Shown here one piece after another: positions 1 through 64,000 of a stretch of DNA of 64,000 bases (within the stretch, counting starts at the first letter, position 1; each line of letters opens with the position of its first letter). This DNA is from Yamadazyma tenuis (lineage: Eukaryota; Ascomycota; Pichiomycetes; Serinales; Debaryomycetaceae), in assembly GCF_029203305.1 (NCBI RefSeq), contig NC_089461.1:744001-808000 (forward strand). The letters are read 5' to 3'. The position numbers were made by a program, and so were the translations under genes. A model generated the notes under the pieces. That model saw nothing but the letters and a program-made list of their open reading frames with translations. It was not told the DNA's origin and ran no database searches.

Positions 1-2597
1 GTAAACGAGATCCTTTGGAACAGCTACGCATTCCCGACAACCGGGTCTACGAAAGTATAGGCCATGAGATAAACCTAAGCCGGGCCGATCGAAGAAAAAG
101 TGCACAGCCGGTCACCTATTCACTAAAGGATCTTATACCACCAATTTCGCTACATTCAACTCGATCTAATCACAGAACAACAAAACCCAATACAAGGGCC
201 AGCCAGCCCCCACAAATATTACTGTCAGAACCTACGGAAGAAGTATCTGCTTCCAAAAGCAGTCAATTAAGAAAGACAGCCGTACTACTTGATAAGAAAT
301 TCATGATTACAGTTAAATACCCTGATAAATACAAGTGTGTGTTTGATAAACATAAACCAAGTGCCAAACCTGACCCCAAACCAAGTGCAAAACCTGACCC
401 GAAACCCGTGATAAGAAAACTTGATCCCAAACCCGTCACCAGGAAACTGGATCCCAAACCTAATTCCAAACTGGAGATGGAAAAACCTGATCCTGAGCTT
501 GATAACAAAGACCTTCCATATAGAGGGATTCTACCATATCCTGATTGTATTATAAATGATACGGATCCCACTAGACAAGATCGAGAGCTTTTCCAAAAGC
601 TCCAGGAACAAATTGAAAAGAAGAAAATACCAGAAAACCCCATGACAGACGAATACGAATCAAGTTATCTCAAGTCTCAGATCAAAGCGATCCGATTCCG
701 CCAGTATGAGATCGATACCTGGTACACCTCACCTTACCCGGAAGAATACTCTCAGTGTTCCACCTTGTACATTTGTGAACATTGCTTGAAATACATGAAG
801 TCTTCATTTTCCTATGAACGTCATCAATTGAAAAATTGCAACATGTCCAACAAACACCCACCGGGCGTCGAGATATACAGAGATGCCCGAAATAGGGTTG
901 CAGTGTGGGAGGTAGATGGCAGGAAGAACATCAATTACTGTCAGAGTTTGTGTCTTTTGGCCAAATTGTTTCTCAACTCCAAAACCTTGTACTATGACGT
1001 TGAGCCGTTTATTTTTTACGTCTTGACAGAAATAGATCCACTAGATCCATCGGTGTATCATTTTGTTGGCTACTTCTCCAAGGAGAAGTTGAATAGCTCT
1101 GACTATAATGTTTCCTGTATTCTCACCTTACCGATTTATCAGCGTAAAGGCTATGGTCACTTGTTGATTGATTTCAGTTACTTATTATCGAGGAATGAAT
1201 TCAAGTTCGGAACCCCTGAGAAGCCTTTAAGTGACTTGGGACTACTCAGTTATCGAAATTACTGGAAAATATCTATGGCTTATAGGTTGAGAACCTTGTA
1301 TACCAAGTACTTGGGCAACATTGAAAGTGGACGTGCTAGTGATGTCATGATATCAATTGAAAATCTTTCCAAGCTCAGTGGGATGACCCCATCAGACGTG
1401 GTGGTAGGTTTAGAACAACTCGATGCTTTGGTTAAGAACTCAAAGACCAATACGTTTGGGATTGTCATAAATTTAGAAAAAATCGACTCAGTAATAAGCC
1501 GATTTGAGGCTAAGGGCTATGTCACTTTGGACTACAGCATGCTATTGTGGAAGCCAATGTTGTATGGGCCTTCAGGAGGTATCAACTCGACTCCAGCAGT
1601 TGTGCCATCTCAAAATCCCACAGATAATGCTCCAAACTCCCAACCTCTCCACAACAGTATAGGGTTATTGACCAGCTTCATGAAAGATGATATTGATAAT
1701 CCTTACACTTTTGAAGAAGAGGCGTTCAAAGAGGTGGAGATTTCCCGAGAAGCTCCCAAAGAGTTCGTTCCCGAAGAGTTGACCTTGGGTAATTATGTGA
1801 TCTGCTATCCAGGAATGAAGATGAATAAGGGTCGCAGAGAGTCATCTGTTCCGCATTCGTTGAAGTTTAAATCTATGAATAATGACATGGACGAATCAGA
1901 GGATATGGTGGACGACTCATCCCCCGAAGAGATTGACAGAGAGGTTGAGTTGGAAGACAAGTCAGAGTCAGATTTTGAAGCGTACTTAGACATGGATGAA
2001 GACGAAGAAGAGGACGTAGAAAGAGAAGAGAGACCACATGCGCTAGGTGAAGTAGAGGATGACGATGACGAGGACGATGATGAAGATGACGACGATGAGG
2101 AAGATGATGAAGATGAAGTAAACGAGGATGACGAAGAAAACGAAGAAAACGATGAAAACGGAGAAGATGAAGAAGACGAAGATGAAGAAGAAGATGATGA
2201 TGAAGATGACGAAGATGAAGAAGACCAAGTAGTTGAAATAGAAAACGGCATGGAAGCGGTTATGGATGGACTACCACTAGAAGCACAAGACCACCATATA
2301 CACCAAGAAATTGAACCTCACCACCGTGGAGTTGATGAACCTCTCAATGCCTATGGGCTCATCTCACAGACAGACGATACCGAGTATGAAGATGCCATAA
2401 CCGATACCAACATATTTTTTGACGAAGACGACTTGCACTCGGAGTTTCCCCAGTTTGAGTCGGTGAGCTTTGATACTCCTCAACCCAAAAGGAGCCAACT
2501 GCTGCCGTCAAGTGAAAATGGCACAAAGTCTGGAAGGTTCATCATGCTGAACTCTCCTCCAGCAACACCCACCAGACGACTTAGAAACAGATTCTGA
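1..2597 (+). CDS. SAS3: MYST-family histone acetyltransferase, Sas3-like (5' partial)
   Basis: Acetylates histone H3 as the catalytic subunit of a NuA3-type complex (family knowledge). The frame is open from the first bases of the window (reads K-R-D-P-L-E-Q), so the true start lies upstream. Visible parts in order: a Lys/Pro-rich segment with repeated D-P-K-P units (about 358-470); the MYST C2HC zinc finger (ICEHC...H...C, about 770-840); the acyl-CoA loop QRKGYGHLLIDFSYLLSR (about 1140-1190) preceded by the catalytic-type Cys in SCILTLPIYQ; and the Glu-containing GTPEKPLSDLGLLSY (about 1210-1250). The probable autoacetylated Lys is in SKTLYYDVEPF. A very long Asp/Glu tract (about 1900-2240) follows. 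The acidic C-terminal half and the size (at least 860 residues) fit Sas3 rather than the shorter Esa1 or Sas2. Confidence 0.9.
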   Translation, partial: KRDPLEQLRIPDNRVYESIGHEINLSRADRRKSAQPVTYSLKDLIPPISLHSTRSNHRTTKPNTRASQPPQILLSEPTEEVSASKSSQLRKTAVLLDKKFMITVKYPDKYKCVFDKHKPSAKPDPKPSAKPDPKPVIRKLDPKPVTRKLDPKPNSKLEMEKPDPELDNKDLPYRGILPYPDCIINDTDPTRQDRELFQKLQEQIEKKKIPENPMTDEYESSYLKSQIKAIRFRQYEIDTWYTSPYPEEYSQCSTLYICEHCLKYMKSSFSYERHQLKNCNMSNKHPPGVEIYRDARNRVAVWEVDGRKNINYCQSLCLLAKLFLNSKTLYYDVEPFIFYVLTEIDPLDPSVYHFVGYFSKEKLNSSDYNVSCILTLPIYQRKGYGHLLIDFSYLLSRNEFKFGTPEKPLSDLGLLSYRNYWKISMAYRLRTLYTKYLGNIESGRASDVMISIENLSKLSGMTPSDVVVGLEQLDALVKNSKTNTFGIVINLEKIDSVISRFEAKGYVTLDYSMLLWKPMLYGPSGGINSTPAVVPSQNPTDNAPNSQPLHNSIGLLTSFMKDDIDNPYTFEEEAFKEVEISREAPKEFVPEELTLGNYVICYPGMKMNKGRRESSVPHSLKFKSMNNDMDESEDMVDDSSPEEIDREVELEDKSESDFEAYLDMDEDEEEDVEREERPHALGEVEDDDDEDDDEDDDDEEDDEDEVNEDDEENEENDENGEDEEDEDEEEDDDEDDEDEEDQVVEIENGMEAVMDGLPLEAQDHHIHQEIEPHHRGVDEPLNAYGLISQTDDTEYEDAITDTNIFFDEDDLHSEFPQFESVSFDTPQPKRSQLLPSSENGTKSGRFIMLNSPPATPTRRLRNRF
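1900..2240 (+). repeat. GAN-rich low-complexity tract coding for Asp/Glu
   Basis: Imperfect GAT/GAC/GAA/GAG triplet tract inside the Sas3 gene, coding for an almost pure Asp/Glu run. The opposite strand reads as an apparent Ser-rich ORF (1805-2251), an artefact of this composition. Such tracts are prone to length change. Confidence 0.85.
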
Positions 2598-2657
2598 CCT
2601 TCTAGTTATTGTACAATATTCTACCTGTATAAATAATGTAAAATATACACTGATAAA

Positions 2658-3899
2658 TTACACCTTGAATAGTTTACACGAGTTTTGGTAAACCGAGTCT
2701 ATAAACGTTTCGATCTCTTCATCTGTGGTATACCCATGTAACTTACAAAGAATTTCTGCCACCAAGCCCACAAACACCGGTTCATTTCTAGATTTGAAAA
2801 GCGGACTAGCAAGTTGGCCTATTCTATCAGAACCATTGTGTCCGTGCGGTTGTAATGCAGCAGCAGCAGCTTGGTATTTTTCGAAATTCTCCTTTTTGAT
2901 TGAAGGAAATGGGAGAAAGTCGTCCATCTTGATGGGCTGCTGCTTCTTGGTCGGCTGCTGCTTTGTTTTGCCCACCACAGGCTCAGGGTTAGGTTCTAGT
3001 GGTTCTGTGTGAGTTTCAAGTGGTCGCGTTTGAGTCTCGGGAAAGAACTTGTTGGGGTACGGAGTTAGATACTTGTATCCGGCGTGGCTCTTTCGGATTT
3101 CACACCATGGAGCATCTGTTTCTATCATCAACTTGTGTTTTGGAATCAACCGAGCCACCTGCAAGTTTTCCTCTGATTTCAAAGAACAACCATTTATGCC
3201 AATATAAAATCCCAACTGCAACAACTTTTCAAGTTCTTGCTCTGTACCCGTGAACGAGTGAACCACCCCGTTTCCTCGTTCAATACTTCCATCGTCTATG
3301 AATGGTCTCAACACTTCGATGAAGTCTTCACACGCATTTCTCATGTGGAGGAACAATGGAAGTTCCAAGTGCTTTAATGACGCAATCACCTCCAATTGTT
3401 TTCTGAACATGGTGATCTGCTGTTCCTTCGAGGAGTAATGAAGTCTATCGTAGTCAAGCCCGATCTCGCCGAATGCTTTTACCGTACCTCTTTGTACACC
3501 GGTTTCCACCAAATTCTTAATTTGAGCCAATTTCTCGTCGCTCTGCGGTGACAACTGGTCGCCAATATAGAATTCCTCCGCTACAGTACAGGGATGGACA
3601 CCAACTGTTGAGTAGAAGTCGTTGGGAAACTGGTCGCACAATTCAAAGTGCTCTTGGCTCTCCTTGATGGTAGAGGCGGTTACTAGCATCTTCGAAACGT
3701 TAAAGAGATGAGCTCTTTGGATCACCTGGGGAAGATCGGGTGGATGTTTTGGAGTGGTGGAGTGGTTATAAAGGCCCTGGAACATCGGATCCGAGAAGTT
3801 GACACCTATGTCAAAGTATTGTGGTTTCCACCTTTTGACAGCACTCATAGTTAAGCTTCTTGTGGATAATCTTAAATGACCCTTTCCAGGCAAGTACAT
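2658..3899 (-). CDS. TatD-family metal-dependent deoxyribonuclease
   Basis: Metal-dependent 3'-5' DNase of the TatD/TATDN1 family; the S. cerevisiae counterpart is YBL055C (about 418 aa, here 413). Motifs in order: DIGVNFSDPMF (about residues 30-40), STVGVHPC, GEIGLDYDR, LPLFLHMRNACEDF, VVHSFTGT and LMIETDAPWC, which supply the His/Asp/Glu metal ligands of the TIM-barrel. A Pro/Lys/Gln-rich insert (about 285-325) separates the last motif from a C-terminal helix. The first ATG (3899) adds about 17 residues that are basic with no acidic residue, resembling a mitochondrial presequence; a second ATG lies at 3848. Divergent from the next gene with only about 40 bp between starts, so they probably share a promoter. 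Identity of the family is clear; localisation is inference. Confidence 0.88.
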   Translation of the reverse strand: MYLPGKGHLRLSTRSLTMSAVKRWKPQYFDIGVNFSDPMFQGLYNHSTTPKHPPDLPQVIQRAHLFNVSKMLVTASTIKESQEHFELCDQFPNDFYSTVGVHPCTVAEEFYIGDQLSPQSDEKLAQIKNLVETGVQRGTVKAFGEIGLDYDRLHYSSKEQQITMFRKQLEVIASLKHLELPLFLHMRNACEDFIEVLRPFIDDGSIERGNGVVHSFTGTEQELEKLLQLGFYIGINGCSLKSEENLQVARLIPKHKLMIETDAPWCEIRKSHAGYKYLTPYPNKFFPETQTRPLETHTEPLEPNPEPVVGKTKQQPTKKQQPIKMDDFLPFPSIKKENFEKYQAAAAALQPHGHNGSDRIGQLASPLFKSRNEPVFVGLVAEILCKLHGYTTDEEIETFIDSVYQNSCKLFKV

Positions 3900-3941
3900 C
3901 TACCAACAAATTCTTGGGTGCGATTTTCTCTTGAGATAGCC

Positions 3942-4538
3942 ATGGCAGAGGATATAGATAAGTATCTTTCATCCACCGAACGGGAGTCTGTTCGAGACAG
4001 AGAGATCGCCCGGATCATCTCGTGTCATATCCAAGATCTGTTTCATGTTCTTGACCTCGACCCGGCCGATACACTGGATTTGCAAACCCAGGTCAAAAAA
4101 GCGTTTCGCAAGAAGTCACTTCTCGTACATCCAGACAAAACAGACCACAAGGACGCCCCCACAGCTTTCGATAGACTTAAACGAGCACAAGCTTTTCTCT
4201 CTGATGATGGGGAGCAGCCAACGGCAATCAGACAGAAACTTGTGGATATTTATGCACATATTCGCCAGAATCATTCTGGGGATATAAGCGTTGTACGGAA
4301 AAAAGTGGCAGAGATACTCGAGGAAGATAAACGACTAGACAACATTGAGCAGGAACAGCAGGATGCACGTGACGCCCAGTTGCGAGAAGAGCAGGAGAAC
4401 CGTAAGCAGGAGATACTTTTGAAACGGGAAATGGCCTCCAAGTGGGAAGACCTGCGAGATTCCCGGGTGGCCAACTGGAGGCTGTTTGTGAACAAGGTCG
4501 ACAAGAAGAAGAAGAAAAAGAAGAAGGTTTTGGCATAA
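3942..4538 (+). CDS. J-domain protein, DNAJC8/Spf31-like
   Basis: 198-residue DnaJ-domain protein. The J domain spans about residues 30-95: LFHVLDLDPADTLDLQTQVK, then AFRKKSLLVHPDKTDHKDA with the essential HPD, then AFDRLKRAQAFL. A charged coiled-coil region follows (repeated Glu/Lys/Arg, about 110-180), ending in a Lys-rich tail that could act as a nuclear signal. This arrangement matches the DNAJC8/Spf31 family of splicing-associated nuclear J-proteins, which would stimulate Hsp70 ATPase. The reading frame is open further upstream to 3876, but that would overlap the divergent TatD gene; the ATG at 3942 (MAEDIDKYL) fits family N-termini better. The partner Hsp70 is unknown. Confidence 0.78.
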   Translation: MAEDIDKYLSSTERESVRDREIARIISCHIQDLFHVLDLDPADTLDLQTQVKKAFRKKSLLVHPDKTDHKDAPTAFDRLKRAQAFLSDDGEQPTAIRQKLVDIYAHIRQNHSGDISVVRKKVAEILEEDKRLDNIEQEQQDARDAQLREEQENRKQEILLKREMASKWEDLRDSRVANWRLFVNKVDKKKKKKKKVLA

Positions 4539-4606
4539 TGTATAATATACGTTCTCTTAATTAGTATATGTGGAGTCCGCGGTTTTAACAAATTCAGAAG
4601 ATAACT

Positions 4607-5425
4607 ATGAATGATAGTAATAAGCAGCAAGAATTGTTGAATACCTTATTACAGTTAGCAGAAAAAGAGAAGAAAAACGGTAACACTTCCATCACCCAAG
4701 ACAAGCTCAACAACCTTTCCAGTTATATTATCAATCACAACAAGCAGAACCAGTTTAACAAGTTCAACACTTATTATCCAGTGCCTGAACCTGAGCCCCT
4801 CCCACTAGATAAAACTCCTACACAAAACCCCATCAACAAATACAGTCCGTTGTTCAAGAAGTTCACTCTTCCCGCCAAGAAGACCACCACAACCGTACGG
4901 AAGTTCAACAAGAAGTCTACCTTCAAAAAAACTGAAAATTTGATCATAGGCATACTCGAAACCTTAGCCAATATATTGGATAACCTCCACCTATTCTCCA
5001 AATTCCCCATGTTTCCACAGAAGCTTTTAGGCTTGTTGAAGCAAACCAACAAACTATGGATCTTAATACTTATATTTCTTATTCGAAAGACCGTGAGTCA
5101 GTTGTTGAATTTGATTAAGAAGGAAAATAAGATCAAAGTGGAGTTAAAGATAGTCAAGGAATCCTCCAATAAGATGTTTGACAACACGATCTTGAAAAAG
5201 TATGAGAAGGTGTTGAAGGACTTGAAATTCGACAAAACCATGTTGATTTTAGAGTTGTTTGGTAACTTTCTCGACTTGGGATTCAACTTCATTGAGTCCT
5301 ACGGGGTACCGGTACCAGATTGGTTCATGAACATCTTGAACTTTTCCAGCATGTTCATGACGATCTACAGAATGAACAAGGACGACGAATACATTGACGA
5401 CGACGTGACGGAAGAGTTAATATAG
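4607..5425 (+). CDS. Putative Pex11-family-like peroxisomal membrane protein
   Basis: 272 residues, not firmly identified. The N-terminal about 100 residues are polar, Asn/Lys/Pro rich and probably disordered. The rest has hydrophobic stretches: LIIGILETLANILDNLHLF (about 105-125), LWILILIFLIRKTVSQLL (about 148-165), and a C-terminal pair around LELFGNFLDLGFNFIESYG and WFMNILNFSSMFMTIYRM (about 212-258). The last part resembles the C-terminal half of Pex11-type membrane elongation factors, where a conserved segment is followed by a final membrane helix. This is a resemblance seen by eye, not a domain hit. It ends in an acidic tail. Compact gene between the J-protein and the carboxypeptidase. 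Confidence 0.5.
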   Translation: MNDSNKQQELLNTLLQLAEKEKKNGNTSITQDKLNNLSSYIINHNKQNQFNKFNTYYPVPEPEPLPLDKTPTQNPINKYSPLFKKFTLPAKKTTTTVRKFNKKSTFKKTENLIIGILETLANILDNLHLFSKFPMFPQKLLGLLKQTNKLWILILIFLIRKTVSQLLNLIKKENKIKVELKIVKESSNKMFDNTILKKYEKVLKDLKFDKTMLILELFGNFLDLGFNFIESYGVPVPDWFMNILNFSSMFMTIYRMNKDDEYIDDDVTEELI

Positions 5426-5496
5426 CTGATGAAATATCTAATACCACTATTTATTGTAATGTGCGGCTTCTGTTTATCGTAGAAAATCCAACTCTC

Positions 5497-7251
5497 ATGA
5501 ACGATCCTTTATTACCTATCAATTCCCAACCAAAGCGAACCAAGAAGCTTCTTCCTAAAGTGCTTGCAGTCGCTGCCATAGTGGTGCTTTGTGGATACAA
5601 GTTTTTGAAATTAACCCCCACAGTCCAATTGTCTGACGGCTTGTGCCCTATCAGTGATAAGATTGACCCAGCTCCCTACGTTTATGATGTATCAAAAATT
5701 GGCCAGATTTTGAAAGATAAGGAGTATATCGATGAGGTAGTGGAAAGGTGGTCTGGGGCCATTCAAATTCCTTCAGTTTCCAACGATGTGATGGTTAACC
5801 CCAACACCACTGATGATTTAGAGGAATTATACCGGTTAGAACCCGCTTGGAAGCAATTCACAAAATTGCACGAATACCTCGAGAAACAGTATCCTTTGAT
5901 CCACAAACATTTGAAGGTTGAGAAGGTCAACAAGTTCTCCATATTGATCACCTGGCAAGGTTCTAATACCAAGCAGAAACCCATCTTGTTAACTGCTCAC
6001 CAAGATGTTGTTCCAGTTCCTGATGAGACTCTTGATCAATGGAAGTATCCACCATTTTCAGGGGCTGTTGATGGTGACAGAATCTATGGAAGAGGATCAG
6101 GAGACTGCAAGGACTTGCTTATGGCGTTGTTTGAAACGGCCGAGTTGTTATTGAAGGAAGGTAAGTTTCAACCTCAAAGAACCATTTTATTTGGATTTGG
6201 CTACGATGAAGAAAGTCAAGGTACTGGTGCCGTTGAGTTGAGCAAGTTCATATTTGAGCGGTACGGGCCAGAGTCTTTATATGCTTTGATTGACGAAGGT
6301 GACCAGGGGTATGTTCAGCAGTTTGGTAGGTATGTTATACCAATTCCAACCGGAGAGAAGGGCCATTTGAATTCTGAAATCGAGTTGTTTACTCCTGGTG
6401 GTCACTCGTCGGTACCACCAAAGCACACTAGTATTGGTATCATGGCCAAGTTGATTGACCGGATTGAAAGTGTCGATTTCTCGCCTGCCATAACCAATGC
6501 AAACCCTTTAATGAACGCATTACAGTGTATGGCAGAGCATGGACAAATTGAAAAGTCTTTAAAAAGCGATATTATAAAGGCTGTTTTTGATGCCAATGCC
6601 AACAAGAAGTTGGTGGAATACTTATCAAAAGACCCATCTACCGAGTTTCTTATCAAGACCAGCCAGGCAGTAGACATAATCCAAGGTGGAGTCAAATCCA
6701 ATGCTTTACCAGAATATGTGTCTGTGGTGGTCAACCATAGAATCTCTGCAGAAGAATCTGTCGAGTCCACTAGCAAGAAGATTCTTGATGATATCAAGTC
6801 AATTGCCACCAAGTTCGACTTGGGAATTGTATTTGAAAACAAAACCATTGTGGAAAAGACTAAAAATGGCTACTTCAACTACGTCTTGAACGAACTGTTG
6901 GAGCCATCTCCAATTTCACCCATTGACACTGCTGCTTGGAATACCTTCACCGGTGCCTTACGATACTTGTATGAAGATGTGATGAACCCAGGACTCAATG
7001 AGACATTTGTGGCGATTCCTGCTTACGCTGCTGGAAACACTGACACCAAGGCTTACTGGGACTTGACTGCAAATATTTACAGATATCTGCCATATATTGG
7101 AATTGTTGAAGGCGAAGACGAAGTTGCACGAGGAATACACTCCCTCAATGAGTGGTCTTCCATCTCTGGGCATATGGCCACCATTAGTTTCTATTATTAC
7201 TACTTACAGATCGTGGATCAGATTGCTGATGATACATTAATTTCTCAATAG
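5497..7251 (+). CDS. CPS1: Vacuolar carboxypeptidase S-like (M20 family Gly-Xaa carboxypeptidase)
   Basis: Zinc-dependent exopeptidase releasing C-terminal residues from peptides in the vacuole, supplying amino acids under nitrogen limitation (known for Cps1). 584 residues from the ATG at 5497; the frame opens slightly earlier but without an ATG. A signal anchor lies at about residues 19-38 (LLPKVLAVAAIVVLCGYKFL), so it is a type II membrane precursor with a short cytosolic tail. M20 motifs: LLTAHQDVVPV (metal His), YGRGSGDCKDLL (bridging Asp), FGYDEESQG (catalytic Glu pair), LIDEGDQG, and GIHSLNEW near the C-terminus (last metal His). A CTG codon at 7087-7089 lies in IYRY-x-P. It could be one of several Cps1 paralogues in the genome. 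Confidence 0.87.
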   Translation: MNDPLLPINSQPKRTKKLLPKVLAVAAIVVLCGYKFLKLTPTVQLSDGLCPISDKIDPAPYVYDVSKIGQILKDKEYIDEVVERWSGAIQIPSVSNDVMVNPNTTDDLEELYRLEPAWKQFTKLHEYLEKQYPLIHKHLKVEKVNKFSILITWQGSNTKQKPILLTAHQDVVPVPDETLDQWKYPPFSGAVDGDRIYGRGSGDCKDLLMALFETAELLLKEGKFQPQRTILFGFGYDEESQGTGAVELSKFIFERYGPESLYALIDEGDQGYVQQFGRYVIPIPTGEKGHLNSEIELFTPGGHSSVPPKHTSIGIMAKLIDRIESVDFSPAITNANPLMNALQCMAEHGQIEKSLKSDIIKAVFDANANKKLVEYLSKDPSTEFLIKTSQAVDIIQGGVKSNALPEYVSVVVNHRISAEESVESTSKKILDDIKSIATKFDLGIVFENKTIVEKTKNGYFNYVLNELLEPSPISPIDTAAWNTFTGALRYLYEDVMNPGLNETFVAIPAYAAGNTDTKAYWDLTANIYRYLPYIGIVEGEDEVARGIHSLNEWSSISGHMATISFYYYYLQIVDQIADDTLISQ

Positions 7252-8320
7252 AATATACTACTTTCTTATCCGAAAGTAGCGTTGTTTCAATATTAAAGAT
7301 GAGTGCATTAGGGGTAAATTAATTACCCTATTCATGTGGTTAGACTGTTTTACAAACTGTCAAGTTAGGGGCTAATCATCTGATGATAACGAACCTATGA
7401 CAGTACCTATTAAATAGTCTATATCGTATGTGAAAGTTTAGGTTAATCAATAATGTTGCCATTTGATCGCTGAGAGGGCAGTGGAACACTTTCAAGGAGG
7501 AAGTACAAGATACAATAACGTTGAAATTTAGTCTTCCACCTCATGAAGAATTGGTTAAAAGGCAATGAGAATACCTTGTAAAATGATAGTCTGTAACTCT
7601 GACTCGTTTTCCCATTGTGACTTGTGATTTGAATCATCTCGAACACCAAGGAAGACAGGGTATTCGTATTGCAACCTTCACGAGGATGTTGTGACTGTTG
7701 TTGCAAGGCAAACAGTTTTCGACTTGGCAACTAATCTGAGCGGGTTCGTTTTCGAATTGTGATTGCAAGAGTCGTTCAGCCATAGGTTTAGAACCCTTCT
7801 TAACGATGAAATGATTAATGTAGGGGGAAATACTTCAGCAACTTAGAATTTAAAAATACAATACTAGCCCAGAAATGTATCCTCCCATTTCTTTAATGGT
7901 TGCGAAAATTGCTGAAATTCAAAGAATGCAACTAGAAGATTACATAGAAGAGATTTAACCAATGTCATTGACGAAAATTGACACTCTTCCAGGGTTCAAT
8001 GTAAGGTTTTATTTTTTCTGGTTTTGTTCTTTCTGGAGAGATGAATCAAGACCAAAAGATTCAATCAACTATATAAATGTTGCATAATTTGCATTTGTTT
8101 CATCACGTCAAAATCAATATTAATGAATAACAATACAAGCTTAAGAAGCAGAAATTGGAGAAAAAAAGACTCACTCTTCATATTCTTAGAATTGAAACAC
8201 TGCTTACTAAGTCATATAGTTTAACTTTCATGTCAATTTGGACGACCTTCTGACCCAGAAAATACTGATCTGGATTTATTATCGCGCCAAACACATTTTT
8301 GCAATTAGTGCACCTCTGTC
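7252..8320 (+). other. 1.07-kb intergenic region with no gene recognised
   Basis: Between the carboxypeptidase and DSL1. It is AT-rich, with only a short unconvincing minus-strand ORF (7443-7730) of no recognisable family and no tRNA-like boxes. A TATATAA-containing stretch near 8070 might be promoter or an old LTR fragment, but no matching terminal repeat was found. A small inverted repeat (ACTTTC...GAAAGT, about 7260-7277) just after the carboxypeptidase stop may aid transcript termination. Confidence 0.5.
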
Positions 8321-10393
8321 ATGATTCGAGGTCTAAGACAGCAATATGATGAACGGCTCAATCACATCAACAAGAAATTACTCGATTATCAAAAAGGTAT
8401 CGACTCGTTTGCTATAATCAATGATTCCAACTTCCAACGACCGAACGACTCTAAATCGACTCTTTCTGAGTTGGATGAATCGCTCACTGTGTTGAACCAG
8501 AATTTGTCCCACTTGAATGAATTGTGGGTAATAAAGAACTTGATCAAGGAGATCGAAGCATACATGGCTGACATCAATGAAGTTGTCTTGTCGTTAGAAT
8601 CCTTGTACATTAATTTCGAAAATTTGCTTGGGAAGTTGTCCAAGTTAGACTCCAATCTTGTTGTAAAGTCTGAGGTGTCTACAAAGACAGCCGAATTAAT
8701 GGATGATTTGTGGGTTTATTTGCAAGAAATATTTCAGAAGTATATGCCGTCAAGCGACAAACTCAAGCCAACTATCGATGGTGTAGATGTGGGTGAGTTT
8801 TTATCGCTTGTAGAGAAGTTTAGCAGTATCAGCGAGAAGATCGACGTGAATGAACTTCTTGCTGAGAATAAAGTAATTTGGGAGTCGTATTTGCTTGGTT
8901 TAGCATTCAAGAAGTTGACATTGATCGACACCGACTTGCACATAGAAGACACTGATGGTTCTGTATTGAGTGTGCTAGGCTCTATTTTGAGTTTCATTAG
9001 GTTTATCAATGCCATAAATGTTCAGTCGTTAAAGAACTTGTACCAGCCCAAGCTCAGCAACAAACTTATCAATTTGATTTCTGAGAATATCAATATACTC
9101 GTCGACTCAAGTACGAACGAGTACATTACATTGGTGGAAATCATTAAGGTTGTCGAAGGAACCCACTGGAGGCTTTCATTAAACTTAACGTTGGAGAACT
9201 ATGATAGCAAGATGAAGACGATTTACAACAACTGGATTATGGATAATTATATTGACAAGATCAGACAGGTATTCAAGAGTGCTGATTTCACGAAAGTATC
9301 CGAAATCAAGTGGGAAATCGATGGTAGCCGGTTTGACAACATGAGAGATCAAATCACCACCATGGATAAACGGCTTGATGTAACCATGTCAAACGAGAGC
9401 AAAGTCGAGTCTAAAGCAGATGAACAAGAAGGTGGGTGGAATAGCTGGAACGATGAATGGGATGATAACGAAGAGGACCCAATCCAGCCTACACAAGAAC
9501 CGCAAGAACATAAGGGAGAGGGCTGGGACGACTGGAACGAGTGGGATGAGGATAAGGATTCACAGAGTATCCAAGCACCATCTACTCAAAAGGTATCTTT
9601 AAGTGCCCTTCAAGAACAACCAAACCCGGTGTTAAACACCATAAGAACTACGATCAAAGTGTCGCTGACTGCTAACAAATTGGTGGAGGTCTTGAACGAT
9701 TTCCTCATTGAATCCCAAGCAAACCTTGATCCATTGATTTCAACAATACTTTCGGTTTCTACTATCACGTATCCCAGCTCATCCACCTCATTTTTGTTGT
9801 ACAATGACTTACAGTATTTGGCAAAGAATATGGACAATGAACGTATTAATGGCTTTGCTGAGAGCTTAATAAACCGGAGAATGAATGAAGTTGCGAAAAC
9901 GCTTGTGCAAATCTTGGTCAAGATCAAGCAGGAAGAAAACAACCATATCATATTGACACAGCTCGCCAGCTGGTTTGATAGCATTTTCCAAACCGAGCTC
10001 TTGAACTCCAATTTTTTCAAATTCAAAGACATAGTCTACTACGCAATTGACTTTGTTTGCAATTGGGTACTGAACCTCATCATATCAATAGACGAAGTCA
10101 CGGAATACAAATCCCAAAATTTGACGAAACTAATCGATGAGCTCAATGGATTCTTCAATCAGAAGCTATTGCTTCTTAACGAAACCAAGAGCTTGGAGTC
10201 AATGGAAAGGCTCAGCAACGTGCGTTTCCTTATCAACAATCATTTGGTGGACATCATTGAACGGTTCTACCATGGTGATTTTTACAACATTTCTACGGGT
10301 GAACTCATCTCAGTAATTGAAAGTTGTTTCATTAAAAGTGAATTAAGGGACAACTATATAAATGAAATCGTAGAATTCCGAAATATCAGTTAA
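8321..10393 (+). CDS. DSL1: Dsl1-like ER tethering complex subunit
   Basis: 690 residues; Dsl1 of S. cerevisiae is about 754. Dsl1 joins Sec39 and Tip20 to form the ER tether that captures COPI vesicles returning from the Golgi. Evidence: an all-helical N-terminal part with heptad-like Leu spacing, then a central acidic loop (about residues 368-420) carrying repeated Trp in acidic context (GGWNSWNDEWDDNEED and GEGWDDWNEWDEDKD). This is the diagnostic lasso by which Dsl1 binds alpha- and delta-COP. A helical C-terminal half follows. No enzymatic motif. The last four bases overlap the 3' end of the convergent ATX1 gene. Assignment rests mainly on the Trp-acidic loop plus size and helical architecture. 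Confidence 0.78.
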   Translation: MIRGLRQQYDERLNHINKKLLDYQKGIDSFAIINDSNFQRPNDSKSTLSELDESLTVLNQNLSHLNELWVIKNLIKEIEAYMADINEVVLSLESLYINFENLLGKLSKLDSNLVVKSEVSTKTAELMDDLWVYLQEIFQKYMPSSDKLKPTIDGVDVGEFLSLVEKFSSISEKIDVNELLAENKVIWESYLLGLAFKKLTLIDTDLHIEDTDGSVLSVLGSILSFIRFINAINVQSLKNLYQPKLSNKLINLISENINILVDSSTNEYITLVEIIKVVEGTHWRLSLNLTLENYDSKMKTIYNNWIMDNYIDKIRQVFKSADFTKVSEIKWEIDGSRFDNMRDQITTMDKRLDVTMSNESKVESKADEQEGGWNSWNDEWDDNEEDPIQPTQEPQEHKGEGWDDWNEWDEDKDSQSIQAPSTQKVSLSALQEQPNPVLNTIRTTIKVSLTANKLVEVLNDFLIESQANLDPLISTILSVSTITYPSSSTSFLLYNDLQYLAKNMDNERINGFAESLINRRMNEVAKTLVQILVKIKQEENNHIILTQLASWFDSIFQTELLNSNFFKFKDIVYYAIDFVCNWVLNLIISIDEVTEYKSQNLTKLIDELNGFFNQKLLLLNETKSLESMERLSNVRFLINNHLVDIIERFYHGDFYNISTGELISVIESCFIKSELRDNYINEIVEFRNIS

Positions 10394-10614
10394 TATACAA
10401 TCGAGCCTTTCTTTATCGATTTACCGGTCTTCGCAATGGTCTGGTAAACGGTATCAAAGTCAACCGAATCTTTAGTTTCCACATCTACCGTTTGGGCTTC
10501 CAAAGACACATCAAATTTATCCACGCCGTCTAACCGTTTCAAAACTCTTTCGACGGCCCCTGAGCATCCGGAGCAAGACATGGCGACCTCGAAATGGAAC
10601 TTGTGTCCTGACAT
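10390..10614 (-). CDS. ATX1: Atx1-like copper metallochaperone
   Basis: 74-residue heavy-metal-associated (HMA) domain protein that carries Cu(I) in the cytosol to the Ccc2-type P-ATPase of the late Golgi, feeding multicopper oxidases for iron uptake (established for Atx1). The copper site is visible as MSCSGCSGAV (the M-x-C-x-x-C motif, residues 12-17), followed by the usual amphipathic helix ERVLKRLDGVDKFDVSLE and the second half with DTVYQTIAKTGK; the Lys near the C-terminus (TGK) is the conserved residue next to the copper loop. Length matches the family (about 70 aa). It ends 4 bp inside the 3' end of DSL1 on the other strand. Confidence 0.93.
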   Translation of the reverse strand: MSGHKFHFEVAMSCSGCSGAVERVLKRLDGVDKFDVSLEAQTVDVETKDSVDFDTVYQTIAKTGKSIKKGSIVY

Positions 10615-11541
10615 TGTGTATTTGGATGTTGATGAATAGTTGAGTTACAGTTCCCTGTCACGATTCTTAGTAATGTTCCCGGAGATCGCACTCAGGGCCG
10701 ACGTGTCGATACCGCTGCCACAATTGAGGGTTTTTTGCGGCCATTCGCCAGCCAATAGGCGTGAGGCATGCGCTAGAGGAACAAGAGCAAAGCATACAAT
10801 GCATGTGCCGAAGTACAAAATGAAAACCAGAAACCAGTGGGGATGTTCTTTTTAACTGTTTTAGTAACTTAGAAAACCAGGGTTTCGAGTACGTAGATGC
10901 AGCCGCTTGCAGAGCAAAGAATACTTTGAAACACAAGCACACAAACAGAAACATACAAACACAATCACACAAGCACAAGTACACAAACAGAAACATACAA
11001 ACACAAACTATCCAATGTACAAACCCTCTAACACACCCTATGACCGACCCGCAAGGCAACTCGACACAAACAAACTCCTATTAAAGTGGCGTAGAATGGT
11101 TGCAGTGTTCTCCGTTATGCTCTCCTCAGTACACTATTTCTCTAACAGTGTTCCTTATAGTACTCATTCCTATGTCCTCTTCATGTCCACTTTCAGTATC
11201 CTATGCTTAATGTCTGCAAACCCCCGAACTGTGACTGCTCGAAGAAATCCTCATTCGCGCGACACGCGACATTTACGCATCTTACCGACATCGTGATAAT
11301 CAGCTCTAAAAATCATTTACATACCATCAACTAACTAATTCCAGATATACCCACCAGCACCAAAAATATTCACTGGCTAGATAACCACCTTCTTTGTTAC
11401 CCGTACATCATCTCCATCTTGTCTGTGGTTCCTTGTACATCGTTCCGAAGGTCAGTGGTTTCTAACAAGATTATTTACTAAAACACCTAGATAACGCCTG
11501 CCAAATCATCAATACTACTCAACTGTAATACTTCCAATTTC
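10615..11541 (+). other. 0.93-kb divergent intergenic region with ACA-rich repeats
   Basis: Between the starts of ATX1 and the WD40 gene, so it should hold both promoters. It contains a CACAAACA-type low-complexity stretch with a perfect 26-bp direct repeat (10939-10964 and 10981-11006). Apparent ORFs here (10667-11059 minus, 10907-11296 plus) follow the repeat, lack family resemblance and are not called. No tRNA was seen. Confidence 0.55.
10931..11010 (+). repeat. ACA-rich direct repeats
   Basis: Two identical 26-bp copies beginning ACACAAACAGAAACATAC (10939-10964 and 10981-11006), 42 bp apart. A shorter CACAAGCAC element precedes each copy, so this is an imperfect tandem array. It lies in the ATX1/WD40 divergent promoter region. 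Confidence 0.8.
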
Positions 11542-13141
11542 ATGACCGTGCAACTCACCCAAGAGAACTTCGAAGTCACAACAGACACTGTAAGAGGGTC
11601 TGACACTCTTGTATCATTTTCCAATCATCATCATCAAGATACTGAGTATGAGCTAGACCAATCAGAGTCTTTGACGTTCCTATACAACTTATTGTATGAC
11701 GAACAATCCCAGCTTACCAAATCCGATATCTTGAACATTTTGCACTCTTTGAAGCAGAGAGAAGATAGCTTGCCCTTTTCCTACATGGGTGCCAACACAA
11801 ATGACATTCAAGGAGTTGATTGGCCTCCAGGATTGAAGGAGAAATTCTATTCGGATAGAAGACGAATCGGCTCCGACAAATGGTTCCACAACATCCCTGG
11901 TTCTTTGGATCGTGCCGTAAACGTATGTTTAAACTGTTTTTGTACCATTTGGTTTATTTACTAACTGTTGATAGAAAGTGAGTATCTTAAGCTCCCGGTC
12001 TCATACGGAGTTTTTTAAGTACCACAAGTTTTACAGCAAACTCAAGTTACACATCACCCATTTCCAGTTGCGAAACTTGGTGTGTAGCAATAACATAACT
12101 GGTGGTATTTTCTATCCTCTGAGCCATTTTCATGACAATCATCTTCAGACAACCAATAACTTTGAGCTGACTGACAGCATCCACTCATACTTCAAAATCA
12201 ACCGATTACTGCCCGACGAACAATCAAATGTCAGAAATTCTATGCAGCTCGATTGTGTCATGGATTCCCGAAGTTTGCTTCGAAACTCCAACAGCCGAAT
12301 CTCTACTTTGGCATGCTCTGATAAATACTTGGTTTCAGGAACCTTTGAAGGGGATTATATCTTAACCGATATTTCGGATCCCCAGCACTTTCTTCATTTG
12401 GGAGAACACAACTTGACCCGTAACTACGACGGAATTACCAATAGCATCGTGATCAACGATAACAAACAATTAATTGCATCTTCGAATGATAAGTCCATCA
12501 GGCTTGTGGACTTGTCCACCAACCACAAAACAGAAATAGTCCTTCCTTTTGCTGGTAACTGTCTTGCCATGAACAGGTTCAACCCCAATGAGATCTTTGT
12601 GTCGGGTGACTACTTGAGTTCGTTTATACTTGATAAGAGAATCCCCCTCACCAAGTTTGAGCAGGTTGTTCAGTATAAGGGCCAAGAGGATTATAGTTTT
12701 AGTTGTGACTGGTCTCCAACGAATGAAAACCTTTTGTTATCCGGTAACCAAGATGGGAACGTACGGATCTGGGATAAACGATTTAACGAAGAGCCCTTAT
12801 TTAGTTGGAAAGGAAGTCTTGGACTCTCCAGTGGAGATGTCGTTCCTGGTCCCGTGAGAAACACCAAGTTCAGTCACAAGGGCCAGTTTGTCTGCTGGGG
12901 TGAAAGTCTTGATCATGTGGGGATTGTAAATATCGACGATTTGCATTCAAACACCCAGCAAATGGACCGAATACAGTCTATTGACTTTATTGGCAAATGT
13001 ACCGGGTTAAGTTTCTGCGAGACGGAGAATGGGTACGGAGAACAGTTGATAATAGGTGTAAATGACTGCCCCCTCGGCGGAATACTATCGTACTCCTTGG
13101 AAAGCAGTGAGAAGTGTCTTGATTTCGACCTTCGCTTTTAG
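11542..13141 (+). CDS. WD40-repeat protein with one intron (S. pombe C2A9.03-like)
   Basis: Two exons: 11542-11922 and 11975-13141, giving about 515 residues. The 52-nt intron has donor GTATGT at 11923, branch site TACTAAC at 11959-11965 and acceptor ATAG ending at 11974; splicing falls between codons and joins RAVN to KVSIL. The N-terminal third is polar; PPGLKEKFYSDRRRIGSDKW then leads into a beta-propeller with WD-type repeats, for example NKQLIASSNDKSIRLVD and SCDWSPTNENLLLSGNQDGN followed by VRIWDKR. The architecture resembles an uncharacterised fungal WD-repeat family (S. pombe SPBC2A9.03), named from memory. Molecular role unknown. Confidence 0.82.
11923..11974 (+). other. Spliceosomal intron of the WD40 gene
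   Basis: GTATGT donor (11923-11928), perfect TACTAAC branch site (11959-11965) and AG acceptor 9 nt later (11973-11974). Length 52 nt. Removing it joins two frames that otherwise stop or lack a start, and keeps the codon phase (phase 0). Confidence 0.9.
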
Positions 13142-13211
13142 TTGTCATGTCATTGTATATATATATAAGTGTGTTAATATTATTTTAGTCGTTAATGCTC
13201 ATTGCTATAGG

Positions 13212-13718
13212 CTACCACATTTCATCAGCATCGCCACTGACTTGCATTTCACCTCCAACCTCCTTTATGATTTGATCAATGTTGCTGACTTTCTTCTGTT
13301 CTTTACAAAGCGATGCTATTATCCTCACCTTGTTGCGAGCTTTATTAACTACCTTTTCGTACTCCCCCACATCGGCATCTTTATTACTTAATGGCACCTT
13401 CTCCATAATAGCCCTGATTTGAGTGATATGGGTTTTGATAGACTTGGACGCATCATAGGTTTCAACTTGGTTTTCCCAAAAGTCTACCAATCCTCTAATG
13501 TACCCGATAACAAGAAATCTCTGAAACCCGGTCTGAAACCCATATTCTTTACCCTCGAGGTATTGTGCTTTTGTGGATTCTTCTTGACCTTCTCGGTACC
13601 CTTCTTTGTAGTATTGCTCTTCTAGATTCAAGAGCAGGTCCAAGTTTTCGTCGAGATCAAACTCTTGCTGCCCATCTTTTAGCTTTCTCCGTTTGGAGTC
13701 AGCTAGAGTGTGGTTCAT
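13212..13718 (-). CDS. LTO1: Lto1-like protein (deca-GX3 family)
   Basis: Lto1, with Yae1, is the adaptor that recruits the cytosolic Fe-S assembly machinery to the ABC protein Rli1, and is needed for ribosome biogenesis (established for yeast). The hallmark is the repeated G-x3-G helix: YYKEGYREGQEESTKAQYLE followed by GKEYGFQTGFQRF (about residues 32-65). About 168 residues from the ATG at 13718; an in-frame ATG at 13742 would add eight residues and sits close to the divergent LIN1 start. The protein ends in Trp (DEMW). A C-terminal aromatic residue is the known docking signal of several clients and adaptors of the cytosolic Fe-S targeting complex, so the tail fits the role. Confidence 0.88.
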   Translation of the reverse strand: MNHTLADSKRRKLKDGQQEFDLDENLDLLLNLEEQYYKEGYREGQEESTKAQYLEGKEYGFQTGFQRFLVIGYIRGLVDFWENQVETYDASKSIKTHITQIRAIMEKVPLSNKDADVGEYEKVVNKARNKVRIIASLCKEQKKVSNIDQIIKEVGGEMQVSGDADEMW

Positions 13719-13763
13719 TAGTGCAATTTGAAAGATGAGCATCGCGACCTTTTGTTATTGTCT

Positions 13764-14771
13764 ATGAGTGAAGAAGAATTGGAGGAGACCGTATTAGGGG
13801 GTAGCAGGCGAAGAAGGGATAAGCTCAAGAAGTCTATTCGTGATGAGTATTCGTCTGACTCGAGTGATCTGGACCAGGAGCCGTCAAAATCACCCCCAAC
13901 ACAAGACCAACAGGATTCAGATTCTGACATGTTTGCCAGTGAAAATGACGAGAAAGATTCTGAAAATCCGCCAACAAAGAAGCCCAAGTCCCCAAAGAAG
14001 ATGGATATGTCCAAATTTGAGCTAGAGGTAGGCATTGATGGCATACATGAAGAGGAGGGTCTGGAGGCCGATATAGAAATAGAAGCATTTGACTTGAGAC
14101 AAGAGGAGGAAGAAGGATATTTTGATGACGATGGAAATTTTGTCCGGCACCAGGAGCTTGAGGATGCACAAGACATTGATGACTGGGTAAATGCCGACAA
14201 AGAACAAATTCGAAAGGCCAAACAAGCTCAGGAAAAGCATTTGGCGACCAAAACATTAACATCTATAACCCAAACAACAGCTGAGTTATTGGAGAACCTA
14301 ATAGGGGTCCTCGAGCCTGACGAGACGCCGATGGAAGCATTGGTTCGGTTAGCCCCGGCCAAAAGGCGCAGAGGTAAAAAGAACCATAATGAAACAAATG
14401 AAGACAAACACAAGAAACAACTAATCCTAAAAATCAGCGATGTGTGTGACAAGTTGATGATACACAAAGGAATACAAGAAGCGTACGAGAAGGCCAGAGA
14501 GGAGCTCATGAGGCTCTACCGAAGAGAAACTGGTGAAGATTTCAAGTTCAACAGAGGAATTAAACGGCCCATTGATGAGGTGGAGCAAGAAGATGACTTT
14601 GGTGATAAAATATGGGAGTTCAAGTGGGACGACCTGGACGAGATAAACGGGCCTTACTCGGAGTATGAAATGGGGTTCTGGAAAAACACCTATTTTGAAA
14701 ATAAGGTGGTGGTTCGAAGAGTGGGAGATATGGACTTTGTCCATGTTAGTGAGGTCGACTTCAGTGTTTAG
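13764..14771 (+). CDS. LIN1: Lin1/CD2BP2-like U5 snRNP protein with GYF domain
   Basis: 335 residues. Orthologues (yeast Lin1, human CD2BP2/U5-52K) bind the U5 snRNP protein Prp6 and leave before tri-snRNP activation. Features in order: an acidic Ser/Asp-rich N-terminus; the conserved segment EEEEGYFDDDGNFVRH with DDWVNA (about 125-150); a helical middle with a basic patch AKRRRGKK (probable nuclear signal); and a C-terminal GYF domain (about 280-335) with WEFKWDD, the GPYSEYEM ligand-binding signature and FWKNTYF. The start at 13764 is the first ATG in frame. It is divergent from LTO1 with under 50 bp between starts. A CTG codon at 14634-14636 falls in a polar GYF loop (WDD-x-DEING). Confidence 0.9.
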   Translation: MSEEELEETVLGGSRRRRDKLKKSIRDEYSSDSSDLDQEPSKSPPTQDQQDSDSDMFASENDEKDSENPPTKKPKSPKKMDMSKFELEVGIDGIHEEEGLEADIEIEAFDLRQEEEEGYFDDDGNFVRHQELEDAQDIDDWVNADKEQIRKAKQAQEKHLATKTLTSITQTTAELLENLIGVLEPDETPMEALVRLAPAKRRRGKKNHNETNEDKHKKQLILKISDVCDKLMIHKGIQEAYEKAREELMRLYRRETGEDFKFNRGIKRPIDEVEQEDDFGDKIWEFKWDDLDEINGPYSEYEMGFWKNTYFENKVVVRRVGDMDFVHVSEVDFSV

Positions 14772-14815
14772 TTGTACAGTGGAATTGTTCTATCTATGGA
14801 AATATAATGCTAATG

Positions 14816-16264
14816 TTATTTTAGGTAGTTATGTATAGGGAAGCCGATATCCTTCGAGATGCTCAGGATTTCTTCCCAGCTGAGATTCGACTTCCATCTG
14901 GTTTTTGGTTGCAAAATGTCTCTGCTAAACTGTCTCACAATGAGCCCTCGCGATAAAAGAGATGCCATTTGACTGGGCAAGTCGATGTTGGAAACCAACG
15001 AGAACTTGGCTATTTCGTGCAGTCTTTCGGATATATAGACTTCTGTTTTATCTGCAAATTCAGGAGAATTCTCATCCTTGTTGAAGGATGCAGACTCGTT
15101 TCGGTATATTACCGTCAAGATCCCATATAACCTCTCCAAATCAAAGAAATTGGGCTGGAGAAGCTTCACGTCGATATCCCTCTTTGTGATCTCATTGCCC
15201 TTCTTTGACAGGTATACAAATTTCGAGTACTTGGCACTGGTGAAATAGTACATATCTAGTCTGGGGTCGATATGCGATGCCAAATATGAAGCAATCAAGA
15301 TGAACTTAGCAAGGTAAGTGAAATCTGAAAGCGAGACTTTTGTTCCTGCTTGCTCTAATTCATCGGTTCTATAGTCTATCACCGCCGCGTTAAGTATCGA
15401 ATCATCCTGAAATATAGTCCTTTGTTCCCGATACACCTTCATGAACTCACTGGGTGATATCTGACGGGTTTTCACGGTTCTGATAAAACTTTCCCATTTT
15501 TTGAAACATAACTCAATCAACATGCTTATGCTTGTCCCACAATATTCATGATACAGATCCACTATAACTTGGACATATGAGTGCCAAAATTGAGTTCCTA
15601 CGACACTATTATCAAGCTCTTCATCACCAAAAAAACAGAATTGGTTCTTTTGCAATATACTCACCAATTGCTGGTCAGTGTATGGTTTGAAGTAAACCTG
15701 GGGTATGGCACTAGTGACAGCCGGGTTGGGAATCTCAGTTCTCGATATGAAGATCACAATGATGTTTTTGATGTTGGTACAATCTCTCATTCTGATGAAG
15801 GAATTGACTATATTTATGGGCTCGTCGATGAACAGATCTATTCTGTCCAACACTAAGAAATGGGGGTCATTGTATCCTGTTTGGTCTATGAACATTTGTA
15901 AGTTGAATGCAAAACTTGAAAACGAATCGCAGCCAGTGAGTTTCGCTGAATAGCCTCCTCTATCGTAAAAAGTGTTGGACTTCCGAAGATCTTGGCCACT
16001 ATCGGTACGGATGAGCTTGAGACACTTTTGAAGGAGGAGCCTGTTGTTTACCACCTCGTCACACTGAATTACTGTCTTTTTCACACCTATGGTATCGAGA
16101 AACGAAAACACTGAAAGTGTTTTTCCCACCGAATTGTACCCATGCACAAACACAACAGGCGCACATTCTTCATGATTGGGTGATAAGAAGGCATTAAGCA
16201 AATCAAACTCCTGGTCCCGAAATTGAATACGCTTCTTTAACTCTAGTATTTTCTGAGTGCTCAT
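14816..16264 (-). CDS. ORC5: Origin recognition complex subunit 5
   Basis: AAA+-like ATPase subunit of ORC, which binds origins and loads the MCM helicase. About 482 residues from the ATG at 16264 (S. cerevisiae Orc5 is 479); an alternative ATG at 16291 adds nine. Walker A is VFVHGYNSVGKTLS (about residues 38-51) and the Walker B-type segment is FLVLDRIDLF (about 130-140), followed by the sensor-type strand NIIVIFISR. The C-terminal half is helical and should contain the winged-helix region. It is convergent with LIN1 and lies head to tail with POL2, so two DNA replication genes are adjacent here. Confidence 0.88.
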   Translation of the reverse strand: MSTQKILELKKRIQFRDQEFDLLNAFLSPNHEECAPVVFVHGYNSVGKTLSVFSFLDTIGVKKTVIQCDEVVNNRLLLQKCLKLIRTDSGQDLRKSNTFYDRGGYSAKLTGCDSFSSFAFNLQMFIDQTGYNDPHFLVLDRIDLFIDEPINIVNSFIRMRDCTNIKNIIVIFISRTEIPNPAVTSAIPQVYFKPYTDQQLVSILQKNQFCFFGDEELDNSVVGTQFWHSYVQVIVDLYHEYCGTSISMLIELCFKKWESFIRTVKTRQISPSEFMKVYREQRTIFQDDSILNAAVIDYRTDELEQAGTKVSLSDFTYLAKFILIASYLASHIDPRLDMYYFTSAKYSKFVYLSKKGNEITKRDIDVKLLQPNFFDLERLYGILTVIYRNESASFNKDENSPEFADKTEVYISERLHEIAKFSLVSNIDLPSQMASLLSRGLIVRQFSRDILQPKTRWKSNLSWEEILSISKDIGFPIHNYLK

Positions 16265-16381
16265 GGCTAGTGAATTTTCATTTAGTCGCATACCAGTTTT
16301 AATGTACTTGTGTGCGAGGACGTGTTTTCTCTGTTCCAATAAAATAAATTATGTATTATAGTTTTACAATCTTATATACTA

Positions 16382-19300
16382 TTATGCTAATGTAAGCTCT
16401 TCAACCACTCCTCTAAGGAGTTGAAGATTATATGTGGCAGCCACGTTCTGGAAGACGTGGATCCTCTTTTCTAACTCCAAGTAACTTACTGTCTCTTCCC
16501 ATTTACCAGAACATTGACAGTATTCACTCAAGTTATTACTCTTGATTTGGTTACACTTGGAACATTTCATGTCCTGTCTTAAGAACTTTGTGAAGTAGCG
16601 ACTGAATTGAGTTACAAGCTCTTCCTCAATGGCTACCCGGTTGTATGATTTGTTGCACATAGTACAACTCCAGATAGCCTTCTCAGGATCTCTGCAAACA
16701 TCGATATCTCTGGTATAACTACAGTGATCACAAATCACTTGAGGAATAACCAACGATGAACTTGGGTTGTGAAAGGCAGCTTCATTACTGAACTCTCTGA
16801 TTTCGAAAATCGATAAAAGCTCCTGCCTCAAAACTCTGACTTCAATAGATCTCTTGGTTGATAATCCCATGATGGCACAGAAAAACTTGACGAGTTGCAA
16901 ACAAGGGTTTCTTAGGTGTAAATGAGATCCTGGGAGTTTGGGGAACTCGTATTCTTTTTGCAACTCTGGGTTGATAATCGAGTCTGTTTGCTTCTTGAAC
17001 AACAGTTTTACTCTCTTGAACAATTGCTTTCTGAACATCTCTGTTACACCGTCATGGAAATCATCATCAGCCTCTTCATTATCATCTTGAGAATCAAGTT
17101 TTCTTTGTCCTTTTAATATATGAGCAATTTGAGTGACTCTAGGAGTATTCGCTTGAGTTGGGCCCTTCAACGTATCAGATTTGAACTTTGTGAGAGCATC
17201 CAAAAAGATAATCAACCAATCTTCAAACTCATTTTGGAAGATCACCGGCAAAAATTGTTGTAACTGCCAGTTGTTGACTGGACGTAAATCTTGAATCTCG
17301 TCATTTGTTATCTGGGTGCAGTAGCGACCACCAAAATTGTACTCGTCCATCCAGAGCAAAATATCCCAGTACTTGACGATTTCCATTTCAAGGAAACTAA
17401 ATAAAGGCTTAGCCCTGGCAGCCTTGACAATGTAATGTCCATATGCGTACGAGTTTTCGACTGACACCTTACTGGTTTGGATGAATATTTTGTTTCGGTT
17501 TGCAAAAACAACATTGGCATTCATTCTCTTGAATTCTCCGATTAATTGGTAGAGAGCTTTCGTTGTCAAGTTATGGATATGATAATGTAAGGCAAAGTCA
17601 TAAAGGTAAGAACTATTTCTTTGAATCCAAGACACCAAATGATTCATCATTGAATCTGCATTTATATCGTTATTCAAAGCATCATCCCACCAATTCTTAA
17701 CCATACTTCTCAAGACATTTAATTGGGCATTACCAAAAGAGTCTTCCATTAATGTTGAAGCTCCGTTATTGTTGTCAAACACAGTACCTTCGTCCACCAA
17801 GTCCGCTCCTTCAGCTTCATTGATAATGGAGCTTGTCAATATAGTGTTGATTGACAAGGTTCCTATATCAATTTCCAAACAGGCTGTTTCATAGATCTCT
17901 GGATTATTGATGACAGGGAAATCAAGGTTTTCATAATCCGGAGCTTTATCCATCTCAAATCCACCATGGTCGGCTAAAGGAGTATCAGACCACCAAAGAA
18001 CCATGTTACTGTTCGACAATCGTCTGGCATATTCAATATCAATCAAATAGCTTATGTTCTCTGCTTGGAGATTACAGATGGGAATATTACCATACTTGGA
18101 TAATGAGATCAAATTCTTCATCCATGAAGCCAAGACGAAGAAGTGGTTAACTACTCTCTTAGTGACAAGTGAATGCCATCCGACAGCCGGCAATGAAAGG
18201 GAATTGACGTTCATCTTCACAGTAGGAAAGTTGGCAGTTGAACCCAAAATACTCAACAACCTGTCAGTATAAGGAGATTGAATAGTCAAAAGAGCTTTGT
18301 TACTCTTGCTTTCATTGATCTTTGCAATGGTCTTATCCAATTTCTTGAACAACTTGGAGTTATCGTTGAAGTACGTGACATTGAATTTCATTTCGTTAGG
18401 ATATTCAATAATATTGTACATCTTACCAAGTTTATCCTCCTTAGCAAGGAACAAGTCACGATATATTTTGTCCATGTTACCTGTAAGCTCTTGGGCACCT
18501 GCTGAAGGTTTCAATACAAACATAGTAGCTTCATTCTCCCATGATTTGAAGATAGTGAAGAATTCATAACTATTGGTGGTAAGATGAAGGATATACAAAA
18601 TATCCATGCCGAATCTCTTGAGATAATTGGCATTGTTGACCTGCATCATATCCTTAACATTGAAACCATTCTTCAACCCTTTACCTAAAGTACCAACCCT
18701 TGTGTCATCAAATTTGACACTGTTCCCCAAGTCGATAATTGCACGTTCAATTGGTTTCATCTTCGATTCATATAGTCCCAACAATTTAGAACTGTTCAAA
18801 ATACTGTCAACATTTGAAATTTCTTGTTGGTAAACAGATTGGGGCATTGTGAACTTGTACAAGTTGGTTCCGTCATGACCATTTGGTAAAATGGCATTCG
18901 ATTTCTCGACATCACCTTGCACAATTACCTTTGAAAGATCTAATTCAGTCTTGAAAGATGCATATAATCTCTTTGGAATATGGAAGTTGAACAGGTGAAC
19001 TTTGCCACTAGCAATTATGAACACTTTCAAGTCACCTGGCTTATTAGGATCTTCTTTATATTCTAAGATTTGCCAATCAGAACCAGCAACATTTTCAGCT
19101 TGACGGCGGATTAAACCACCAACTGAAGACCGCTGTGAAGATTCAGAAGATTGACCAAATAATTTCTTTCTTCTTTCTCTGCTCTTTTCTTGGACTTTCC
19201 ATTTGGCCTTCTGGTAAATTAAGAACGCTTCATAGTCCACCAACATGTCTGGACACGGACCATTTAATATAGCATTGTCTCTTTCTTCGTCTTCTTCTGT

Positions 19301-22300
19301 ATCTACCAATTTTTTGTTTCGTGTCAACTTTCTCTTCCTAGAAGTAACCTTACCTACCTTGGCCTTTCCAACTTCGGATGCAATATTACCAAAATCTTCC
19401 ATATCTTTGATTTTTCTAGCTTTGGCAGTATCAGAAGGCTTTTGAAAGAAGGCGGTAAGTGACAGCTGTTGCTTTTTGTCTTCTTTAGTGCTGATTCGTC
19501 TTTGTAACCATTCAGGATGAGGAACTCTAGGAACGGGATTCTTCACGTCCTGTAAAGCAGCAGGGATAGTAATAATCTTTTGGACCACAGATGCTAACCG
19601 TTCATAATAGTAATCCCAATCAATAACACTTCTGGGGTCAAAATTGGTCAAAGAGGGATCTTTCAACCATTTCTTCAAAAAGTATTCCTTCTTATCAGAA
19701 GAGAAAATTGAAACTGGGACTGCTCTTTCGGTCACTGGACTCCCAATTGGTTTGGCACTGATAATGTACTTGGTAGCAAGACCAGCATCCTTTACCATTT
19801 CTTCACCCAAAAATTCACCCAATCTTTTGGCAGTGGTAATAGAGGTGGATTTTTGATCTCCATATTCCGCAAGACTCTTAGACATACTTCTATTTTCACA
19901 AATAAGTTCGATCAAGTCTTCATCTTCCAACATACCACCTTTGGTATCCAATACATCCAACCAGTTATTAGCTACACTAGCGACGGCTGCATAACAGGAA
20001 TCTAATGTATCACCTTCCAAAAACAACTTAAAGATATCAGATTGGAAATTCTTAATCAATTGTAACTCACCTCTTCTCTTCAACTCGAAACCTTTCAATT
20101 CGGCCAAAGAACCATCATCATTGAAGACAGCATACCTTTTCTTTAAACCCTTACCTTCTTCCTTAGACGTTGGCAAGATCATCGCTTTGTAAGGACCATC
20201 AACTTCGAAGAAAATGGAATTCTCTGAATGGGTTTCGTATTTAAAGGTATCAGGATCCACCAAATCTTGATATTGGTGATTAGTGAACTTCTCATGAACA
20301 ATATAATTCAACATAGTACATGGATACTCCACGACAAGTTTCTTACCATCTTTACAATTCAATGGAAAGTTCTCTGGAAAGGACTTTGGAAGAATACACC
20401 AAATACCATCAGTGTCCAATTCCAATGGTCTTCCCAATCGTTCCACCAACCCTCTTGCCATTTGAATAATCGTGGAACCAGTGAGGCAAGTGATACCTGC
20501 CATTTCCATTGAGTACCAACGAGATCCTTTTCTCATCACATACCCATAGAAGGAGTTCAAAATAACCTTATGGGCTAACTGAAGAGAATCATAGAGAACC
20601 ACCATTTTCTTAGCCTCATCTTTACCAATCGTATCAGACTTATCTATCTTGGAAGCTTTTCCTTTCCAAACTTTAGCTAAGCCTTTAAATTCATAACGAC
20701 GATCTCTAAAGTCTCTCACGGTATTAACGTAAAATGGATTCTCTCTTTGACAAACAATGGATTCTCTGGTGATAGTCTCAGTCTGCTTGACCTTGTGATA
20801 AACTTTTCTGGAGTAGTCTGATAATCTCTTCTTGATTCTCGTTGCTTGTTCTGAGTAAGACAATTCTTCAAAGCTTCTTGGTGGTAACCAAGGCTTGGCG
20901 GCTGGGAACGTTTCATTTTGAAGGGATCTTTTAATCATGCCATATTCATTCATCTCAGCAGGCAAGTATTCTCCTCTCCATGACCATTGTAATCTTCTAT
21001 CACATGACTTACCTGGTCTATTGAAGTCACAAGAGGCACAGTCTTCCTCAGATTTCATTGAGTCAGGTTGCAATCTATTAGACGTCATGATATTGGGATA
21101 CATAGAAGCAACATCCACATGGTATATTAGAGGCACTTCGTGTCTCACTGGGTTGTTCTTAAGTTCCATCAACTCTGCTTTAATAGACTCCAATACTTCG
21201 TCGAAATTTTCGATATCGTCCATCTTCTTCTTACTTTCAACTTCAACAAAGAATCTTAACGCTTTGGGAAGATCATTGATTAACTCGTCAATTGCTGTAG
21301 TATCCATTTTGAATTGGGTTGGAATATCGCTTCGAAAGACACCAGCTTCCAAAGATTCGACGTGTCCACCCACATAAGTTTCTGATTCCAACAAGTGACC
21401 ATTATAAAATCTTTCAACAGGATCAGAATACTTATTAGGTAAAACGATACCATGATGATAAGCTTGAACCATCAATAACATTTCACATAAGGTACCAGTA
21501 CCTTTTCTTAAAACTTCATCTGGATTCAAAGGAATAATTGTACACAAGGAGAAGATAAAAGGATGCACATACTTGTAGTACAAATAGTAGGTTGCAACAG
21601 CATCAGATACAGAATACTCTGATAGGTACTGAGGTCTTTCGTAAGCGTAAGGAGTCATTAGCTCAGGATCCAATTCTGTGGGGTTATAGCCAAGTTTTGC
21701 AGTGGTAACCGCTTTTAAACCCTGCGAACCTTGGGGTAAGTAAGAATCTCTCTTCACCCATCGATAACAATCCATATGCACACAGTATTTGGATTTGTAT
21801 TCTCCATCGTTGTCCTTAGCGAACCCAATTTCATCAAACATGTCCAAATCATGAAACCTTGACCTGGTTTCAACAAATGGCCAATCGAAAAAATCTCCGT
21901 TGAAGGTAGCTATAACTGTTGGTCTAGCATCTCTAATATGCTCAAAGAACCTTAATAAGAGCAGTTTTTCATCAGGTTCATTGAAAATAGTGAAAACACC
22001 AGGATACTCTGGTTTAGGAGTATATTCGAAATCTTCGATGTCTTCCGAGATGATTTCTCGGTTGGTAATTAAAAAACCTTCTCCGTCAATCATATATGAG
22101 ATCATCATTACTTGATCAATTCTGGAGTCTGGAAACTTCAAAGGAGCTTTGGTGGTTTCTATATCAAATGCTAAGATGACTGGATCTGGAAATGCAATGG
22201 TTTCTTTGTCTTCTTCGAAAGTTACAATAGAGTGTTTCACCCACACATTGTACCATTTACCAACTCGAAGATCTTTATCGATGGATACTCTAACATGGTA

Positions 22301-23062
22301 AGGAACGTCATATTCTCTAATATCTTCCAAGAGGATCAAGGGATCATTGGCCTGATCCTTGCCATCCTTTGACGAAGAAAACTCGTTATAATTGGCATTG
22401 GCCAAGTTCATTCCATGATAAATATCCCTCGAATCTTTCTTCATGAGGTTGTCTTTGATTATTGGTGCCAATAATCTTCTGGCCGTCAACAAATCCGTGA
22501 CGTTGTGAAAAGTTAATTTCAATAAGCACTTTTTAAGTCCAACCAAGTGGTTGGGTAAAGCCAAATCTTCTTTGTAAAGTCTTCCGACTGTCTTCAAATT
22601 GGACGTTTCCAAGAACCGCTTGAGCATCTCTTCCACCTCCGACTCACTGCCCACTCTCACTGACAAGAAGAAGTAAGGGTCGAATTGATACGTCACTTTG
22701 AATGAACCACCTTCCTGGTCCAAGAAGTAGTAGTCTACACCAGAATAACCAGCAAGATAGTCATCACTCGGTATGGTAGTGGAATGCATGTTGATGAGCC
22801 AACCCTTTCTGGGCTTGTTGCCATCCTGCTCACCGTGTTGTAGCCGATCGAAACCCATTAAAGAATCTAGGCGATCTATTCTGTCGACGAGTTCTCTCTT
22901 TTGTAGAGAATCGTTTAGCATGGGATTATTAGCCACATAGGGATCTGCTTCTTGGGCGCCACTTCTGTTGGCGAAGTTGCTTCGTATGGTGTGGGGTTTT
23001 GAGTTCTTGACGAAACGGGCAGAGGTAGAACCTTTAAAATTGTTATTCCGTTTGGCTGACAT
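16382..23062 (-). CDS. POL2: DNA polymerase epsilon catalytic subunit
   Basis: Leading-strand replicative polymerase with proofreading exonuclease; 2226 residues (S. cerevisiae Pol2 is 2222). Exonuclease motifs: FDIETTKAP (Exo I, about residue 297), TFNGDFFDWPF (Exo II) and SVSDAVATYYLY (Exo III). Fe-S cysteines in the N-terminal half: CASC, GKSC (about 670-685) and a later VCQRE. Polymerase motifs: DVASMYPNIM (A), ILNSFYGYVMRKGSRWYS (B) and ELDTDGIWC (C, about 882). The C-terminal half is the inactive second polymerase, ending in two zinc modules: CDHC...CTMC (CysA) and CSKC...CQC (CysB). No intron, frameshift or missing catalytic residue is visible. Confidence 0.98.
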   Translation of the reverse strand: MSAKRNNNFKGSTSARFVKNSKPHTIRSNFANRSGAQEADPYVANNPMLNDSLQKRELVDRIDRLDSLMGFDRLQHGEQDGNKPRKGWLINMHSTTIPSDDYLAGYSGVDYYFLDQEGGSFKVTYQFDPYFFLSVRVGSESEVEEMLKRFLETSNLKTVGRLYKEDLALPNHLVGLKKCLLKLTFHNVTDLLTARRLLAPIIKDNLMKKDSRDIYHGMNLANANYNEFSSSKDGKDQANDPLILLEDIREYDVPYHVRVSIDKDLRVGKWYNVWVKHSIVTFEEDKETIAFPDPVILAFDIETTKAPLKFPDSRIDQVMMISYMIDGEGFLITNREIISEDIEDFEYTPKPEYPGVFTIFNEPDEKLLLLRFFEHIRDARPTVIATFNGDFFDWPFVETRSRFHDLDMFDEIGFAKDNDGEYKSKYCVHMDCYRWVKRDSYLPQGSQGLKAVTTAKLGYNPTELDPELMTPYAYERPQYLSEYSVSDAVATYYLYYKYVHPFIFSLCTIIPLNPDEVLRKGTGTLCEMLLMVQAYHHGIVLPNKYSDPVERFYNGHLLESETYVGGHVESLEAGVFRSDIPTQFKMDTTAIDELINDLPKALRFFVEVESKKKMDDIENFDEVLESIKAELMELKNNPVRHEVPLIYHVDVASMYPNIMTSNRLQPDSMKSEEDCASCDFNRPGKSCDRRLQWSWRGEYLPAEMNEYGMIKRSLQNETFPAAKPWLPPRSFEELSYSEQATRIKKRLSDYSRKVYHKVKQTETITRESIVCQRENPFYVNTVRDFRDRRYEFKGLAKVWKGKASKIDKSDTIGKDEAKKMVVLYDSLQLAHKVILNSFYGYVMRKGSRWYSMEMAGITCLTGSTIIQMARGLVERLGRPLELDTDGIWCILPKSFPENFPLNCKDGKKLVVEYPCTMLNYIVHEKFTNHQYQDLVDPDTFKYETHSENSIFFEVDGPYKAMILPTSKEEGKGLKKRYAVFNDDGSLAELKGFELKRRGELQLIKNFQSDIFKLFLEGDTLDSCYAAVASVANNWLDVLDTKGGMLEDEDLIELICENRSMSKSLAEYGDQKSTSITTAKRLGEFLGEEMVKDAGLATKYIISAKPIGSPVTERAVPVSIFSSDKKEYFLKKWLKDPSLTNFDPRSVIDWDYYYERLASVVQKIITIPAALQDVKNPVPRVPHPEWLQRRISTKEDKKQQLSLTAFFQKPSDTAKARKIKDMEDFGNIASEVGKAKVGKVTSRKRKLTRNKKLVDTEEDEERDNAILNGPCPDMLVDYEAFLIYQKAKWKVQEKSRERRKKLFGQSSESSQRSSVGGLIRRQAENVAGSDWQILEYKEDPNKPGDLKVFIIASGKVHLFNFHIPKRLYASFKTELDLSKVIVQGDVEKSNAILPNGHDGTNLYKFTMPQSVYQQEISNVDSILNSSKLLGLYESKMKPIERAIIDLGNSVKFDDTRVGTLGKGLKNGFNVKDMMQVNNANYLKRFGMDILYILHLTTNSYEFFTIFKSWENEATMFVLKPSAGAQELTGNMDKIYRDLFLAKEDKLGKMYNIIEYPNEMKFNVTYFNDNSKLFKKLDKTIAKINESKSNKALLTIQSPYTDRLLSILGSTANFPTVKMNVNSLSLPAVGWHSLVTKRVVNHFFVLASWMKNLISLSKYGNIPICNLQAENISYLIDIEYARRLSNSNMVLWWSDTPLADHGGFEMDKAPDYENLDFPVINNPEIYETACLEIDIGTLSINTILTSSIINEAEGADLVDEGTVFDNNNGASTLMEDSFGNAQLNVLRSMVKNWWDDALNNDINADSMMNHLVSWIQRNSSYLYDFALHYHIHNLTTKALYQLIGEFKRMNANVVFANRNKIFIQTSKVSVENSYAYGHYIVKAARAKPLFSFLEMEIVKYWDILLWMDEYNFGGRYCTQITNDEIQDLRPVNNWQLQQFLPVIFQNEFEDWLIIFLDALTKFKSDTLKGPTQANTPRVTQIAHILKGQRKLDSQDDNEEADDDFHDGVTEMFRKQLFKRVKLLFKKQTDSIINPELQKEYEFPKLPGSHLHLRNPCLQLVKFFCAIMGLSTKRSIEVRVLRQELLSIFEIREFSNEAAFHNPSSSLVIPQVICDHCSYTRDIDVCRDPEKAIWSCTMCNKSYNRVAIEEELVTQFSRYFTKFLRQDMKCSKCNQIKSNNLSEYCQCSGKWEETVSYLELEKRIHVFQNVAATYNLQLLRGVVEELTLA

Positions 23063-23450
23063 GACTGATATTACTTGTTATTATTCATTAAACGAGAAAA
23101 TATGCAATGGAAAGAACAAGGAAACAATAAAAACAGGAGTGAAGTATGGTCCAAGTGTGTTATTGTGCAATTATGTCAGATACTATCAATGGGAAGCCTG
23201 TTCTAAGCAGCTTTAGTAATGCAAAAGTAAATGTACACAGTTGGTAGGTTTTACAAGGTGTGAGATGCGGGTAGCTTGGAAAAAAAGACGCGTACGCGAC
23301 TTCAACTTTTCACCTAAGCTGCAGCACTACACTGAAATTGGAAATATGATTATATTATGGTGTACGCAATAAGGAGAGGTTCAGTGTTCTATGTCAAGAA
23401 CCTGTCATTGTGTAGGTTTTCCTCTACTCTATCACTGGGACTTATGAATC
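23063..23450 (+). other. Intergenic region between POL2 and YIF1
   Basis: About 390 bp upstream of POL2 and downstream of YIF1. An ACGCGT core (MluI cell-cycle box) lies near 23289-23294 (AAAGACGCGTACGCG), a plausible MBF site for S-phase expression of POL2. No other gene seen. Confidence 0.55.
23288..23297 (+). promoter_or_regulatory. MluI cell-cycle box (ACGCGT) upstream of POL2
   Basis: ACGCGT at about 23289-23294, about 230 bp upstream of the POL2 start. In yeasts MBF (Mbp1-Swi6) binds ACGCGT in promoters of DNA replication genes, including polymerases. Function here is inferred from the motif and the neighbouring gene. Confidence 0.55.
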
Positions 23451-24404
23451 CTATAAGTTCATAAAGATAAACACAAGAAGTTGGACCACAAAGGAATATA
23501 CAAACAAAAACTGGAGTCTGAGTCTTCTCTGAGAAGCAGGGATACTGTTGGTGGCCGTAGACCCCACCACGGAGTTAGAAGGGGGTAATACCAAAAACCT
23601 TAACGATCTCATCAAGAACAAGGCAAAAGATCCAGCCAACAGACAGATACTACCGTAGAACACAAACCCCACACCAATGAACTGCTTCAAGATCAACAAC
23701 ACGATGATTGGCACATACTTGTATCCACTGAAACTCACAATATCCCAAAATGAACCACTACTAACACAGTTCAATAAATAGAGTCCGACTCTGAAGATGA
23801 AAATGTCGAAAATGAGGCACGCCAACGCTTGAGAAGCCAAGTACCCAAACAACTGAGGATGGAAGTCTCCCTTTAAGCCTTGGAACAACGCCCACAACAA
23901 CACATACGTGATGTAAGACATGAATGGAATATACAAGTCTGGAGCATTTATATCCTGACTAGGAGGGGCATAGCTTATACTAGACTGAGTTCCGTCACCG
24001 GCTCCTTGAGTGCTAGCCAATCTCGCCCAGTTCTTGTTTCTGAACGGGAACAAGATCAATCTCAACTTTCTTAGAACATATGAATTACTGATTTGAAAGT
24101 AGTAGTTAAGATTGGAAGTAGGAGGGATGAATGCTCCGAAATTTTGTTGAATATAATCATTAGATTGTCCTAAGCTGTTCTTGGCGAACTGTGCAGCCAT
24201 GGAGCTGGCGGGATCTTGAAAGAAATTGTTATAAAATTCGTTACCACCTTGAGGTTGCTGATGGGTATTAGGGGCATTTTGTGGCTGATGCTGGAATGGG
24301 GCGTGCTGGGGCTGAGGGTGCTGGATGTTCCCATAAACACTGGGATCCTGGTACTGGCCCTGTTGCGGGTAATTCCCACCGGTATTACCGTAAGGAGAAT
24401 ACAT
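23451..24404 (-). CDS. YIF1: Yif1-like ER-to-Golgi vesicle membrane protein
   Basis: 317 residues (Yif1 of S. cerevisiae is 314). Yif1 pairs with Yip1 and Yos1 in COPII vesicle budding and fusion and contacts Ypt GTPases. The N-terminal about 70 residues are Gln/Pro/Asn-rich and disordered. The family motif follows: FYNNFFQDPASSMAAQFAKN, then a conserved stretch with NYYFQISNSYVLRKLRLILF and PFRNKNWAR (about 105-130). The C-terminal half has about five hydrophobic segments, including YIPFMSYITYVLLWALFQGL, LASQALACLIFDIFIFRVGL, PIIVLLILKQFIGVGFVFYG and a final FLFVYSFVVQLLVFIFMNL. Topology and motif make the assignment firm. Confidence 0.92.
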   Translation of the reverse strand: MYSPYGNTGGNYPQQGQYQDPSVYGNIQHPQPQHAPFQHQPQNAPNTHQQPQGGNEFYNNFFQDPASSMAAQFAKNSLGQSNDYIQQNFGAFIPPTSNLNYYFQISNSYVLRKLRLILFPFRNKNWARLASTQGAGDGTQSSISYAPPSQDINAPDLYIPFMSYITYVLLWALFQGLKGDFHPQLFGYLASQALACLIFDIFIFRVGLYLLNCVSSGSFWDIVSFSGYKYVPIIVLLILKQFIGVGFVFYGSICLLAGSFALFLMRSLRFLVLPPSNSVVGSTATNSIPASQRRLRLQFLFVYSFVVQLLVFIFMNL

Positions 24405-24958
24405 GTATATTTGGCTTGGGGGCTGTAGAAATCAAACTTGTTATTGTCAGTTGGAAGTGCGCGAGTGAGACTTGTCTGGCCACGACGCGAAAGTTTGGCC
24501 CCCATTGATTTTTGGTTTAACCAAAAAAAGGCTCTAGTAACTAGTATGGTGTTGCTGGGTGTGTTAATGTAACAATTTCTAGCAAGATATTATGGACTGA
24601 TATTTACGCTGACAAGAAAAATGCCGTTTCCAATTGCTTTAGTTGCTGTAGCAATTTCGCAGCCATCAGCTCACCTGGACATACATCTACCACAGATTAA
24701 TATCTACGAATCTCGGAGCCAGTTAGAGGGCCCATTCTGATCTTTCCGTGTTTTGCACTACGGCCTCCTTCTACTCCACATGATATCCGTTTGCTACTTA
24801 TATTGTCACTAGATGGTCTAAAATTGCTGAGCCTTTCTCAGCGCGCGGAAGTTTTCTCTGGAGTTCCACGCAACTGCAGTTCCAATTCCTAGAACCTAAT
24901 AGCAATATATATAACCCCAAACAGTTTTTTTTACTTCAATTGAATTTGCTAAAGTGAA
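24405..24958 (+). promoter_or_regulatory. Divergent YIF1/TPS1 promoter region
   Basis: About 550 bp between the two starts. A TATA element (TATATATAA, about 24906-24914) lies about 50 bp before the TPS1 ATG, followed by a T-rich stretch. I saw no perfect stress-response element (AGGGG/CCCCT) at a convincing place, although TPS1 genes are usually stress induced. No other gene seen. Confidence 0.5.
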
Positions 24959-26383
24959 ATGATCCAAGGCAAAGTATTAGTGGTATCTAATCGATTACCT
25001 GTGACTATCAAACGATCTTCTAAAGGTGACTATGATTATACCATGTCATCAGGAGGACTTGTTACTGCTTTGCAAGGATTGAAAAAATCCACCGAGTTCC
25101 AGTGGTTGGGATGGCCTGGGTTGGAAATCCCCCAGGGAGAGCAGCAGAGAGTCAATGATGACCTTATGAACAAGTTTAAGTGCACAGCTATCTATTTGAG
25201 TGATGCTATTGCTGACCTTCACTATAACGGATTCTCCAACAGCATTTTATGGCCATTATTTCACTACCATCCAGGGGAGATGAGCTTCGACGAGAATGCG
25301 TGGGCAGCTTATATTGAAGCCAACCGTTTGTTTGCAAAGACCGTTGCTCTGCAAGTGGACCACAACGATATGGTGTGGGTTCACGATTATCACTTGATGC
25401 TTTTACCGCAAATGTTGAGGGAAGAAATTGGCAATACCAAACGTAATGTCAAGATCGGTTTCTTTCTTCATACTCCGTTCCCATCTTCTGAGATCTATCG
25501 AATCTTACCGGTGAGAAAGGAAATCTTGGAAGGAGTATTGAGTTGTGACTTGATTGGATTTCACACTTATGACTATGCCAGACACTTTTTGTCGTCGGTG
25601 TCTCGAATTGTGTCGAATGTGTCGACATTGCCCAATGGAATTGAATACCAGGGAAGGTCTATTGGAATCGGTGCCTTCCCTATCGGGATTGACGTAGACA
25701 AGTTTCTTCAAGGGTTGCAAAAAGACTCTGTTGTGAAGAGAATTGAGCAATTGAAACAGAAATTTGATGGAGTAAAGGTGATAGTGGGAGTTGACAGATT
25801 GGACTACATAAAGGGAGTCCCCCAAAAGCTCCATGCATTTGAAATCTTTTTGGATGAGCATCCGGAATGGATAGGTAAGGTGGTTTTGGTGCAAGTGGCT
25901 GTTCCTTCTCGAGGAGACGTGGAAGAATACCAGAGTTTAAGAGCCACTGTTAACGAATTAGTGGGAAGAATCAACGGGAAGTTTGGCACGGTGGAGTTTG
26001 TGCCTATACATTTCATGCACAAGTCGATTCCGTTTGACGAATTGATCAGTTTATATCGCGTATCAGACGTTTGTTTGGTGAGCTCAACCAGAGACGGAAT
26101 GAATTTGGTGAGTTACGAGTACATTGCCTGTCAAAAGGAGAACAACGGGGTATTGATTTTGTCTGAATTTGCAGGTGCTGCCCAGTCGCTAAACGGGGCA
26201 TTGATCATTAACCCATGGAATACAGAGGAATTGAGTGTAGCTATCCATGAGAGTTTGACGATTCCTCCCGAAAAGAGAGCCTTTAACTTCAATAAGCTAT
26301 TTGAGTATATTTCCAAATACACTTCGGCTTATTGGGGTGAAAGTTTTGTAAAAGAACTCTTCAAATGTTCAAAGAGTGACTAA
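24959..26383 (+). CDS. TPS1: Trehalose-6-phosphate synthase
   Basis: Makes trehalose 6-phosphate from UDP-glucose and glucose 6-phosphate; the product also restrains hexokinase and glycolytic influx. 474 residues, a family GT20 glycosyltransferase without the phosphatase extension of Tps2. Motifs: LVVSNRLPVTI (N-terminus), SSGGLVTALQG, WVHDYHLMLLP, GFFLHTPFPSSEIYR, GVDRLDYIKGVPQKLHAFE and TRDGMNLVSYEYIACQ, which together form the acceptor and donor sites. Length and sequence resemble the Candida/Debaryomyces form, which is shorter than S. cerevisiae Tps1 (495). A CTG codon lies in TVA-x-QVDHND. The start is the first ATG, just after the TATA region. Confidence 0.97.
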   Translation: MIQGKVLVVSNRLPVTIKRSSKGDYDYTMSSGGLVTALQGLKKSTEFQWLGWPGLEIPQGEQQRVNDDLMNKFKCTAIYLSDAIADLHYNGFSNSILWPLFHYHPGEMSFDENAWAAYIEANRLFAKTVALQVDHNDMVWVHDYHLMLLPQMLREEIGNTKRNVKIGFFLHTPFPSSEIYRILPVRKEILEGVLSCDLIGFHTYDYARHFLSSVSRIVSNVSTLPNGIEYQGRSIGIGAFPIGIDVDKFLQGLQKDSVVKRIEQLKQKFDGVKVIVGVDRLDYIKGVPQKLHAFEIFLDEHPEWIGKVVLVQVAVPSRGDVEEYQSLRATVNELVGRINGKFGTVEFVPIHFMHKSIPFDELISLYRVSDVCLVSSTRDGMNLVSYEYIACQKENNGVLILSEFAGAAQSLNGALIINPWNTEELSVAIHESLTIPPEKRAFNFNKLFEYISKYTSAYWGESFVKELFKCSKSD

Positions 26384-26455
26384 TTTTTTGTATATTTTTG
26401 TATATTCTTGTGTCTAAGGTTGAATGAAAGATAAATAAATAAGGGATTGTTCCTC

Positions 26456-28012
26456 TTATTCTACATGGTCGTTAAAATCGTTAATGACGTTCAAGTTGGA
26501 GTAGGTGTGTGTTTCAAGGTTTCTTTGCGTAAGGGGTTTGATCATACTATTTTCTTTATCGTATTTTGTTTCATCACCTTCATCCGCCTTGTCCTTTATT
26601 ACGTGTAGGTGTTTTCCATGCTGATGTCCAATGTTGGAAGTGGTATTAGGACCGAGTTCCTTCTGTGGTTGAGGTGGCAAGTCGGTAGTAATCACCTGAG
26701 GCCTTATCCCAAGTCTTGATAAAAGGGAATTGTTCGAGTACAAATATGAAAATGGCACTGTCTTTGGTGGTTCCTGCAAGATCACACTTTCAGACGTCAA
26801 AAGCGTCTCACGTATTTTGGTTTTGTGGTTGGGATACCTCACATGGTGTGCATCTTCAGTGCTAGGTACAGAAGTGGGAGAAAGTGTTCTTTTCCGGTCC
26901 TTTTGATTGTCCTGATCTTCTTCTTGCTTGAATGTCCTGATGTCTTCTTCAACATTTCTTGCCAGATTGAACGCAGACATCAAATATGGCATCTCTTCTG
27001 AAAGAGTTGTTTTATGCAAAATCCCCGAGCTGCCAAGTGCTGGGGATTTTTCGATATCCCTGCTATTCTTAAGATTTGTGGATGTGGTGGCCGGGGACTT
27101 GGTAATAGAATGAATCATTGGGGACGTGTACATGGAACCGTACATGCTGTAGCCCATTTCCGAGTCGTACACCGAGTCAGAATCATCTTCACTTTGAACA
27201 TGAGGACTAGAAAAGGTGTCGGGACTCTTGAAGTGGTGATGAGGAGATTGAAGCTGAAGACGCCTTTCCTGCTGTTCATCCTCTTGTTGTTGTCTTACTT
27301 CTTGGGCCTTCTCCAACTTGAACGCATCAAACATCTTCTCCATGTCACTGATAACTGCCAAACACTCATGCTTTTCAGTCATATCTTCGTCCTCTATAGC
27401 GGAGTTCAACTGCAGTAGCAAACTTGCAACAAATGTTTTGTATGTTTCAACGGTAGTGTTGGAATCGTCGTCAGTTATCATGGATTCAAGCTCAGTGCCA
27501 ATAGTGATGAGCTTTGCTTTCAGGTAAGCAACTGTCACTTTGTCAGTCAATTCATGTTTTAATTTAATGTTTCTCAAAGTCAAACTGGTGAGCAAGGTTC
27601 CCGAATCCAGAATATATTCAATGGGAGTCAACGTCCTCAGAGCCTTGGTGATGTAGTCCAAGTCAATAGAAATCTTCAAGAGCTTTTTGTTGATATCGTG
27701 GCAGTCTGTGAGCACCTTCACGGAAATGCTATTATTGAAATCTTTGATATTTGAGTTTTCGTTGTTGAAATGATCGTTGGAGTTGATGTCCAACGAAAGA
27801 AACGCCCAGTTCTTCAAGTTCAACCCAATTTTCTCCAATGTTTGGAGAATCGTCAATGACAACTGACAAAGCTTGGAAACCTTCCTTTCCGCCAACGAAA
27901 AGCCCGAAATCAAACTAATGAGCTTGTTTGTTTTGTCGATTTGTTTATTCAAATCTGGGTCGTTTGCTAAACGTATGATTGGATCTTCATATGTTTCGAT
28001 TTCAGTAGCCAT
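26456..28012 (-). CDS. Unidentified helical protein with disordered C-terminal half
   Basis: 518 residues; I do not recognise the family. The N-terminal about 240 residues are helical, with regular Leu/Ile spacing (KTNKLISLISGFSLAERKVS, then SLTILQTLEKIGLNLKNW), resembling a helical-bundle domain. The middle has Gln/Glu and His runs (EVRQQQEDEQQERRLQLQ) and many S-P sites (KSPDTFSSP, SPMI, KSPA, KSPAL), typical of a CDK/MAPK-regulated linker. Two further conserved-looking islands are EEMPYLMSAFNLARNVEEDI and the Leu/Arg-rich SNNSLLSRLGIRPQVI, which look like binding motifs. Cortical or cytoskeletal adaptors (Kar9- or Mdm36-like) have a comparable layout, but that is only a suggestion. It is convergent with TPS1. 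Confidence 0.72.
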   Translation of the reverse strand: MATEIETYEDPIIRLANDPDLNKQIDKTNKLISLISGFSLAERKVSKLCQLSLTILQTLEKIGLNLKNWAFLSLDINSNDHFNNENSNIKDFNNSISVKVLTDCHDINKKLLKISIDLDYITKALRTLTPIEYILDSGTLLTSLTLRNIKLKHELTDKVTVAYLKAKLITIGTELESMITDDDSNTTVETYKTFVASLLLQLNSAIEDEDMTEKHECLAVISDMEKMFDAFKLEKAQEVRQQQEDEQQERRLQLQSPHHHFKSPDTFSSPHVQSEDDSDSVYDSEMGYSMYGSMYTSPMIHSITKSPATTSTNLKNSRDIEKSPALGSSGILHKTTLSEEMPYLMSAFNLARNVEEDIRTFKQEEDQDNQKDRKRTLSPTSVPSTEDAHHVRYPNHKTKIRETLLTSESVILQEPPKTVPFSYLYSNNSLLSRLGIRPQVITTDLPPQPQKELGPNTTSNIGHQHGKHLHVIKDKADEGDETKYDKENSMIKPLTQRNLETHTYSNLNVINDFNDHVE

Positions 28013-28414
28013 GGCGATGATTGTTTCTTGGGATGCTGTTTGAATGAAATATCAACTCTAGGTGCCCGTTCTAGGGATATAAGCTATGAATATGTAAATA
28101 AGATGCAACTTTCAATGGAAAAATGCTATTGGCTGACGCGAGACCAGGACTAGTTGTAGTATTTGGGGGGTCAGAAATGCACAAGGAATAGAAATGCTTG
28201 GTGAGAGTATATGCTGTTATGTAGAAACACTCAATGACTCGGAATAAAAGTGGGTGAATGAAACCTTGTTGAAAGGATCCAGATGGTTCAAGATTCAAAA
28301 ATCATAAGTTTTTCAAGCGCATTTGTTTTGGTATCATCAGATCGCATCTGCGGATTTTAGAACCATAGTACCATAAATAAATTAGATTGGCCTAAGCTAA
28401 TGTGTGTATCAAAC
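28013..28414 (+). other. Intergenic region, no gene seen
   Basis: About 400 bp between the start of the unidentified helical protein and the stop of PTC4. Only a short minus-strand ORF (28071-28298) without recognisable features. Presumed 5' region of the helical-protein gene. Confidence 0.45.
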
Positions 28415-29434
28415 CTATTCTATCTTCTTCTCTTTCAAGATCCTTGTTTTCATCATTTCATACCATTCGTCAATACTGGTATTTTCATCATGAATTGCAA
28501 TTATTATTAACGTCATATTATCGAACCCGATCCCGGTTATATTGGAGGCCATGGAAATACAGTCATTCAACACAAACTCGATGATATGCTGTAAGGACCA
28601 GTCCAAAGCCAACTTGTCTCGTATGACTTTGATGAGTTTCTCATTTCTGTAACAGTCCCAAATTCCATCGCATGCTAACACAATGAATTCAGGCTGCCGG
28701 AGTTGTTTTATATCGTATATCAACAAGTCAGGCTCACAGCTCACTTGAAGTAGTTCTGGAGGCAAATGAATCAAATCGTGCTTGAAGTACTTTTTGTTTC
28801 TAGCAGCATACTTATTGTGGCAGCTATCGAGTTCAACAAACGGAACTTTGAATTTGAAATCCCCAAGTGCTCTCGAAAGGGATAAGATCTCGTTGACCCG
28901 ACCATTGATAACGTATCCACCGCTGTTCTCGATTCTGACCCGCTCCCCCATGTTGGAAGGTTTATGGTCAAAAGACAAGGTTTTGCAAGCCCCACCCCTT
29001 AATGACAAAATGGCTCTGGAGTCACCTGTGTTAGCCACGATGATATACTTCTTCTCGATGATCATGACGACGATGGCCGTGGTTCCACAGTTGGCGGACA
29101 GTTCCGGTGGTAAGTCCAGATCGACCTTGAAAAAACTGTCTTTGATGAAACGCATATACTCCTTCAACTCTGCTCCTCGTTTTACCATCTGGTTAAGCTT
29201 CGTGAAGAGCATCTTTGGGAGCGTCTCACTGATGATGTCTGCCACTTCCCTTCCTCCGTGGCCGTCAAACACAGCAAATAGCCCCAAACTTTCATCCTCA
29301 TTTACCTTGACCGAATGAGCATCCTCCATGGACGCTCGGTATCCTTGCATGGAGCCAATACAGTAGGTCAATGATGTATGACTCCGAATATCGATGGTCT
29401 TTTCCTCGATTGGATGTGATAGTAACTGACCCAT
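28415..29434 (-). CDS. PTC4: PP2C-type protein phosphatase, Ptc4-like
   Basis: Mg/Mn-dependent Ser/Thr phosphatase of the PP2C family, 339 residues. The N-terminus MGQLLSHPIEEKTI matches S. cerevisiae Ptc4 and carries a Gly2 suited to N-myristoylation. Catalytic metal-ligand motifs: GYRASMEDAHSV, LFAVFDGHGGREVA, IVANTGDSRAIL, SRALGDFKFK, VLACDGIWDC and GIGFDNMTLIII, all with the expected Asp residues. In other yeasts Ptc enzymes switch off MAP kinases; the substrate here is not shown. Start choice is firm because of the conserved MGQ. Confidence 0.9.
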   Translation of the reverse strand: MGQLLSHPIEEKTIDIRSHTSLTYCIGSMQGYRASMEDAHSVKVNEDESLGLFAVFDGHGGREVADIISETLPKMLFTKLNQMVKRGAELKEYMRFIKDSFFKVDLDLPPELSANCGTTAIVVMIIEKKYIIVANTGDSRAILSLRGGACKTLSFDHKPSNMGERVRIENSGGYVINGRVNEILSLSRALGDFKFKVPFVELDSCHNKYAARNKKYFKHDLIHLPPELLQVSCEPDLLIYDIKQLRQPEFIVLACDGIWDCYRNEKLIKVIRDKLALDWSLQHIIEFVLNDCISMASNITGIGFDNMTLIIIAIHDENTSIDEWYEMMKTRILKEKKIE

Positions 29435-30103
29435 GATTAAAAATTTAATGTATCACTCTTGTGACCACCCAGCAAATATAGAAAATCTAGTTAACCGACA
29501 CTAAAAATAGATCGCACAAAATACCGGCAGTATTCGTGAGGCTATAGCTTGATTTATAAATGGGTTCAGTGGATCTAGAATTGGAGGTGACGCCTATTTT
29601 CTCGTGTTCTCAGAACAATCCCTTTGTTAATGTAGATGATTTAATATCGCAGGTTTTTTGTGCGCGGTTTCGTAAAAGCCATTGCTATGGTTTGAAGTGT
29701 GCTGGCTAACCAATTTTTTTTTTTGAACAGGAGGAATCTTAAGTTTAAACTTTAAACCAGAGCTGGGATACGGGATTCGTGGGAGGTAATTTTGGTGCCA
29801 TGATGCGAACTTTATTGGGTAAATAGAGAGAGGCGTACGAGGGAGATTTACAGAAGCTAAATGAGGTGATTAAGGAGGGAGTGGACTTTGCCTTTGACAC
29901 TAGCTCCCACACTAGGTGCACCGCGCACGGCAGAGCTCACACGAGTACCACCTGGCACAGCGCGGGCTAGTGCGCAGTGCGTGGCCCCACTAGCCCGCGC
30001 TGTCATTAGTGGGGTAAGGCACAAAGTCCAGCCGAAATTCGCAGCAATCGCGCCCGAACAATTCTATTTAACTGTCGACAGCCCGGCTTCCAACAACATA
30101 ATC
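29435..30103 (+). other. 0.67-kb region between PTC4 and the rhamnose mutarotase gene
   Basis: Divergent promoter region. The left part is AT-rich (poly-T near 29713). The right part (about 29900-30060) is unusually GC-rich and contains the inverted repeats listed separately. The mutarotase frame is open upstream through this part but without an ATG, so it is treated as non-coding. Confidence 0.6.
29957..30014 (+). promoter_or_regulatory. Perfect 16-bp inverted repeat with an overlapping second stem
   Basis: Arms ACAGCGCGGGCTAGTG (29957-29972) and CACTAGCCCGCGCTGT (29988-30003) are exact reverse complements separated by 15 nt. A second 8-bp pair, CCCCACTA (29985-29992) with TAGTGGGG (30007-30014), shares bases with the right arm, so the two stems exclude each other. 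It lies about 100 bp upstream of the mutarotase ATG. It could be a dimeric operator or, if transcribed, a leader RNA switch; which is not determined. Confidence 0.75.
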
Positions 30104-30469
30104 ATGTCGGAGAAACACCCAGGAAAAAGAATTTGCCAAATCGTCAAATTAAAGCCAGAGTACTTGGAAGAGTATAAGGAATGCCACAAACATGTTTGGG
30201 AACCGGTTGCTGCTAACTTGAAAAAATACCACATCGAAGACTACTCCATCCACTATGCCCCAGAATTTGACTTGTTGATTGCAACTTTCAAATACACCGG
30301 AGATGACTGGGCCAAAGACGGTGAGGCTAGCCGACTCGACGAGGGAAACTTCAAGTGGTGGGAGATGACCGACAAGATGCAGGAAACGTTGGTACCCGGA
30401 TCCACTGGGTCCAGAGATAAATCCGGTTGGTGGGTCAATTTAGAAGAAGTGTTCAGATACGACCATTAG
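30104..30469 (+). CDS. L-rhamnose mutarotase (RhaM family)
   Basis: Interconverts alpha and beta anomers of L-rhamnose, feeding sugar catabolism. 121 residues from the ATG at 30104, with the family ferredoxin-like fold pattern. Residues matching bacterial RhaM: His and Trp in KECHKHVWEPVA (catalytic His), Tyr in IEDYSIHYAPEFDLLIATF, the Trp pair in FKWWEMTDKM, and a C-terminal NLEEVFRYD. The insert KDGEASRLDEGN is longer than in the E. coli protein. In the neighbourhood there is no obvious rhamnose dehydrogenase, dehydratase or aldolase (the fungal LRA pathway), so it may act alone or on another deoxy sugar. Confidence 0.86.
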   Translation: MSEKHPGKRICQIVKLKPEYLEEYKECHKHVWEPVAANLKKYHIEDYSIHYAPEFDLLIATFKYTGDDWAKDGEASRLDEGNFKWWEMTDKMQETLVPGSTGSRDKSGWWVNLEEVFRYDH

Positions 30470-31366
30470 CCAGCGATGTATACGGTTACAATAGAACACG
30501 TATTGTTGTCTAATCAGGAATGTTTGGTTCCGACTCGGGCCGTATTCCGTATGTAGAACACCATTTTTTAATTGTCCAATGGTCTACAGTGCCAAAGCTT
30601 ATTTTTTCTAATCCTTGCAATTATCAGAAATATCACTCTAATTCAAATGGTCAAGAACACCAAAGAGGGCGACATTTTCGTTCGCAATTGACCGGCAATT
30701 CATTGGATACGAGCACAATCCTCTTCTGAAGCCTCTGAATCTTGAGAATGCCAACCAAACTTTTTGGGATAGAAATTGTTAACCACAGTTCTTCGGTAGG
30801 ACCTCAACCCCCATGGCTTAAATTCAGGCTCAAGCACTTGGCTTTCTTCAGGTGTGGATCCTACACAAAATGATATTAGATATGCAAGGACTTCGCAAGA
30901 ATTACAAATAACGGCTTTTTAAATTATGCACGAGGTTTCCACAGACGGCCTTCATACCCTGGGAATAGCCGGTTACAGTGGTCGATCAGAACTTTGTTCC
31001 CTGATCTCTTGTGAGCTCTCACCTTCATACAAAAAAGCCAATAATATCTGATAAAAGTCTTACCCTCCTATTCAATTCAACCCAAGTTAAGAGGTGTTCC
31101 AAAGGCAATAGGTATTTAGTCCTTTCGAAGTGTGAAGTTAGGTTTAATGGATATTTCGAAATTTGCAGCATCAATCGCGCCTCAGCGATCAGCGCGACTA
31201 GTGAAGTCTAAAAGTGTGGTGGATGGTGTGCTGCTTTTCTTGAAAACCATCATAACTTGGAGCTAATAATGCCACAGTTATGGCTTTATTGATATATCCC
31301 CAGTATTGTAAAGTGCTATTCCGAAGTATTTAAGGTACTCCCTTCCCAACCAAATACACCTCAGAA
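30470..31366 (+). other. 0.9-kb region with an apparent decayed minus-strand gene
   Basis: Between the mutarotase and the DszC-like gene. On the minus strand two coding-looking stretches without a usable start are seen (described as a pseudogene entry). A short inverted repeat TCGCGC...GCGCGA (31175-31180 and 31192-31197) lies in the promoter of the next gene. No functional gene is supported. Confidence 0.5.
30700..31058 (-). pseudogene. Possible gene remnant, family unknown
   Basis: Minus strand. A frame from about 30864 to the stop at 30700-30702 reads like real protein (for example SYRRTVVNNFYPKKFGW, then an acidic tail) but has no ATG. Upstream, in another frame, 31058 to the stop at 30924-30926 reads RAHKRSGNKVLIDHCNRLF and then PGYEGRLWKP. 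A join by intron was tried: the GTATGA donor near 30950 and TGTGTAG acceptor near 30864 do not keep the frame. So either a frameshifted relic or a gene with splicing I did not resolve. No family is recognised. Confidence 0.3.
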
Positions 31367-32623
31367 ATGAGTTCTAACACAGAAAGTGCAAAAGCTGCGA
31401 CAAAAGAGGCCATACTTAAATGGAAAAATGAAAACCCTACCACCACTGAGGCGTGGATCTCACGTGCCCAAGAGGTTGCAAAAATCCTTTCGATCGATGC
31501 TGCTGAGAGGGATGAGAAGTCTGAATCTCCCTTCACGGAAGTTGCTCTCTTGAAAGCAGCTGGTCTCGTCAACCTCTTGAGTCCAGAAAAGTATGGAGGT
31601 AAAGGACAAACTTGGGAATTGGCTTACAAGATCATCTTGGAGGTGGCCAAAGCTGACAGTAGTATAGGACATTTGCTTGGTATTCACTATTTATGGTTCT
31701 GGTCGGCAGTTTTCTTTGGTACTCCTGACCAAAAAGACAAATGGTTAAAGATTTTCACACAAGAAAAATCTTTCATCGGCGGAGCCGTCAACGCAAGAAA
31801 TAAAGATCTTGTGGCAACACCTGAAGGTGATGAAATTGTGTTCAATGGAAAGAAGTTCTTCTCCACTGGTTCAGTCATTTCGGACTATTTGATTTTAGAA
31901 GGCTCATTACCCAGTGGTGAACATGTTTTTGCATATGTTCCTGCAAATAGTCCTGGAATCAAGTACTTACATGATTGGAACGCAATAGGCCAACGGTTAA
32001 CAGAATCTGGTGGTGTGGTTATTGATAATGTTAGGATTAAAAAGGAAGATGCTTTGGGGTTCACCTCATCTTTAGACAAAGTCGTTAATGATGTCTACTC
32101 CTCGTTTGTTTTACCAACCGTTCAGTTGGTGTTCACCAGTGTTCATATTGGTGTTGGAGTTGGGGCTCTTGAAAGTGCAGCAGAATATACCCGAGAAAAC
32201 ACTAGGGCTTGGCCTTATGGAGGTGATAACAAGGAGAAAGCCGTTGATGAATGGTATATTAGGGAAGGATATGGGGTTTTGGCTGCAAAAACTTATGCGG
32301 CGCAAGCTCTTCATCGTGAAGCAGCCAAACTGGTTTCTGAGGTTCTTCATGCCGATAGAAAATCTATTACAGAAAGGAGAAGAGGTGAAATCGCCGTCAA
32401 GGTTGCCGCAACCAAAATTGTTGGGGTTGAAACCTCTTTGGAGGTTGTGACTAAGATCTTTGAGTTGACAGGAGCCAGGTCAGGTTTAAGGAAATATGCG
32501 TTTGATAGGTTTTGGAGAAATATTAGGTTACACAGTCTCCATGATCCTTTACCTTACAAGAAGCGTGAAGTTGGTTCGTTTTTCTTGCTTGACGAAATCC
32601 CCACTCCTTCGTGGTATACTTAG
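31367..32623 (+). CDS. Acyl-CoA-dehydrogenase-like flavoprotein, DszC/SfnB type
   Basis: 418 residues with the acyl-CoA dehydrogenase fold: helical N-terminal domain (about 1-130, ending SSIGHLLGIHYLWFWSAVFFG), beta domain (IGGAVNARNKDLVA, then DEIVFNGKKFFSTGS, about 130-245) and C-terminal helical domain. The sequence style matches the DszC/SfnB branch, FMN/FAD-dependent monooxygenases acting on sulfur or nitrogen compounds with reduced flavin from a separate reductase, rather than beta-oxidation enzymes; there is no clear catalytic Glu of the latter. Relatives are common in bacteria and filamentous fungi, sparse in yeasts. The substrate is unknown. Sits alone with its own promoter next to the DUF1445 gene. 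Confidence 0.8.
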   Translation: MSSNTESAKAATKEAILKWKNENPTTTEAWISRAQEVAKILSIDAAERDEKSESPFTEVALLKAAGLVNLLSPEKYGGKGQTWELAYKIILEVAKADSSIGHLLGIHYLWFWSAVFFGTPDQKDKWLKIFTQEKSFIGGAVNARNKDLVATPEGDEIVFNGKKFFSTGSVISDYLILEGSLPSGEHVFAYVPANSPGIKYLHDWNAIGQRLTESGGVVIDNVRIKKEDALGFTSSLDKVVNDVYSSFVLPTVQLVFTSVHIGVGVGALESAAEYTRENTRAWPYGGDNKEKAVDEWYIREGYGVLAAKTYAAQALHREAAKLVSEVLHADRKSITERRRGEIAVKVAATKIVGVETSLEVVTKIFELTGARSGLRKYAFDRFWRNIRLHSLHDPLPYKKREVGSFFLLDEIPTPSWYT

Positions 32624-32933
32624 ATAGCCAGACAGCAGTTTGAAAATGCTTGAACTGCTGTTGGCTTTTTCAATTCGTATGCGGTCTGGAGATGACAAGG
32701 ATCAGCATGGCATGTTTACCGGGTATGAAGCCAGTCTTCAATCCCGAGTCCATGTCCTTTTATGTAGTCTGAGTTTTGATCAATATTTCAATTGAATAAG
32801 AAAGTGGACCATGGCTCGGATAATCCTTTTCGCAGCCTTAAACCGTAAAGCGCGACCGTTTTTTTCGTATCACATAACCTTCTTGATAAGTAGACTGAAA
32901 AATCTTTACTGCAACTGCTCCCCATTTACCATA
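32624..32933 (+). other. Short intergenic region before the DUF1445 gene
   Basis: About 310 bp. A hairpin-like pair CAGCAGTTTG...TTGAACTGCTG right after the DszC-like stop (about 32632-32661) may aid 3' end formation. An in-frame ATG at 32811 would extend the next gene by 41 residues but the added sequence looks non-homologous. Confidence 0.45.
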
Positions 32934-33740
32934 ATGCAATCAAAAGCCCAAGAATTCAGACTACAATGCCGAAGAGGTGATTTCAATAGTCACACTTCTG
33001 GAAGCTGTGCGGGTTTTGCACAAGCTAATTTGATTATATTGCCTAATGTGCTCGCCAAAGACTTTGAAGACTTATGCTTTCGAAACCCCGTTCCTTGTCC
33101 CTTATTGAGTAAGATTCCCAAGCCAACCGTAGTTGAAGACAAGAGAATCATCAACGGAGAGGATTTTGATATTCGTACAGATCTTCCAAAATATAATATC
33201 TACAAAGACGGGAAGTTCGTGGGTGAAAAGTCAGACGTCACACAAGAATGGACTGAAGATCATGTGGGATTCTTAATTGGATGCTCCTTTTCTTTCGAAA
33301 ATGAACTATCTGCACAAGGATTCACCCCAAAACATCAAAAGGAAGGGAAAAATGTACTGATGTACATCACCACCAAATATTTGAATGCCGCTGGTGTATT
33401 TGTTAAATGTCCATATGTTGTGAGTATGAGACCGTACAAAGTTGATGATCTTGAAAACGTGAGAGATATTAGCCGACAATTCAGAAAAACCCATGGTGAA
33501 CCAATTGACTGGGGTTACGAAGCTGTCAAAAGATTAGGTATATCAGATATTAAAAAGCCAGAGTTTGGTGATGCAATTGAAATAGCCGATAATGAGATTC
33601 CAGTCTTTTGGGCCTGTGGTGTTACTCCCCAAGCAGCTATTCGAGCTCTTGGTGATAAAGCAAAGGGTATAGTAATGGGTCACAGCCCTGGACACATGTT
33701 GATTTTAGATTTGACAGATTCTAAGGCTAAGAACTTGTAA
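32934..33740 (+). CDS. DUF1445 protein, D-glutamate cyclase/hydro-lyase-like
   Basis: 268 residues from the ATG at 32934. Family signatures: CRRGDFNSHTSGSCAGFAQA, NLIILPNVLAKDFEDLC, RNPVPCPLLS, HVGFLIGCSFSFE, CPYVVSMRPYK, then EIPVFWACGVTPQAAI and HSPGHMLILD. The mammalian relative DGLUCY converts D-glutamate to 5-oxo-D-proline in mitochondria; bacterial members are annotated as hydro-lyases. Catalysis by this protein is inferred. An upstream in-frame ATG (32811) would give a 309-residue form whose extra part is basic and hydrophobic (MARIILFAALNRKARPFF), conceivably a mitochondrial presequence. Convergent promoters are not involved; it follows the DszC-like gene on the same strand. Confidence 0.82.
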   Translation: MQSKAQEFRLQCRRGDFNSHTSGSCAGFAQANLIILPNVLAKDFEDLCFRNPVPCPLLSKIPKPTVVEDKRIINGEDFDIRTDLPKYNIYKDGKFVGEKSDVTQEWTEDHVGFLIGCSFSFENELSAQGFTPKHQKEGKNVLMYITTKYLNAAGVFVKCPYVVSMRPYKVDDLENVRDISRQFRKTHGEPIDWGYEAVKRLGISDIKKPEFGDAIEIADNEIPVFWACGVTPQAAIRALGDKAKGIVMGHSPGHMLILDLTDSKAKNL

Positions 33741-34660
33741 AGCAGCTAATCACGGAAGTTCCACCGTCGTAGGAAGACCAGATTCACTTTAATTTTCAGC
33801 CAGCTAAGTAATAAGATATCTACCTACCGGATCTTTGATCAGAGGTAATGTTATTTGAAAAATATAGAATGAAGTTCAAATATTATAGTTTTGTTTGACA
33901 GCTAAATACTACACTTGCAAATATAAAATAGATGTTATAGTTGCCGTTCCAATCCGATAAATAATGTCTAGAACCAACTGGTCACTTTCTATCACTTTCA
34001 CAAACGCTAACTGTGGTATAACCTTCATAGTTTTCTCTACAAATTAATTTTTTTTCAGGTCGATATTACCACCACCGTACGAAGTAATTAAAGAGATCAC
34101 CAACCCATAGGATTGCATAAGGTTGTTCTCGCATTAGGAATCTGCTCATCAGTCACGAATTCGACTAACAGATGAACGTACTCTCTGCGCCTCAATATAC
34201 TTACACCTGTTTGGGTTAGTATATATCACAAGTATCTGAACAAACATGAGGTATGCATCACTCGATTGGATATTTGGGATGCGCACGTCGTTGCATTACA
34301 CGCATCGTCTGGAGCAAAAGGGTCGGAAATATTTTAGGAGCACCCGAACCGGCGGACCTTTCGCAATTTTCACATCCGTTTTATTGTACAACCTCTACTA
34401 TCACTCTCATCAAATGGTACATTTATTACGTGAATTGGGATCTAGCACTTGTGGTTTCAAAAGGGTTGAAGGCTATGTATGTCTGTCACTGTTATCAAGG
34501 CGAACAAGTACTAGGTATTTCGGGGTCAGTTTGTTGCCGCGACGGTGTCCATCTTACCTGTCATATTGGGGTTTGGTGCACGGTTCCGAGGCTGACTTCA
34601 AATGAAAATTACTATAAAGGTAGGCCAGAATCTTCTTTATTCGGCAGCTAGAAAATTATT
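33741..34660 (+). other. 0.92-kb intergenic region, no gene supported
   Basis: Between DUF1445 and SDR genes on the same strand. Two overlapping ORFs (34246-34605, 34253-34651) in different frames have no recognisable family and unlikely composition. Around 34320-34360 there are clustered CGG/CCG triplets (TCGGAAA, CCGAACCGGCGGACC) that could bind a Zn2Cys6 factor, but spacing differs from the cluster sites. Confidence 0.45.
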
Positions 34661-35497
34661 ATGTCTAACAGTAAAACCGTGGTCGTCACCGGAGCCTCTT
34701 CAGGTATTGGGTATGACGTTGCTCTAGAATTTGCTTCAAAAGGTTACAAGGTCATTGCTGGTGCCAGAAGACTTTCGACTATGGAAGACTTGAAGAAACA
34801 CGGTATTAGAACTGTGGAATTGGACGTGACATCTTCGGAATCGGTTGCGAACTTAAAGGCTTTGATTCAAACCGAATACAATGGCGCTATCAAATATCTC
34901 TACAACAATGCTGGTCAGCCTTGCATGGTCGCGGCTGTCGAGGTATCAGATGATCAAGTTTCCAAGTGCTTTGAAGTGAATGTTTTTGGACAAATAAGAG
35001 TAACTAGAGAGTTAGCTCCATTTGTTATCAAAACAAAAGGTACAATCGGATTTACTGGTTCCATCCAAGGTATCCGGGGTTCTGTGTTTCTTGGTATTTA
35101 TGCAAGCTCAAAGGCAGCCCTTCATTCGTATGCAGCAATCTTGGCTACTGAATTGGCCCCATTTGGCGTGAAGGTTGTTAACTTTATTACTGGAGGTGTT
35201 AAAACTGGAATTAGTGCAGAACTCGACACGGTTCTTTACGATGAAAAGGGATTGGGAGAAATTAAGGATGCTTTCACAAAGCTTGGAGATACTGGAATGG
35301 ACTCCAAAGTATATGCTAAGAAGATTGTCAAAGACTTTGAAAGCTCCAAGATTGGTCTGGACGTCTCGTACAGGGGGGCCGGGGCCAGTTTTATTAGGAT
35401 TGCTGACATTTTCCCTTCGTTCGTTTTGAAGGGCTTGTACCTGCTGATGTTCAAGGTGAAAACTCTCTACAGAGAAATCAGCAATAAGTACAATTGA
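34661..35497 (+). CDS. Short-chain dehydrogenase/reductase, Ayr1-like
   Basis: 278-residue classical SDR. Cofactor site TGASSGIG (about residues 10-17) with GARRL after the second strand, suggesting NADPH preference; NNAG (about 87-90); catalytic Ser in TGSIQG and the YASSK tetrad (Tyr-x3-Lys, about 146-150). The pattern TVELDVTSSESV and the C-terminal Arg/Lys-rich hydrophobic end resemble 1-acyldihydroxyacetone-phosphate reductase (Ayr1), which sits on lipid droplets and ER, but this subfamily is broad and substrate is not shown by sequence. Flanked by long intergenic regions. Confidence 0.85.
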   Translation: MSNSKTVVVTGASSGIGYDVALEFASKGYKVIAGARRLSTMEDLKKHGIRTVELDVTSSESVANLKALIQTEYNGAIKYLYNNAGQPCMVAAVEVSDDQVSKCFEVNVFGQIRVTRELAPFVIKTKGTIGFTGSIQGIRGSVFLGIYASSKAALHSYAAILATELAPFGVKVVNFITGGVKTGISAELDTVLYDEKGLGEIKDAFTKLGDTGMDSKVYAKKIVKDFESSKIGLDVSYRGAGASFIRIADIFPSFVLKGLYLLMFKVKTLYREISNKYN

Positions 35498-35851
35498 TCC
35501 CTCTAATATTTGCTGCGCGCTTGAACTTCTCGGAAGAAACTTTGGAAGGCAATATAACAGCAAGGAACTTCTAGGCGTGAAATCTCACTAGGCAGAAGAT
35601 CAGGTTATTCTAAGATTCTTAATCTGACTATATATATATATATATCAATATGAACAACTGAATTAGATAATCAGGTTGCACTTGGAAACTGCAGCAGAAA
35701 TTTTCTATCTCAGATTTTTGCAGCAACTAACGCAAGCAATTCTCATAACGTTCATTCATAATTTTGCATTCCATATATATTGTTTAAATAATTGTTCATA
35801 TTTCAAATCATCTGAAGGATATCCTTTAATGTAAGGGGGTCAAAATGTTGT
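35498..35851 (+). other. Convergent intergenic region with a (TA)n run
   Basis: About 350 bp between the 3' ends of the SDR and AKR genes. Contains a TA dinucleotide run at about 35629-35645 and AT-rich sequence suited to 3' end formation. No gene seen. Confidence 0.6.
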
Positions 35852-36877
35852 CTAACCTTCTAAAAATGGGATAGCTTTGGAATAGTACCTACCACCACTA
35901 ACAGAGTGTTCCTTGAGGATCTTATGAAGAGCTTCAAGATCTTCTCTTGACAACTTCACCGAACTACCAAAGTTCTTGTCAATCTTTTCCTTAGTAGACC
36001 CAGATGGAATAGGAATGATCGTGGTAACCTTTGGAATTCCTTCAAAGTTTTCGATTCCAGAGAGACTTTCAATATAACTCAATGCTAAGGCTTCTAAGCT
36101 TAAGTTCTTTGTTTTAGCAAATTGGTACAAAGCATGCAAACGGCCTTTATTCTTTTCATAGTTTTCAGGTTGGAACCTGTCGAAGTGATTCTTCATATCT
36201 TGTGGAGGAATGGATTTCAAGAAATCGGGATGCTCAGCAGCATAGTCGGTTAAAATTCCTCTACTTAAAGGCGAATATGCAATGATAGCAATTTGATGTT
36301 TGGAGGCTTCTTCTAAAACGCCGTTGGTGAAAATATCTTCTGAGAATAACGAAAATTCTACCTCAATACCAGAAATTGGTGCAGTAGCTGCAGCTTTCTT
36401 CACGGATGCAGCACTGACCTCCGTAATGCAGATACCAGCAAGATCACCACTTTTGACTCTTTCATAAATATAGCTTACAGAATCTTCGATTGGAACATTA
36501 GGATCAACTCGTCCACATTCAAAGAGGATTTTTGGCTTGACCTCTAAGTCCTTGAAGTAAGAAAGACTATTATCAATTGATTTATTGATAAATTCCTTAC
36601 TACCGTCAGGAGCAAACTTCGTAAGGTCAAAGGCTCCTTTGATAGAAATGATGATATCTTCATCCTTCTCTTGTTCACAAAATTGGCTAATCAACTTCAA
36701 GTTCGCAGTTTCAGGAGCAGTTTGGTAGAATTCCCCACAGTTGAAGAATTTAACTCCGTAAGTGTTTTTGACGTATTTCAAATTGTCAAGGGATTTGGAA
36801 AATGGTGGTGGGCTTGGACACCAAGTCATGGACATGGTGCCGAAGCCTTTAGTGGAGATTTTACAAGGAGTGGACAT
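35852..36877 (-). CDS. Aldo-keto reductase, pyridoxal reductase-like (AKR8 type)
   Basis: 341 residues from the ATG at 36877. NADPH-dependent TIM-barrel reductase. Resembles S. pombe Plr1 (pyridoxal reductase): KGFGTMSMTW at the N-terminus, FFNCGEFYQTAP carrying the catalytic Tyr, IISIKGAFD with the catalytic Lys, ILFECGRVDPNVP where other AKRs have the His region (the FEC-x-RVDP form is usual in this subgroup), GICITEVSA, IEVEFSLFSEDI and the cofactor segment VTTIIPIPSGSTKEKIDKN. The likely reaction is reduction of pyridoxal or another aldehyde. It is divergent from the first PuuE-like gene across about 700 bp. Confidence 0.82.
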   Translation of the reverse strand: MSTPCKISTKGFGTMSMTWCPSPPPFSKSLDNLKYVKNTYGVKFFNCGEFYQTAPETANLKLISQFCEQEKDEDIIISIKGAFDLTKFAPDGSKEFINKSIDNSLSYFKDLEVKPKILFECGRVDPNVPIEDSVSYIYERVKSGDLAGICITEVSAASVKKAAATAPISGIEVEFSLFSEDIFTNGVLEEASKHQIAIIAYSPLSRGILTDYAAEHPDFLKSIPPQDMKNHFDRFQPENYEKNKGRLHALYQFAKTKNLSLEALALSYIESLSGIENFEGIPKVTTIIPIPSGSTKEKIDKNFGSSVKLSREDLEALHKILKEHSVSGGRYYSKAIPFLEG

Positions 36878-37595
36878 GTCCAATGTTTTGAGGTGTGGTG
36901 GGTAAGAACAATCGAACCTATTTGTATAGGCAACACGGACACGGAAGCCGAATTAATCTCAGGATGAATCTCCGACGGACGCGGGCCTATTTTGTGCGCG
37001 CTACCATCGGCTTTAGCATCGATCACGACCTCTCTGAGCTTGATAATTCAACCTTGATCGTATCATTGACAGTGAACAAGATAGGTACCATTAGCTGAGA
37101 CTTAAATACCCATTTCTTATGTACAGGAAGTTAGATCACATTATAGTTGAGTACAACTAAAGTAACTCACAAATATGACAATCCTTCAAACCAACAAAGA
37201 AAACGCTGCGAGGATTCCAAGATGTGCATATTCATAATGCATGAATGTGTCAAAGATGCATCCTGGAGTGAAAATGCTGGTGGGTCACAAAACATAAGGT
37301 CTCGTTCCAGGCAGAATTGGTGGGTGTCCGTAAAACCAGGGGAGATATTGTTAGGTAATTGATGGTTACCATTTTTCAATAGCCAACTAGTGATTGTAAA
37401 AACCCTAACTTCTCTCAAAGCCAAAGTCAATTAATAATCCAGGACTAGATAATTGGAAACTCACTCCACTTGTCGGTAATTCCACTGTTTCTTATCGGAG
37501 GGAAACCGCTTCGCGGAATCTGGTAGATAAGACGGAACTAGCCGCAAATCCTTTATATACTACGCGGTGCTCCTACTATCATTTTTCAACAGACA
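36878..37595 (+). promoter_or_regulatory. Divergent AKR/PuuE-1 promoter with GATA and CGG sites
   Basis: The half next to the PuuE-like gene carries CTTATC (37491-37496) fused to CGG-N7-CCG (37496-37508), GATAAG (37526-37531) and CGG-N6-CCG (37533-37544), followed by a TATA-like CTTTATATAC (about 37551-37560). The half next to the AKR has CGG triplets in ACACGGACACGGAAGCCGAA (about 36926-36945). GATAAG is the core of GATA-factor sites used in nitrogen catabolite regulation; CGG inverted repeats are typical of Zn2Cys6 dimers. Confidence 0.65.
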
Positions 37596-38600
37596 ATGTT
37601 TGATACAACAAGTGTTGGAGTGCTTCCAAAGGAAGTCAATGTGGATAAGAACCAAGGAACTAAGTACGATTTCAAAAGAGATTTGATCGGATACGGAAGG
37701 CAAGGATTAGATTGTCAGTGGCCTGAAAATCGCAAGGTAGCTGTATCTTTTGTGCTTAACTATGAAGAAGGAGCTGAAAGATCTTTATCATTAGGAGACG
37801 AAACAGCAGAGTTTTCATTGAGTACACCATCAAAAACTGGGCCCTTGCCAAACAGAGCCTATGATATTGAAACTGAATATGACTATGGATCCAGAGCCGG
37901 TGTATGGAGAATTTTAAGACTTTTCTCCAAGCATGAGAATAAAATTACTGCTTATGCTGTGGGTAAAGCATTTGAGAGAAACCCTGATGTTGCAAACGCT
38001 TTCGTCAGAGATGGTCATGAGATTGCCAGTCATGCCTATCGTTGGATTCCCTATGCAGATGTGGCACCTGAAGTTGAAAAAGCTTACATTTTGAAAGAGT
38101 TGGAAGCTTTGAAAGAAACAACTGGAGAAGATGCTCCTGGGTGGTATATGGGGAGACTTTCACCACAAAGTTGGGCATTGATCTGTGAGGTTTATCGGGA
38201 AATGGGAAAGGAGTTACCCTACATCAGTGACTACTATGGTGATGATGTCCCTTACTGGGCAGATATCCCAGCTGAACAGGATCTTCCTGACAATGAGAAG
38301 AAAGGTTTGTTGTTGGTACCATACTCTTTCGATTGCAATGACTACCGGTTTTTGAATGCCAATGGGTTCAGGTCAATCCAAGGATTCTACGACCACTTAA
38401 AGAATGCTTTTGATACGCTTTATGCAGAGGGTGGTAAGATGATGACTGTTGGATTACATTGTAGAATAATCGGTAGACCGGGTTATTTTCAGGCATTGAA
38501 GAAGTTTGTGGAATATGTCAACAGCCATGAAGACGTTTGGGTCTGTTCCAGATCTGATATCGCTTCTCACTTTAAGAGTAAATATCCATATAAGCCATAG
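37596..38600 (+). CDS. PuuE-type hydrolase 1 (allantoinase/polysaccharide-deacetylase-like)
   Basis: 334 residues. Strong resemblance to bacterial PuuE, the metal-independent allantoinase of the polysaccharide-deacetylase superfamily: DLIGYGRQGLDCQWPENRKV, AVSFVLNYEEGAERSLSLGD, YDYGSRAGVWRILRLF, FVRDGHEIASHAYRWIPY (the H-E-x3-H of the metal-site region), GWYMGRLSP, YGDDVPYW and MMTVGLHCRIIGRPGYF. NodB motif TFDDG is replaced by NYEEG, as in PuuE. Such enzymes open ureide or cyclic amide rings; the substrate is unknown. It heads a tandem pair with the next gene, to which it is roughly three-quarters identical by eye, and has a promoter with GATAAG and CGG-N(6,7)-CCG sites. Confidence 0.85.
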   Translation: MFDTTSVGVLPKEVNVDKNQGTKYDFKRDLIGYGRQGLDCQWPENRKVAVSFVLNYEEGAERSLSLGDETAEFSLSTPSKTGPLPNRAYDIETEYDYGSRAGVWRILRLFSKHENKITAYAVGKAFERNPDVANAFVRDGHEIASHAYRWIPYADVAPEVEKAYILKELEALKETTGEDAPGWYMGRLSPQSWALICEVYREMGKELPYISDYYGDDVPYWADIPAEQDLPDNEKKGLLLVPYSFDCNDYRFLNANGFRSIQGFYDHLKNAFDTLYAEGGKMMTVGLHCRIIGRPGYFQALKKFVEYVNSHEDVWVCSRSDIASHFKSKYPYKP

Positions 38601-38924
38601 ATTACAATTGACATGTCGTACTGAATCTGCGTATAAGAATAGTTATCAAATGAATATCGTAGGATAATATTCCGTAGGATAATTACATAAGGATCGGATG
38701 TTTGCCGACCATATCGGCTATGGAATATTGCTATTGGAAGAATCCAATAAAGATAAGAAAGATCAATTGCGGAAAAACTCCCCGAGGGCGCACCGCTGTC
38801 AAAACCGCTTATCTGTCAAAACCGCTTATCATCCCAAAAAATGTGCGGATGCTTCCGCAGAGATCAGAAAAGATATAAGGCCATTGGTATCCAATAGTGA
38901 GTCCTGTGAGGAGCATCATCTACA
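38601..38924 (+). promoter_or_regulatory. PuuE-2 promoter with tandem 17-bp repeat
   Basis: Holds two exact tandem copies of TGTCAAAACCGCTTATC (38797-38813 and 38814-38830), each joining CCG to CTTATC (GATAAG on the other strand). Further: another GATAAG (38752-38757) and the inverted repeat TGCGGA-TGCT-TCCGCA (38844-38859), i.e. CGG-N6-CCG. Together they suggest joint control by a GATA factor and a Zn2Cys6 regulator. Confidence 0.7.
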
Positions 38925-39935
38925 ATGTACGATATCACCACTGCTACTAGCATCCCAGAGGAAGTTAACATCGACAAGTTGGCTGGAACTAAATATGATC
39001 TTAAAAGAGATTTAATTGGTTATGGAGAAGAAGGCTTGAAGGTTCAATGGCCAAAAGGAAAGAAGGTTGCAATTTCTTTCGTTTTAAATTATGAAGAGGG
39101 TGGAGAAAGATCTTTGGCTCTCGGTGATGATACTAGTGAATTCTACTTATACACTAGCTCCAAGCCAGGTCCCTTTCCCAATAGAGCTTACGATGCTGAG
39201 ACTGAATATGATTACGGTTCGAGAGTTGGTGTCTGGAGAATCTTGAACCTTTTCAAGAAGTTCGGCAACAGAATCACTGCTTATGCTGTTGGTAAAGCTT
39301 TCGAAAACAATGTTGCCGTTGCCAAGGCTTTTGTTAACGATGGGCACGAAATTGCAAGTCATGCTTACAGATGGATTCCATATGATGATGTTTCTGAAGA
39401 GGTTGAAAAGGCTTACATTATCAAACAAATAGAAATCTTGAAGGAAACAACTGGAGAAGAGGCACCTGGCTGGTACATGGGAAGACTCTCTCCTCACAGC
39501 ATTGGATTAATTACCGAGGTTTATCGTGAACAAGGTAAGAAGCTTCCATATATTAGTGATTTCTATGGGGACGATGTTCCATATTGGGTTGATGTTCCAG
39601 CTGAAGCTGATCTCCCCGATGAAGAGAAGAAAGGTCTTTTGTTGGTTCCATACTCGTACGATTGTAACGATTTTAGATTCTTGAATGTCAATGGATTCAG
39701 ATCTACTCAAGCGTTTTATGATCATTTGAAGGGTGCTTTCGACACTCTTTACGAAGAAGGCGGTAAGATGATGACAGTTGGATTACATTGTAGGATTATC
39801 GGTAGACCTGGATACTTCCAAGCCTTGAAAAAGTTTGTTGAGTATGTGAACAGTCATGAAGATGTTTGGGTTTGCTCAAGATCTGACATTGCAAACACTT
39901 TTAAAGAGCAATATCCTTACAAGCCAAAGAAGTAA
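38925..39935 (+). CDS. PuuE-type hydrolase 2 (allantoinase/polysaccharide-deacetylase-like)
   Basis: 336 residues, tandem paralogue of the preceding gene, same strand, about 320 bp apart. Same signatures: DLIGYGEEGLKVQWPKGKKV, AISFVLNYEEGGERSLALGD, YDYGSRVGVWRILNLF, FVNDGHEIASHAYRWIPY, GWYMGRLSP, YGDDVPYWVD and MMTVGLHCRIIGRPGYF. Over the last 45 residues or so the two proteins are identical while their DNA differs at many third positions, so both copies are under purifying selection. Likely a hydrolase opening a cyclic ureide, amide or imide; direct evidence of substrate is lacking. Confidence 0.85.
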   Translation: MYDITTATSIPEEVNIDKLAGTKYDLKRDLIGYGEEGLKVQWPKGKKVAISFVLNYEEGGERSLALGDDTSEFYLYTSSKPGPFPNRAYDAETEYDYGSRVGVWRILNLFKKFGNRITAYAVGKAFENNVAVAKAFVNDGHEIASHAYRWIPYDDVSEEVEKAYIIKQIEILKETTGEEAPGWYMGRLSPHSIGLITEVYREQGKKLPYISDFYGDDVPYWVDVPAEADLPDEEKKGLLLVPYSYDCNDFRFLNVNGFRSTQAFYDHLKGAFDTLYEEGGKMMTVGLHCRIIGRPGYFQALKKFVEYVNSHEDVWVCSRSDIANTFKEQYPYKPKK

Positions 39936-39992
39936 TCATTTATACAGCTTCTATAGAAATACAAATTATGTGAGTGTGAATACTTTGAGACG

Positions 39993-41864
39993 TTAACCTT
40001 GGTTGTGGTGCTTGATATTCTCTAGAATCTGGTCCCAGAAATCTTCACTGAGATTATTGGGTGTTTGGAAAGTATCAAGGATTGGATTTGTCGTATCTGC
40101 TTTATCCACGATGTTGGATTCTTTGGGACTATTTTTGATTTTATCTATGTCCTCCAAAAGACTATCAAATAAGTCACTGTAGGTTTTAGCTTCCACCCAT
40201 CTTTCTGAAAATACAAACAACAAACTGGAACCTGCCCTGAGATCATTTTGAATGTTTATAAATGTTGGCTCGCCCTTGTTTTTCAAGTAATAAACCATTG
40301 TGATACCTGCTAAGAAAACTGTATGTAATGCCACAATACTGAATTCTAAGATTGAATCACGGTAAAGCTTCTTGTAACAAGAACAAATCTTTCCAGCAGC
40401 AAGACAAGCTTGGTCCAAGAGCAGATCTCTCTCGGAATTATGACTTCTCATTAATAATGGTAAAAGCAAAATCAACCTGGCCCTATAGTACAGTAAATCA
40501 AGAAAGTCATAGCTTTCTCTCTTATTCATCACCATCTCAAATTCATCACGTGAAGGTAGACTGTGATACCAATTGTCAATATCTGCTTTGAGTGTTTCAA
40601 TTGTATCAGCTATTGGAAAATTATTGTTCACTGAATATAATAACAAGTGAATTCTAGTTTCGATGATTCTGATATTTGTTGTGGCTATGAAGGAGGTAAA
40701 ACCCGAGATAGATTGCTTGAAGTTTGGTTCCCACTGTTGTTGCAATTGTAATTGGTATAACTTTTGATAGTCGGCCTCAACTGGGCGTGTAGGAAAATCT
40801 ATACTTATTGGATAAGGTAAATCAACGAAATTATCAACAATGGAGCATGGTCTTCCGAGAGACAAAGACAAAAGCTTATCATAGTTATAAGCTGACCAGA
40901 ACATCCTCTTTATGAACTCATAATTCCAACAGTTCTGAAGGGTCAGAGGCTGCTTTCTGAAATATCCAAATTGCACAAGCTTTCTAATGGCACATCCAGT
41001 TAGTTCCCAGGCAGACACATAAAAGGATAAGTGATAACTTCTGCTAATAAACACGGCAATCAACAAACATGCCTGCAGCTGTCTCAAAGGGTTCATGTTG
41101 GCATTAACCAATTCCTTCAAAGCTCTTCTTAAATACACTTCAGGCTGTGGATATGTGGTGACGTGCAACAATTCTACTAATCGACATCCTATAGCCAATG
41201 CCATATGCCAGCAAAACTTCTCCCAAGAATTTCTTTCGCCAACAGGCTTACCCATCATTTTAAAGAACTCAACATGATCAATAAAGTATCCTCTATTATG
41301 GGCTAAACTGAAGAATTTGTCAAGAAAATTGGTTTCCATTCTATCGGGAACGAAGTCCTCCTCTCCTATAACATTATCCAAGATGATCGGTAAATATTCC
41401 GGCTCTTGTTCTTGTCCTAGAAGAAGGGTCTTTATACTTTTTACAATGGTGATCACTGCAAAACTTCCAATGTATTCATTTTCTTCTCCAGAAGTTTTGA
41501 AAAGCACTTTGGACAATATTTCTGTGAATATTGTTTCAGCAAGTTTGTTACTCCCTCTGACCATATCATGAGGGTTAAACGGTTGTAGCTGTTTCTGTTG
41601 CAGTTCCAAAGACTGTACCATGCTCCGTAAGCGTCGGTTTTCTTCTACCAAATCCAAATTTTCTTGTTTAACAGTAGCCAATTCTTTAGTATACGCTTCG
41701 CTACCACCATTTTGAACAAGTAGTGATTTCAAAGAATACTCGCATTCGGCGTTAGACCGGGCACACAGCTGGCATGGCTGACTCCCATCACACCTCCGTT
41801 TCCTTTTCTTGCAGCGATCACAAGCAATGGGGACTCTGCTTCGTTTTCTACTGGGCAAACTCAT
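39993..41864 (-). CDS. Zn2Cys6 transcription factor 1 (cluster regulator candidate)
   Basis: 623 residues. Zinc cluster at residues 14-43: CDRCKKRKRRCDG followed by C-x2-C-x6-C, fitting C-x2-C-x6-C-x5-C-x2-C-x6-C. A heptad region follows (VKQENLDLVEENRRLRSMVQ, about 64-92), the usual dimerisation coiled coil, consistent with binding inverted CGG repeats. The rest resembles the fungal_trans domain (CWHMALAIGCRLVELLH, ACLLIAVFISRSYHLSFYV, FIKRMFWSAYNYDKLLSLSL with GRPCSI). It sits inside the catabolic cluster, immediately downstream of the amidase-1 gene on the same strand with only about 110 bp upstream space. A CTG codon (41766-41768) lies between the fourth and fifth zinc Cys. A pathway-specific activator is inferred. 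Confidence 0.88.
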   Translation of the reverse strand: MSLPSRKRSRVPIACDRCKKRKRRCDGSQPCQLCARSNAECEYSLKSLLVQNGGSEAYTKELATVKQENLDLVEENRRLRSMVQSLELQQKQLQPFNPHDMVRGSNKLAETIFTEILSKVLFKTSGEENEYIGSFAVITIVKSIKTLLLGQEQEPEYLPIILDNVIGEEDFVPDRMETNFLDKFFSLAHNRGYFIDHVEFFKMMGKPVGERNSWEKFCWHMALAIGCRLVELLHVTTYPQPEVYLRRALKELVNANMNPLRQLQACLLIAVFISRSYHLSFYVSAWELTGCAIRKLVQFGYFRKQPLTLQNCWNYEFIKRMFWSAYNYDKLLSLSLGRPCSIVDNFVDLPYPISIDFPTRPVEADYQKLYQLQLQQQWEPNFKQSISGFTSFIATTNIRIIETRIHLLLYSVNNNFPIADTIETLKADIDNWYHSLPSRDEFEMVMNKRESYDFLDLLYYRARLILLLPLLMRSHNSERDLLLDQACLAAGKICSCYKKLYRDSILEFSIVALHTVFLAGITMVYYLKNKGEPTFINIQNDLRAGSSLLFVFSERWVEAKTYSDLFDSLLEDIDKIKNSPKESNIVDKADTTNPILDTFQTPNNLSEDFWDQILENIKHHNQG

Positions 41865-41974
41865 TTGTAGAACAAATATTTCTTATCTCAACTTTTTTAT
41901 CTGAGATCCTAGCCTAGTCTACGCACGAATCCTTCTAGACTCTTTGTTAAAAACTAAAATTATATTGATTCTAT

Positions 41975-43564
41975 CTAGCAAGCCTTCCAATCATTGGCCA
42001 GTTCCCAGCCATATGCAGCACGATATATGGAAAGTTCGTCAAAATGTTTACCAATAATCTGTAATCCAACTGGAAGCTTGATATCAGGATTATCAATGGC
42101 TGCAAGAAATCCTACAGGTAAAGTGAGAGCTGGATGGCCAGTCATATTGAATATTCCGGTATTGGCATTCAAACCGATAGTGTTTTTGATCAATTCCAAA
42201 GGAGTTCCGTCTCTAATTCCGTGTGGAGGTGCTACCACGGGAACAGTGGGGGTAATCAAAACATCCACTTGCTCTAAAGCTTTGTTGTACTCATCTCTGG
42301 CCTTAAAACTCAAATTGATAGACTTGACGTACAAACTAGGATAATGCTCAGAAAGATATAATCCGTTAACAATACCGTTCTTGACTGGCACCGGAGTTTT
42401 GTCGAACAGCTCCTGGGTCCACGGTAAAATATGGCTTGCGTATTCTGTGGATTTAAGAATTCTCCTTCCTGTTTGTAATCCAAGTTTCCTCACACATCCA
42501 CTTATTCTTTGGCCAATCATCCAGATTTCTGGAGCAACTAAGTGATAAGGAATTGAAATTTCTACAACTTCGGCTCCCAAGGCCTTGAATTTCTCTGCTG
42601 CTTCCAAGAACTTGGCTTTCATAGCGGGTGTCATAGTAGGAACTTCCAAACTTTCCTTCAAAATACCAATTTTCATACCTTTCAAACTGGATTTTTCAGT
42701 AATCTCTTTATACTTTGGAACATGTTCAATAGTAGGGGAACCATTTTGACGATCATCAAATCCATCCTGGCCAGCCATAACTTCTAACATAGTACAGTTT
42801 TCCAAAACGGTTCTAGTCATAGGACCACAATGATCAATATTAGTTTCCAAACTACCGATTCCAGTATATGGAACCAAGCCAAATGTAGGCTTAAATCCAA
42901 CAAGCCCACAGTGAGCTGATGGAACTCTAATAGAACCACCTTGATCAGCACCTACACCGATATCAATTTCTCCAGAGCCGACCAAGTACCCGGTTCCCGA
43001 ACTAGATCCTCCAGCTGAATATCCATCATGGTAAGGGTTTTCCACATTTCCAGTGGATGCTGTATTGGAAGAGGTGCTTGAACTTTGGTTTTCGCAGGTA
43101 GCCAACCCTTTAATAATTCCACCAGCTTCTAAAAGACGAGTTACAACCGTAGCATCAGCTTTAGGGACCCAAGGTTTGAAAGCATCGGTCCCAAAAATTT
43201 GAGGAACCCCAGCAATTTCAACACAATCCTTGATACAGATAGTCTTTCCAGCCAATGGCCTGTTTTTGGATAATTGTGGTTTGGTGTCTTCAATAGTAAC
43301 TTTATAGGCCCAAGCACCTTTCAAATTATCGGCTTTTTCTGGATAATGTATGTCCTTTCTTGGAAACCTGTCGAGAAAGGTAGGTTGATAATAATCTTCC
43401 ATGGCGACAAGTTTCTTTGCCGATCTGTCTAAAGCACAAAGAATCTTATAGTAATCTTCAACCTCATCGCTTCTCAATTGCAATCCAAGTTTGGCGGGTT
43501 GAGCATGAAGGTCTTCAAGAGTAACCTTGCAGTTAGGATCTGCTTCTAAGGAGGTGATAGACAT
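41975..43564 (-). CDS. Amidase-signature hydrolase 1
   Basis: 529 residues from the ATG at 43564 (the upstream extension starts with GTG and is not needed; paralogue alignment supports MSITSL). Amidase-signature family with Ser-Ser-Lys triad: Lys in KTICIKDCVEIAG, bridging Ser in GADQGGSIRVPSAHCG and nucleophile Ser in the Gly/Ser-rich loop GYSAGGSSSGTG. Also GLVGFKPTFGLVPYTG and the C-terminal HPALTLPVGF and LPVGLQIIGKHFDE. Hydrolyses a carboxamide to acid and ammonia; substrate not known. Divergent from the MFS gene, sharing a promoter with GATAAG and GCGGAA palindromes. About half identical by eye to amidase 2. Confidence 0.88.
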   Translation of the reverse strand: MSITSLEADPNCKVTLEDLHAQPAKLGLQLRSDEVEDYYKILCALDRSAKKLVAMEDYYQPTFLDRFPRKDIHYPEKADNLKGAWAYKVTIEDTKPQLSKNRPLAGKTICIKDCVEIAGVPQIFGTDAFKPWVPKADATVVTRLLEAGGIIKGLATCENQSSSTSSNTASTGNVENPYHDGYSAGGSSSGTGYLVGSGEIDIGVGADQGGSIRVPSAHCGLVGFKPTFGLVPYTGIGSLETNIDHCGPMTRTVLENCTMLEVMAGQDGFDDRQNGSPTIEHVPKYKEITEKSSLKGMKIGILKESLEVPTMTPAMKAKFLEAAEKFKALGAEVVEISIPYHLVAPEIWMIGQRISGCVRKLGLQTGRRILKSTEYASHILPWTQELFDKTPVPVKNGIVNGLYLSEHYPSLYVKSINLSFKARDEYNKALEQVDVLITPTVPVVAPPHGIRDGTPLELIKNTIGLNANTGIFNMTGHPALTLPVGFLAAIDNPDIKLPVGLQIIGKHFDELSIYRAAYGWELANDWKAC

Positions 43565-43893
43565 ATTAACTGCGCTTTCAGGAGTGCTGAACACTGTTAG
43601 TATGAAGCCACTTCTTTTTATAAAATCTCAGCATCCGGTCAACGGAATGGTTTCCGCTTTCCACTTATCAGGAGAAAATCTTATCTCGATTTCGCGGAAT
43701 GTAGAGCTGGCGGAACCTATTCCGCAAGTCTTCTTATCAAAGTTAGATGCGAGACATTGGCGGGTGTTTCCGTCCCAAGAGCCTTCCGCTATATTCTTGG
43801 TCTTTAATGGGTATACTAGTTTAAATGATCTATAATGATCAATTTTGGTAACTGAGTGGCAAGAGTTCTGCAAAATAGACAAAAAGGCAAAAC
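43565..43893 (+). promoter_or_regulatory. Divergent amidase-1/MFS-1 promoter with CGG palindromes and GATA sites
   Basis: Two related palindromes, CGGAA-TGGT-TTCCG (43643-43656) and GCGGAA-CCTA-TTCCGC (43710-43725), plus CGG-N6-CCG (43761-43772). Three CTTATC sites (43664-43669, 43680-43685, 43733-43738) and an isolated GCGGAA (43694-43699). This is the densest site group in the window and should drive both flanking genes. Confidence 0.72.
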
Positions 43894-45477
43894 ATGTCTT
43901 CATCACATCCCCTCCAGGACCAGTCTCAAAGACTACCTAGGCGAACATTGTTTGTAACATTGGGATGTTTGACGGCCTCTTTATTTGTTTCATTCTTTGA
44001 CCAAACTGCGGTAACAACGGCAATACCTTCAATAGCAAAAGATTTGAGTGATTCCAGCACCATCAGCAGTTGGGTTGGTACGTCTTATTTGATTGCAAAT
44101 ACCAATTTCCAGCTACTCTATGGACGGCTTTCTGATATCTTTGGAAGGAAACAAGTGTTTCTCTTCTCATTACTATGTTTATTGGTTGGTAACCTTGTAA
44201 GTGGGTTTTCCAACAACCCGATCATGCTTTTCGTTTTCAGAGGAATAAGTGGTTTGGGAGGAGGAGGAATCAATTGCTTGGTGATGATAACATTTTCAGA
44301 CTTGTTGACCACGAGAGAAAGAGGTAAATACTTTGGCTTTGTGGCACTTTCTACTACTTTGGGTAATGGAATAGGTCCTTTAATTGGTGGAGTATTGAGT
44401 GAGAAAGCCAGTTGGAGATGGACATTTTGGATTAGTTGCCCAATTTCAGTTGTTTGTGGATTATTGGTTATCTGTTTTGTACCCTTAAAGCCTGTTACTG
44501 GTTCGTTCAAGGAAAAGCTTAAGCAACTTGACTATCTCGGATTTTTTCTTTCATTAGTTGGAACAATATTTGTACTTGTGGCCATATCAGGAGGTGGGGA
44601 TAATTGGCCTTGGAAGGGTGCTATATTCATAACTCTTATTGTCATTGGATCGCTAGCTTGTATTGGGTTTTTGTTACTGGAACATTATTTAGCTAAAATT
44701 CCCATCATTCCGTTGCATTTATTTAATCATTTCCAAAGGCTGTATCTTTTTTTAATGTGCTTCCTAATGGGATGGGCATACTTTGTGGATATCTATTACT
44801 ATCCCTTGTATCTACAAAACGTTAGGGGATGGTCACCAATTATGTCAGGTGTACTTCAATTACCATCAACCAGCAGTAGCAGTGTGTTTGGTATAATAGC
44901 TGGATTCATAAATTCTAAGACTGGTCATTATGTCAGATGTTTATACTTTGGTGGAGCAATGTGGTGTCTTGGGACTGGATTAAAGATACTCTTTGGTTTA
45001 CACACAAGCCCTGGTTTATTAGTTGGAGCGAACCTAATTCAGGGTTTGGGTATAGGTTTTACCTTTCAACCAACATTATTAGCCTTATTATCTCACTCAA
45101 ACAATCATGATAGGGCTATTGTCACTGGCTTGAGAAACTTCTTCAGATGCTTCGGAGGGTCTGTGGGCCTTATTATTAGTGGAATAGTGTTCAACACTAT
45201 TTTCAAAAGCAGGTTAAGACACTTGAACCTCTCTGACACTGAGATTGAACATATAATCTCCAACCCAGACTTCTCACTGATATCCAACAAAATATTACTG
45301 CACGAGGTAAAGAAAGCTTATCTTCACTGTTTCAAAACTATCATGATCATATTAACTGCGATGTCTGCAGCTATGCTCGTGTTATCCCTCATGACAAAAG
45401 ACGGCAAAGAGCCAGAAACAGAAAAAGAAGCTGTCATTGAATCCTCCAGCGATGACAAAACAAATACTTCTAAATAA
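43894..45477 (+). CDS. MFS transporter 1, DHA2 (14-TM) type
   Basis: 527 residues with about 14 hydrophobic segments. Motifs: SFFDQTAVTTAIPSIAKDL in the first helix region (DHA2 motif D1-like), GRLSDIFGRKQVFLFSLL (motif A), FRGISGLGGGGI and GNGIGPLIGGVLSEKASWRW (motif C). Such proton antiporters export drugs or metabolites; some relatives (Vba) move basic amino acids into vacuoles. Short charged C-terminal tail. Divergent from amidase 1, which suggests it exports the product or a toxic intermediate, or imports a substrate; direction cannot be read from sequence. Confidence 0.88.
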   Translation: MSSSHPLQDQSQRLPRRTLFVTLGCLTASLFVSFFDQTAVTTAIPSIAKDLSDSSTISSWVGTSYLIANTNFQLLYGRLSDIFGRKQVFLFSLLCLLVGNLVSGFSNNPIMLFVFRGISGLGGGGINCLVMITFSDLLTTRERGKYFGFVALSTTLGNGIGPLIGGVLSEKASWRWTFWISCPISVVCGLLVICFVPLKPVTGSFKEKLKQLDYLGFFLSLVGTIFVLVAISGGGDNWPWKGAIFITLIVIGSLACIGFLLLEHYLAKIPIIPLHLFNHFQRLYLFLMCFLMGWAYFVDIYYYPLYLQNVRGWSPIMSGVLQLPSTSSSSVFGIIAGFINSKTGHYVRCLYFGGAMWCLGTGLKILFGLHTSPGLLVGANLIQGLGIGFTFQPTLLALLSHSNNHDRAIVTGLRNFFRCFGGSVGLIISGIVFNTIFKSRLRHLNLSDTEIEHIISNPDFSLISNKILLHEVKKAYLHCFKTIMIILTAMSAAMLVLSLMTKDGKEPETEKEAVIESSSDDKTNTSK

Positions 45478-45803
45478 CATTTACAAAAGTTCACTTATAT
45501 ATATTCTAACTAAAAAGCATCTATTCAAGGTTGTCTTGCTTTAAGCTCTATAAATATAACAAGATCAAATATATAACGATAGAATTAATAGAAAATATTT
45601 CAATATACAAACCCATCTCCAGACTTGATACTTGTAAATATGCTATTCCGGCGAGATAAAATACAAAACAATAAAAGAATTAATTGAAAATATTTCACAT
45701 CTTTTTACATATACAAGCCCACCTCCAGATTTAATATTTGTAAATATACAATTCCAGCAAGATAAAAAGAACAACTATAAAGAATTAAAAGAAAATGTTT
45801 TTC
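45478..45803 (+). other. Convergent spacer between MFS-1 and NCS1-1
   Basis: About 325 bp of AT-rich sequence between the two 3' ends, mostly occupied by extra copies of the NCS1-1 gene end (see repeat entry). No gene seen. Confidence 0.7.
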
Positions 45804-45870
45804 TCACATATATAAACCACCACCAGACTTGATACTTGTAATGATCTTTAATTTCTCGTCTTGAGCACTG
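45581..45870 (-). repeat. Three diverged tandem copies of the 3' end of the NCS1-1 gene
   Basis: Units start at about 45581, 45676 and 45781 (AGAATTAA...), about 95-105 bp long. Each contains a version of CCAGACTTGATACTTGTAA, which is the reverse of the last codons of the permease gene. On the minus strand the copies read TSIKSGGGLYM (real gene end), then TNIKSGGGLVYV and TSIKSGDGFVY in the 3' flank. So the gene terminus was duplicated twice in tandem and then decayed. Confidence 0.82.
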
Positions 45871-47522
45871 TCTTCTTCACTACCTTCAATATAGATCTTT
45901 CCAGGATAACCCACACCATTGATTGAAGCATCTTCTTCGAAAAATCCATCAGTGGATGTCATGTATTCCCAAGTTTTGGGAGTATCTTCATGTCCATCTG
46001 GGAACACCCTGGGTTTGAATATGAGACCCAAAACAGTGTAAAGTACAAAACCAGAAATGAAAGTGTACAACCACCCACTATCGTAGATTTCTGTTGCGAC
46101 ATCATTCAAGGTTCCTGGATTATAGGCAGAGTATAACCCTGGGATACCAAGAACTGTAGACAATGCCCAAGCGAAGAATCCCCAGATGTTCACACCTTTA
46201 TAATAGTGATAAACTCCGGAGGATTTCTTTGTGTACAAAGAAGGAACATGAATGTTACCTCTTCTAATGATGTAATAGTCACTTAAAAGACATCCAATCA
46301 AAGGAGCCACAAAGATGGAGTAAGAACCCAAAAAGGTAAGAAATTGAGTGGCATTGGCCAAGAACTTCCATGGAACAATGGCCCAACATAAGAATCCACA
46401 GACAATTTGACCTCTAATAATGTTGAAGTATCTTGGCAATAAACCAGTTATGTCGGTTGCAAAAGGAATCGAGTTAGCAAAAATATTAGTACCAGCTGTT
46501 CCGGCAGCATAGAGAAGGGAAAGGAAGAAGACTGCTGTTCTGGATCCAGCAGACCATTCATTGTCAAGAATAGCGTGAAGCAAGTCCCACATGTTCCAAT
46601 AGACTTCACCGTAAGCCCTCTTTAAAGAAACCACGCCAACCATAGCAAATACAATCACACAAATTTTAGGTGGAATAAATCCAATGGCTTGTGGGACCAC
46701 GGTATCTTCCTTTCTCTTGGCATAACGAGCAATATCAGGCTGATTGATAATCATTGGAGACAAAGTACCAAATATAGTGTTAAAAACCGCCATCCATTGA
46801 TTTCCCCTACTGGAAGTCAGCACAACAGTAACCCCTGTAGACCAGTCACCTGGACCATGACCTCTGACCACACAAAAGATAAAAAGACCCAAGGTTGCAA
46901 AAGGTAAAGTGATGGCTTTAAAAGTGAAGAAATACCGGATATGTTTTGGGTGGCACCACATCAATGGCATTTGAATCAACCAATACAAGAAGAAAGCTAA
47001 AATTCCTCCAGTAGTAATATCAGCACTTGCTGGTAAGTGGTTTGGTAAATCAGTCCATTTGTAACCAAAAATACACCTCAAGACAAGGTTAAACATCTGG
47101 GACCCATAATAACTTTGCACCCCAAACCAAATCAAAGCGATGAAAAATCTCACAAACACCATAAAGTATCCTAAATAGATACCAAAAGTTGATCTCACCA
47201 ACACATTGTATCCAAGATGATAAGATGAACCCACTCTAGCGTTAGATACCGTAAAGATACATGTGAGAAAAATCCCAACAATAGCAGCACCGATCACCTG
47301 TCCGTGAGGTAAATTAGTTTCCTTCATTAGCGAGGCCCCAGTATTCCATTCATTAACATTGAAAGTAGATTGAAACCAAATAAGTACGTAATTATACACC
47401 TTCCAGGTTCTGTCTTGTGGTGGTGTTGGTTTGAGATCCAAGTTAGATCTCATTGCCGTTTCGTCTTCCTCAGTGTCATCTTTGAGTTTGATAAAGTTAT
47501 CGAATCTCTTCAAGTAGTTCAT
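45804..47522 (-). CDS. NCS1-family nucleobase/ureide permease 1
   Basis: 572 residues, about 12 hydrophobic segments, nucleobase:cation symporter-1 family, Fur-type (Fur4 uracil, Dal4 allantoin, Fui1 uridine, Thi7 thiamine). Signatures: NLDLKPTPPQDRTWKVYNY at the N-terminus; SSYHLGYNVLVRSTFGIYLG; IWFGVQSYYGSQMF; IINQPDIARYAKRKED; GTAGTNIFANSIPFATDITG; LPRYFNIIRGQIVCG; and LSDYYIIRRGNIHVPSLY. These are the conserved plasma-membrane symporter segments. Substrate unknown; cluster context favours a nitrogen heterocycle. Divergent from OYE. Confidence 0.9.
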   Translation of the reverse strand: MNYLKRFDNFIKLKDDTEEDETAMRSNLDLKPTPPQDRTWKVYNYVLIWFQSTFNVNEWNTGASLMKETNLPHGQVIGAAIVGIFLTCIFTVSNARVGSSYHLGYNVLVRSTFGIYLGYFMVFVRFFIALIWFGVQSYYGSQMFNLVLRCIFGYKWTDLPNHLPASADITTGGILAFFLYWLIQMPLMWCHPKHIRYFFTFKAITLPFATLGLFIFCVVRGHGPGDWSTGVTVVLTSSRGNQWMAVFNTIFGTLSPMIINQPDIARYAKRKEDTVVPQAIGFIPPKICVIVFAMVGVVSLKRAYGEVYWNMWDLLHAILDNEWSAGSRTAVFFLSLLYAAGTAGTNIFANSIPFATDITGLLPRYFNIIRGQIVCGFLCWAIVPWKFLANATQFLTFLGSYSIFVAPLIGCLLSDYYIIRRGNIHVPSLYTKKSSGVYHYYKGVNIWGFFAWALSTVLGIPGLYSAYNPGTLNDVATEIYDSGWLYTFISGFVLYTVLGLIFKPRVFPDGHEDTPKTWEYMTSTDGFFEEDASINGVGYPGKIYIEGSEEDSAQDEKLKIITSIKSGGGLYM

Positions 47523-47781
47523 TTCGATTATAGTTTAGCCGTTGATGTACTAAAGAAAATATAACTCTTTATGTAGTATTACAAACGGACTTAATCATGT
47601 TATGCTTTTTCTGTATTCGTATGATTTTTCTTATCGAGAAAGCCCGATAGGATGAATTCCGCCGAGGTGGAACTTCCCGCGCGCGGGAGATAGGGATTTC
47701 CGTCGACGCGCAGACGTCAAACGGCTATCGTGAGCTGTATATCTAAAACTTCAAGTAAGCGAAGATTTCGTATTATACACC
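47523..47781 (+). promoter_or_regulatory. Divergent NCS1-1/OYE promoter
   Basis: Carries CTTATC (47630-47635), TTCCGCC and TTTCCG triplets, and a perfect 14-bp palindrome TCCCGCGCGCGGGA (47675-47688), which has CCG-N4-CGG everted triplets. It lacks the CGG-N7-CCG site of the other cluster promoters. Confidence 0.6.
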
Positions 47782-48873
47782 ATGTCTTTATTCACGCCGA
47801 TTGACATTGGGGATTTAAAGCTTTCTCATAGAGTGATTCTAGCTCCATTGACAAGGTACAGAGCTGTGGGAAACATTCCCAATAAGATGATGGCAGAATA
47901 CTACGAACAGAGATCATCGAAAGGTGGGCTATTGATTACTGAGACTACTTGTATTTCAGTTAGAGGAGGAATTAATAGAAATATGCCCCGTATTGACACG
48001 GAAGAAGCGGTGGAAGGGTGGAAAAATATCGTGGAAGCTGTTCATGCCAAAGGTGGGCTTATATTCTGTCAATTAAACCATTTTGGAAGAACGTTTAAAC
48101 CACAGGCTTCAGAGTATAATGCCCCAGTTGTATCAAGCTCCTCGGTTCCTATTGACGGTGAAATGTACCATATTCCTAAACCAATGGATGAAACAGACAT
48201 GAAACAAACCATTGAAGATTTTGTAAATGCCGCTGACAACGCTATCAATAAGGCTGGTTTTGATGGTATCGAACTACATGGAGCAAATGGGTATTTGTTG
48301 GATCAGTTCATAGAAGATAACATTAATACTCGGACCGATGAATTTGGCGGATCCATAGAAAATCGGTGCAAATTTCCGTTAATGGTGTTGGATGCGGTCA
48401 TTGAAAAAGTCGGTTCAGGTAAGGTTGGGTATAGAATCAGCCCTTGGGACGTATTTCAGCAAGCTAATGATTCAAACCCAATAAAGAACTTTTCTTATTT
48501 ATGTGAACAGTTGGAGAAGAGAAACATTGCATATGTTCATGCTGTTGAAGCCAGATCCGATGCTAATGGAGGACGTGAAAATGATGGGAATAAACTGGCC
48601 AGTTTAGACAAATCATTACTCAAAAGTAGTGTTGCGAAGCTTAAACCGTGTCTTCCCACAACCCTGCTTATCTCTGCCGGTGGGTGGAATAAAGACAATG
48701 CTTCCCTTGAAGGAATTGAAGTGGATGCTTTGGCATTTGGCAGATATTTCATCAGCAATCCTGATCTTCCTAATAAGTTGAAGTTGGGATCCCCATTGAC
48801 ACCTTATAACAGAGATACTTTCTATACTCCAGGAACAGCTAAAGGGTATACAGACTATTCAAGCCTTGCTTAG
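47782..48873 (+). CDS. Old Yellow Enzyme family ene-reductase
   Basis: 363 residues, FMN-dependent NAD(P)H oxidoreductase reducing activated C=C bonds. Motifs: RVILAPLTRYRA (FMN binding), LLITETTCISVRGG, IFCQLNHFGR, GFDGIELHGANGYLLDQFIE (His-x2-Asn substrate pair and the proton-donor Tyr), NTRTDEFGGSIENR, YRISPW, LLISAGGWN and LAFGRYFISNPDLPNKL (FMN phosphate). OYEs accept maleimides, enones and nitro-olefins; the physiological substrate is unknown in general. Its position inside a hydrolase, amidase and permease cluster suggests reduction of an unsaturated ring before hydrolysis; that is inference. Divergent from NCS1-1. Confidence 0.92.
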   Translation: MSLFTPIDIGDLKLSHRVILAPLTRYRAVGNIPNKMMAEYYEQRSSKGGLLITETTCISVRGGINRNMPRIDTEEAVEGWKNIVEAVHAKGGLIFCQLNHFGRTFKPQASEYNAPVVSSSSVPIDGEMYHIPKPMDETDMKQTIEDFVNAADNAINKAGFDGIELHGANGYLLDQFIEDNINTRTDEFGGSIENRCKFPLMVLDAVIEKVGSGKVGYRISPWDVFQQANDSNPIKNFSYLCEQLEKRNIAYVHAVEARSDANGGRENDGNKLASLDKSLLKSSVAKLKPCLPTTLLISAGGWNKDNASLEGIEVDALAFGRYFISNPDLPNKLKLGSPLTPYNRDTFYTPGTAKGYTDYSSLA

Positions 48874-49058
48874 AGTTTAATATAGAATTCCTTGATCAAT
48901 TATTTACGTTTCAATAAATCTAAAAGTTGTCTGTAAATCTTTACTCCCAAAACAGCAAATGGCCGTAATGATGAACGGGTTTATTGAAAGTCGTGTATTT
49001 ACAAGCTCTCGGTAGCACAATAATTCCACGCTCCAGAGTTCACGTTATATATTCATAT

Positions 49059-50072
49059 CTATTCTTTCTTGACAGCCAACTTCCCTGGGACATATGGGAA
49101 CTTTTCTCTGAAATGGGAAGCAATGTCTCTTCTGTTACAAACCCAAACGCCTTCCTTCTCACTGATATACTTGATGAAGTTTCTAAGGGCATTGATTCTA
49201 CCTGGCTTTCCAACCATTCTTGAATGCATTGGAATGTTCATTACCTTTCCGCCTTCACGGTATAACTGATCAAACTCTTGTTTCAAATAGTCTTCGTACA
49301 CAAAAGCACCAGGGAAACCAGGGCCTGGGTCGGAAGCAACAAACTTGTAGTCATTAGTCACGTAACAATACGGAATCATTAACATACCCTTTTTTTCGGA
49401 GTCAGGTAAGTCTTTCTCCTGGGGAAGATCAACCCAATATGGAACATCATCATTATAGCAGTCAGATTGCCATAAAAATGGCTTTCCAAGCTCAGCATGT
49501 GCTCTGGCAGTCAAGGCAGGTGTCTTAATATTTCCTCTTCCAATATACGCACCAACCGGTGCTTCTCCAGAAGCCTCTTCCAATAACAAAATAGCCTTCT
49601 TGATCATTTCAACCTGTTCATCATCGGAACACTTTTCCCAGCTGATCCAACGCAACCCGTGGTTGGAAACCTCATGTCCGTCTCTGACACAGGCTTTTGC
49701 AAAAGCTCTGTTTTTTGAGAAGGCTTGTGCAACAGCATAGATGGTCATCGGGAATCCGAATTCTTTCATTAATCTCAAGACTCTCCAGGCTCCAACTCTG
49801 GACCCATACTCAAATTCGCTTTCACTCATCAAGTGTCTACCATTGATTCTTTCTGTTGCAACACCACCTTTTTCCCAAAGGTAAGCCTCAGATCTGTCGT
49901 CTCCATGAAGAATATTGTGTTCTCCACCTTCTTCGTAGTTCAAGATAAAGGAAACAGCAATTCTGGCACCATTGGGCCATTCAGGATCAAGTGAATCCTC
50001 TCCGAAACCAAGAAGATCTCTGGGTAATTCAAAATCAGGTAAAGCTTCAGGCACAAAATCTAACGTGTCCAT
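49059..50072 (-). CDS. PuuE-type hydrolase 3, diverged
   Basis: 337 residues, third PuuE-like protein but clearly different from the tandem pair. Signatures: LPRDLLGFGEDSLDPEWPNG, AVSFILNYEEGGEHNILHGD (very close to bacterial PuuE), FEYGSRVGAWRVLRLM, CVRDGHEVSNHGLRWISW (H-E-x3-H), VGAYIGRGN, YNDDVPYWVD and MNIPMHSRMVGKPGR. Unlike copies 1 and 2 the GRLSP loop is GRGNIKTP and LHCRIIGRPG is MHSRMVGKPG, so it probably has another substrate or step. C-terminus Lys-rich. Divergent from amidase 2 through a promoter with three CGG-N7-CCG repeats. Confidence 0.85.
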   Translation of the reverse strand: MDTLDFVPEALPDFELPRDLLGFGEDSLDPEWPNGARIAVSFILNYEEGGEHNILHGDDRSEAYLWEKGGVATERINGRHLMSESEFEYGSRVGAWRVLRLMKEFGFPMTIYAVAQAFSKNRAFAKACVRDGHEVSNHGLRWISWEKCSDDEQVEMIKKAILLLEEASGEAPVGAYIGRGNIKTPALTARAHAELGKPFLWQSDCYNDDVPYWVDLPQEKDLPDSEKKGMLMIPYCYVTNDYKFVASDPGPGFPGAFVYEDYLKQEFDQLYREGGKVMNIPMHSRMVGKPGRINALRNFIKYISEKEGVWVCNRRDIASHFREKFPYVPGKLAVKKE

Positions 50073-50457
50073 GGTTGGCGATTTGCATTTTGGTACTTTC
50101 CCTCCTATATATAGTGGGTAGCAGGAGTTCGCGGCTCCCTATCTATGTCGGAGATTACTGGCAGGTGATAACGACTAATGCACCCCATTTGTGGTCCTAT
50201 TAAAAAGCTTATCGATAGGTAATCTGTCGGAGATGAGCCGATATGCAGGAAAACTTTCCTTGAGGTTGTGGCGGTATAACCCCGAAAAGACGCACGGAAT
50301 TGGACCATATCGCACTTGACACTTGCTTATCGAGCACTATCTGATCTCGTCCCGCATTTTCGGAAACATCCCGGTTATGATCTCTTCAGGATTGTGCTGA
50401 CAATCATTTAAAGAAAACCACCTCGAACCTATTTTGTGACACCAACCACAAACACAA
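50073..50457 (+). promoter_or_regulatory. Divergent PuuE-3/amidase-2 promoter with three CGG-N7-CCG sites
   Basis: Three CGG-N7-CCG inverted repeats at 50228-50240, 50272-50284 and 50361-50373, with unrelated 7-nt spacers (AGATGAG, TATAACC, AAACATC). Two CTTATC sites at 50208-50213 and 50326-50331. Shared spacing with different spacers is what a dimeric Zn2Cys6 factor requires. A TATATA element lies near 50106, about 35 bp upstream of PuuE-3. Confidence 0.75.
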
Positions 50458-52074
50458 ATGTCAGTATTTACCTTCGATGCTAAGGCTGGAAACCCAGTTA
50501 CTACTGATACCATTGTATCACTTGCGAACGAATTGGGAGTCAAGGAACACACCCAAATAGAATTGGAACAGTATAAGACTTTATTGGCGGTTTTCCACGA
50601 TGCCTGTGAAGAGCTTGATGAGATGGATGACTACCTTCCTGAAGTTGACTACGAAAGATTCCCTAGAAAAGACCCCTACTTCCCTCAACCAGAGGATAAC
50701 AAGTTAGGTGCCTGGGGTTACAAATGTGAAGTCAAGGACTTGAAGTACACGGGAGGTGGCTTGCTCGACGGTAGTAACATTGCTGTCAAAGACTGCATTG
50801 CCATTGCAGGCGTACCAATGCTTTTGGGAACAAACTTTGTCAAAGATTATGTTCCAAAAACAGATGCGGTCGTCATCACCAGGCTCATGGAAGCAGGTGC
50901 TACTATCCAGGGTAAAGCTGTGTGTGAAAACTTGTGTCATTCGGCCACTTCTCATTCAGCTGGAACAGGTCCTGTTCACAATCCTTTGGCTATTGGCTAT
51001 TCCACTGGAGGAAGTTCTTCCGGAAGTGCTGCTTTGGTGATGGATCCGGAAGAAGACATTGATATCACCATTGGGGCGGATCAAGGTGGTTCAGTTAGAA
51101 TTCCAGCAGGTTGGTGTGGAGCTGTTGGACTTAAGCCTACATTCGGTCTTATTCCTTTTACTGGGTGCGCTGGTAACGAGGCAACCAATGATCATTTGGG
51201 AGTTTTGACAAGAGATGTATTGACCAATGCCAAGGGTCTTCAGGCGATTGCTGGAAGCGATGGTATAGATGATAGAAGTTTTGGTGCTCAAACCTCTGAT
51301 TACTATTATGATTTGCTTGATCTTTCCGACCCAAAATGCTTGAAAGGCTTGAAAATTGCCATTTTGAAAGAAGGGTTTGAAAACAGAGCTGTTGAACAAA
51401 GAGTCAAGGATACTTGCTTAGCTGCGATTAAGAAATTCAAAGAGTTGGGTGCAACTGTAGAAGAAGTCAGCATTCCTCTTCATTCCAAGGGTGCTTTAAT
51501 CTGGACTGGTGTCTCAAAGATTGGTGGTTATTTGACGAAGATGGGTAATAACATTGGTAGAAGAGGAGTGTCATTGAACGACCTTACGCAGAAGTTTCTT
51601 GAGGCGGCCCATACCCAAGAAAACTGGGACCAAGCTTATCCATCATCTAAGAACATCTACTACAATGGCATGTATGCTGAAAAGAAGTTTCCTGGATTAT
51701 ACGGGAAATGTACCAACTTATCAAGAAAGTTAAGAGATCTGTACAATAAGGTATTGGAGGAATATGACTTGATTGTTTTACCAAACTTGCCATACATTGC
51801 ACGTTCTCATGCTGAGATTGGACCAAATGCAACCCCATTAGAGTTAATTGGGAAGCAAGTCGGTTTGAGTTCAAATACTGCTCCTTTTGATCAAAGTGGA
51901 CACCCTGCATTAGCTCTTCCCGTTGGAATGTTACCTATCTTAGAGGGGCCTTTGGCAGATAGTGGTACCAAACTTCCAGTATCACTTCAAATTGTAGGTC
52001 AGTGGTTTGATGAAAAAACGGTTTATAGAGCTGCCTATGCTTTTGAAAAGAGCTACAATTGGAAAGACCTTTAG
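50458..52074 (+). CDS. Amidase-signature hydrolase 2
   Basis: 538 residues, paralogue of amidase 1. Triad: Lys in SNIAVKDCIAIAG, nucleophile loop GYSTGGSSSGSA, and bridging Ser in GADQGGSVRIPAGWCG. Further family segments: AVGLKPTFGLIPFTG, DLIVLPNLPYIARS and HPALALPVGM, then LPVSLQIVGQWFDE. N-terminal about 75 residues helical as in nitrile-hydratase-associated amidases. In RKLRD-x-YNKVLEEYD a CTG codon (51739-51741) aligns with Glu in amidase 1, fitting Ser better than Leu. Hydrolyses an amide or half-amide to acid plus ammonia; divergent from PuuE-3, suggesting consecutive steps. Confidence 0.88.
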   Translation: MSVFTFDAKAGNPVTTDTIVSLANELGVKEHTQIELEQYKTLLAVFHDACEELDEMDDYLPEVDYERFPRKDPYFPQPEDNKLGAWGYKCEVKDLKYTGGGLLDGSNIAVKDCIAIAGVPMLLGTNFVKDYVPKTDAVVITRLMEAGATIQGKAVCENLCHSATSHSAGTGPVHNPLAIGYSTGGSSSGSAALVMDPEEDIDITIGADQGGSVRIPAGWCGAVGLKPTFGLIPFTGCAGNEATNDHLGVLTRDVLTNAKGLQAIAGSDGIDDRSFGAQTSDYYYDLLDLSDPKCLKGLKIAILKEGFENRAVEQRVKDTCLAAIKKFKELGATVEEVSIPLHSKGALIWTGVSKIGGYLTKMGNNIGRRGVSLNDLTQKFLEAAHTQENWDQAYPSSKNIYYNGMYAEKKFPGLYGKCTNLSRKLRDLYNKVLEEYDLIVLPNLPYIARSHAEIGPNATPLELIGKQVGLSSNTAPFDQSGHPALALPVGMLPILEGPLADSGTKLPVSLQIVGQWFDEKTVYRAAYAFEKSYNWKDL

Positions 52075-52499
52075 TTACTACTTTTTGTTCATATGCTTTT
52101 AATATAGCCATGAATACGACCTAGTTTTTAATTTCTTGTAATAATATAATTATTCAGTTTTTAGTTAATTTTGTAAATTTTACTTCTCGTATTGATGCGA
52201 GCAGTTTGTTTGCAACCACAAAAGTTCCTCTATGATAACTCTTGGATTAACAAGTGAAGGAAGTTCCCTTACACGAATTTTCGAATCTTTGTATGGCCAA
52301 TTTGTCTGGTGGGTCCCTTCATTGACAACCTGGTCATCGAATATCTATTTTTTATTCTATAATCTTATAAAACTCAACATCTTTGACCTCCCCCGAGGTC
52401 TGTGCTGCCCAACATAATGCATGGTAGGAGCTGATCAAACATTTGTTATTTGCCACTTACGAAAACCACTTCAACGATGAACTGGGCATATGATCATAT
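52075..52499 (+). other. Convergent spacer, no gene seen
   Basis: About 425 bp between the 3' ends of amidase 2 and MFS-2. AT-rich after each stop (poly-T and TAATATAATTA near 52120-52155). A short ORF (52232-52417) has no recognisable family. Confidence 0.55.
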
Positions 52500-54143
52500 T
52501 TATAGTGTTTTGTGTTCTGCTGACTGTTCGTCCAACGGTTCTAATCCTCTATCCCTAACAACAACATTGGAAACCAAGCAAAGAGAAATTGACCCCATCC
52601 AGAAGTAAAATACATTCTTCAAAGAAGACATGTATGCCTCTATCAAAAATTCACTTTGATCTTTCGAGTAACTGTCCAAAGACAAAGATGAATACACCTG
52701 GGACTTTAACCCTATGATCTCGGAGGATGTGAAAAGATCACCCCCCAATGATAAATGTTTAGAAAAACTGTTAGCTATGATAGTCGAAGCAACTGCCAAA
52801 CCAACGGCACCCCCAAATGATCTTAAAACATTTCTGGCAGATATCACAGTAGCTCTATCTCTCTTGAATGACTGTGCTTGGGCAGCCACTAAAGTTGGCT
52901 GGAAGATAGCACCTACTCCAGACCCGTTAAGAATCAAGGGTATAATAATTTTTGCCTGGTTAGCATCTGGTCCCCAAAGACACAATAGGCATACACCCAA
53001 GGTCCATGCTATATATCCATACCAAACCACATAAATATAATGACCAGTACGAGATATTACCTGCCCACAAATAACAGAAGTTGTCGACTGTGGTAGCACC
53101 AATGCCAATAGATGTACACTTGCTTTTATTGCACTGTACCTTCTCACTATTTGAAAGAAATACGGATAATAGTATACATGCCCAAAGTAGCACATTCCGA
53201 AGAAAAAGTTCTGCAATAACAAACATGTTAAAGACATCCTAGTGGAGAATAAGTTCAATGGGATCATGGGTAAAAAGGCGATTTTCTTCTCGACAAAGAA
53301 AAACATCATTCCAGATACTCCACCTATGACCAAGAAAGAAATCACCAAAGGACTTGACCAAGAGTAGTATGTCCCCCCACCACTGACTGGAATAAGAATG
53401 AATATGATAGCAACTGAACTGAAGAAAAACCCAAGATAGTCTATTTTTGCAAGCTTCTCCTTCAATGTCATCTGTGGTCTGGTGAATGGCACTAGCCAGA
53501 AAATAATTGCAGCCGCTAAAATTCCTATAGGGAACATCATGTAGTAGAACTTTCTCCAAGAAAGATGACTAATGAAGGCAGATGCCAAAATTGGACCAAG
53601 TGCGTTTCCCAATCCTACAAAACTTCCCAATATACCTTGGTACTTCCCCCTTTCTTTCAAAGTGACTATATCCGAAACAATCACCATAGTCAAAGAAGTG
53701 ACACCTCCATTTCCAATGCCACAAAACCCCCTGAATATGAACAATTGATAAGGTGTTTGTGCAAATCCACAAGCAAGATCAAATACTGCAAGTACCAATA
53801 GACATCCTATCAAGACATATTTCCTGGAGAAAATGTCACTGAATCTACCAAAAAGAACCATGAACATAGTGGTGCTGATCAAGGAGGCAGTCCCGGCCCA
53901 CGATATTGTATTCTCTGCATCAAGTTCCTCCGCTATGTATGGAAGAGCCACTGTTATAGCTGTTTGGTCAACAAAACTTAGGAATAAAGATACGGACATG
54001 GCAGAAAACACCACAAGAAGCTTCTGTTTAGACAAGGTATTTTCATGGGAATTGGCGAGGGTGTCAGCTACCTGTATACCCTCATCCTTAAGCTTTTTAT
54101 TGTCGCTGGAGACGGATACAGCAACTTCCACCTTCTCATCCAT
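52500..54143 (-). CDS. MFS transporter 2, DHA2 (14-TM) type
   Basis: 547 residues with about 14 hydrophobic segments, related to MFS-1. Motifs: FLSFVDQTAITVALPYIAEE, FGRFSDIFSRKYVLIGCLL (motif A), FRGFCGIGNGGVTSL, GLGNALGPILASAFISHLSW (motif C), and IGVGAIFQPT-like segment GSGVGAIFQPTLVAAQA shared with MFS-1 (GLGIGFTFQPTLLALLS). N-terminal about 45 residues polar and charged. Probably a proton antiporter exporting an organic compound. Divergent from NCS1-2, mirroring the arrangement of MFS-1 with amidase 1. Confidence 0.88.
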   Translation of the reverse strand: MDEKVEVAVSVSSDNKKLKDEGIQVADTLANSHENTLSKQKLLVVFSAMSVSLFLSFVDQTAITVALPYIAEELDAENTISWAGTASLISTTMFMVLFGRFSDIFSRKYVLIGCLLVLAVFDLACGFAQTPYQLFIFRGFCGIGNGGVTSLTMVIVSDIVTLKERGKYQGILGSFVGLGNALGPILASAFISHLSWRKFYYMMFPIGILAAAIIFWLVPFTRPQMTLKEKLAKIDYLGFFFSSVAIIFILIPVSGGGTYYSWSSPLVISFLVIGGVSGMMFFFVEKKIAFLPMIPLNLFSTRMSLTCLLLQNFFFGMCYFGHVYYYPYFFQIVRRYSAIKASVHLLALVLPQSTTSVICGQVISRTGHYIYVVWYGYIAWTLGVCLLCLWGPDANQAKIIIPLILNGSGVGAIFQPTLVAAQAQSFKRDRATVISARNVLRSFGGAVGLAVASTIIANSFSKHLSLGGDLFTSSEIIGLKSQVYSSLSLDSYSKDQSEFLIEAYMSSLKNVFYFWMGSISLCLVSNVVVRDRGLEPLDEQSAEHKTL

Positions 54144-54430
54144 TTTGTTTAAACAGTAAAAAAGTCCATTGGCTCATGTCTTAAAAGATCGACTGCGAAA
54201 TAAAACGGCGGAAGTGCAGCACCTAACGGAATTGTCATTTACGGGCACCACACGATAAGAGTCTCGGAGGATCGCCGAAACTGTTGTGTGCGAAATAATA
54301 CGATCAACCAAAATGAAAATCCAATCTCCGATAAGAAGCTCGCCTGGCAGATTCTGTTACGTTATAAATACCACGATACCAACGAATAACTCATGCTCAT
54401 AATCATATCCCTTAAGTTTTTAAATCTCAA
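54144..54430 (+). promoter_or_regulatory. Divergent MFS-2/NCS1-2 promoter with CGG-N7-CCG and GATA sites
   Basis: CGG-N7-CCG at 54265-54277 (spacer AGGATCG), GATAAG at 54254-54259 and 54330-54335; the latter is fused to CTCCG (CTCCGATAAG), the reverse of CTTATCGGAG seen upstream of PuuE-1. Extra CGGCGG and ACGGAA triplets at 54206-54230. Confidence 0.7.
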
Positions 54431-56131
54431 ATGAAAGTTTTCAGCAAATTAAGAATAAAGACCGTGCCTAAAGGTCCGCATGCCTGGTACAACAGAGATC
54501 TTTTACCAACTCCTACCGACGAAAGAACTTGGGGTATTTACCACTTTTTGTTTTTCTATTTTACTACCTCGTTGACGCCTTCTTCTTATACGTTGGGTTC
54601 CACGTTGGTCAGTAATGGTTTACTCTGGTGGCATGGATTGATATGTGCTGTCATTGGAAGTTTTTTTCTTTCCATCGTACTCGTGTTTAATTCTAGAGCC
54701 CCTTCAGTGTATCACTTGGGGTTCCCTACCATTGTCAGAGCGGCTGCTGGGATGTACGGCTCGTACTTTTTCATCTTTGTCAGAATATCGGTGGCTACGA
54801 TTTACTTTGCAGTGCAAACATATTTCGCGGGCCTGTTGATGGACGTGCTTATGAGATGCATTTTTGGGTATAAATGGGTGAACATCGAGAACAAGTTGTC
54901 TTCGGACTCAGGGATCACTTCTCGGGGGTTGCTTTCATTTTTCCTCATATGGTTTTTCCAGTTGCCACTTATGTTTATGCATCCAAGACACCAAAGACAT
55001 CTTTATTCGGTTAAAATGATCACTACTACCACCTCGTTATTCGCTGTATTTGGCTACTGTGTCAGAAAGGCTGGTGGTACTCTTGGTACTCCAGAATCAT
55101 TGGCAACGGACAGGGTATATGGTTCTGACTTGGTGTGGGGAGTCATTTCGGGTATTAATTCCATTATGGGAGCGTTATGTCCAATTTTGATCAATACTGG
55201 TGATGTGGTCAGATACGCCAAAAGACCCAGTGACGCTGCTTGGATCCAGTCCTTTGCTGTGTTGTGCTCTAAAGTCTTGATCACTTTCCTCGGGTGTGGT
55301 ACTACTTCTGCTGCCAAGGTGTTTTTGGGAGAAACCTATTGGAACCCATGGGATCTTTATAATGGCTTATTGGACCACAACTGGTCGGCTGGCATGAGAA
55401 CTGGTATTTTCTTTGCGTCCCTTGGTATGATTATAGCTTTGGTAATCGTCAACGTCGGTACCAACTGTTTGCCTGTTGGTGCTGATGCCACGGGTATGTT
55501 CCCCAAATATGTGAATATCACCAGAGGTCAATTCTTGTGCTGGTTGGTGTGTCCACTCTTGTTCCCATGGAAGATACTGAGTAGTGGAGCGAGTTTTTTG
55601 GCGTTCTTGGGAAGTTATTCGGTGATGTTATGTCCTATTGCTGCTACTATGATCTACGACTACTTTATCATCAGAAGAGGAAACTACCATATTCCTTCTT
55701 TCTACAACCCTGACGGAACTGGGGTTTTCTGGTATAATAAGCTTGGTGTGAACTGGAGAGCAATGGCTGCGTGGGTTATTGGATGTGGTTTTACTATTTC
55801 TGGGGTGGCTAACTCAGTGACCCCAGGGTCCATTGGTATTGCTGCTGTCAGAATCTACCAACTTGGGTTCTTGTTGTCTTTTATCGTGGCTTTTGTAGCT
55901 TACGGTACTCTCTGTTTTGCTTTCCCCGTCAAGAACATCTTACCTGATGATAAGGACATCAAATCGATAGGTTTTGAAGAGTTGGCCCAAAGTGATGGAT
56001 TTCTTCCAGGAGAGTCATTGGACAGTATTATAGAGCCAACCGTGGAGATCATTGATAGTGAGACTATCCCAGAATCCAATTCGATTGGAAATGAAAAAGG
56101 TAATTTTGTAACTTCCTCTAAAGAGCTTTAG
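54431..56131 (+). CDS. NCS1-family nucleobase/ureide permease 2
   Basis: 566 residues, about 12 hydrophobic segments, Fur-type NCS1 symporter. Signatures: LLPTPTDERTWGIYHFLFFY, SVYHLGFPTIVRAAAGMYGS, IYFAVQTYFAG, LINTGDVVRYAKRPSDA, VGTNCLPVGADATGMFPKYV, NITRGQFLCW and IYDYFIIRRGNYHIPSFY. Shares RCIFGYKW and related blocks with NCS1-1, so the pair are paralogues. In the substrate region NCS1-1 has NQPDIARYAK and this protein NTGDVVRYAK, hinting at different substrates. C-terminal tail about 50 residues, acidic. Confidence 0.9.
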   Translation: MKVFSKLRIKTVPKGPHAWYNRDLLPTPTDERTWGIYHFLFFYFTTSLTPSSYTLGSTLVSNGLLWWHGLICAVIGSFFLSIVLVFNSRAPSVYHLGFPTIVRAAAGMYGSYFFIFVRISVATIYFAVQTYFAGLLMDVLMRCIFGYKWVNIENKLSSDSGITSRGLLSFFLIWFFQLPLMFMHPRHQRHLYSVKMITTTTSLFAVFGYCVRKAGGTLGTPESLATDRVYGSDLVWGVISGINSIMGALCPILINTGDVVRYAKRPSDAAWIQSFAVLCSKVLITFLGCGTTSAAKVFLGETYWNPWDLYNGLLDHNWSAGMRTGIFFASLGMIIALVIVNVGTNCLPVGADATGMFPKYVNITRGQFLCWLVCPLLFPWKILSSGASFLAFLGSYSVMLCPIAATMIYDYFIIRRGNYHIPSFYNPDGTGVFWYNKLGVNWRAMAAWVIGCGFTISGVANSVTPGSIGIAAVRIYQLGFLLSFIVAFVAYGTLCFAFPVKNILPDDKDIKSIGFEELAQSDGFLPGESLDSIIEPTVEIIDSETIPESNSIGNEKGNFVTSSKEL

Positions 56132-56186
56132 AGGTATAATTGTGATTTAAATAGTAATATAAGGGTGAAATAAATTGACTAAACAG

Positions 56187-58235
56187 CTAAAGATCAATCC
56201 CGAGACCGGAATGATTGTTGTTCAAGTTTCCTAGTCGCCTGAAGATCGTGTCGACGTCAGAGAAATCGAATAGCACATCGAAGTTTTCTTCTTGAATGTA
56301 CTCCAGGTTGGCCAAAGTGTTAAACGTCTTCATATTGTCAATAAAGTGTCTTTTATTGGCCTCTTTGATAAACTGGTCCTGTCCAAACATGTCAGAGGAG
56401 TCAGTCAAACTCAGTAGTCCCCCTATTGGTCTTTCGTAATCGGATGTCAACAGTCCTTGCTGTAAGCTCCTTGCATGACTAACTTGCTCGAACAACTTTT
56501 CAAACGCGTCTCGGTACTGTGAGCAACTCGGACATCTTTCAGCCAATAGCACCAACGTCGAAGAGCAGCTCCGGAGACCTTCACTTACATCAAAGTCCCA
56601 TATTACTTTCCTGGAAAACAACCCATATATGATCGTTACTCCACTCAAAAATATGGTCTGAAGAGATACAATTGAAAGCCTGTGCCGAGAGCTACGGCTA
56701 TCGTGGATTCTTCTGTTCAACTTGCAGATATTGATGGAACTCTTGATACACTCAATGAAAAGCGGGTCGTTCGCCTCAAGCCTATTCATGAACGGAACAA
56801 TCAAGGACCTGATTTGTTTGTTATACAAATAAAGGCAGTAGTCACACTCACGCTTGGTCAAATATGAAGGTAGGCTATCAAGCCAATGCTTCATCTTCCC
56901 TTGGATCTCCGCTATTATCTGTCTGGGGATATCTTCAAATGGAATATCCACTCTATAGATTTTGTTGTGAATCTTGCTGTCGATCTGTCGGAGCTTGAAG
57001 TAGATTATGGCCACAGAAATAGAGGTTCTTGTGTTAGTTGCCCCTTCGTCTTCTTCAACAGGAAAGTTTTCTAAGTTCAAATGGGGATATGTCTGGTAGA
57101 ACTTGTTCTTGATAGACATATCATCGGTTACCGACTCATCAATATCTATGGGCAAGTCAATATCGATATCCCTGTCATTTATAGAAAATGGTCTTCCGAA
57201 AAAGTTGCTGATAACTTTCTCTAGAGCGTAAACTGACCAAAAGGTCCGACATTGGATCAAGTACGCAAATGGGTTACTCACAAAGAACTCTAGGTTCCTT
57301 CTGTGGAGTCCAAACTCAATACACAACCTCAAAGCTGTCCCCACCAAATACCATATTGTCAGTCCGTTAGGAAATCTCAACTTGTATATCACCAATAGAA
57401 GGATGGCATGGACATTAGATATGGTTTCAGCCTGAAGCACCGACTTCAAATCCTTGCTCAAAGCATGTTTATATAGACTGAAATGAGCCACTGTGTTTTG
57501 ATCGGGCGAGTTGGCATCCTGCTTCAAATACGCCCCAATGGCATACACCATCAATAAAATAAATCTATCCATCACCAGACCAGATTTAGGCTTTAATATA
57601 AGACGATATGCATTGTTGTGAAGGGACTCCACATATGTCCTGCTCAAAAACGGAAATCGGGTATGTATTATGGTGAGGTAGTTTTCCATATAATATGAGG
57701 TCAACTTCTCGTCTTTTATGATATCCTCTATCTTCGGTAGATTGATTTGGGCTCCCATATTGGAACCAGAATCTGCATCTGGATAATCCGCAACTGCTTC
57801 ATCCTCTAGGAGGTAGCCTTCAATCATATGAGCGACGCTGAAGCCAGAACCTCCCACATAAACAGACGTTTTGTCATCATTTTTTAAGGGTATAAACGCA
57901 GCACATTCAATAATGCTCTTTTTTAACCCGCTTCCTGGTGAACTGCTATCTATACTTGACGACTTATCTAATCCGGGGCTTGAAATGTCTTTTTTCAAGG
58001 CAGACTCTTCCAAATCCTTGATTTTGGACTCTAAAAAGTCTACTCTTTGTTGCAACATCTTTACGTAATTTGGCTTCATTTGTTCATTGAAGACACAGGC
58101 TTCATTAACCTTGGTACAGCTAGTGCAAGACGCCCCACTAATAAAGTCTCCGTCACACTTAGTTTTTCTGGCCTTGCACCGCTGGCATGCCAAAGATACC
58201 ACGCCTTTCCTTCTGTTTTTCACTGCCTTATCCAT
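56187..58235 (-). CDS. Zn2Cys6 transcription factor 2
   Basis: 682 residues from the ATG at 58235; an earlier in-frame ATG (58295) would add 20 hydrophobic residues before the zinc cluster and is less likely. Zinc cluster: CQRCKARKTKCDG, then nine residues to C-x2-C-x6-C, a spacing seen in many fungal activators. A short coiled coil follows (MLQQRVDFLESKIKDLEE), then a Ser-rich linker and a fungal_trans-type domain (LTIIHTRFPFLSRTYVESL, LTIWYLVGTALRLCIEFGLH with RRN, CRTFWSVYALEKVISNFFGR). It flanks the cluster next to NCS1-2 and is a second candidate for binding the CGG-N7-CCG sites. Confidence 0.85.
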   Translation of the reverse strand: MDKAVKNRRKGVVSLACQRCKARKTKCDGDFISGASCTSCTKVNEACVFNEQMKPNYVKMLQQRVDFLESKIKDLEESALKKDISSPGLDKSSSIDSSSPGSGLKKSIIECAAFIPLKNDDKTSVYVGGSGFSVAHMIEGYLLEDEAVADYPDADSGSNMGAQINLPKIEDIIKDEKLTSYYMENYLTIIHTRFPFLSRTYVESLHNNAYRLILKPKSGLVMDRFILLMVYAIGAYLKQDANSPDQNTVAHFSLYKHALSKDLKSVLQAETISNVHAILLLVIYKLRFPNGLTIWYLVGTALRLCIEFGLHRRNLEFFVSNPFAYLIQCRTFWSVYALEKVISNFFGRPFSINDRDIDIDLPIDIDESVTDDMSIKNKFYQTYPHLNLENFPVEEDEGATNTRTSISVAIIYFKLRQIDSKIHNKIYRVDIPFEDIPRQIIAEIQGKMKHWLDSLPSYLTKRECDYCLYLYNKQIRSLIVPFMNRLEANDPLFIECIKSSINICKLNRRIHDSRSSRHRLSIVSLQTIFLSGVTIIYGLFSRKVIWDFDVSEGLRSCSSTLVLLAERCPSCSQYRDAFEKLFEQVSHARSLQQGLLTSDYERPIGGLLSLTDSSDMFGQDQFIKEANKRHFIDNMKTFNTLANLEYIQEENFDVLFDFSDVDTIFRRLGNLNNNHSGLGIDL

Positions 58236-58308
58236 TATCGCTTGAGAAGAAAAAGATACGAGTTTCGCGATAACGAAGGTACATGAAAAGTACATTTATC
58301 ATTATCCA

Positions 58309-60726
58309 TTACTCGAACATATTGCTACAAAAAATACTGCTAGAACCCAAGCTTCGGTTGATGCAGTTCTCCAAGAGACGCGAATGCTCACGTACTATCT
58401 CCGACGAGTCACTCAAGTACTCTGTTTTGAAAATGCGAAACAATCCTACCATATTCCCTCTTCCAGAAACTGAATCCAACACTCCTGCAAAAAGTTCTAC
58501 GTCTTCATATATGTTTTCTGTGGTGAAGGGCTTGCCTGCAAGCATGGTTAACTCGGCTTTCACTCGCTGAAGGTGAGCGTGGCCATCTTCTTTGCTGGGT
58601 ATATGGTCTGGGTTTTCCGAGTTCCACCTGAAGTCATGAGATTCGGGCCCACAGCTATGGAAATTGTAGCACCAGAGAATGGAAAGCATATGACTTATCA
58701 TTTGTTTTCTGTAAAAACATCTGTCCTCTTTGGGGTCGTAGTTGTGTGGTTCTTGGTTTTCTCCGGCGAATAACAAGTTACAGAAATACGAATAGATAAG
58801 CACAACCGCCCTCTTACCTTGGATGCTATTCGTCCAGTCCACTATCCGAGACGTGACTAGTTCGACTTCCTTCTCATTGAACTCGACATTCATTCTTCCT
58901 GGTGCTCCAGCGTACACCATGAAGTCATAGTGTTTCATTTGAGTGTAGCTTTCATATAGCTCTCGTAACGGAATCGAGTATGTTTCGGACCAAATCCTGG
59001 GGCTAACATTCTTCTGGGCTGACAAAGAACAGTTTAAGTCCCAAAACTTGAAGGCTTCATCAATATTACTCTGCCAGAGCTGTTTGACGGACTTTAGCTC
59101 TGAAATGGAAAACTCGAATTCTCGGTCCTTGACTTCAAACGACAATGCAATAAGACCGGAAAGAATGATTCTTTTGCCAAAACCTCGAGTCTTGACGGGC
59201 TTCTTGTGTAAGATACTTTTTATGGCTGCCAACAACGTCAATGGCTTCTGCAAGCAATTTTCTGAGTATCTCCCGGTTCTCCAAAAATGCTCATTACAAG
59301 GTAAAGTGGGTTTAACGTCGTGTAAGTCGATGACCATATCATGTCCAAACACCACTGCATGTAAGGTTTCCAAGTAAAAGGTGGCCAAAGCACACCTCTT
59401 CATGGACTCATCTTCAATCCATTTGTCCCAGTGTTCCTGGCTTGAATATGGTGGGATGGTGGCATCTTTTTGGTAGTTTTCTCCAGAGTTTACAGAAGGC
59501 TTCACCCATGGGTTACCCCCAAACATAGGGCTTCTTTTCAACATCTGAATGGATAAGCCCCTGTGTAAGTTAGCTCTCTCATGTAAATCTCTAGATGAGC
59601 AGCAGATTTCATTTGTCTGCAATAGCACCAACGATTGGACCACCCAAAGTTTTGGAGGAGGTTTAAATTCCTTAGACTTGTAGATGGCCCACCGAAGAGG
59701 AACTGCTATGCTTTCAGAGAAAAATCGGCCCTTTCGTGAAGAATCTGACTTCAAGGTGCTGGAAAGATACGCACCAATGGTAATCATCGACAAGATCAAT
59801 ATGGGGTGGCTTTTTCTGGTGGAAAAAGACGGTTTGTTCAATATAGGAAACTGCGGGTGGTAGTATTTCCAGTATATCTCCAAATAGTATTGTAGAGATT
59901 CGCCCTTGAAGTCTTCCTGAAATTTTATCGATGGCAAAGCATCTTCCAACCCCTCCATTATAGACTGGTCTATCACAGTCTGTTCGTTGCTAAAGGGAAA
60001 ATGTGGGATTTCGGGCTCGTTCGCCTCTTTTGGCCGGTTACAAAGATTATCAACCGCAAGCTTCTGTTGTCCACCAACTATTGAATGAGATCCAAACGGA
60101 TACTCAAATTCTTCAAGCTCAGGAAAATTCTCCAAGCTTTCGTTGGGGGAAATGGTGACAGTAACAGAAGAGGAGTCTGAATTATTTTCGATACCTCCAA
60201 ATAGCCATCTTATTAGCTCGTCCGAAGACACAAGCTCATTAATAGAAAGGTTTGCAGGGTCGATATTTTGGTTCATATCTTCTTGGGAGTCAACGGGTGT
60301 AAATGGCAGCAATGTAGGGGTTTCTATTTGGGTATAACTCGAATTGTTCAATAATGGTGAAATAGAGTTTGTTTCTTCAGGCTCCATCTTAGGAAGCTTA
60401 GACTCATCCATAAACACAAACCTAATAGGCTTGCTACTTGGTTTTGAGATCTTTTCCGTCTTCTCCAGTTTGTGCTCATGCTGTTCACGATAATGCTTTT
60501 TGTATACATCGTTTCTGACAAATGTTTTTCCACAATTGGGCCACTCACATCTATGCCTAGATCCCGACTCGTGATTGAGACGGTGCCGAGCAAGATGGTC
60601 GGCCCTAGTGAACGACTTTTTGCAGTTTACAATGTCACACACGTAACGCGTCATGTCCTGGGTGTTCGCTAGACTTCTGTGTCCAACCTTAGACATTTTT
60701 TGAGCGTAGTCAGTGAAGCCAGTCAT
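58309..60726 (-). CDS. C2H2 zinc-finger transcription factor with fungal_trans domain
   Basis: 805 residues from the ATG at 60726 (MTGFTDYAQKMSK). The frame has another ATG at 60870, but that would leave only 20 bp to the divergent reductase start and would cover its TATA box. Two C2H2 fingers near the N-terminus: YVCDIVNCKKSFTRADHLAR ending RHRLNH, and HRCEWPNCGKTFVRNDVYKK ending HYREQH; a Lys-rich stretch follows. The long middle and C-terminal part resembles the fungal-specific transcription factor domain (YLEIYWKYYHPQFPILNKPS, ATFYLETLHAVVFGHDMVI). This C2H2 plus fungal_trans layout is known in Adr1-like and Rsv/Klf-like regulators. Target genes unknown. Confidence 0.84.
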   Translation of the reverse strand: MTGFTDYAQKMSKVGHRSLANTQDMTRYVCDIVNCKKSFTRADHLARHRLNHESGSRHRCEWPNCGKTFVRNDVYKKHYREQHEHKLEKTEKISKPSSKPIRFVFMDESKLPKMEPEETNSISPLLNNSSYTQIETPTLLPFTPVDSQEDMNQNIDPANLSINELVSSDELIRWLFGGIENNSDSSSVTVTISPNESLENFPELEEFEYPFGSHSIVGGQQKLAVDNLCNRPKEANEPEIPHFPFSNEQTVIDQSIMEGLEDALPSIKFQEDFKGESLQYYLEIYWKYYHPQFPILNKPSFSTRKSHPILILSMITIGAYLSSTLKSDSSRKGRFFSESIAVPLRWAIYKSKEFKPPPKLWVVQSLVLLQTNEICCSSRDLHERANLHRGLSIQMLKRSPMFGGNPWVKPSVNSGENYQKDATIPPYSSQEHWDKWIEDESMKRCALATFYLETLHAVVFGHDMVIDLHDVKPTLPCNEHFWRTGRYSENCLQKPLTLLAAIKSILHKKPVKTRGFGKRIILSGLIALSFEVKDREFEFSISELKSVKQLWQSNIDEAFKFWDLNCSLSAQKNVSPRIWSETYSIPLRELYESYTQMKHYDFMVYAGAPGRMNVEFNEKEVELVTSRIVDWTNSIQGKRAVVLIYSYFCNLLFAGENQEPHNYDPKEDRCFYRKQMISHMLSILWCYNFHSCGPESHDFRWNSENPDHIPSKEDGHAHLQRVKAELTMLAGKPFTTENIYEDVELFAGVLDSVSGRGNMVGLFRIFKTEYLSDSSEIVREHSRLLENCINRSLGSSSIFCSNMFE

Positions 60727-60839
60727 GGCAAGTCCGCTCAAAATCGCACTCTGATTTTTGCGGGGGATTTTGGTGGTGTGGCATGTGGGGGATTCTTGCC
60801 TGTTTGGGAATGCATCAAGTGGGTGGGGGTCGCGGTCGA

Positions 60840-60846
60840 TATAAAG
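60840..60846 (+). promoter_or_regulatory. TATA element of the Gre2-like gene
   Basis: TATAAAG at 60840-60846, about 45 bp upstream of the ATG at 60891. Its position supports that ATG as the true start and argues against the upstream start of the divergent zinc-finger gene. Confidence 0.6.
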
Positions 60847-60890
60847 TGTTTGCAGCATCCACTTTTGCATACGTCAAACAAGTTTTTATC

Positions 60891-61978
60891 ATGGTGGTAT
60901 CAGATTATAGGTATGTGGTGTGATGAAACGTGGATTTATGGAGTGCAATTGTACTGACAGGTTATATAGAAAAGTTTTAGTCACGGGTGGGACCGGTTTT
61001 ATTGGAGCTCATATTGTCGATAATCTTCTTTCATTAGGAATAAGAGTGAGACTTGCTTCACGGTCGCTTAAGAAGGCCCAACAATTCATCGATGCTCGTC
61101 CTGAAACCAGAGACTTGATTGAGGCGTTTGAAATTAAGGATTTCACCAGTTTAAAAGGAAATGAGAACCCTTTTCTCGACGCAGTTGAGGGGGTTGACGG
61201 AATTATTCATGCTGCAAGTCCCTTGGACTACTCGGTTGCCAACGTAGAGGAAGACTTGATAAAACCCGCCATTAACGGAGTCAAGGTGGTTTTTGAGGCG
61301 GCGTTGACAGAACCAAATATCAAGAGAGTAGTCTTGACATCTTCATTTGCATCTGTCATGGATGTTTCCAAAGGTCCTGGGCCTGGGTTCACCTACACTG
61401 GAGATGACTGGAACCCACTCACCTATGAGGAATCCATTAAGGCCGACCCAGTGATTGCTTATAGAGGGTCTAAGAAATTTGCTGAACTTGAAGCTTGGAA
61501 CTTCATTAAAGAGAGACACCCTTCTTTTGATTTGGTGACTTTCTGTCCTCCTATGACATTTGGACCCATTGTGCACCCAGTTGATGTGGTGGAAGATTTG
61601 AACTTGTCAAATGCCACTCTTTGGGACATTTACAAGGGGGTATCACCTTTGCCCGTTTCAAGAGTCCCAGTTTGGGTTGATGTCAGGGACTTAGCTCTTG
61701 CCCACGTCAAAGCATTGGTTGTGGAGAAGGCCAGTAACAAGAGGTATGTTCCTAGTTCACCCGAGAAGTTCTCGTACAATTTGGCTGCAAAGCTCATGAA
61801 AGATAATGGTTTAGGTAGTAACATCACTATAGAGCTTCCAACTGAAGGGCTAGTTCCCGAAGGGTATGATTTAGATTACGCTACTGTTGAGAGGGACTTG
61901 GGAATCAAATTTCATTCTTTTGAAGATTGTATTTTGGACTCAATGAAGCAGTTCCAGTCTTTACCATCAAAGAAGTAA
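60891..61978 (+). CDS. Gre2-like NADPH-dependent reductase, with a 5' intron
   Basis: Two exons: 60891-60910 and 60970-61978, giving 342 residues, the same length as S. cerevisiae Gre2. Exon 1 codes for MVVSDY plus two bases of an Arg codon; the spliced start reads MVVSDYRKVLVTGGTGFIGA. Extended SDR: Rossmann motif TGGTGFIG, RLASRS after the second strand, DGIIHAASPLD, VVLTSSFASV, and the catalytic YRGSK (Tyr-x3-Lys), followed by FCPPMTFGP. Such enzymes reduce methylglyoxal, isovaleraldehyde or other carbonyls. Without the intron the frame would start at 60920 with unrelated residues, so the spliced model is preferred. Confidence 0.88.
60911..60969 (+). other. Spliceosomal intron after a 20-nt first exon
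   Basis: GTATGT donor at 60911, TACTGAC branch site at 60952-60958 and ATAG acceptor ending at 60969; 59 nt. Splicing restores an Arg codon across the junction (AG + A) and creates a normal SDR N-terminus. Confidence 0.85.
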
Positions 61979-62672
61979 ATATATATCACCTGTTTTTAAT
62001 TGCATTTTTCTCTACAAATTTCGCCCATTAAAAGTTAACAAAAATCTTCTTTTGGATGTCACCAAGAGAAAGGCGGTCACTCGAATTTTTTGATGTGACC
62101 AAGCTCTTTTTCTCTAGTGCTCCGTACGCCCATCCCCAACTTTCATCGACCCACTTGACTTACTCTACCGAAACTTCCAATTTGAGAATGGTCCCCCATA
62201 TGGTTTTAGGAAAAGTCTGGGGAAAGGATCGGAGGATGTTTCCCTTTAGGGCGGGTCTCCCCCATTTCCGTTTCCGTTTGACGCACCCCACACTTTGGGG
62301 CAGGAAGATAAGATCTTTTTGTGCAGCCAAGTGCTCCTATACCTCTCTTAAATGAAAACTTAGTAATACAATTCCAAAGCGGGTGCAACTTTCATTATTG
62401 ACCTAAACATAAACAAAGGACACGTAGGTAGCAAGTCAGCTTTTAACTACATACAAATTCTGAATGATTACTACTCTTGCAACACCACTGCTGAAAAAAT
62501 TCAATCATACCAACACTAACTATACCCACAAAATACACTGTCTTAATTCTTGTAGCCCCTATTACAACCGAACTTTATTCAAACCTAGTTAGTAAATGTA
62601 AATGTCGTGTCGCGACATCCTATTTTAAGAGGTGAAGGTTCTGGAGATCAATTGTATTCATTGCACAAATAA
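61979..62672 (+). other. 0.69-kb convergent spacer with C/G-rich blocks
   Basis: Between two gene 3' ends. It holds GC-richer, promoter-like blocks about 62200-62310 (runs of GGGG/CCCC, a short CCCCA...TGGGG inverted repeat near 62287-62301). An ORF at 62056-62355 has an ATG but no recognisable family. No tRNA-like structure was noticed. Confidence 0.45.
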
Positions 62673-64000
62673 TTATACAGATTCGTTTTCAGAAACAGCT
62701 TCCTGCTTGGTGTCACTCTGAATGGATTCAGCAAGGTTATTTCTGAAAGCATGTTCAGTTGGAACAAATCCAGCAGAGTTCCAAGCATTAGGAACTGCTT
62801 CATACAATTCATCAACTTGCTCTAACGTCAATCCCTTTGTTTCGTAAACCATCAAATAGGTGAATGCCATACCTATCAAATTGAACCCACCCCAGATGAA
62901 GAACACCTTGGAACCTAAGTTAGCGTTACCTGGACCAGAATCAACCATGTACGGAGTAGCATACGCAATAGCCCAATTCCATAACCAATTTGAAGCAGTA
63001 GAAATAGCTACAGATTTAGCTCTGGTGGTCAATGGGAACATTTCACCGATGAGAGCCCAACAAGTTGGACCCCAAGAAGAAGCAAACGCACCAATGAAAA
63101 TACAGGTGAAAGCAACCAACACATTGTTAGAAGACTTAGTCTGCGAAGTGACACCAACAATGGCAATAATCAATTGAGAAACACTCATAACAACCGAGCC
63201 ACCCAATAACAACTTTCTTCTACCAATGACTTCGATCAAAATAACACCTGGAATAGTCATACCAACGTTAACGATGTTTGTGGCCAAGGAAATCAAAAAT
63301 TCATTACCAATACCTGAACTCTTGAAGAAAGTGGTACCAAAGTAGAATATGAAATTAACACCCGTCAATTGCTGGAATGCTTGGATAGAAGTACCAGTGA
63401 TCAATCTCTTCAACTGCTTGTTCTTATTGCTGAAGACATCTAACCAACCACCACCCCCAAGAGTTCTTTCAAACTCAAAGGCAGCTTTCATATCTTCAAA
63501 TTCCTCAACCAAGTCTGGGTGGTCAATTGGCAACTTTCTTAATATCTTCAATGATTCCTTAGCTTCATCATCTCTGGATTTAGAAATAAAAAATCTAGGA
63601 GTTTCAGGAAGGAAGAACATACCAATACCCAAAATTAAAGCCCATAAGAATTGGATGGCAATAGGAATTCTATAAGAACCCGAGTCATTTCTATTGTGGG
63701 TGCCTTGAATCACACAACCAGCCAAAAGTAAACCTATAGTAATAGCCCATTGGTATAAAGAAACGACGGCACCTCTAATCCATTTTGGAAGAGTTTCGGA
63801 CTGGTATAATGGAATTACAGCAGAAATTAAACCAACTCCTAAACCAGCAATAGCTCTACCAGCACACAATAATGGAATATCAGTGGCAGCTGTCTGTAAC
63901 ACAATACCCAAGTTAAAGACCACTAAAGTACCAATGATCAAAGTCCATCTTCTACCCAAAGTGTCAGACAAAAATGGAGCACCTAAAGCACCGAAGAAAG
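62673..64000 (-). CDS. Hexose transporter (MFS sugar porter), 5' partial
   Basis: Runs off the window end; the frame stays open to 64000 (reads FFGALGAPFLSDTLGRRW), so the N-terminal helices are missing. Sugar-porter motifs: SDTLGRRW (loop 2-3), AGRAIAGLGVGLISAVIPLY and QSETLPKWIRG after helix 4-5, PETPRFFISK (PESPR-type motif), FQQLTGVNFIFYFGTTFF (QQxTG in helix 7), EVIGRRKLLLGG (loop 8-9) and YETKGLTLEQVDELYE (PETKG-type). About nine membrane segments remain. Proton symport or facilitated diffusion of hexose across the plasma membrane; closer in feel to Candida HGT than to S. cerevisiae HXT, but the exact subgroup is uncertain. Confidence 0.93.
   Translation of the reverse strand, partial: FFGALGAPFLSDTLGRRWTLIIGTLVVFNLGIVLQTAATDIPLLCAGRAIAGLGVGLISAVIPLYQSETLPKWIRGAVVSLYQWAITIGLLLAGCVIQGTHNRNDSGSYRIPIAIQFLWALILGIGMFFLPETPRFFISKSRDDEAKESLKILRKLPIDHPDLVEEFEDMKAAFEFERTLGGGGWLDVFSNKNKQLKRLITGTSIQAFQQLTGVNFIFYFGTTFFKSSGIGNEFLISLATNIVNVGMTIPGVILIEVIGRRKLLLGGSVVMSVSQLIIAIVGVTSQTKSSNNVLVAFTCIFIGAFASSWGPTCWALIGEMFPLTTRAKSVAISTASNWLWNWAIAYATPYMVDSGPGNANLGSKVFFIWGGFNLIGMAFTYLMVYETKGLTLEQVDELYEAVPNAWNSAGFVPTEHAFRNNLAESIQSDTKQEAVSENESV

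Follow-up and report, generated by a model that had tools for sequence, protein, structure and literature searches.

The 64,000-nucleotide stretch of Yamadazyma tenuis DNA analyzed here (the window) holds a gene cluster that probably operates under nitrogen catabolite control and lets two distinct cyclic compounds (ureides, imides, or amides) serve as nitrogen source by way of two modules. Judged from sequence, two parallel modules read better than one pathway. Each contains a PuuE-type hydrolase, an amidase, an NCS1 permease, a DHA2-like transporter, and a Zn2Cys6 regulator, with regulators and DHA2-like pumps assigned presumptively to their modules, and a single Old Yellow Enzyme (OYE) lies between the two. 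In the scheme that we infer, which covers all reactions, the ring class, and the role of the OYE, the NCS1 permease of each module would import the ring, the PuuE-type hydrolase, which is without the CE4 metal motifs, would open it at a C-N bond, and the amidase-signature enzyme would free ammonia from the resulting linear compound, an amide or carbamoyl derivative, while the DHA2-like pump may export substrate or toxic intermediates. The OYE would reduce a C=C bond in an unsaturated ring ahead of opening. GATAAG would be the site for GATA factors, and CGG-N7-CCG that for one or more of the Zn2Cys6 proteins. Module 1 (PuuE-A/B, amidase 1, NCS1-1) would keep an allantoinase/hydantoin-like pocket, and module 2 (PuuE-C, amidase 2, NCS1-2) would be re-specialized for another, possibly bulkier ring.

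Profile scans used Pfam and NCBIfam, and the genome searched comprised 10.86 Mb in 8 contigs. Every gene family listed in the original prediction was recovered as an intact open reading frame at about the expected place with a Pfam match above cut-off: three Polysacc_deac_1, two Amidase, two Transp_cyt_pur (NCS1), two MFS_1, one Oxidored_FMN, and two Zn_clus + Fungal_trans (Table 1). The extent given for the cluster held for the gene positions, but its end, 58235, falls within TF2. A third adjoining regulator (TF3) had been overlooked. The top NCBIfam models agree with the names used here, yet the PuuE, NCS1, and DHA2 genes all score under the curated cut-offs (NCS1, TIGR00800, 323 and 288 bits against 353.1; DHA2, TIGR00711, 196 and 166 bits against 230.2). 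The cluster holds three of the four PF01522 matches in the genome, the fourth being a CE4-type deacetylase, along with 2/10 amidase and 2/7 NCS1 matches. Amidase 1 carries the amidase-signature motifs at K112, 181-190, and S211. Judged by its nearest named proteins, which come from Pichia kluyveri (76%) and Pichia californica (65% and 69%), this yeast resembles Pichia.

Table 1. Genes and upstream regions of the cluster, in window coordinates
Feature	Position	Strand	Evidence or sites
PuuE-A, PuuE-type hydrolase, module 1, tandem copy 1	37596..38600	+	PF01522, PDB matches, TIGR03212
PuuE-B, tandem paralogue of PuuE-A, 79% identical	38925..39935	+	Pfam, NCBIfam, pairwise identity
TF1, Zn2Cys6 + Fungal_trans regulator	39993..41864	-	Pfam, Cys pattern
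Amidase 1	41975..43564	-	PF01425; nearest PDB 3a1k; motifs
DHA2-1, MFS transporter	43894..45477	+	Pfam; top NCBIfam model DHA2 efflux, below cut-off
NCS1-1 permease, usual TM3 Trp kept	45804..47522	-	PF02133, residue comparison
Old Yellow Enzyme	47782..48873	+	PF00724; HGANGY + RDTFY motifs
PuuE-C, PuuE-type hydrolase, module 2	49059..50072	-	Pfam, NCBIfam, AlphaFold model
Amidase 2, oriented divergently to PuuE-C and repeatedly its partner in other fungi	50458..52074	+	Pfam, linkage
DHA2-2 transporter	52500..54143	-	Pfam; top NCBIfam model DHA2 efflux, below cut-off
NCS1-2 permease, Tyr instead of TM3 Trp	54431..56131	+	Pfam, residue comparison
TF2, Zn2Cys6 + Fungal_trans regulator	56187..58295	-	Pfam, Cys pattern
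TF3, two C2H2 fingers + Fungal_trans; neighbor of uncertain membership	58309..60870	-	Pfam, finger pattern
PuuE-A upstream region	36878..37595	.	GATAAG 37491, 37526; CGG-N7-CCG 37496
PuuE-A/PuuE-B intergenic	38601..38924	.	GATAAG 38752, 38808, 38825; CGG-N7-CCG 38695
TF1 upstream region	41865..41974	.	GATAAG 41882
Amidase 1/DHA2-1 divergent promoter	43565..43893	.	GATAAG 43664, 43680, 43733
NCS1-1/OYE divergent promoter	47523..47781	.	GATAAG 47630
PuuE-C/amidase 2 divergent promoter	50073..50457	.	GATAAG 50208, 50326; CGG-N7-CCG 50228, 50272, 50361
DHA2-2/NCS1-2 divergent promoter	54144..54430	.	GATAAG 54254, 54330; CGG-N7-CCG 54265

By full-length match, the three hydrolases are members of the PuuE-type NodB subfamily as opposed to the CE4 deacetylases. 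PuuE-A matches PDB entries 3s6o, 1z7a, and 3cl6 at E ≤ 2e-81, and a profile of PuuE-A/B/C relatives scores 377-382 bits to PuuE structures (377 to 3cl6) versus 79 bits to 3qbu (HpPgdA, a relative of HxnM) and 37 bits to the chitin deacetylase 7bly. The first-ranked Foldseek match of the PuuE-C AlphaFold model is likewise the PuuE allantoinase 3cl6. The CE4 motifs, including an Asp and His-His triad, bind metal; in the PuuE-type hydrolases they are replaced (NYEEG, HxxRW), and the H138 and W142 of the HxxRW pair are present in 70/70 C-type and 40/40 A-type rows. A CE4 chitin deacetylase was rejected as an identity, the metal-binding triad being absent from the PuuE-type hydrolases. Several relatives are filed under the name "chitin deacetylase 1". 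The motif-3 Trp is found in 39/40 A-type and 79/80 bacterial rows and in 0/70 C-type rows, and PuuE-C is without both this residue and the GLHCR motif. In a midpoint-rooted tree the fungal PuuE-type rows are set apart from the bacterial rows; PuuE-A/B do not join firmly to other A-type ascomycete rows (nearest fork, with Mollisia, 92/87).

The structural kinship raises the alternative of a second, metal-independent allantoin route, in which PuuE-A/B/C are allantoinases for purine breakdown beside the DAL genes. The cluster hydrolases share subfamily, fold, and replacement of the CE4 metal motifs with their closest characterized structure, the PuuE allantoinase of Pseudomonas (3cl6), which is reportedly that of Ramazzina et al. 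2008; the NCS1 family includes allantoin permeases; and 63 of the 80 bacterial loci kept of PuuE relatives have an allantoicase, while none of the 80 has an amidase like those of the cluster, so that sequence alone would still permit allantoinase activity. They differ from the Pseudomonas enzyme in their separate fungal rows, their amidase partner, and the residues gone from PuuE-C, and all three score below the TIGR03212 cut-off (PuuE-A 331.8 bits, the others 317.3 and 303.1, against 424.6). To our knowledge, amidase-signature enzymes take no part in the step from allantoin to allantoate. A metallo-allantoinase (470 bits, cut-off 357.9), an allantoicase (393 bits, cut-off 277.9), and a uricase (348 bits, cut-off 168.4) are encoded in the genome outside the cluster, which makes allantoin, one of the substrates originally entertained, unlikely as the main one, and we consider the route as a whole unlikely. 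The Saccharomyces DAL cluster combines an NCS1 permease and a cyclic ureide hydrolase with nitrogen catabolite control via GATAA sites. The present cluster resembles it in its NCS1 permeases, putative cyclic ureide hydrolases, and predicted control; unlike DAL, its hydrolases are of another family, and the allantoinase and allantoicase genes sit elsewhere in the genome.

The original prediction had taken all of these genes as plausibly serving a single task; how the sequences are related, together with the pocket residues, instead favors two parallel modules with differing specificities. The PuuE and NCS1 pairs are each mutually closest in the genome, and so is the amidase pair among the amidases compared: the two are 43% identical, while the best of 7 of the 8 other genome amidases (all but that at C3:33148) reaches 29% over a part. 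The DHA2 and TF1 pairs are not: DHA2-1 and DHA2-2 are 38% identical, no closer than two other genome transporters (37% and 38%), and TF1 has its closest relative elsewhere in the genome (35%), with TF2 second (27%). These two relationships rule out a clean block duplication of the modules. The module 2 hydrolase and permease are each without a tryptophan kept by module 1; the permease residue, in TM3, is kept in NCS1-1 and in the genome's 5 other NCS1 proteins, and 32 of 33 NCS1-2-like rows have Tyr or Phe there.

The hexamer GATAAG is present in all seven cluster upstream regions tested, with 14 sites in 2412 bp, against a mean of 1.58 and a maximum of 8 in 2000 shuffles of these regions. It occurs 3 times across 15 further intergenic regions (8921 bp in all), 17 times within the cluster's coding DNA (20520 bp), and not at all in three 3' intergenic regions. 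CGG-N7-CCG was observed 6 times versus 0.24 in shuffles (0/2000 reach 6); it is absent from control intergenic DNA and missing from 3/7 cluster upstream regions. A similar GATAAG density is seen in 3 of 25 other upstream regions (locus L008 and uricase, 5.0 per kb; locus L029, 6.9), and neither metallo-allantoinase (0 in 258 bp) nor allantoicase (1 in 600 bp) reaches it. Because every region tested carries GATAAG, nitrogen control is indicated, and this enrichment gives the cluster the appearance of a regulon for the catabolism of nitrogen sources. Upstream of the OYE there is a single GATAAG but no CGG-N7-CCG; the GATAAG site and the gene's position would be what suggests a ring reducer. These data also bear on detoxification, a rather improbable reading in which a toxic cyclic plant or microbial compound is taken up, reduced, and hydrolyzed or exported, any nitrogen gained being of secondary importance. 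Such a role would suit the two DHA2-like transporters, the OYE, and the three regulators at the cluster; the ubiquity of GATAAG speaks against it, as do the two uptake permeases, which argue for use rather than exclusion.

The closest working parallel to the catabolic cluster that we favor is the HxnM-HxnN step of Aspergillus nidulans, with a different hydrolase subfamily. According to PMC9304392 and PMC8478523, a NodB-fold hydrolase there opens the ring and an amidase then frees ammonia, with an OYE (HxnT) upstream; hxn is under GATA-type nitrogen control, and the hydrolase and amidase genes are clustered in many species. This fungal hydrolase-then-amidase precedent (PMC9304392) was missing from the original prediction. 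The cluster likewise pairs a NodB-fold hydrolase and an amidase with an OYE and predicted GATA-type control, but has NCS1 permeases and two modules with Zn2Cys6 regulators, and no FAD monooxygenase among its scanned genes. A variant hxn nicotinate cluster, with the OYE as HxnT, the hydrolase and amidase as HxnM/HxnN, and the C2H2 protein as HxnR, is very improbable. PMC8478523 gives a family list to which the OYE, hydrolase, amidase, MFS, and two-finger C2H2 + Fungal_trans genes correspond (TF3 and HxnR share this architecture) and describes, in Pichiaceae, an hxn cluster into which an amidase has been inserted, and the genome has 7 PF01494-type FAD monooxygenase matches elsewhere. We rejected this identity on the hydrolase subfamily (the profile scores above), on HxnV (PF07976, 0 matches in the genome; the control search was positive in 1/14 genomes), on the lack of an FAD monooxygenase among the cluster genes scanned, and on the predicted HxnR site GHGGGG, with 0 occurrences in the 7 cluster upstream regions. 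No HxnM-type cyclic imidase emerged either: the cluster hydrolases are PuuE-type and the genome's other PF01522 gene found is CE4-type.

Among the genome's 4 PF01979 genes found (3/4 assigned), no dihydropyrimidinase was identified, and URC4 gave no match in a search whose control was likewise silent. In the reductive pyrimidine (PYD) pathway the ring is reduced, opened, and relieved of ammonia, the order proposed for the cluster. Both amidases have 3a1k as nearest solved relative, which we take to be a Rhodococcus enzyme of a bacterial nitrile pathway; unlike the cluster amidases, it is not known to be linked to a ring hydrolase.

Module 2 (PuuE-C, amidase 2, permease 2) recurs, by these sequence matches, in other yeasts and in filamentous ascomycetes. 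Linkage was counted among the listed matches, the window included, and denotes two matches whose contigs have the same length, apparently one and the same contig. An amidase-2 match (at least 120 in all) is linked to 18 of 79 listed PuuE-C-type matches versus 0 of 38 A-type; an NCS1 match (47 listed) is linked to 9 of the at least 120 amidase-2 and 5/79 C-type matches. Locus tags are adjacent in Cyphellophora (HMPREF1541_03640/03639), Cirrosporium (M1834_001735/001734), and Talaromyces (BHQ10_006626/006627) and 14 apart in Pseudocercospora eumusae. Most C-type matches (61/79) are without a linked amidase-2 match among the matches listed, and in Aspergillus falconensis the matches listed lie on different contigs. 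Placing the cluster "in a yeast" was too narrow, because filamentous ascomycetes have module 2 too. That widespread fungal families lie side by side here by chance, without a shared function, is scarcely credible: fungi commonly carry amidase, MFS, and Zn2Cys6 genes (this genome has 10 matches to amidase, 45 to DHA2-1, and 35 to TF1), but the upstream regions share motifs, the linkage recurs across both groups, and the PuuE-type genes found in the genome are all at one place. The families, the promoter motifs, and the PuuE-C/amidase-2 linkage support the predicted cluster for nitrogen catabolism, in which a PuuE-type enzyme would open the ring before the amide is hydrolyzed.

Our searches, made in an open-licence library, gave no description of such a cluster. 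A more tentative proposal, possible rather than probable, is that NCS1-2, PuuE-C, and amidase 2 form a nitrogen-salvage module that recurs in fungi, is apparently undescribed, and acts on a non-allantoin cyclic imide or ureide, in which the ring-binding tryptophan of hydrolase and permease changed together, and that Pichia-type yeasts joined to it a sister module handling another ring, so that the regulon serves two substrates. If true, a fungal clade partly filed as "chitin deacetylase 1" would consist of enzymes that open rings inside the cell and have an amidase and a permease as recurrent partners, and some yeasts and filamentous ascomycetes would have a nitrogen route for which the open-licence library gave no description. 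The two modules would also be a natural pair in which the specificities of transporter and enzyme seem to have shifted jointly.

The cluster interval holds twelve intact genes, and the gene family that the original prediction had named was confirmed for every one of them. Module 1 comprises the tandem PuuE-type hydrolases PuuE-A and PuuE-B, amidase 1, and the permease NCS1-1, probably with the regulator TF1 and the DHA2-like transporter DHA2-1; module 2 comprises PuuE-C, amidase 2, and NCS1-2, probably with DHA2-2 and the regulator TF2, and a single Old Yellow Enzyme (OYE) gene lies between the two. Adjoining the cluster is a regulator absent from that prediction, TF3, whose two C2H2 fingers and Fungal_trans domain reproduce the layout of HxnR, the regulator of the nicotinate (hxn) cluster of Aspergillus nidulans. 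The genome measures 10.86 Mb. Among the matches listed, the nearest named relatives of the cluster proteins come from Pichia kluyveri (76%) and Pichia californica (65% and 69%), which makes this a Pichia-like yeast. A few kb to the left of the cluster, a D-glutamate cyclase family gene sits beside an acyl-CoA dehydrogenase-like gene.

Locations of the cluster and of the other loci discussed
Feature	Location	Description
Cluster	37596-58295	modules 1 and 2 and OYE
TF3	58309-60870	C2H2 + Fungal_trans regulator
D-glutamate cyclase family gene	32811-33740	PF07286
Acyl-CoA dehydrogenase-like gene	31367-32623	
L123	G000:C2:1130672-1132483	closest TF1 relative
L008	G000:C5:515490-516848	amidase gene
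L029	G000:C1:1802763-1803119	amidohydrolase
Eighth other amidase	C3:33148	
Deacetylase + amidase site	C5:416-423 kb	CE4-type deacetylase

The main direct evidence that these genes form a nitrogen-source regulon is their shared promoter motifs. Upstream of the cluster genes, seven regions totalling 2412 bp (the short stretches before TF2, 13 bp, and TF3, 52 bp, being excluded) contain 14 GATAAG sites, at least one in each, against a mean of 1.58 and a maximum of 8 in 2000 dinucleotide shuffles of these regions. The controls, of our own choosing, were 15 further intergenic regions from the window (8921 bp in total), which contain three sites; elsewhere in the cluster there are none in three 3' intergenic regions and 17 in 20520 bp of coding DNA. 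The upstream regions of 25 other genes, taken from loci already extracted with a few omitted, carry 0-3 sites per 258-600 bp, and three of these genes, including uricase and neither allantoinase nor allantoicase, have a density like that of the cluster. The arrangement CGG-N7-CCG, which has the typical form of a Zn2Cys6 binding site, is found six times in the cluster upstream regions versus 0.24 expected and zero in the controls, and none of the 2000 shuffles reaches six. Among the 21 CGG/CCG spacings scanned, N6 is also high (three, equalled in 8 of 2000 shuffles). Half of the six N7 sites lie between PuuE-C and amidase 2, and three of the seven upstream regions have none. The amidase gene L008 carries three GATAAG and one CGG-N7-CCG in its 600 bp upstream and is a possible extra member of the regulon. 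The amidohydrolase L029, which has no NCBIfam match at E<=1e-20, has two GATAAG in 291 bp upstream.

A clean block duplication as the origin of the two modules finds no support in the relationships of the DHA2 transporters and TF1. NCS1-1 and NCS1-2 are mutually closest within the genome (36% identical), as are the amidases (43%) when compared with seven of the eight other genome amidases, the eighth falling outside the comparison; the DHA2 pair (36%) and TF1 (23% identical to TF2) are not. The match of TF1 to its closest relative, L123 (35%), is interrupted by two stop codons, and L123 is probably decayed or intron-bearing. PuuE-A and PuuE-B are 79% identical, and each is 44-46% identical to PuuE-C. 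In a midpoint-rooted tree of 58 chosen proteins, with long branches flagged, PuuE-C clusters with proteins of filamentous ascomycetes (24 rows, 100/100), PuuE-A/B form a separate group (6 rows, 100/100), and the rows from bacteria and basidiomycetes fall outside both; support for joining PuuE-A/B to other A-type (PuuE-B-like) ascomycete rows is not firm. These groups indicate A/B and C lineages that either predate this yeast or arrived separately.

The original prediction had proposed a search for the same gene set in other fungal genomes, and the linkage of module 2 does recur. We paired the matches of three protein searches (PuuE, amidase 2, and NCS1) by equal-sized contigs and locus tags, assigned PuuE matches as C-type or A-type from their BLAST score to PuuE-C or PuuE-B, and left three basidiomycete rows among the 120 listed PuuE matches out of the counts; because these rest on the matches listed, a missing partner says little. 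With 120 amidase-2 matches listed, one is on a same-sized contig for 18 of 79 C-type PuuE matches, the window being one of the 18, versus 0 of 38 A-type. An NCS1 match (47 listed) shares a same-sized contig with 9 of 120 amidase-2 and 5 of 79 C-type matches, window counted. Seven of the 18 contigs are only 7-32 kb long, so the PuuE and amidase genes must be close together there. In Cyphellophora europaea and Cirrosporium novae-zelandiae the PuuE and amidase genes carry neighboring tags, as do the PuuE and permease genes in Talaromyces amestolkiae; in Pichia californica the amidase and permease tags are two apart, the same as in the window, where the DHA2 gene intervenes. A shared large contig is no proof of adjacency, since the tags in Pseudocercospora eumusae are 14 apart, and in Aspergillus falconensis the listed PuuE and amidase matches are on different contigs. 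Protein P0247 of the CUG-Ser yeast Priceomyces carsonii is 70% identical to NCS1-2, no less close than most other yeast-like matches (64-75%); transfer of the module between yeasts is possible.

The enzyme and transporter of module 2 differ jointly from those of module 1. Among listed hydrolase rows of 290-400 aa plus the three from the window (PuuE-C counted twice), the column of PuuE-C residue 175, in CE4 motif 3 and part of the substrate groove, is Trp in 39/40 A-type, 79/80 bacterial, and 3/3 basidiomycete rows versus 0/70 C-type rows, which have Ala (44), Val (14), Phe (8), Tyr (2), Thr (1), or Cys (1); GLHCR likewise becomes P(L/M)H(S/T)R. The TM3 Trp, which stacks against the substrate in Mhp1 and FurE, is kept by NCS1-1 and occurs in all five other NCS1 proteins of the genome and in 9 of 11 more distant permease rows (three rows of <=440 aa left out). 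Of 33 NCS1-2-like rows (P0241-P0273, window's included), 31 have Tyr, one has Phe, and the remaining row is a short sequence poorly aligned at this position. We infer that these joint changes mean a different ring for module 2.

TIGR03212 (allantoinase PuuE) is the best NCBIfam model for all three hydrolases, each scoring under its cut-off. A profile built from 16 sequences, three from the window, scored 377-382 bits against the PuuE-type structures 1z7a, 3s6o, and 3cl6, versus 79 bits for HpPgdA (3qbu), 78 bits for a Mycobacterium protein (3rxz), and 37 bits for chitin deacetylase 7bly. The best structural match of the PuuE-C AlphaFold model (mean pLDDT 77.7, pTM 0.81; residues 56-90 poor) is also 3cl6. 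In the alignment, the CE4 metal motifs are replaced in PuuE-A/B/C. Given these structure matches and replaced motifs, "chitin deacetylase 1", the database name of several relatives, is probably a misnomer for the clade.

Allantoin was downgraded as the main substrate. Metallo-allantoinase, allantoicase, and uricase are encoded elsewhere in the genome, all above curated cut-offs, alongside an amidase ORF long enough for a urea amidolyase, and the cluster should therefore be dispensable for allantoin use. Bacterial neighborhoods, as a guide to substrate, gave mainly allantoinase operons: in the best 80 of at least 568 confirmed relatives found with two short patterns, tblastn searches with the yeast proteins as queries (E<=1e-8), reaching up to 10 kb to either side, located allantoicase at 63 loci, OYE at 2, NCS1 at 1, and an amidase like the cluster's at 0 of 80. 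Because 63 of the 80 carry allantoicase, allantoinase activity may be compatible with the sequences. A URC pathway search returned no match, its control being equally silent.

The closest working parallel is the HxnM-HxnN (hydrolase-amidase) step of A. nidulans nicotinate breakdown (PMC9304392, PMC8478523). Identity with the hxn cluster was rejected: the hydrolase subfamily differs, the HxnV family has no match in the genome, and no predicted HxnR sites occur in the seven cluster upstream regions. A second deacetylase and amidase site was dropped as an hxn-like pair, its deacetylase being CE4-type. No description of the cluster was found in open-licence papers, among them the two on hxn and a NodB review (PMC10967932); PMC9585004, which covers dihydrouracil oxidases, was of no help. 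The cluster belongs to a known kind, the fungal nitrogen-catabolic cluster. Its module 1 most likely acts on a small ureide or imide and module 2 on another ring.
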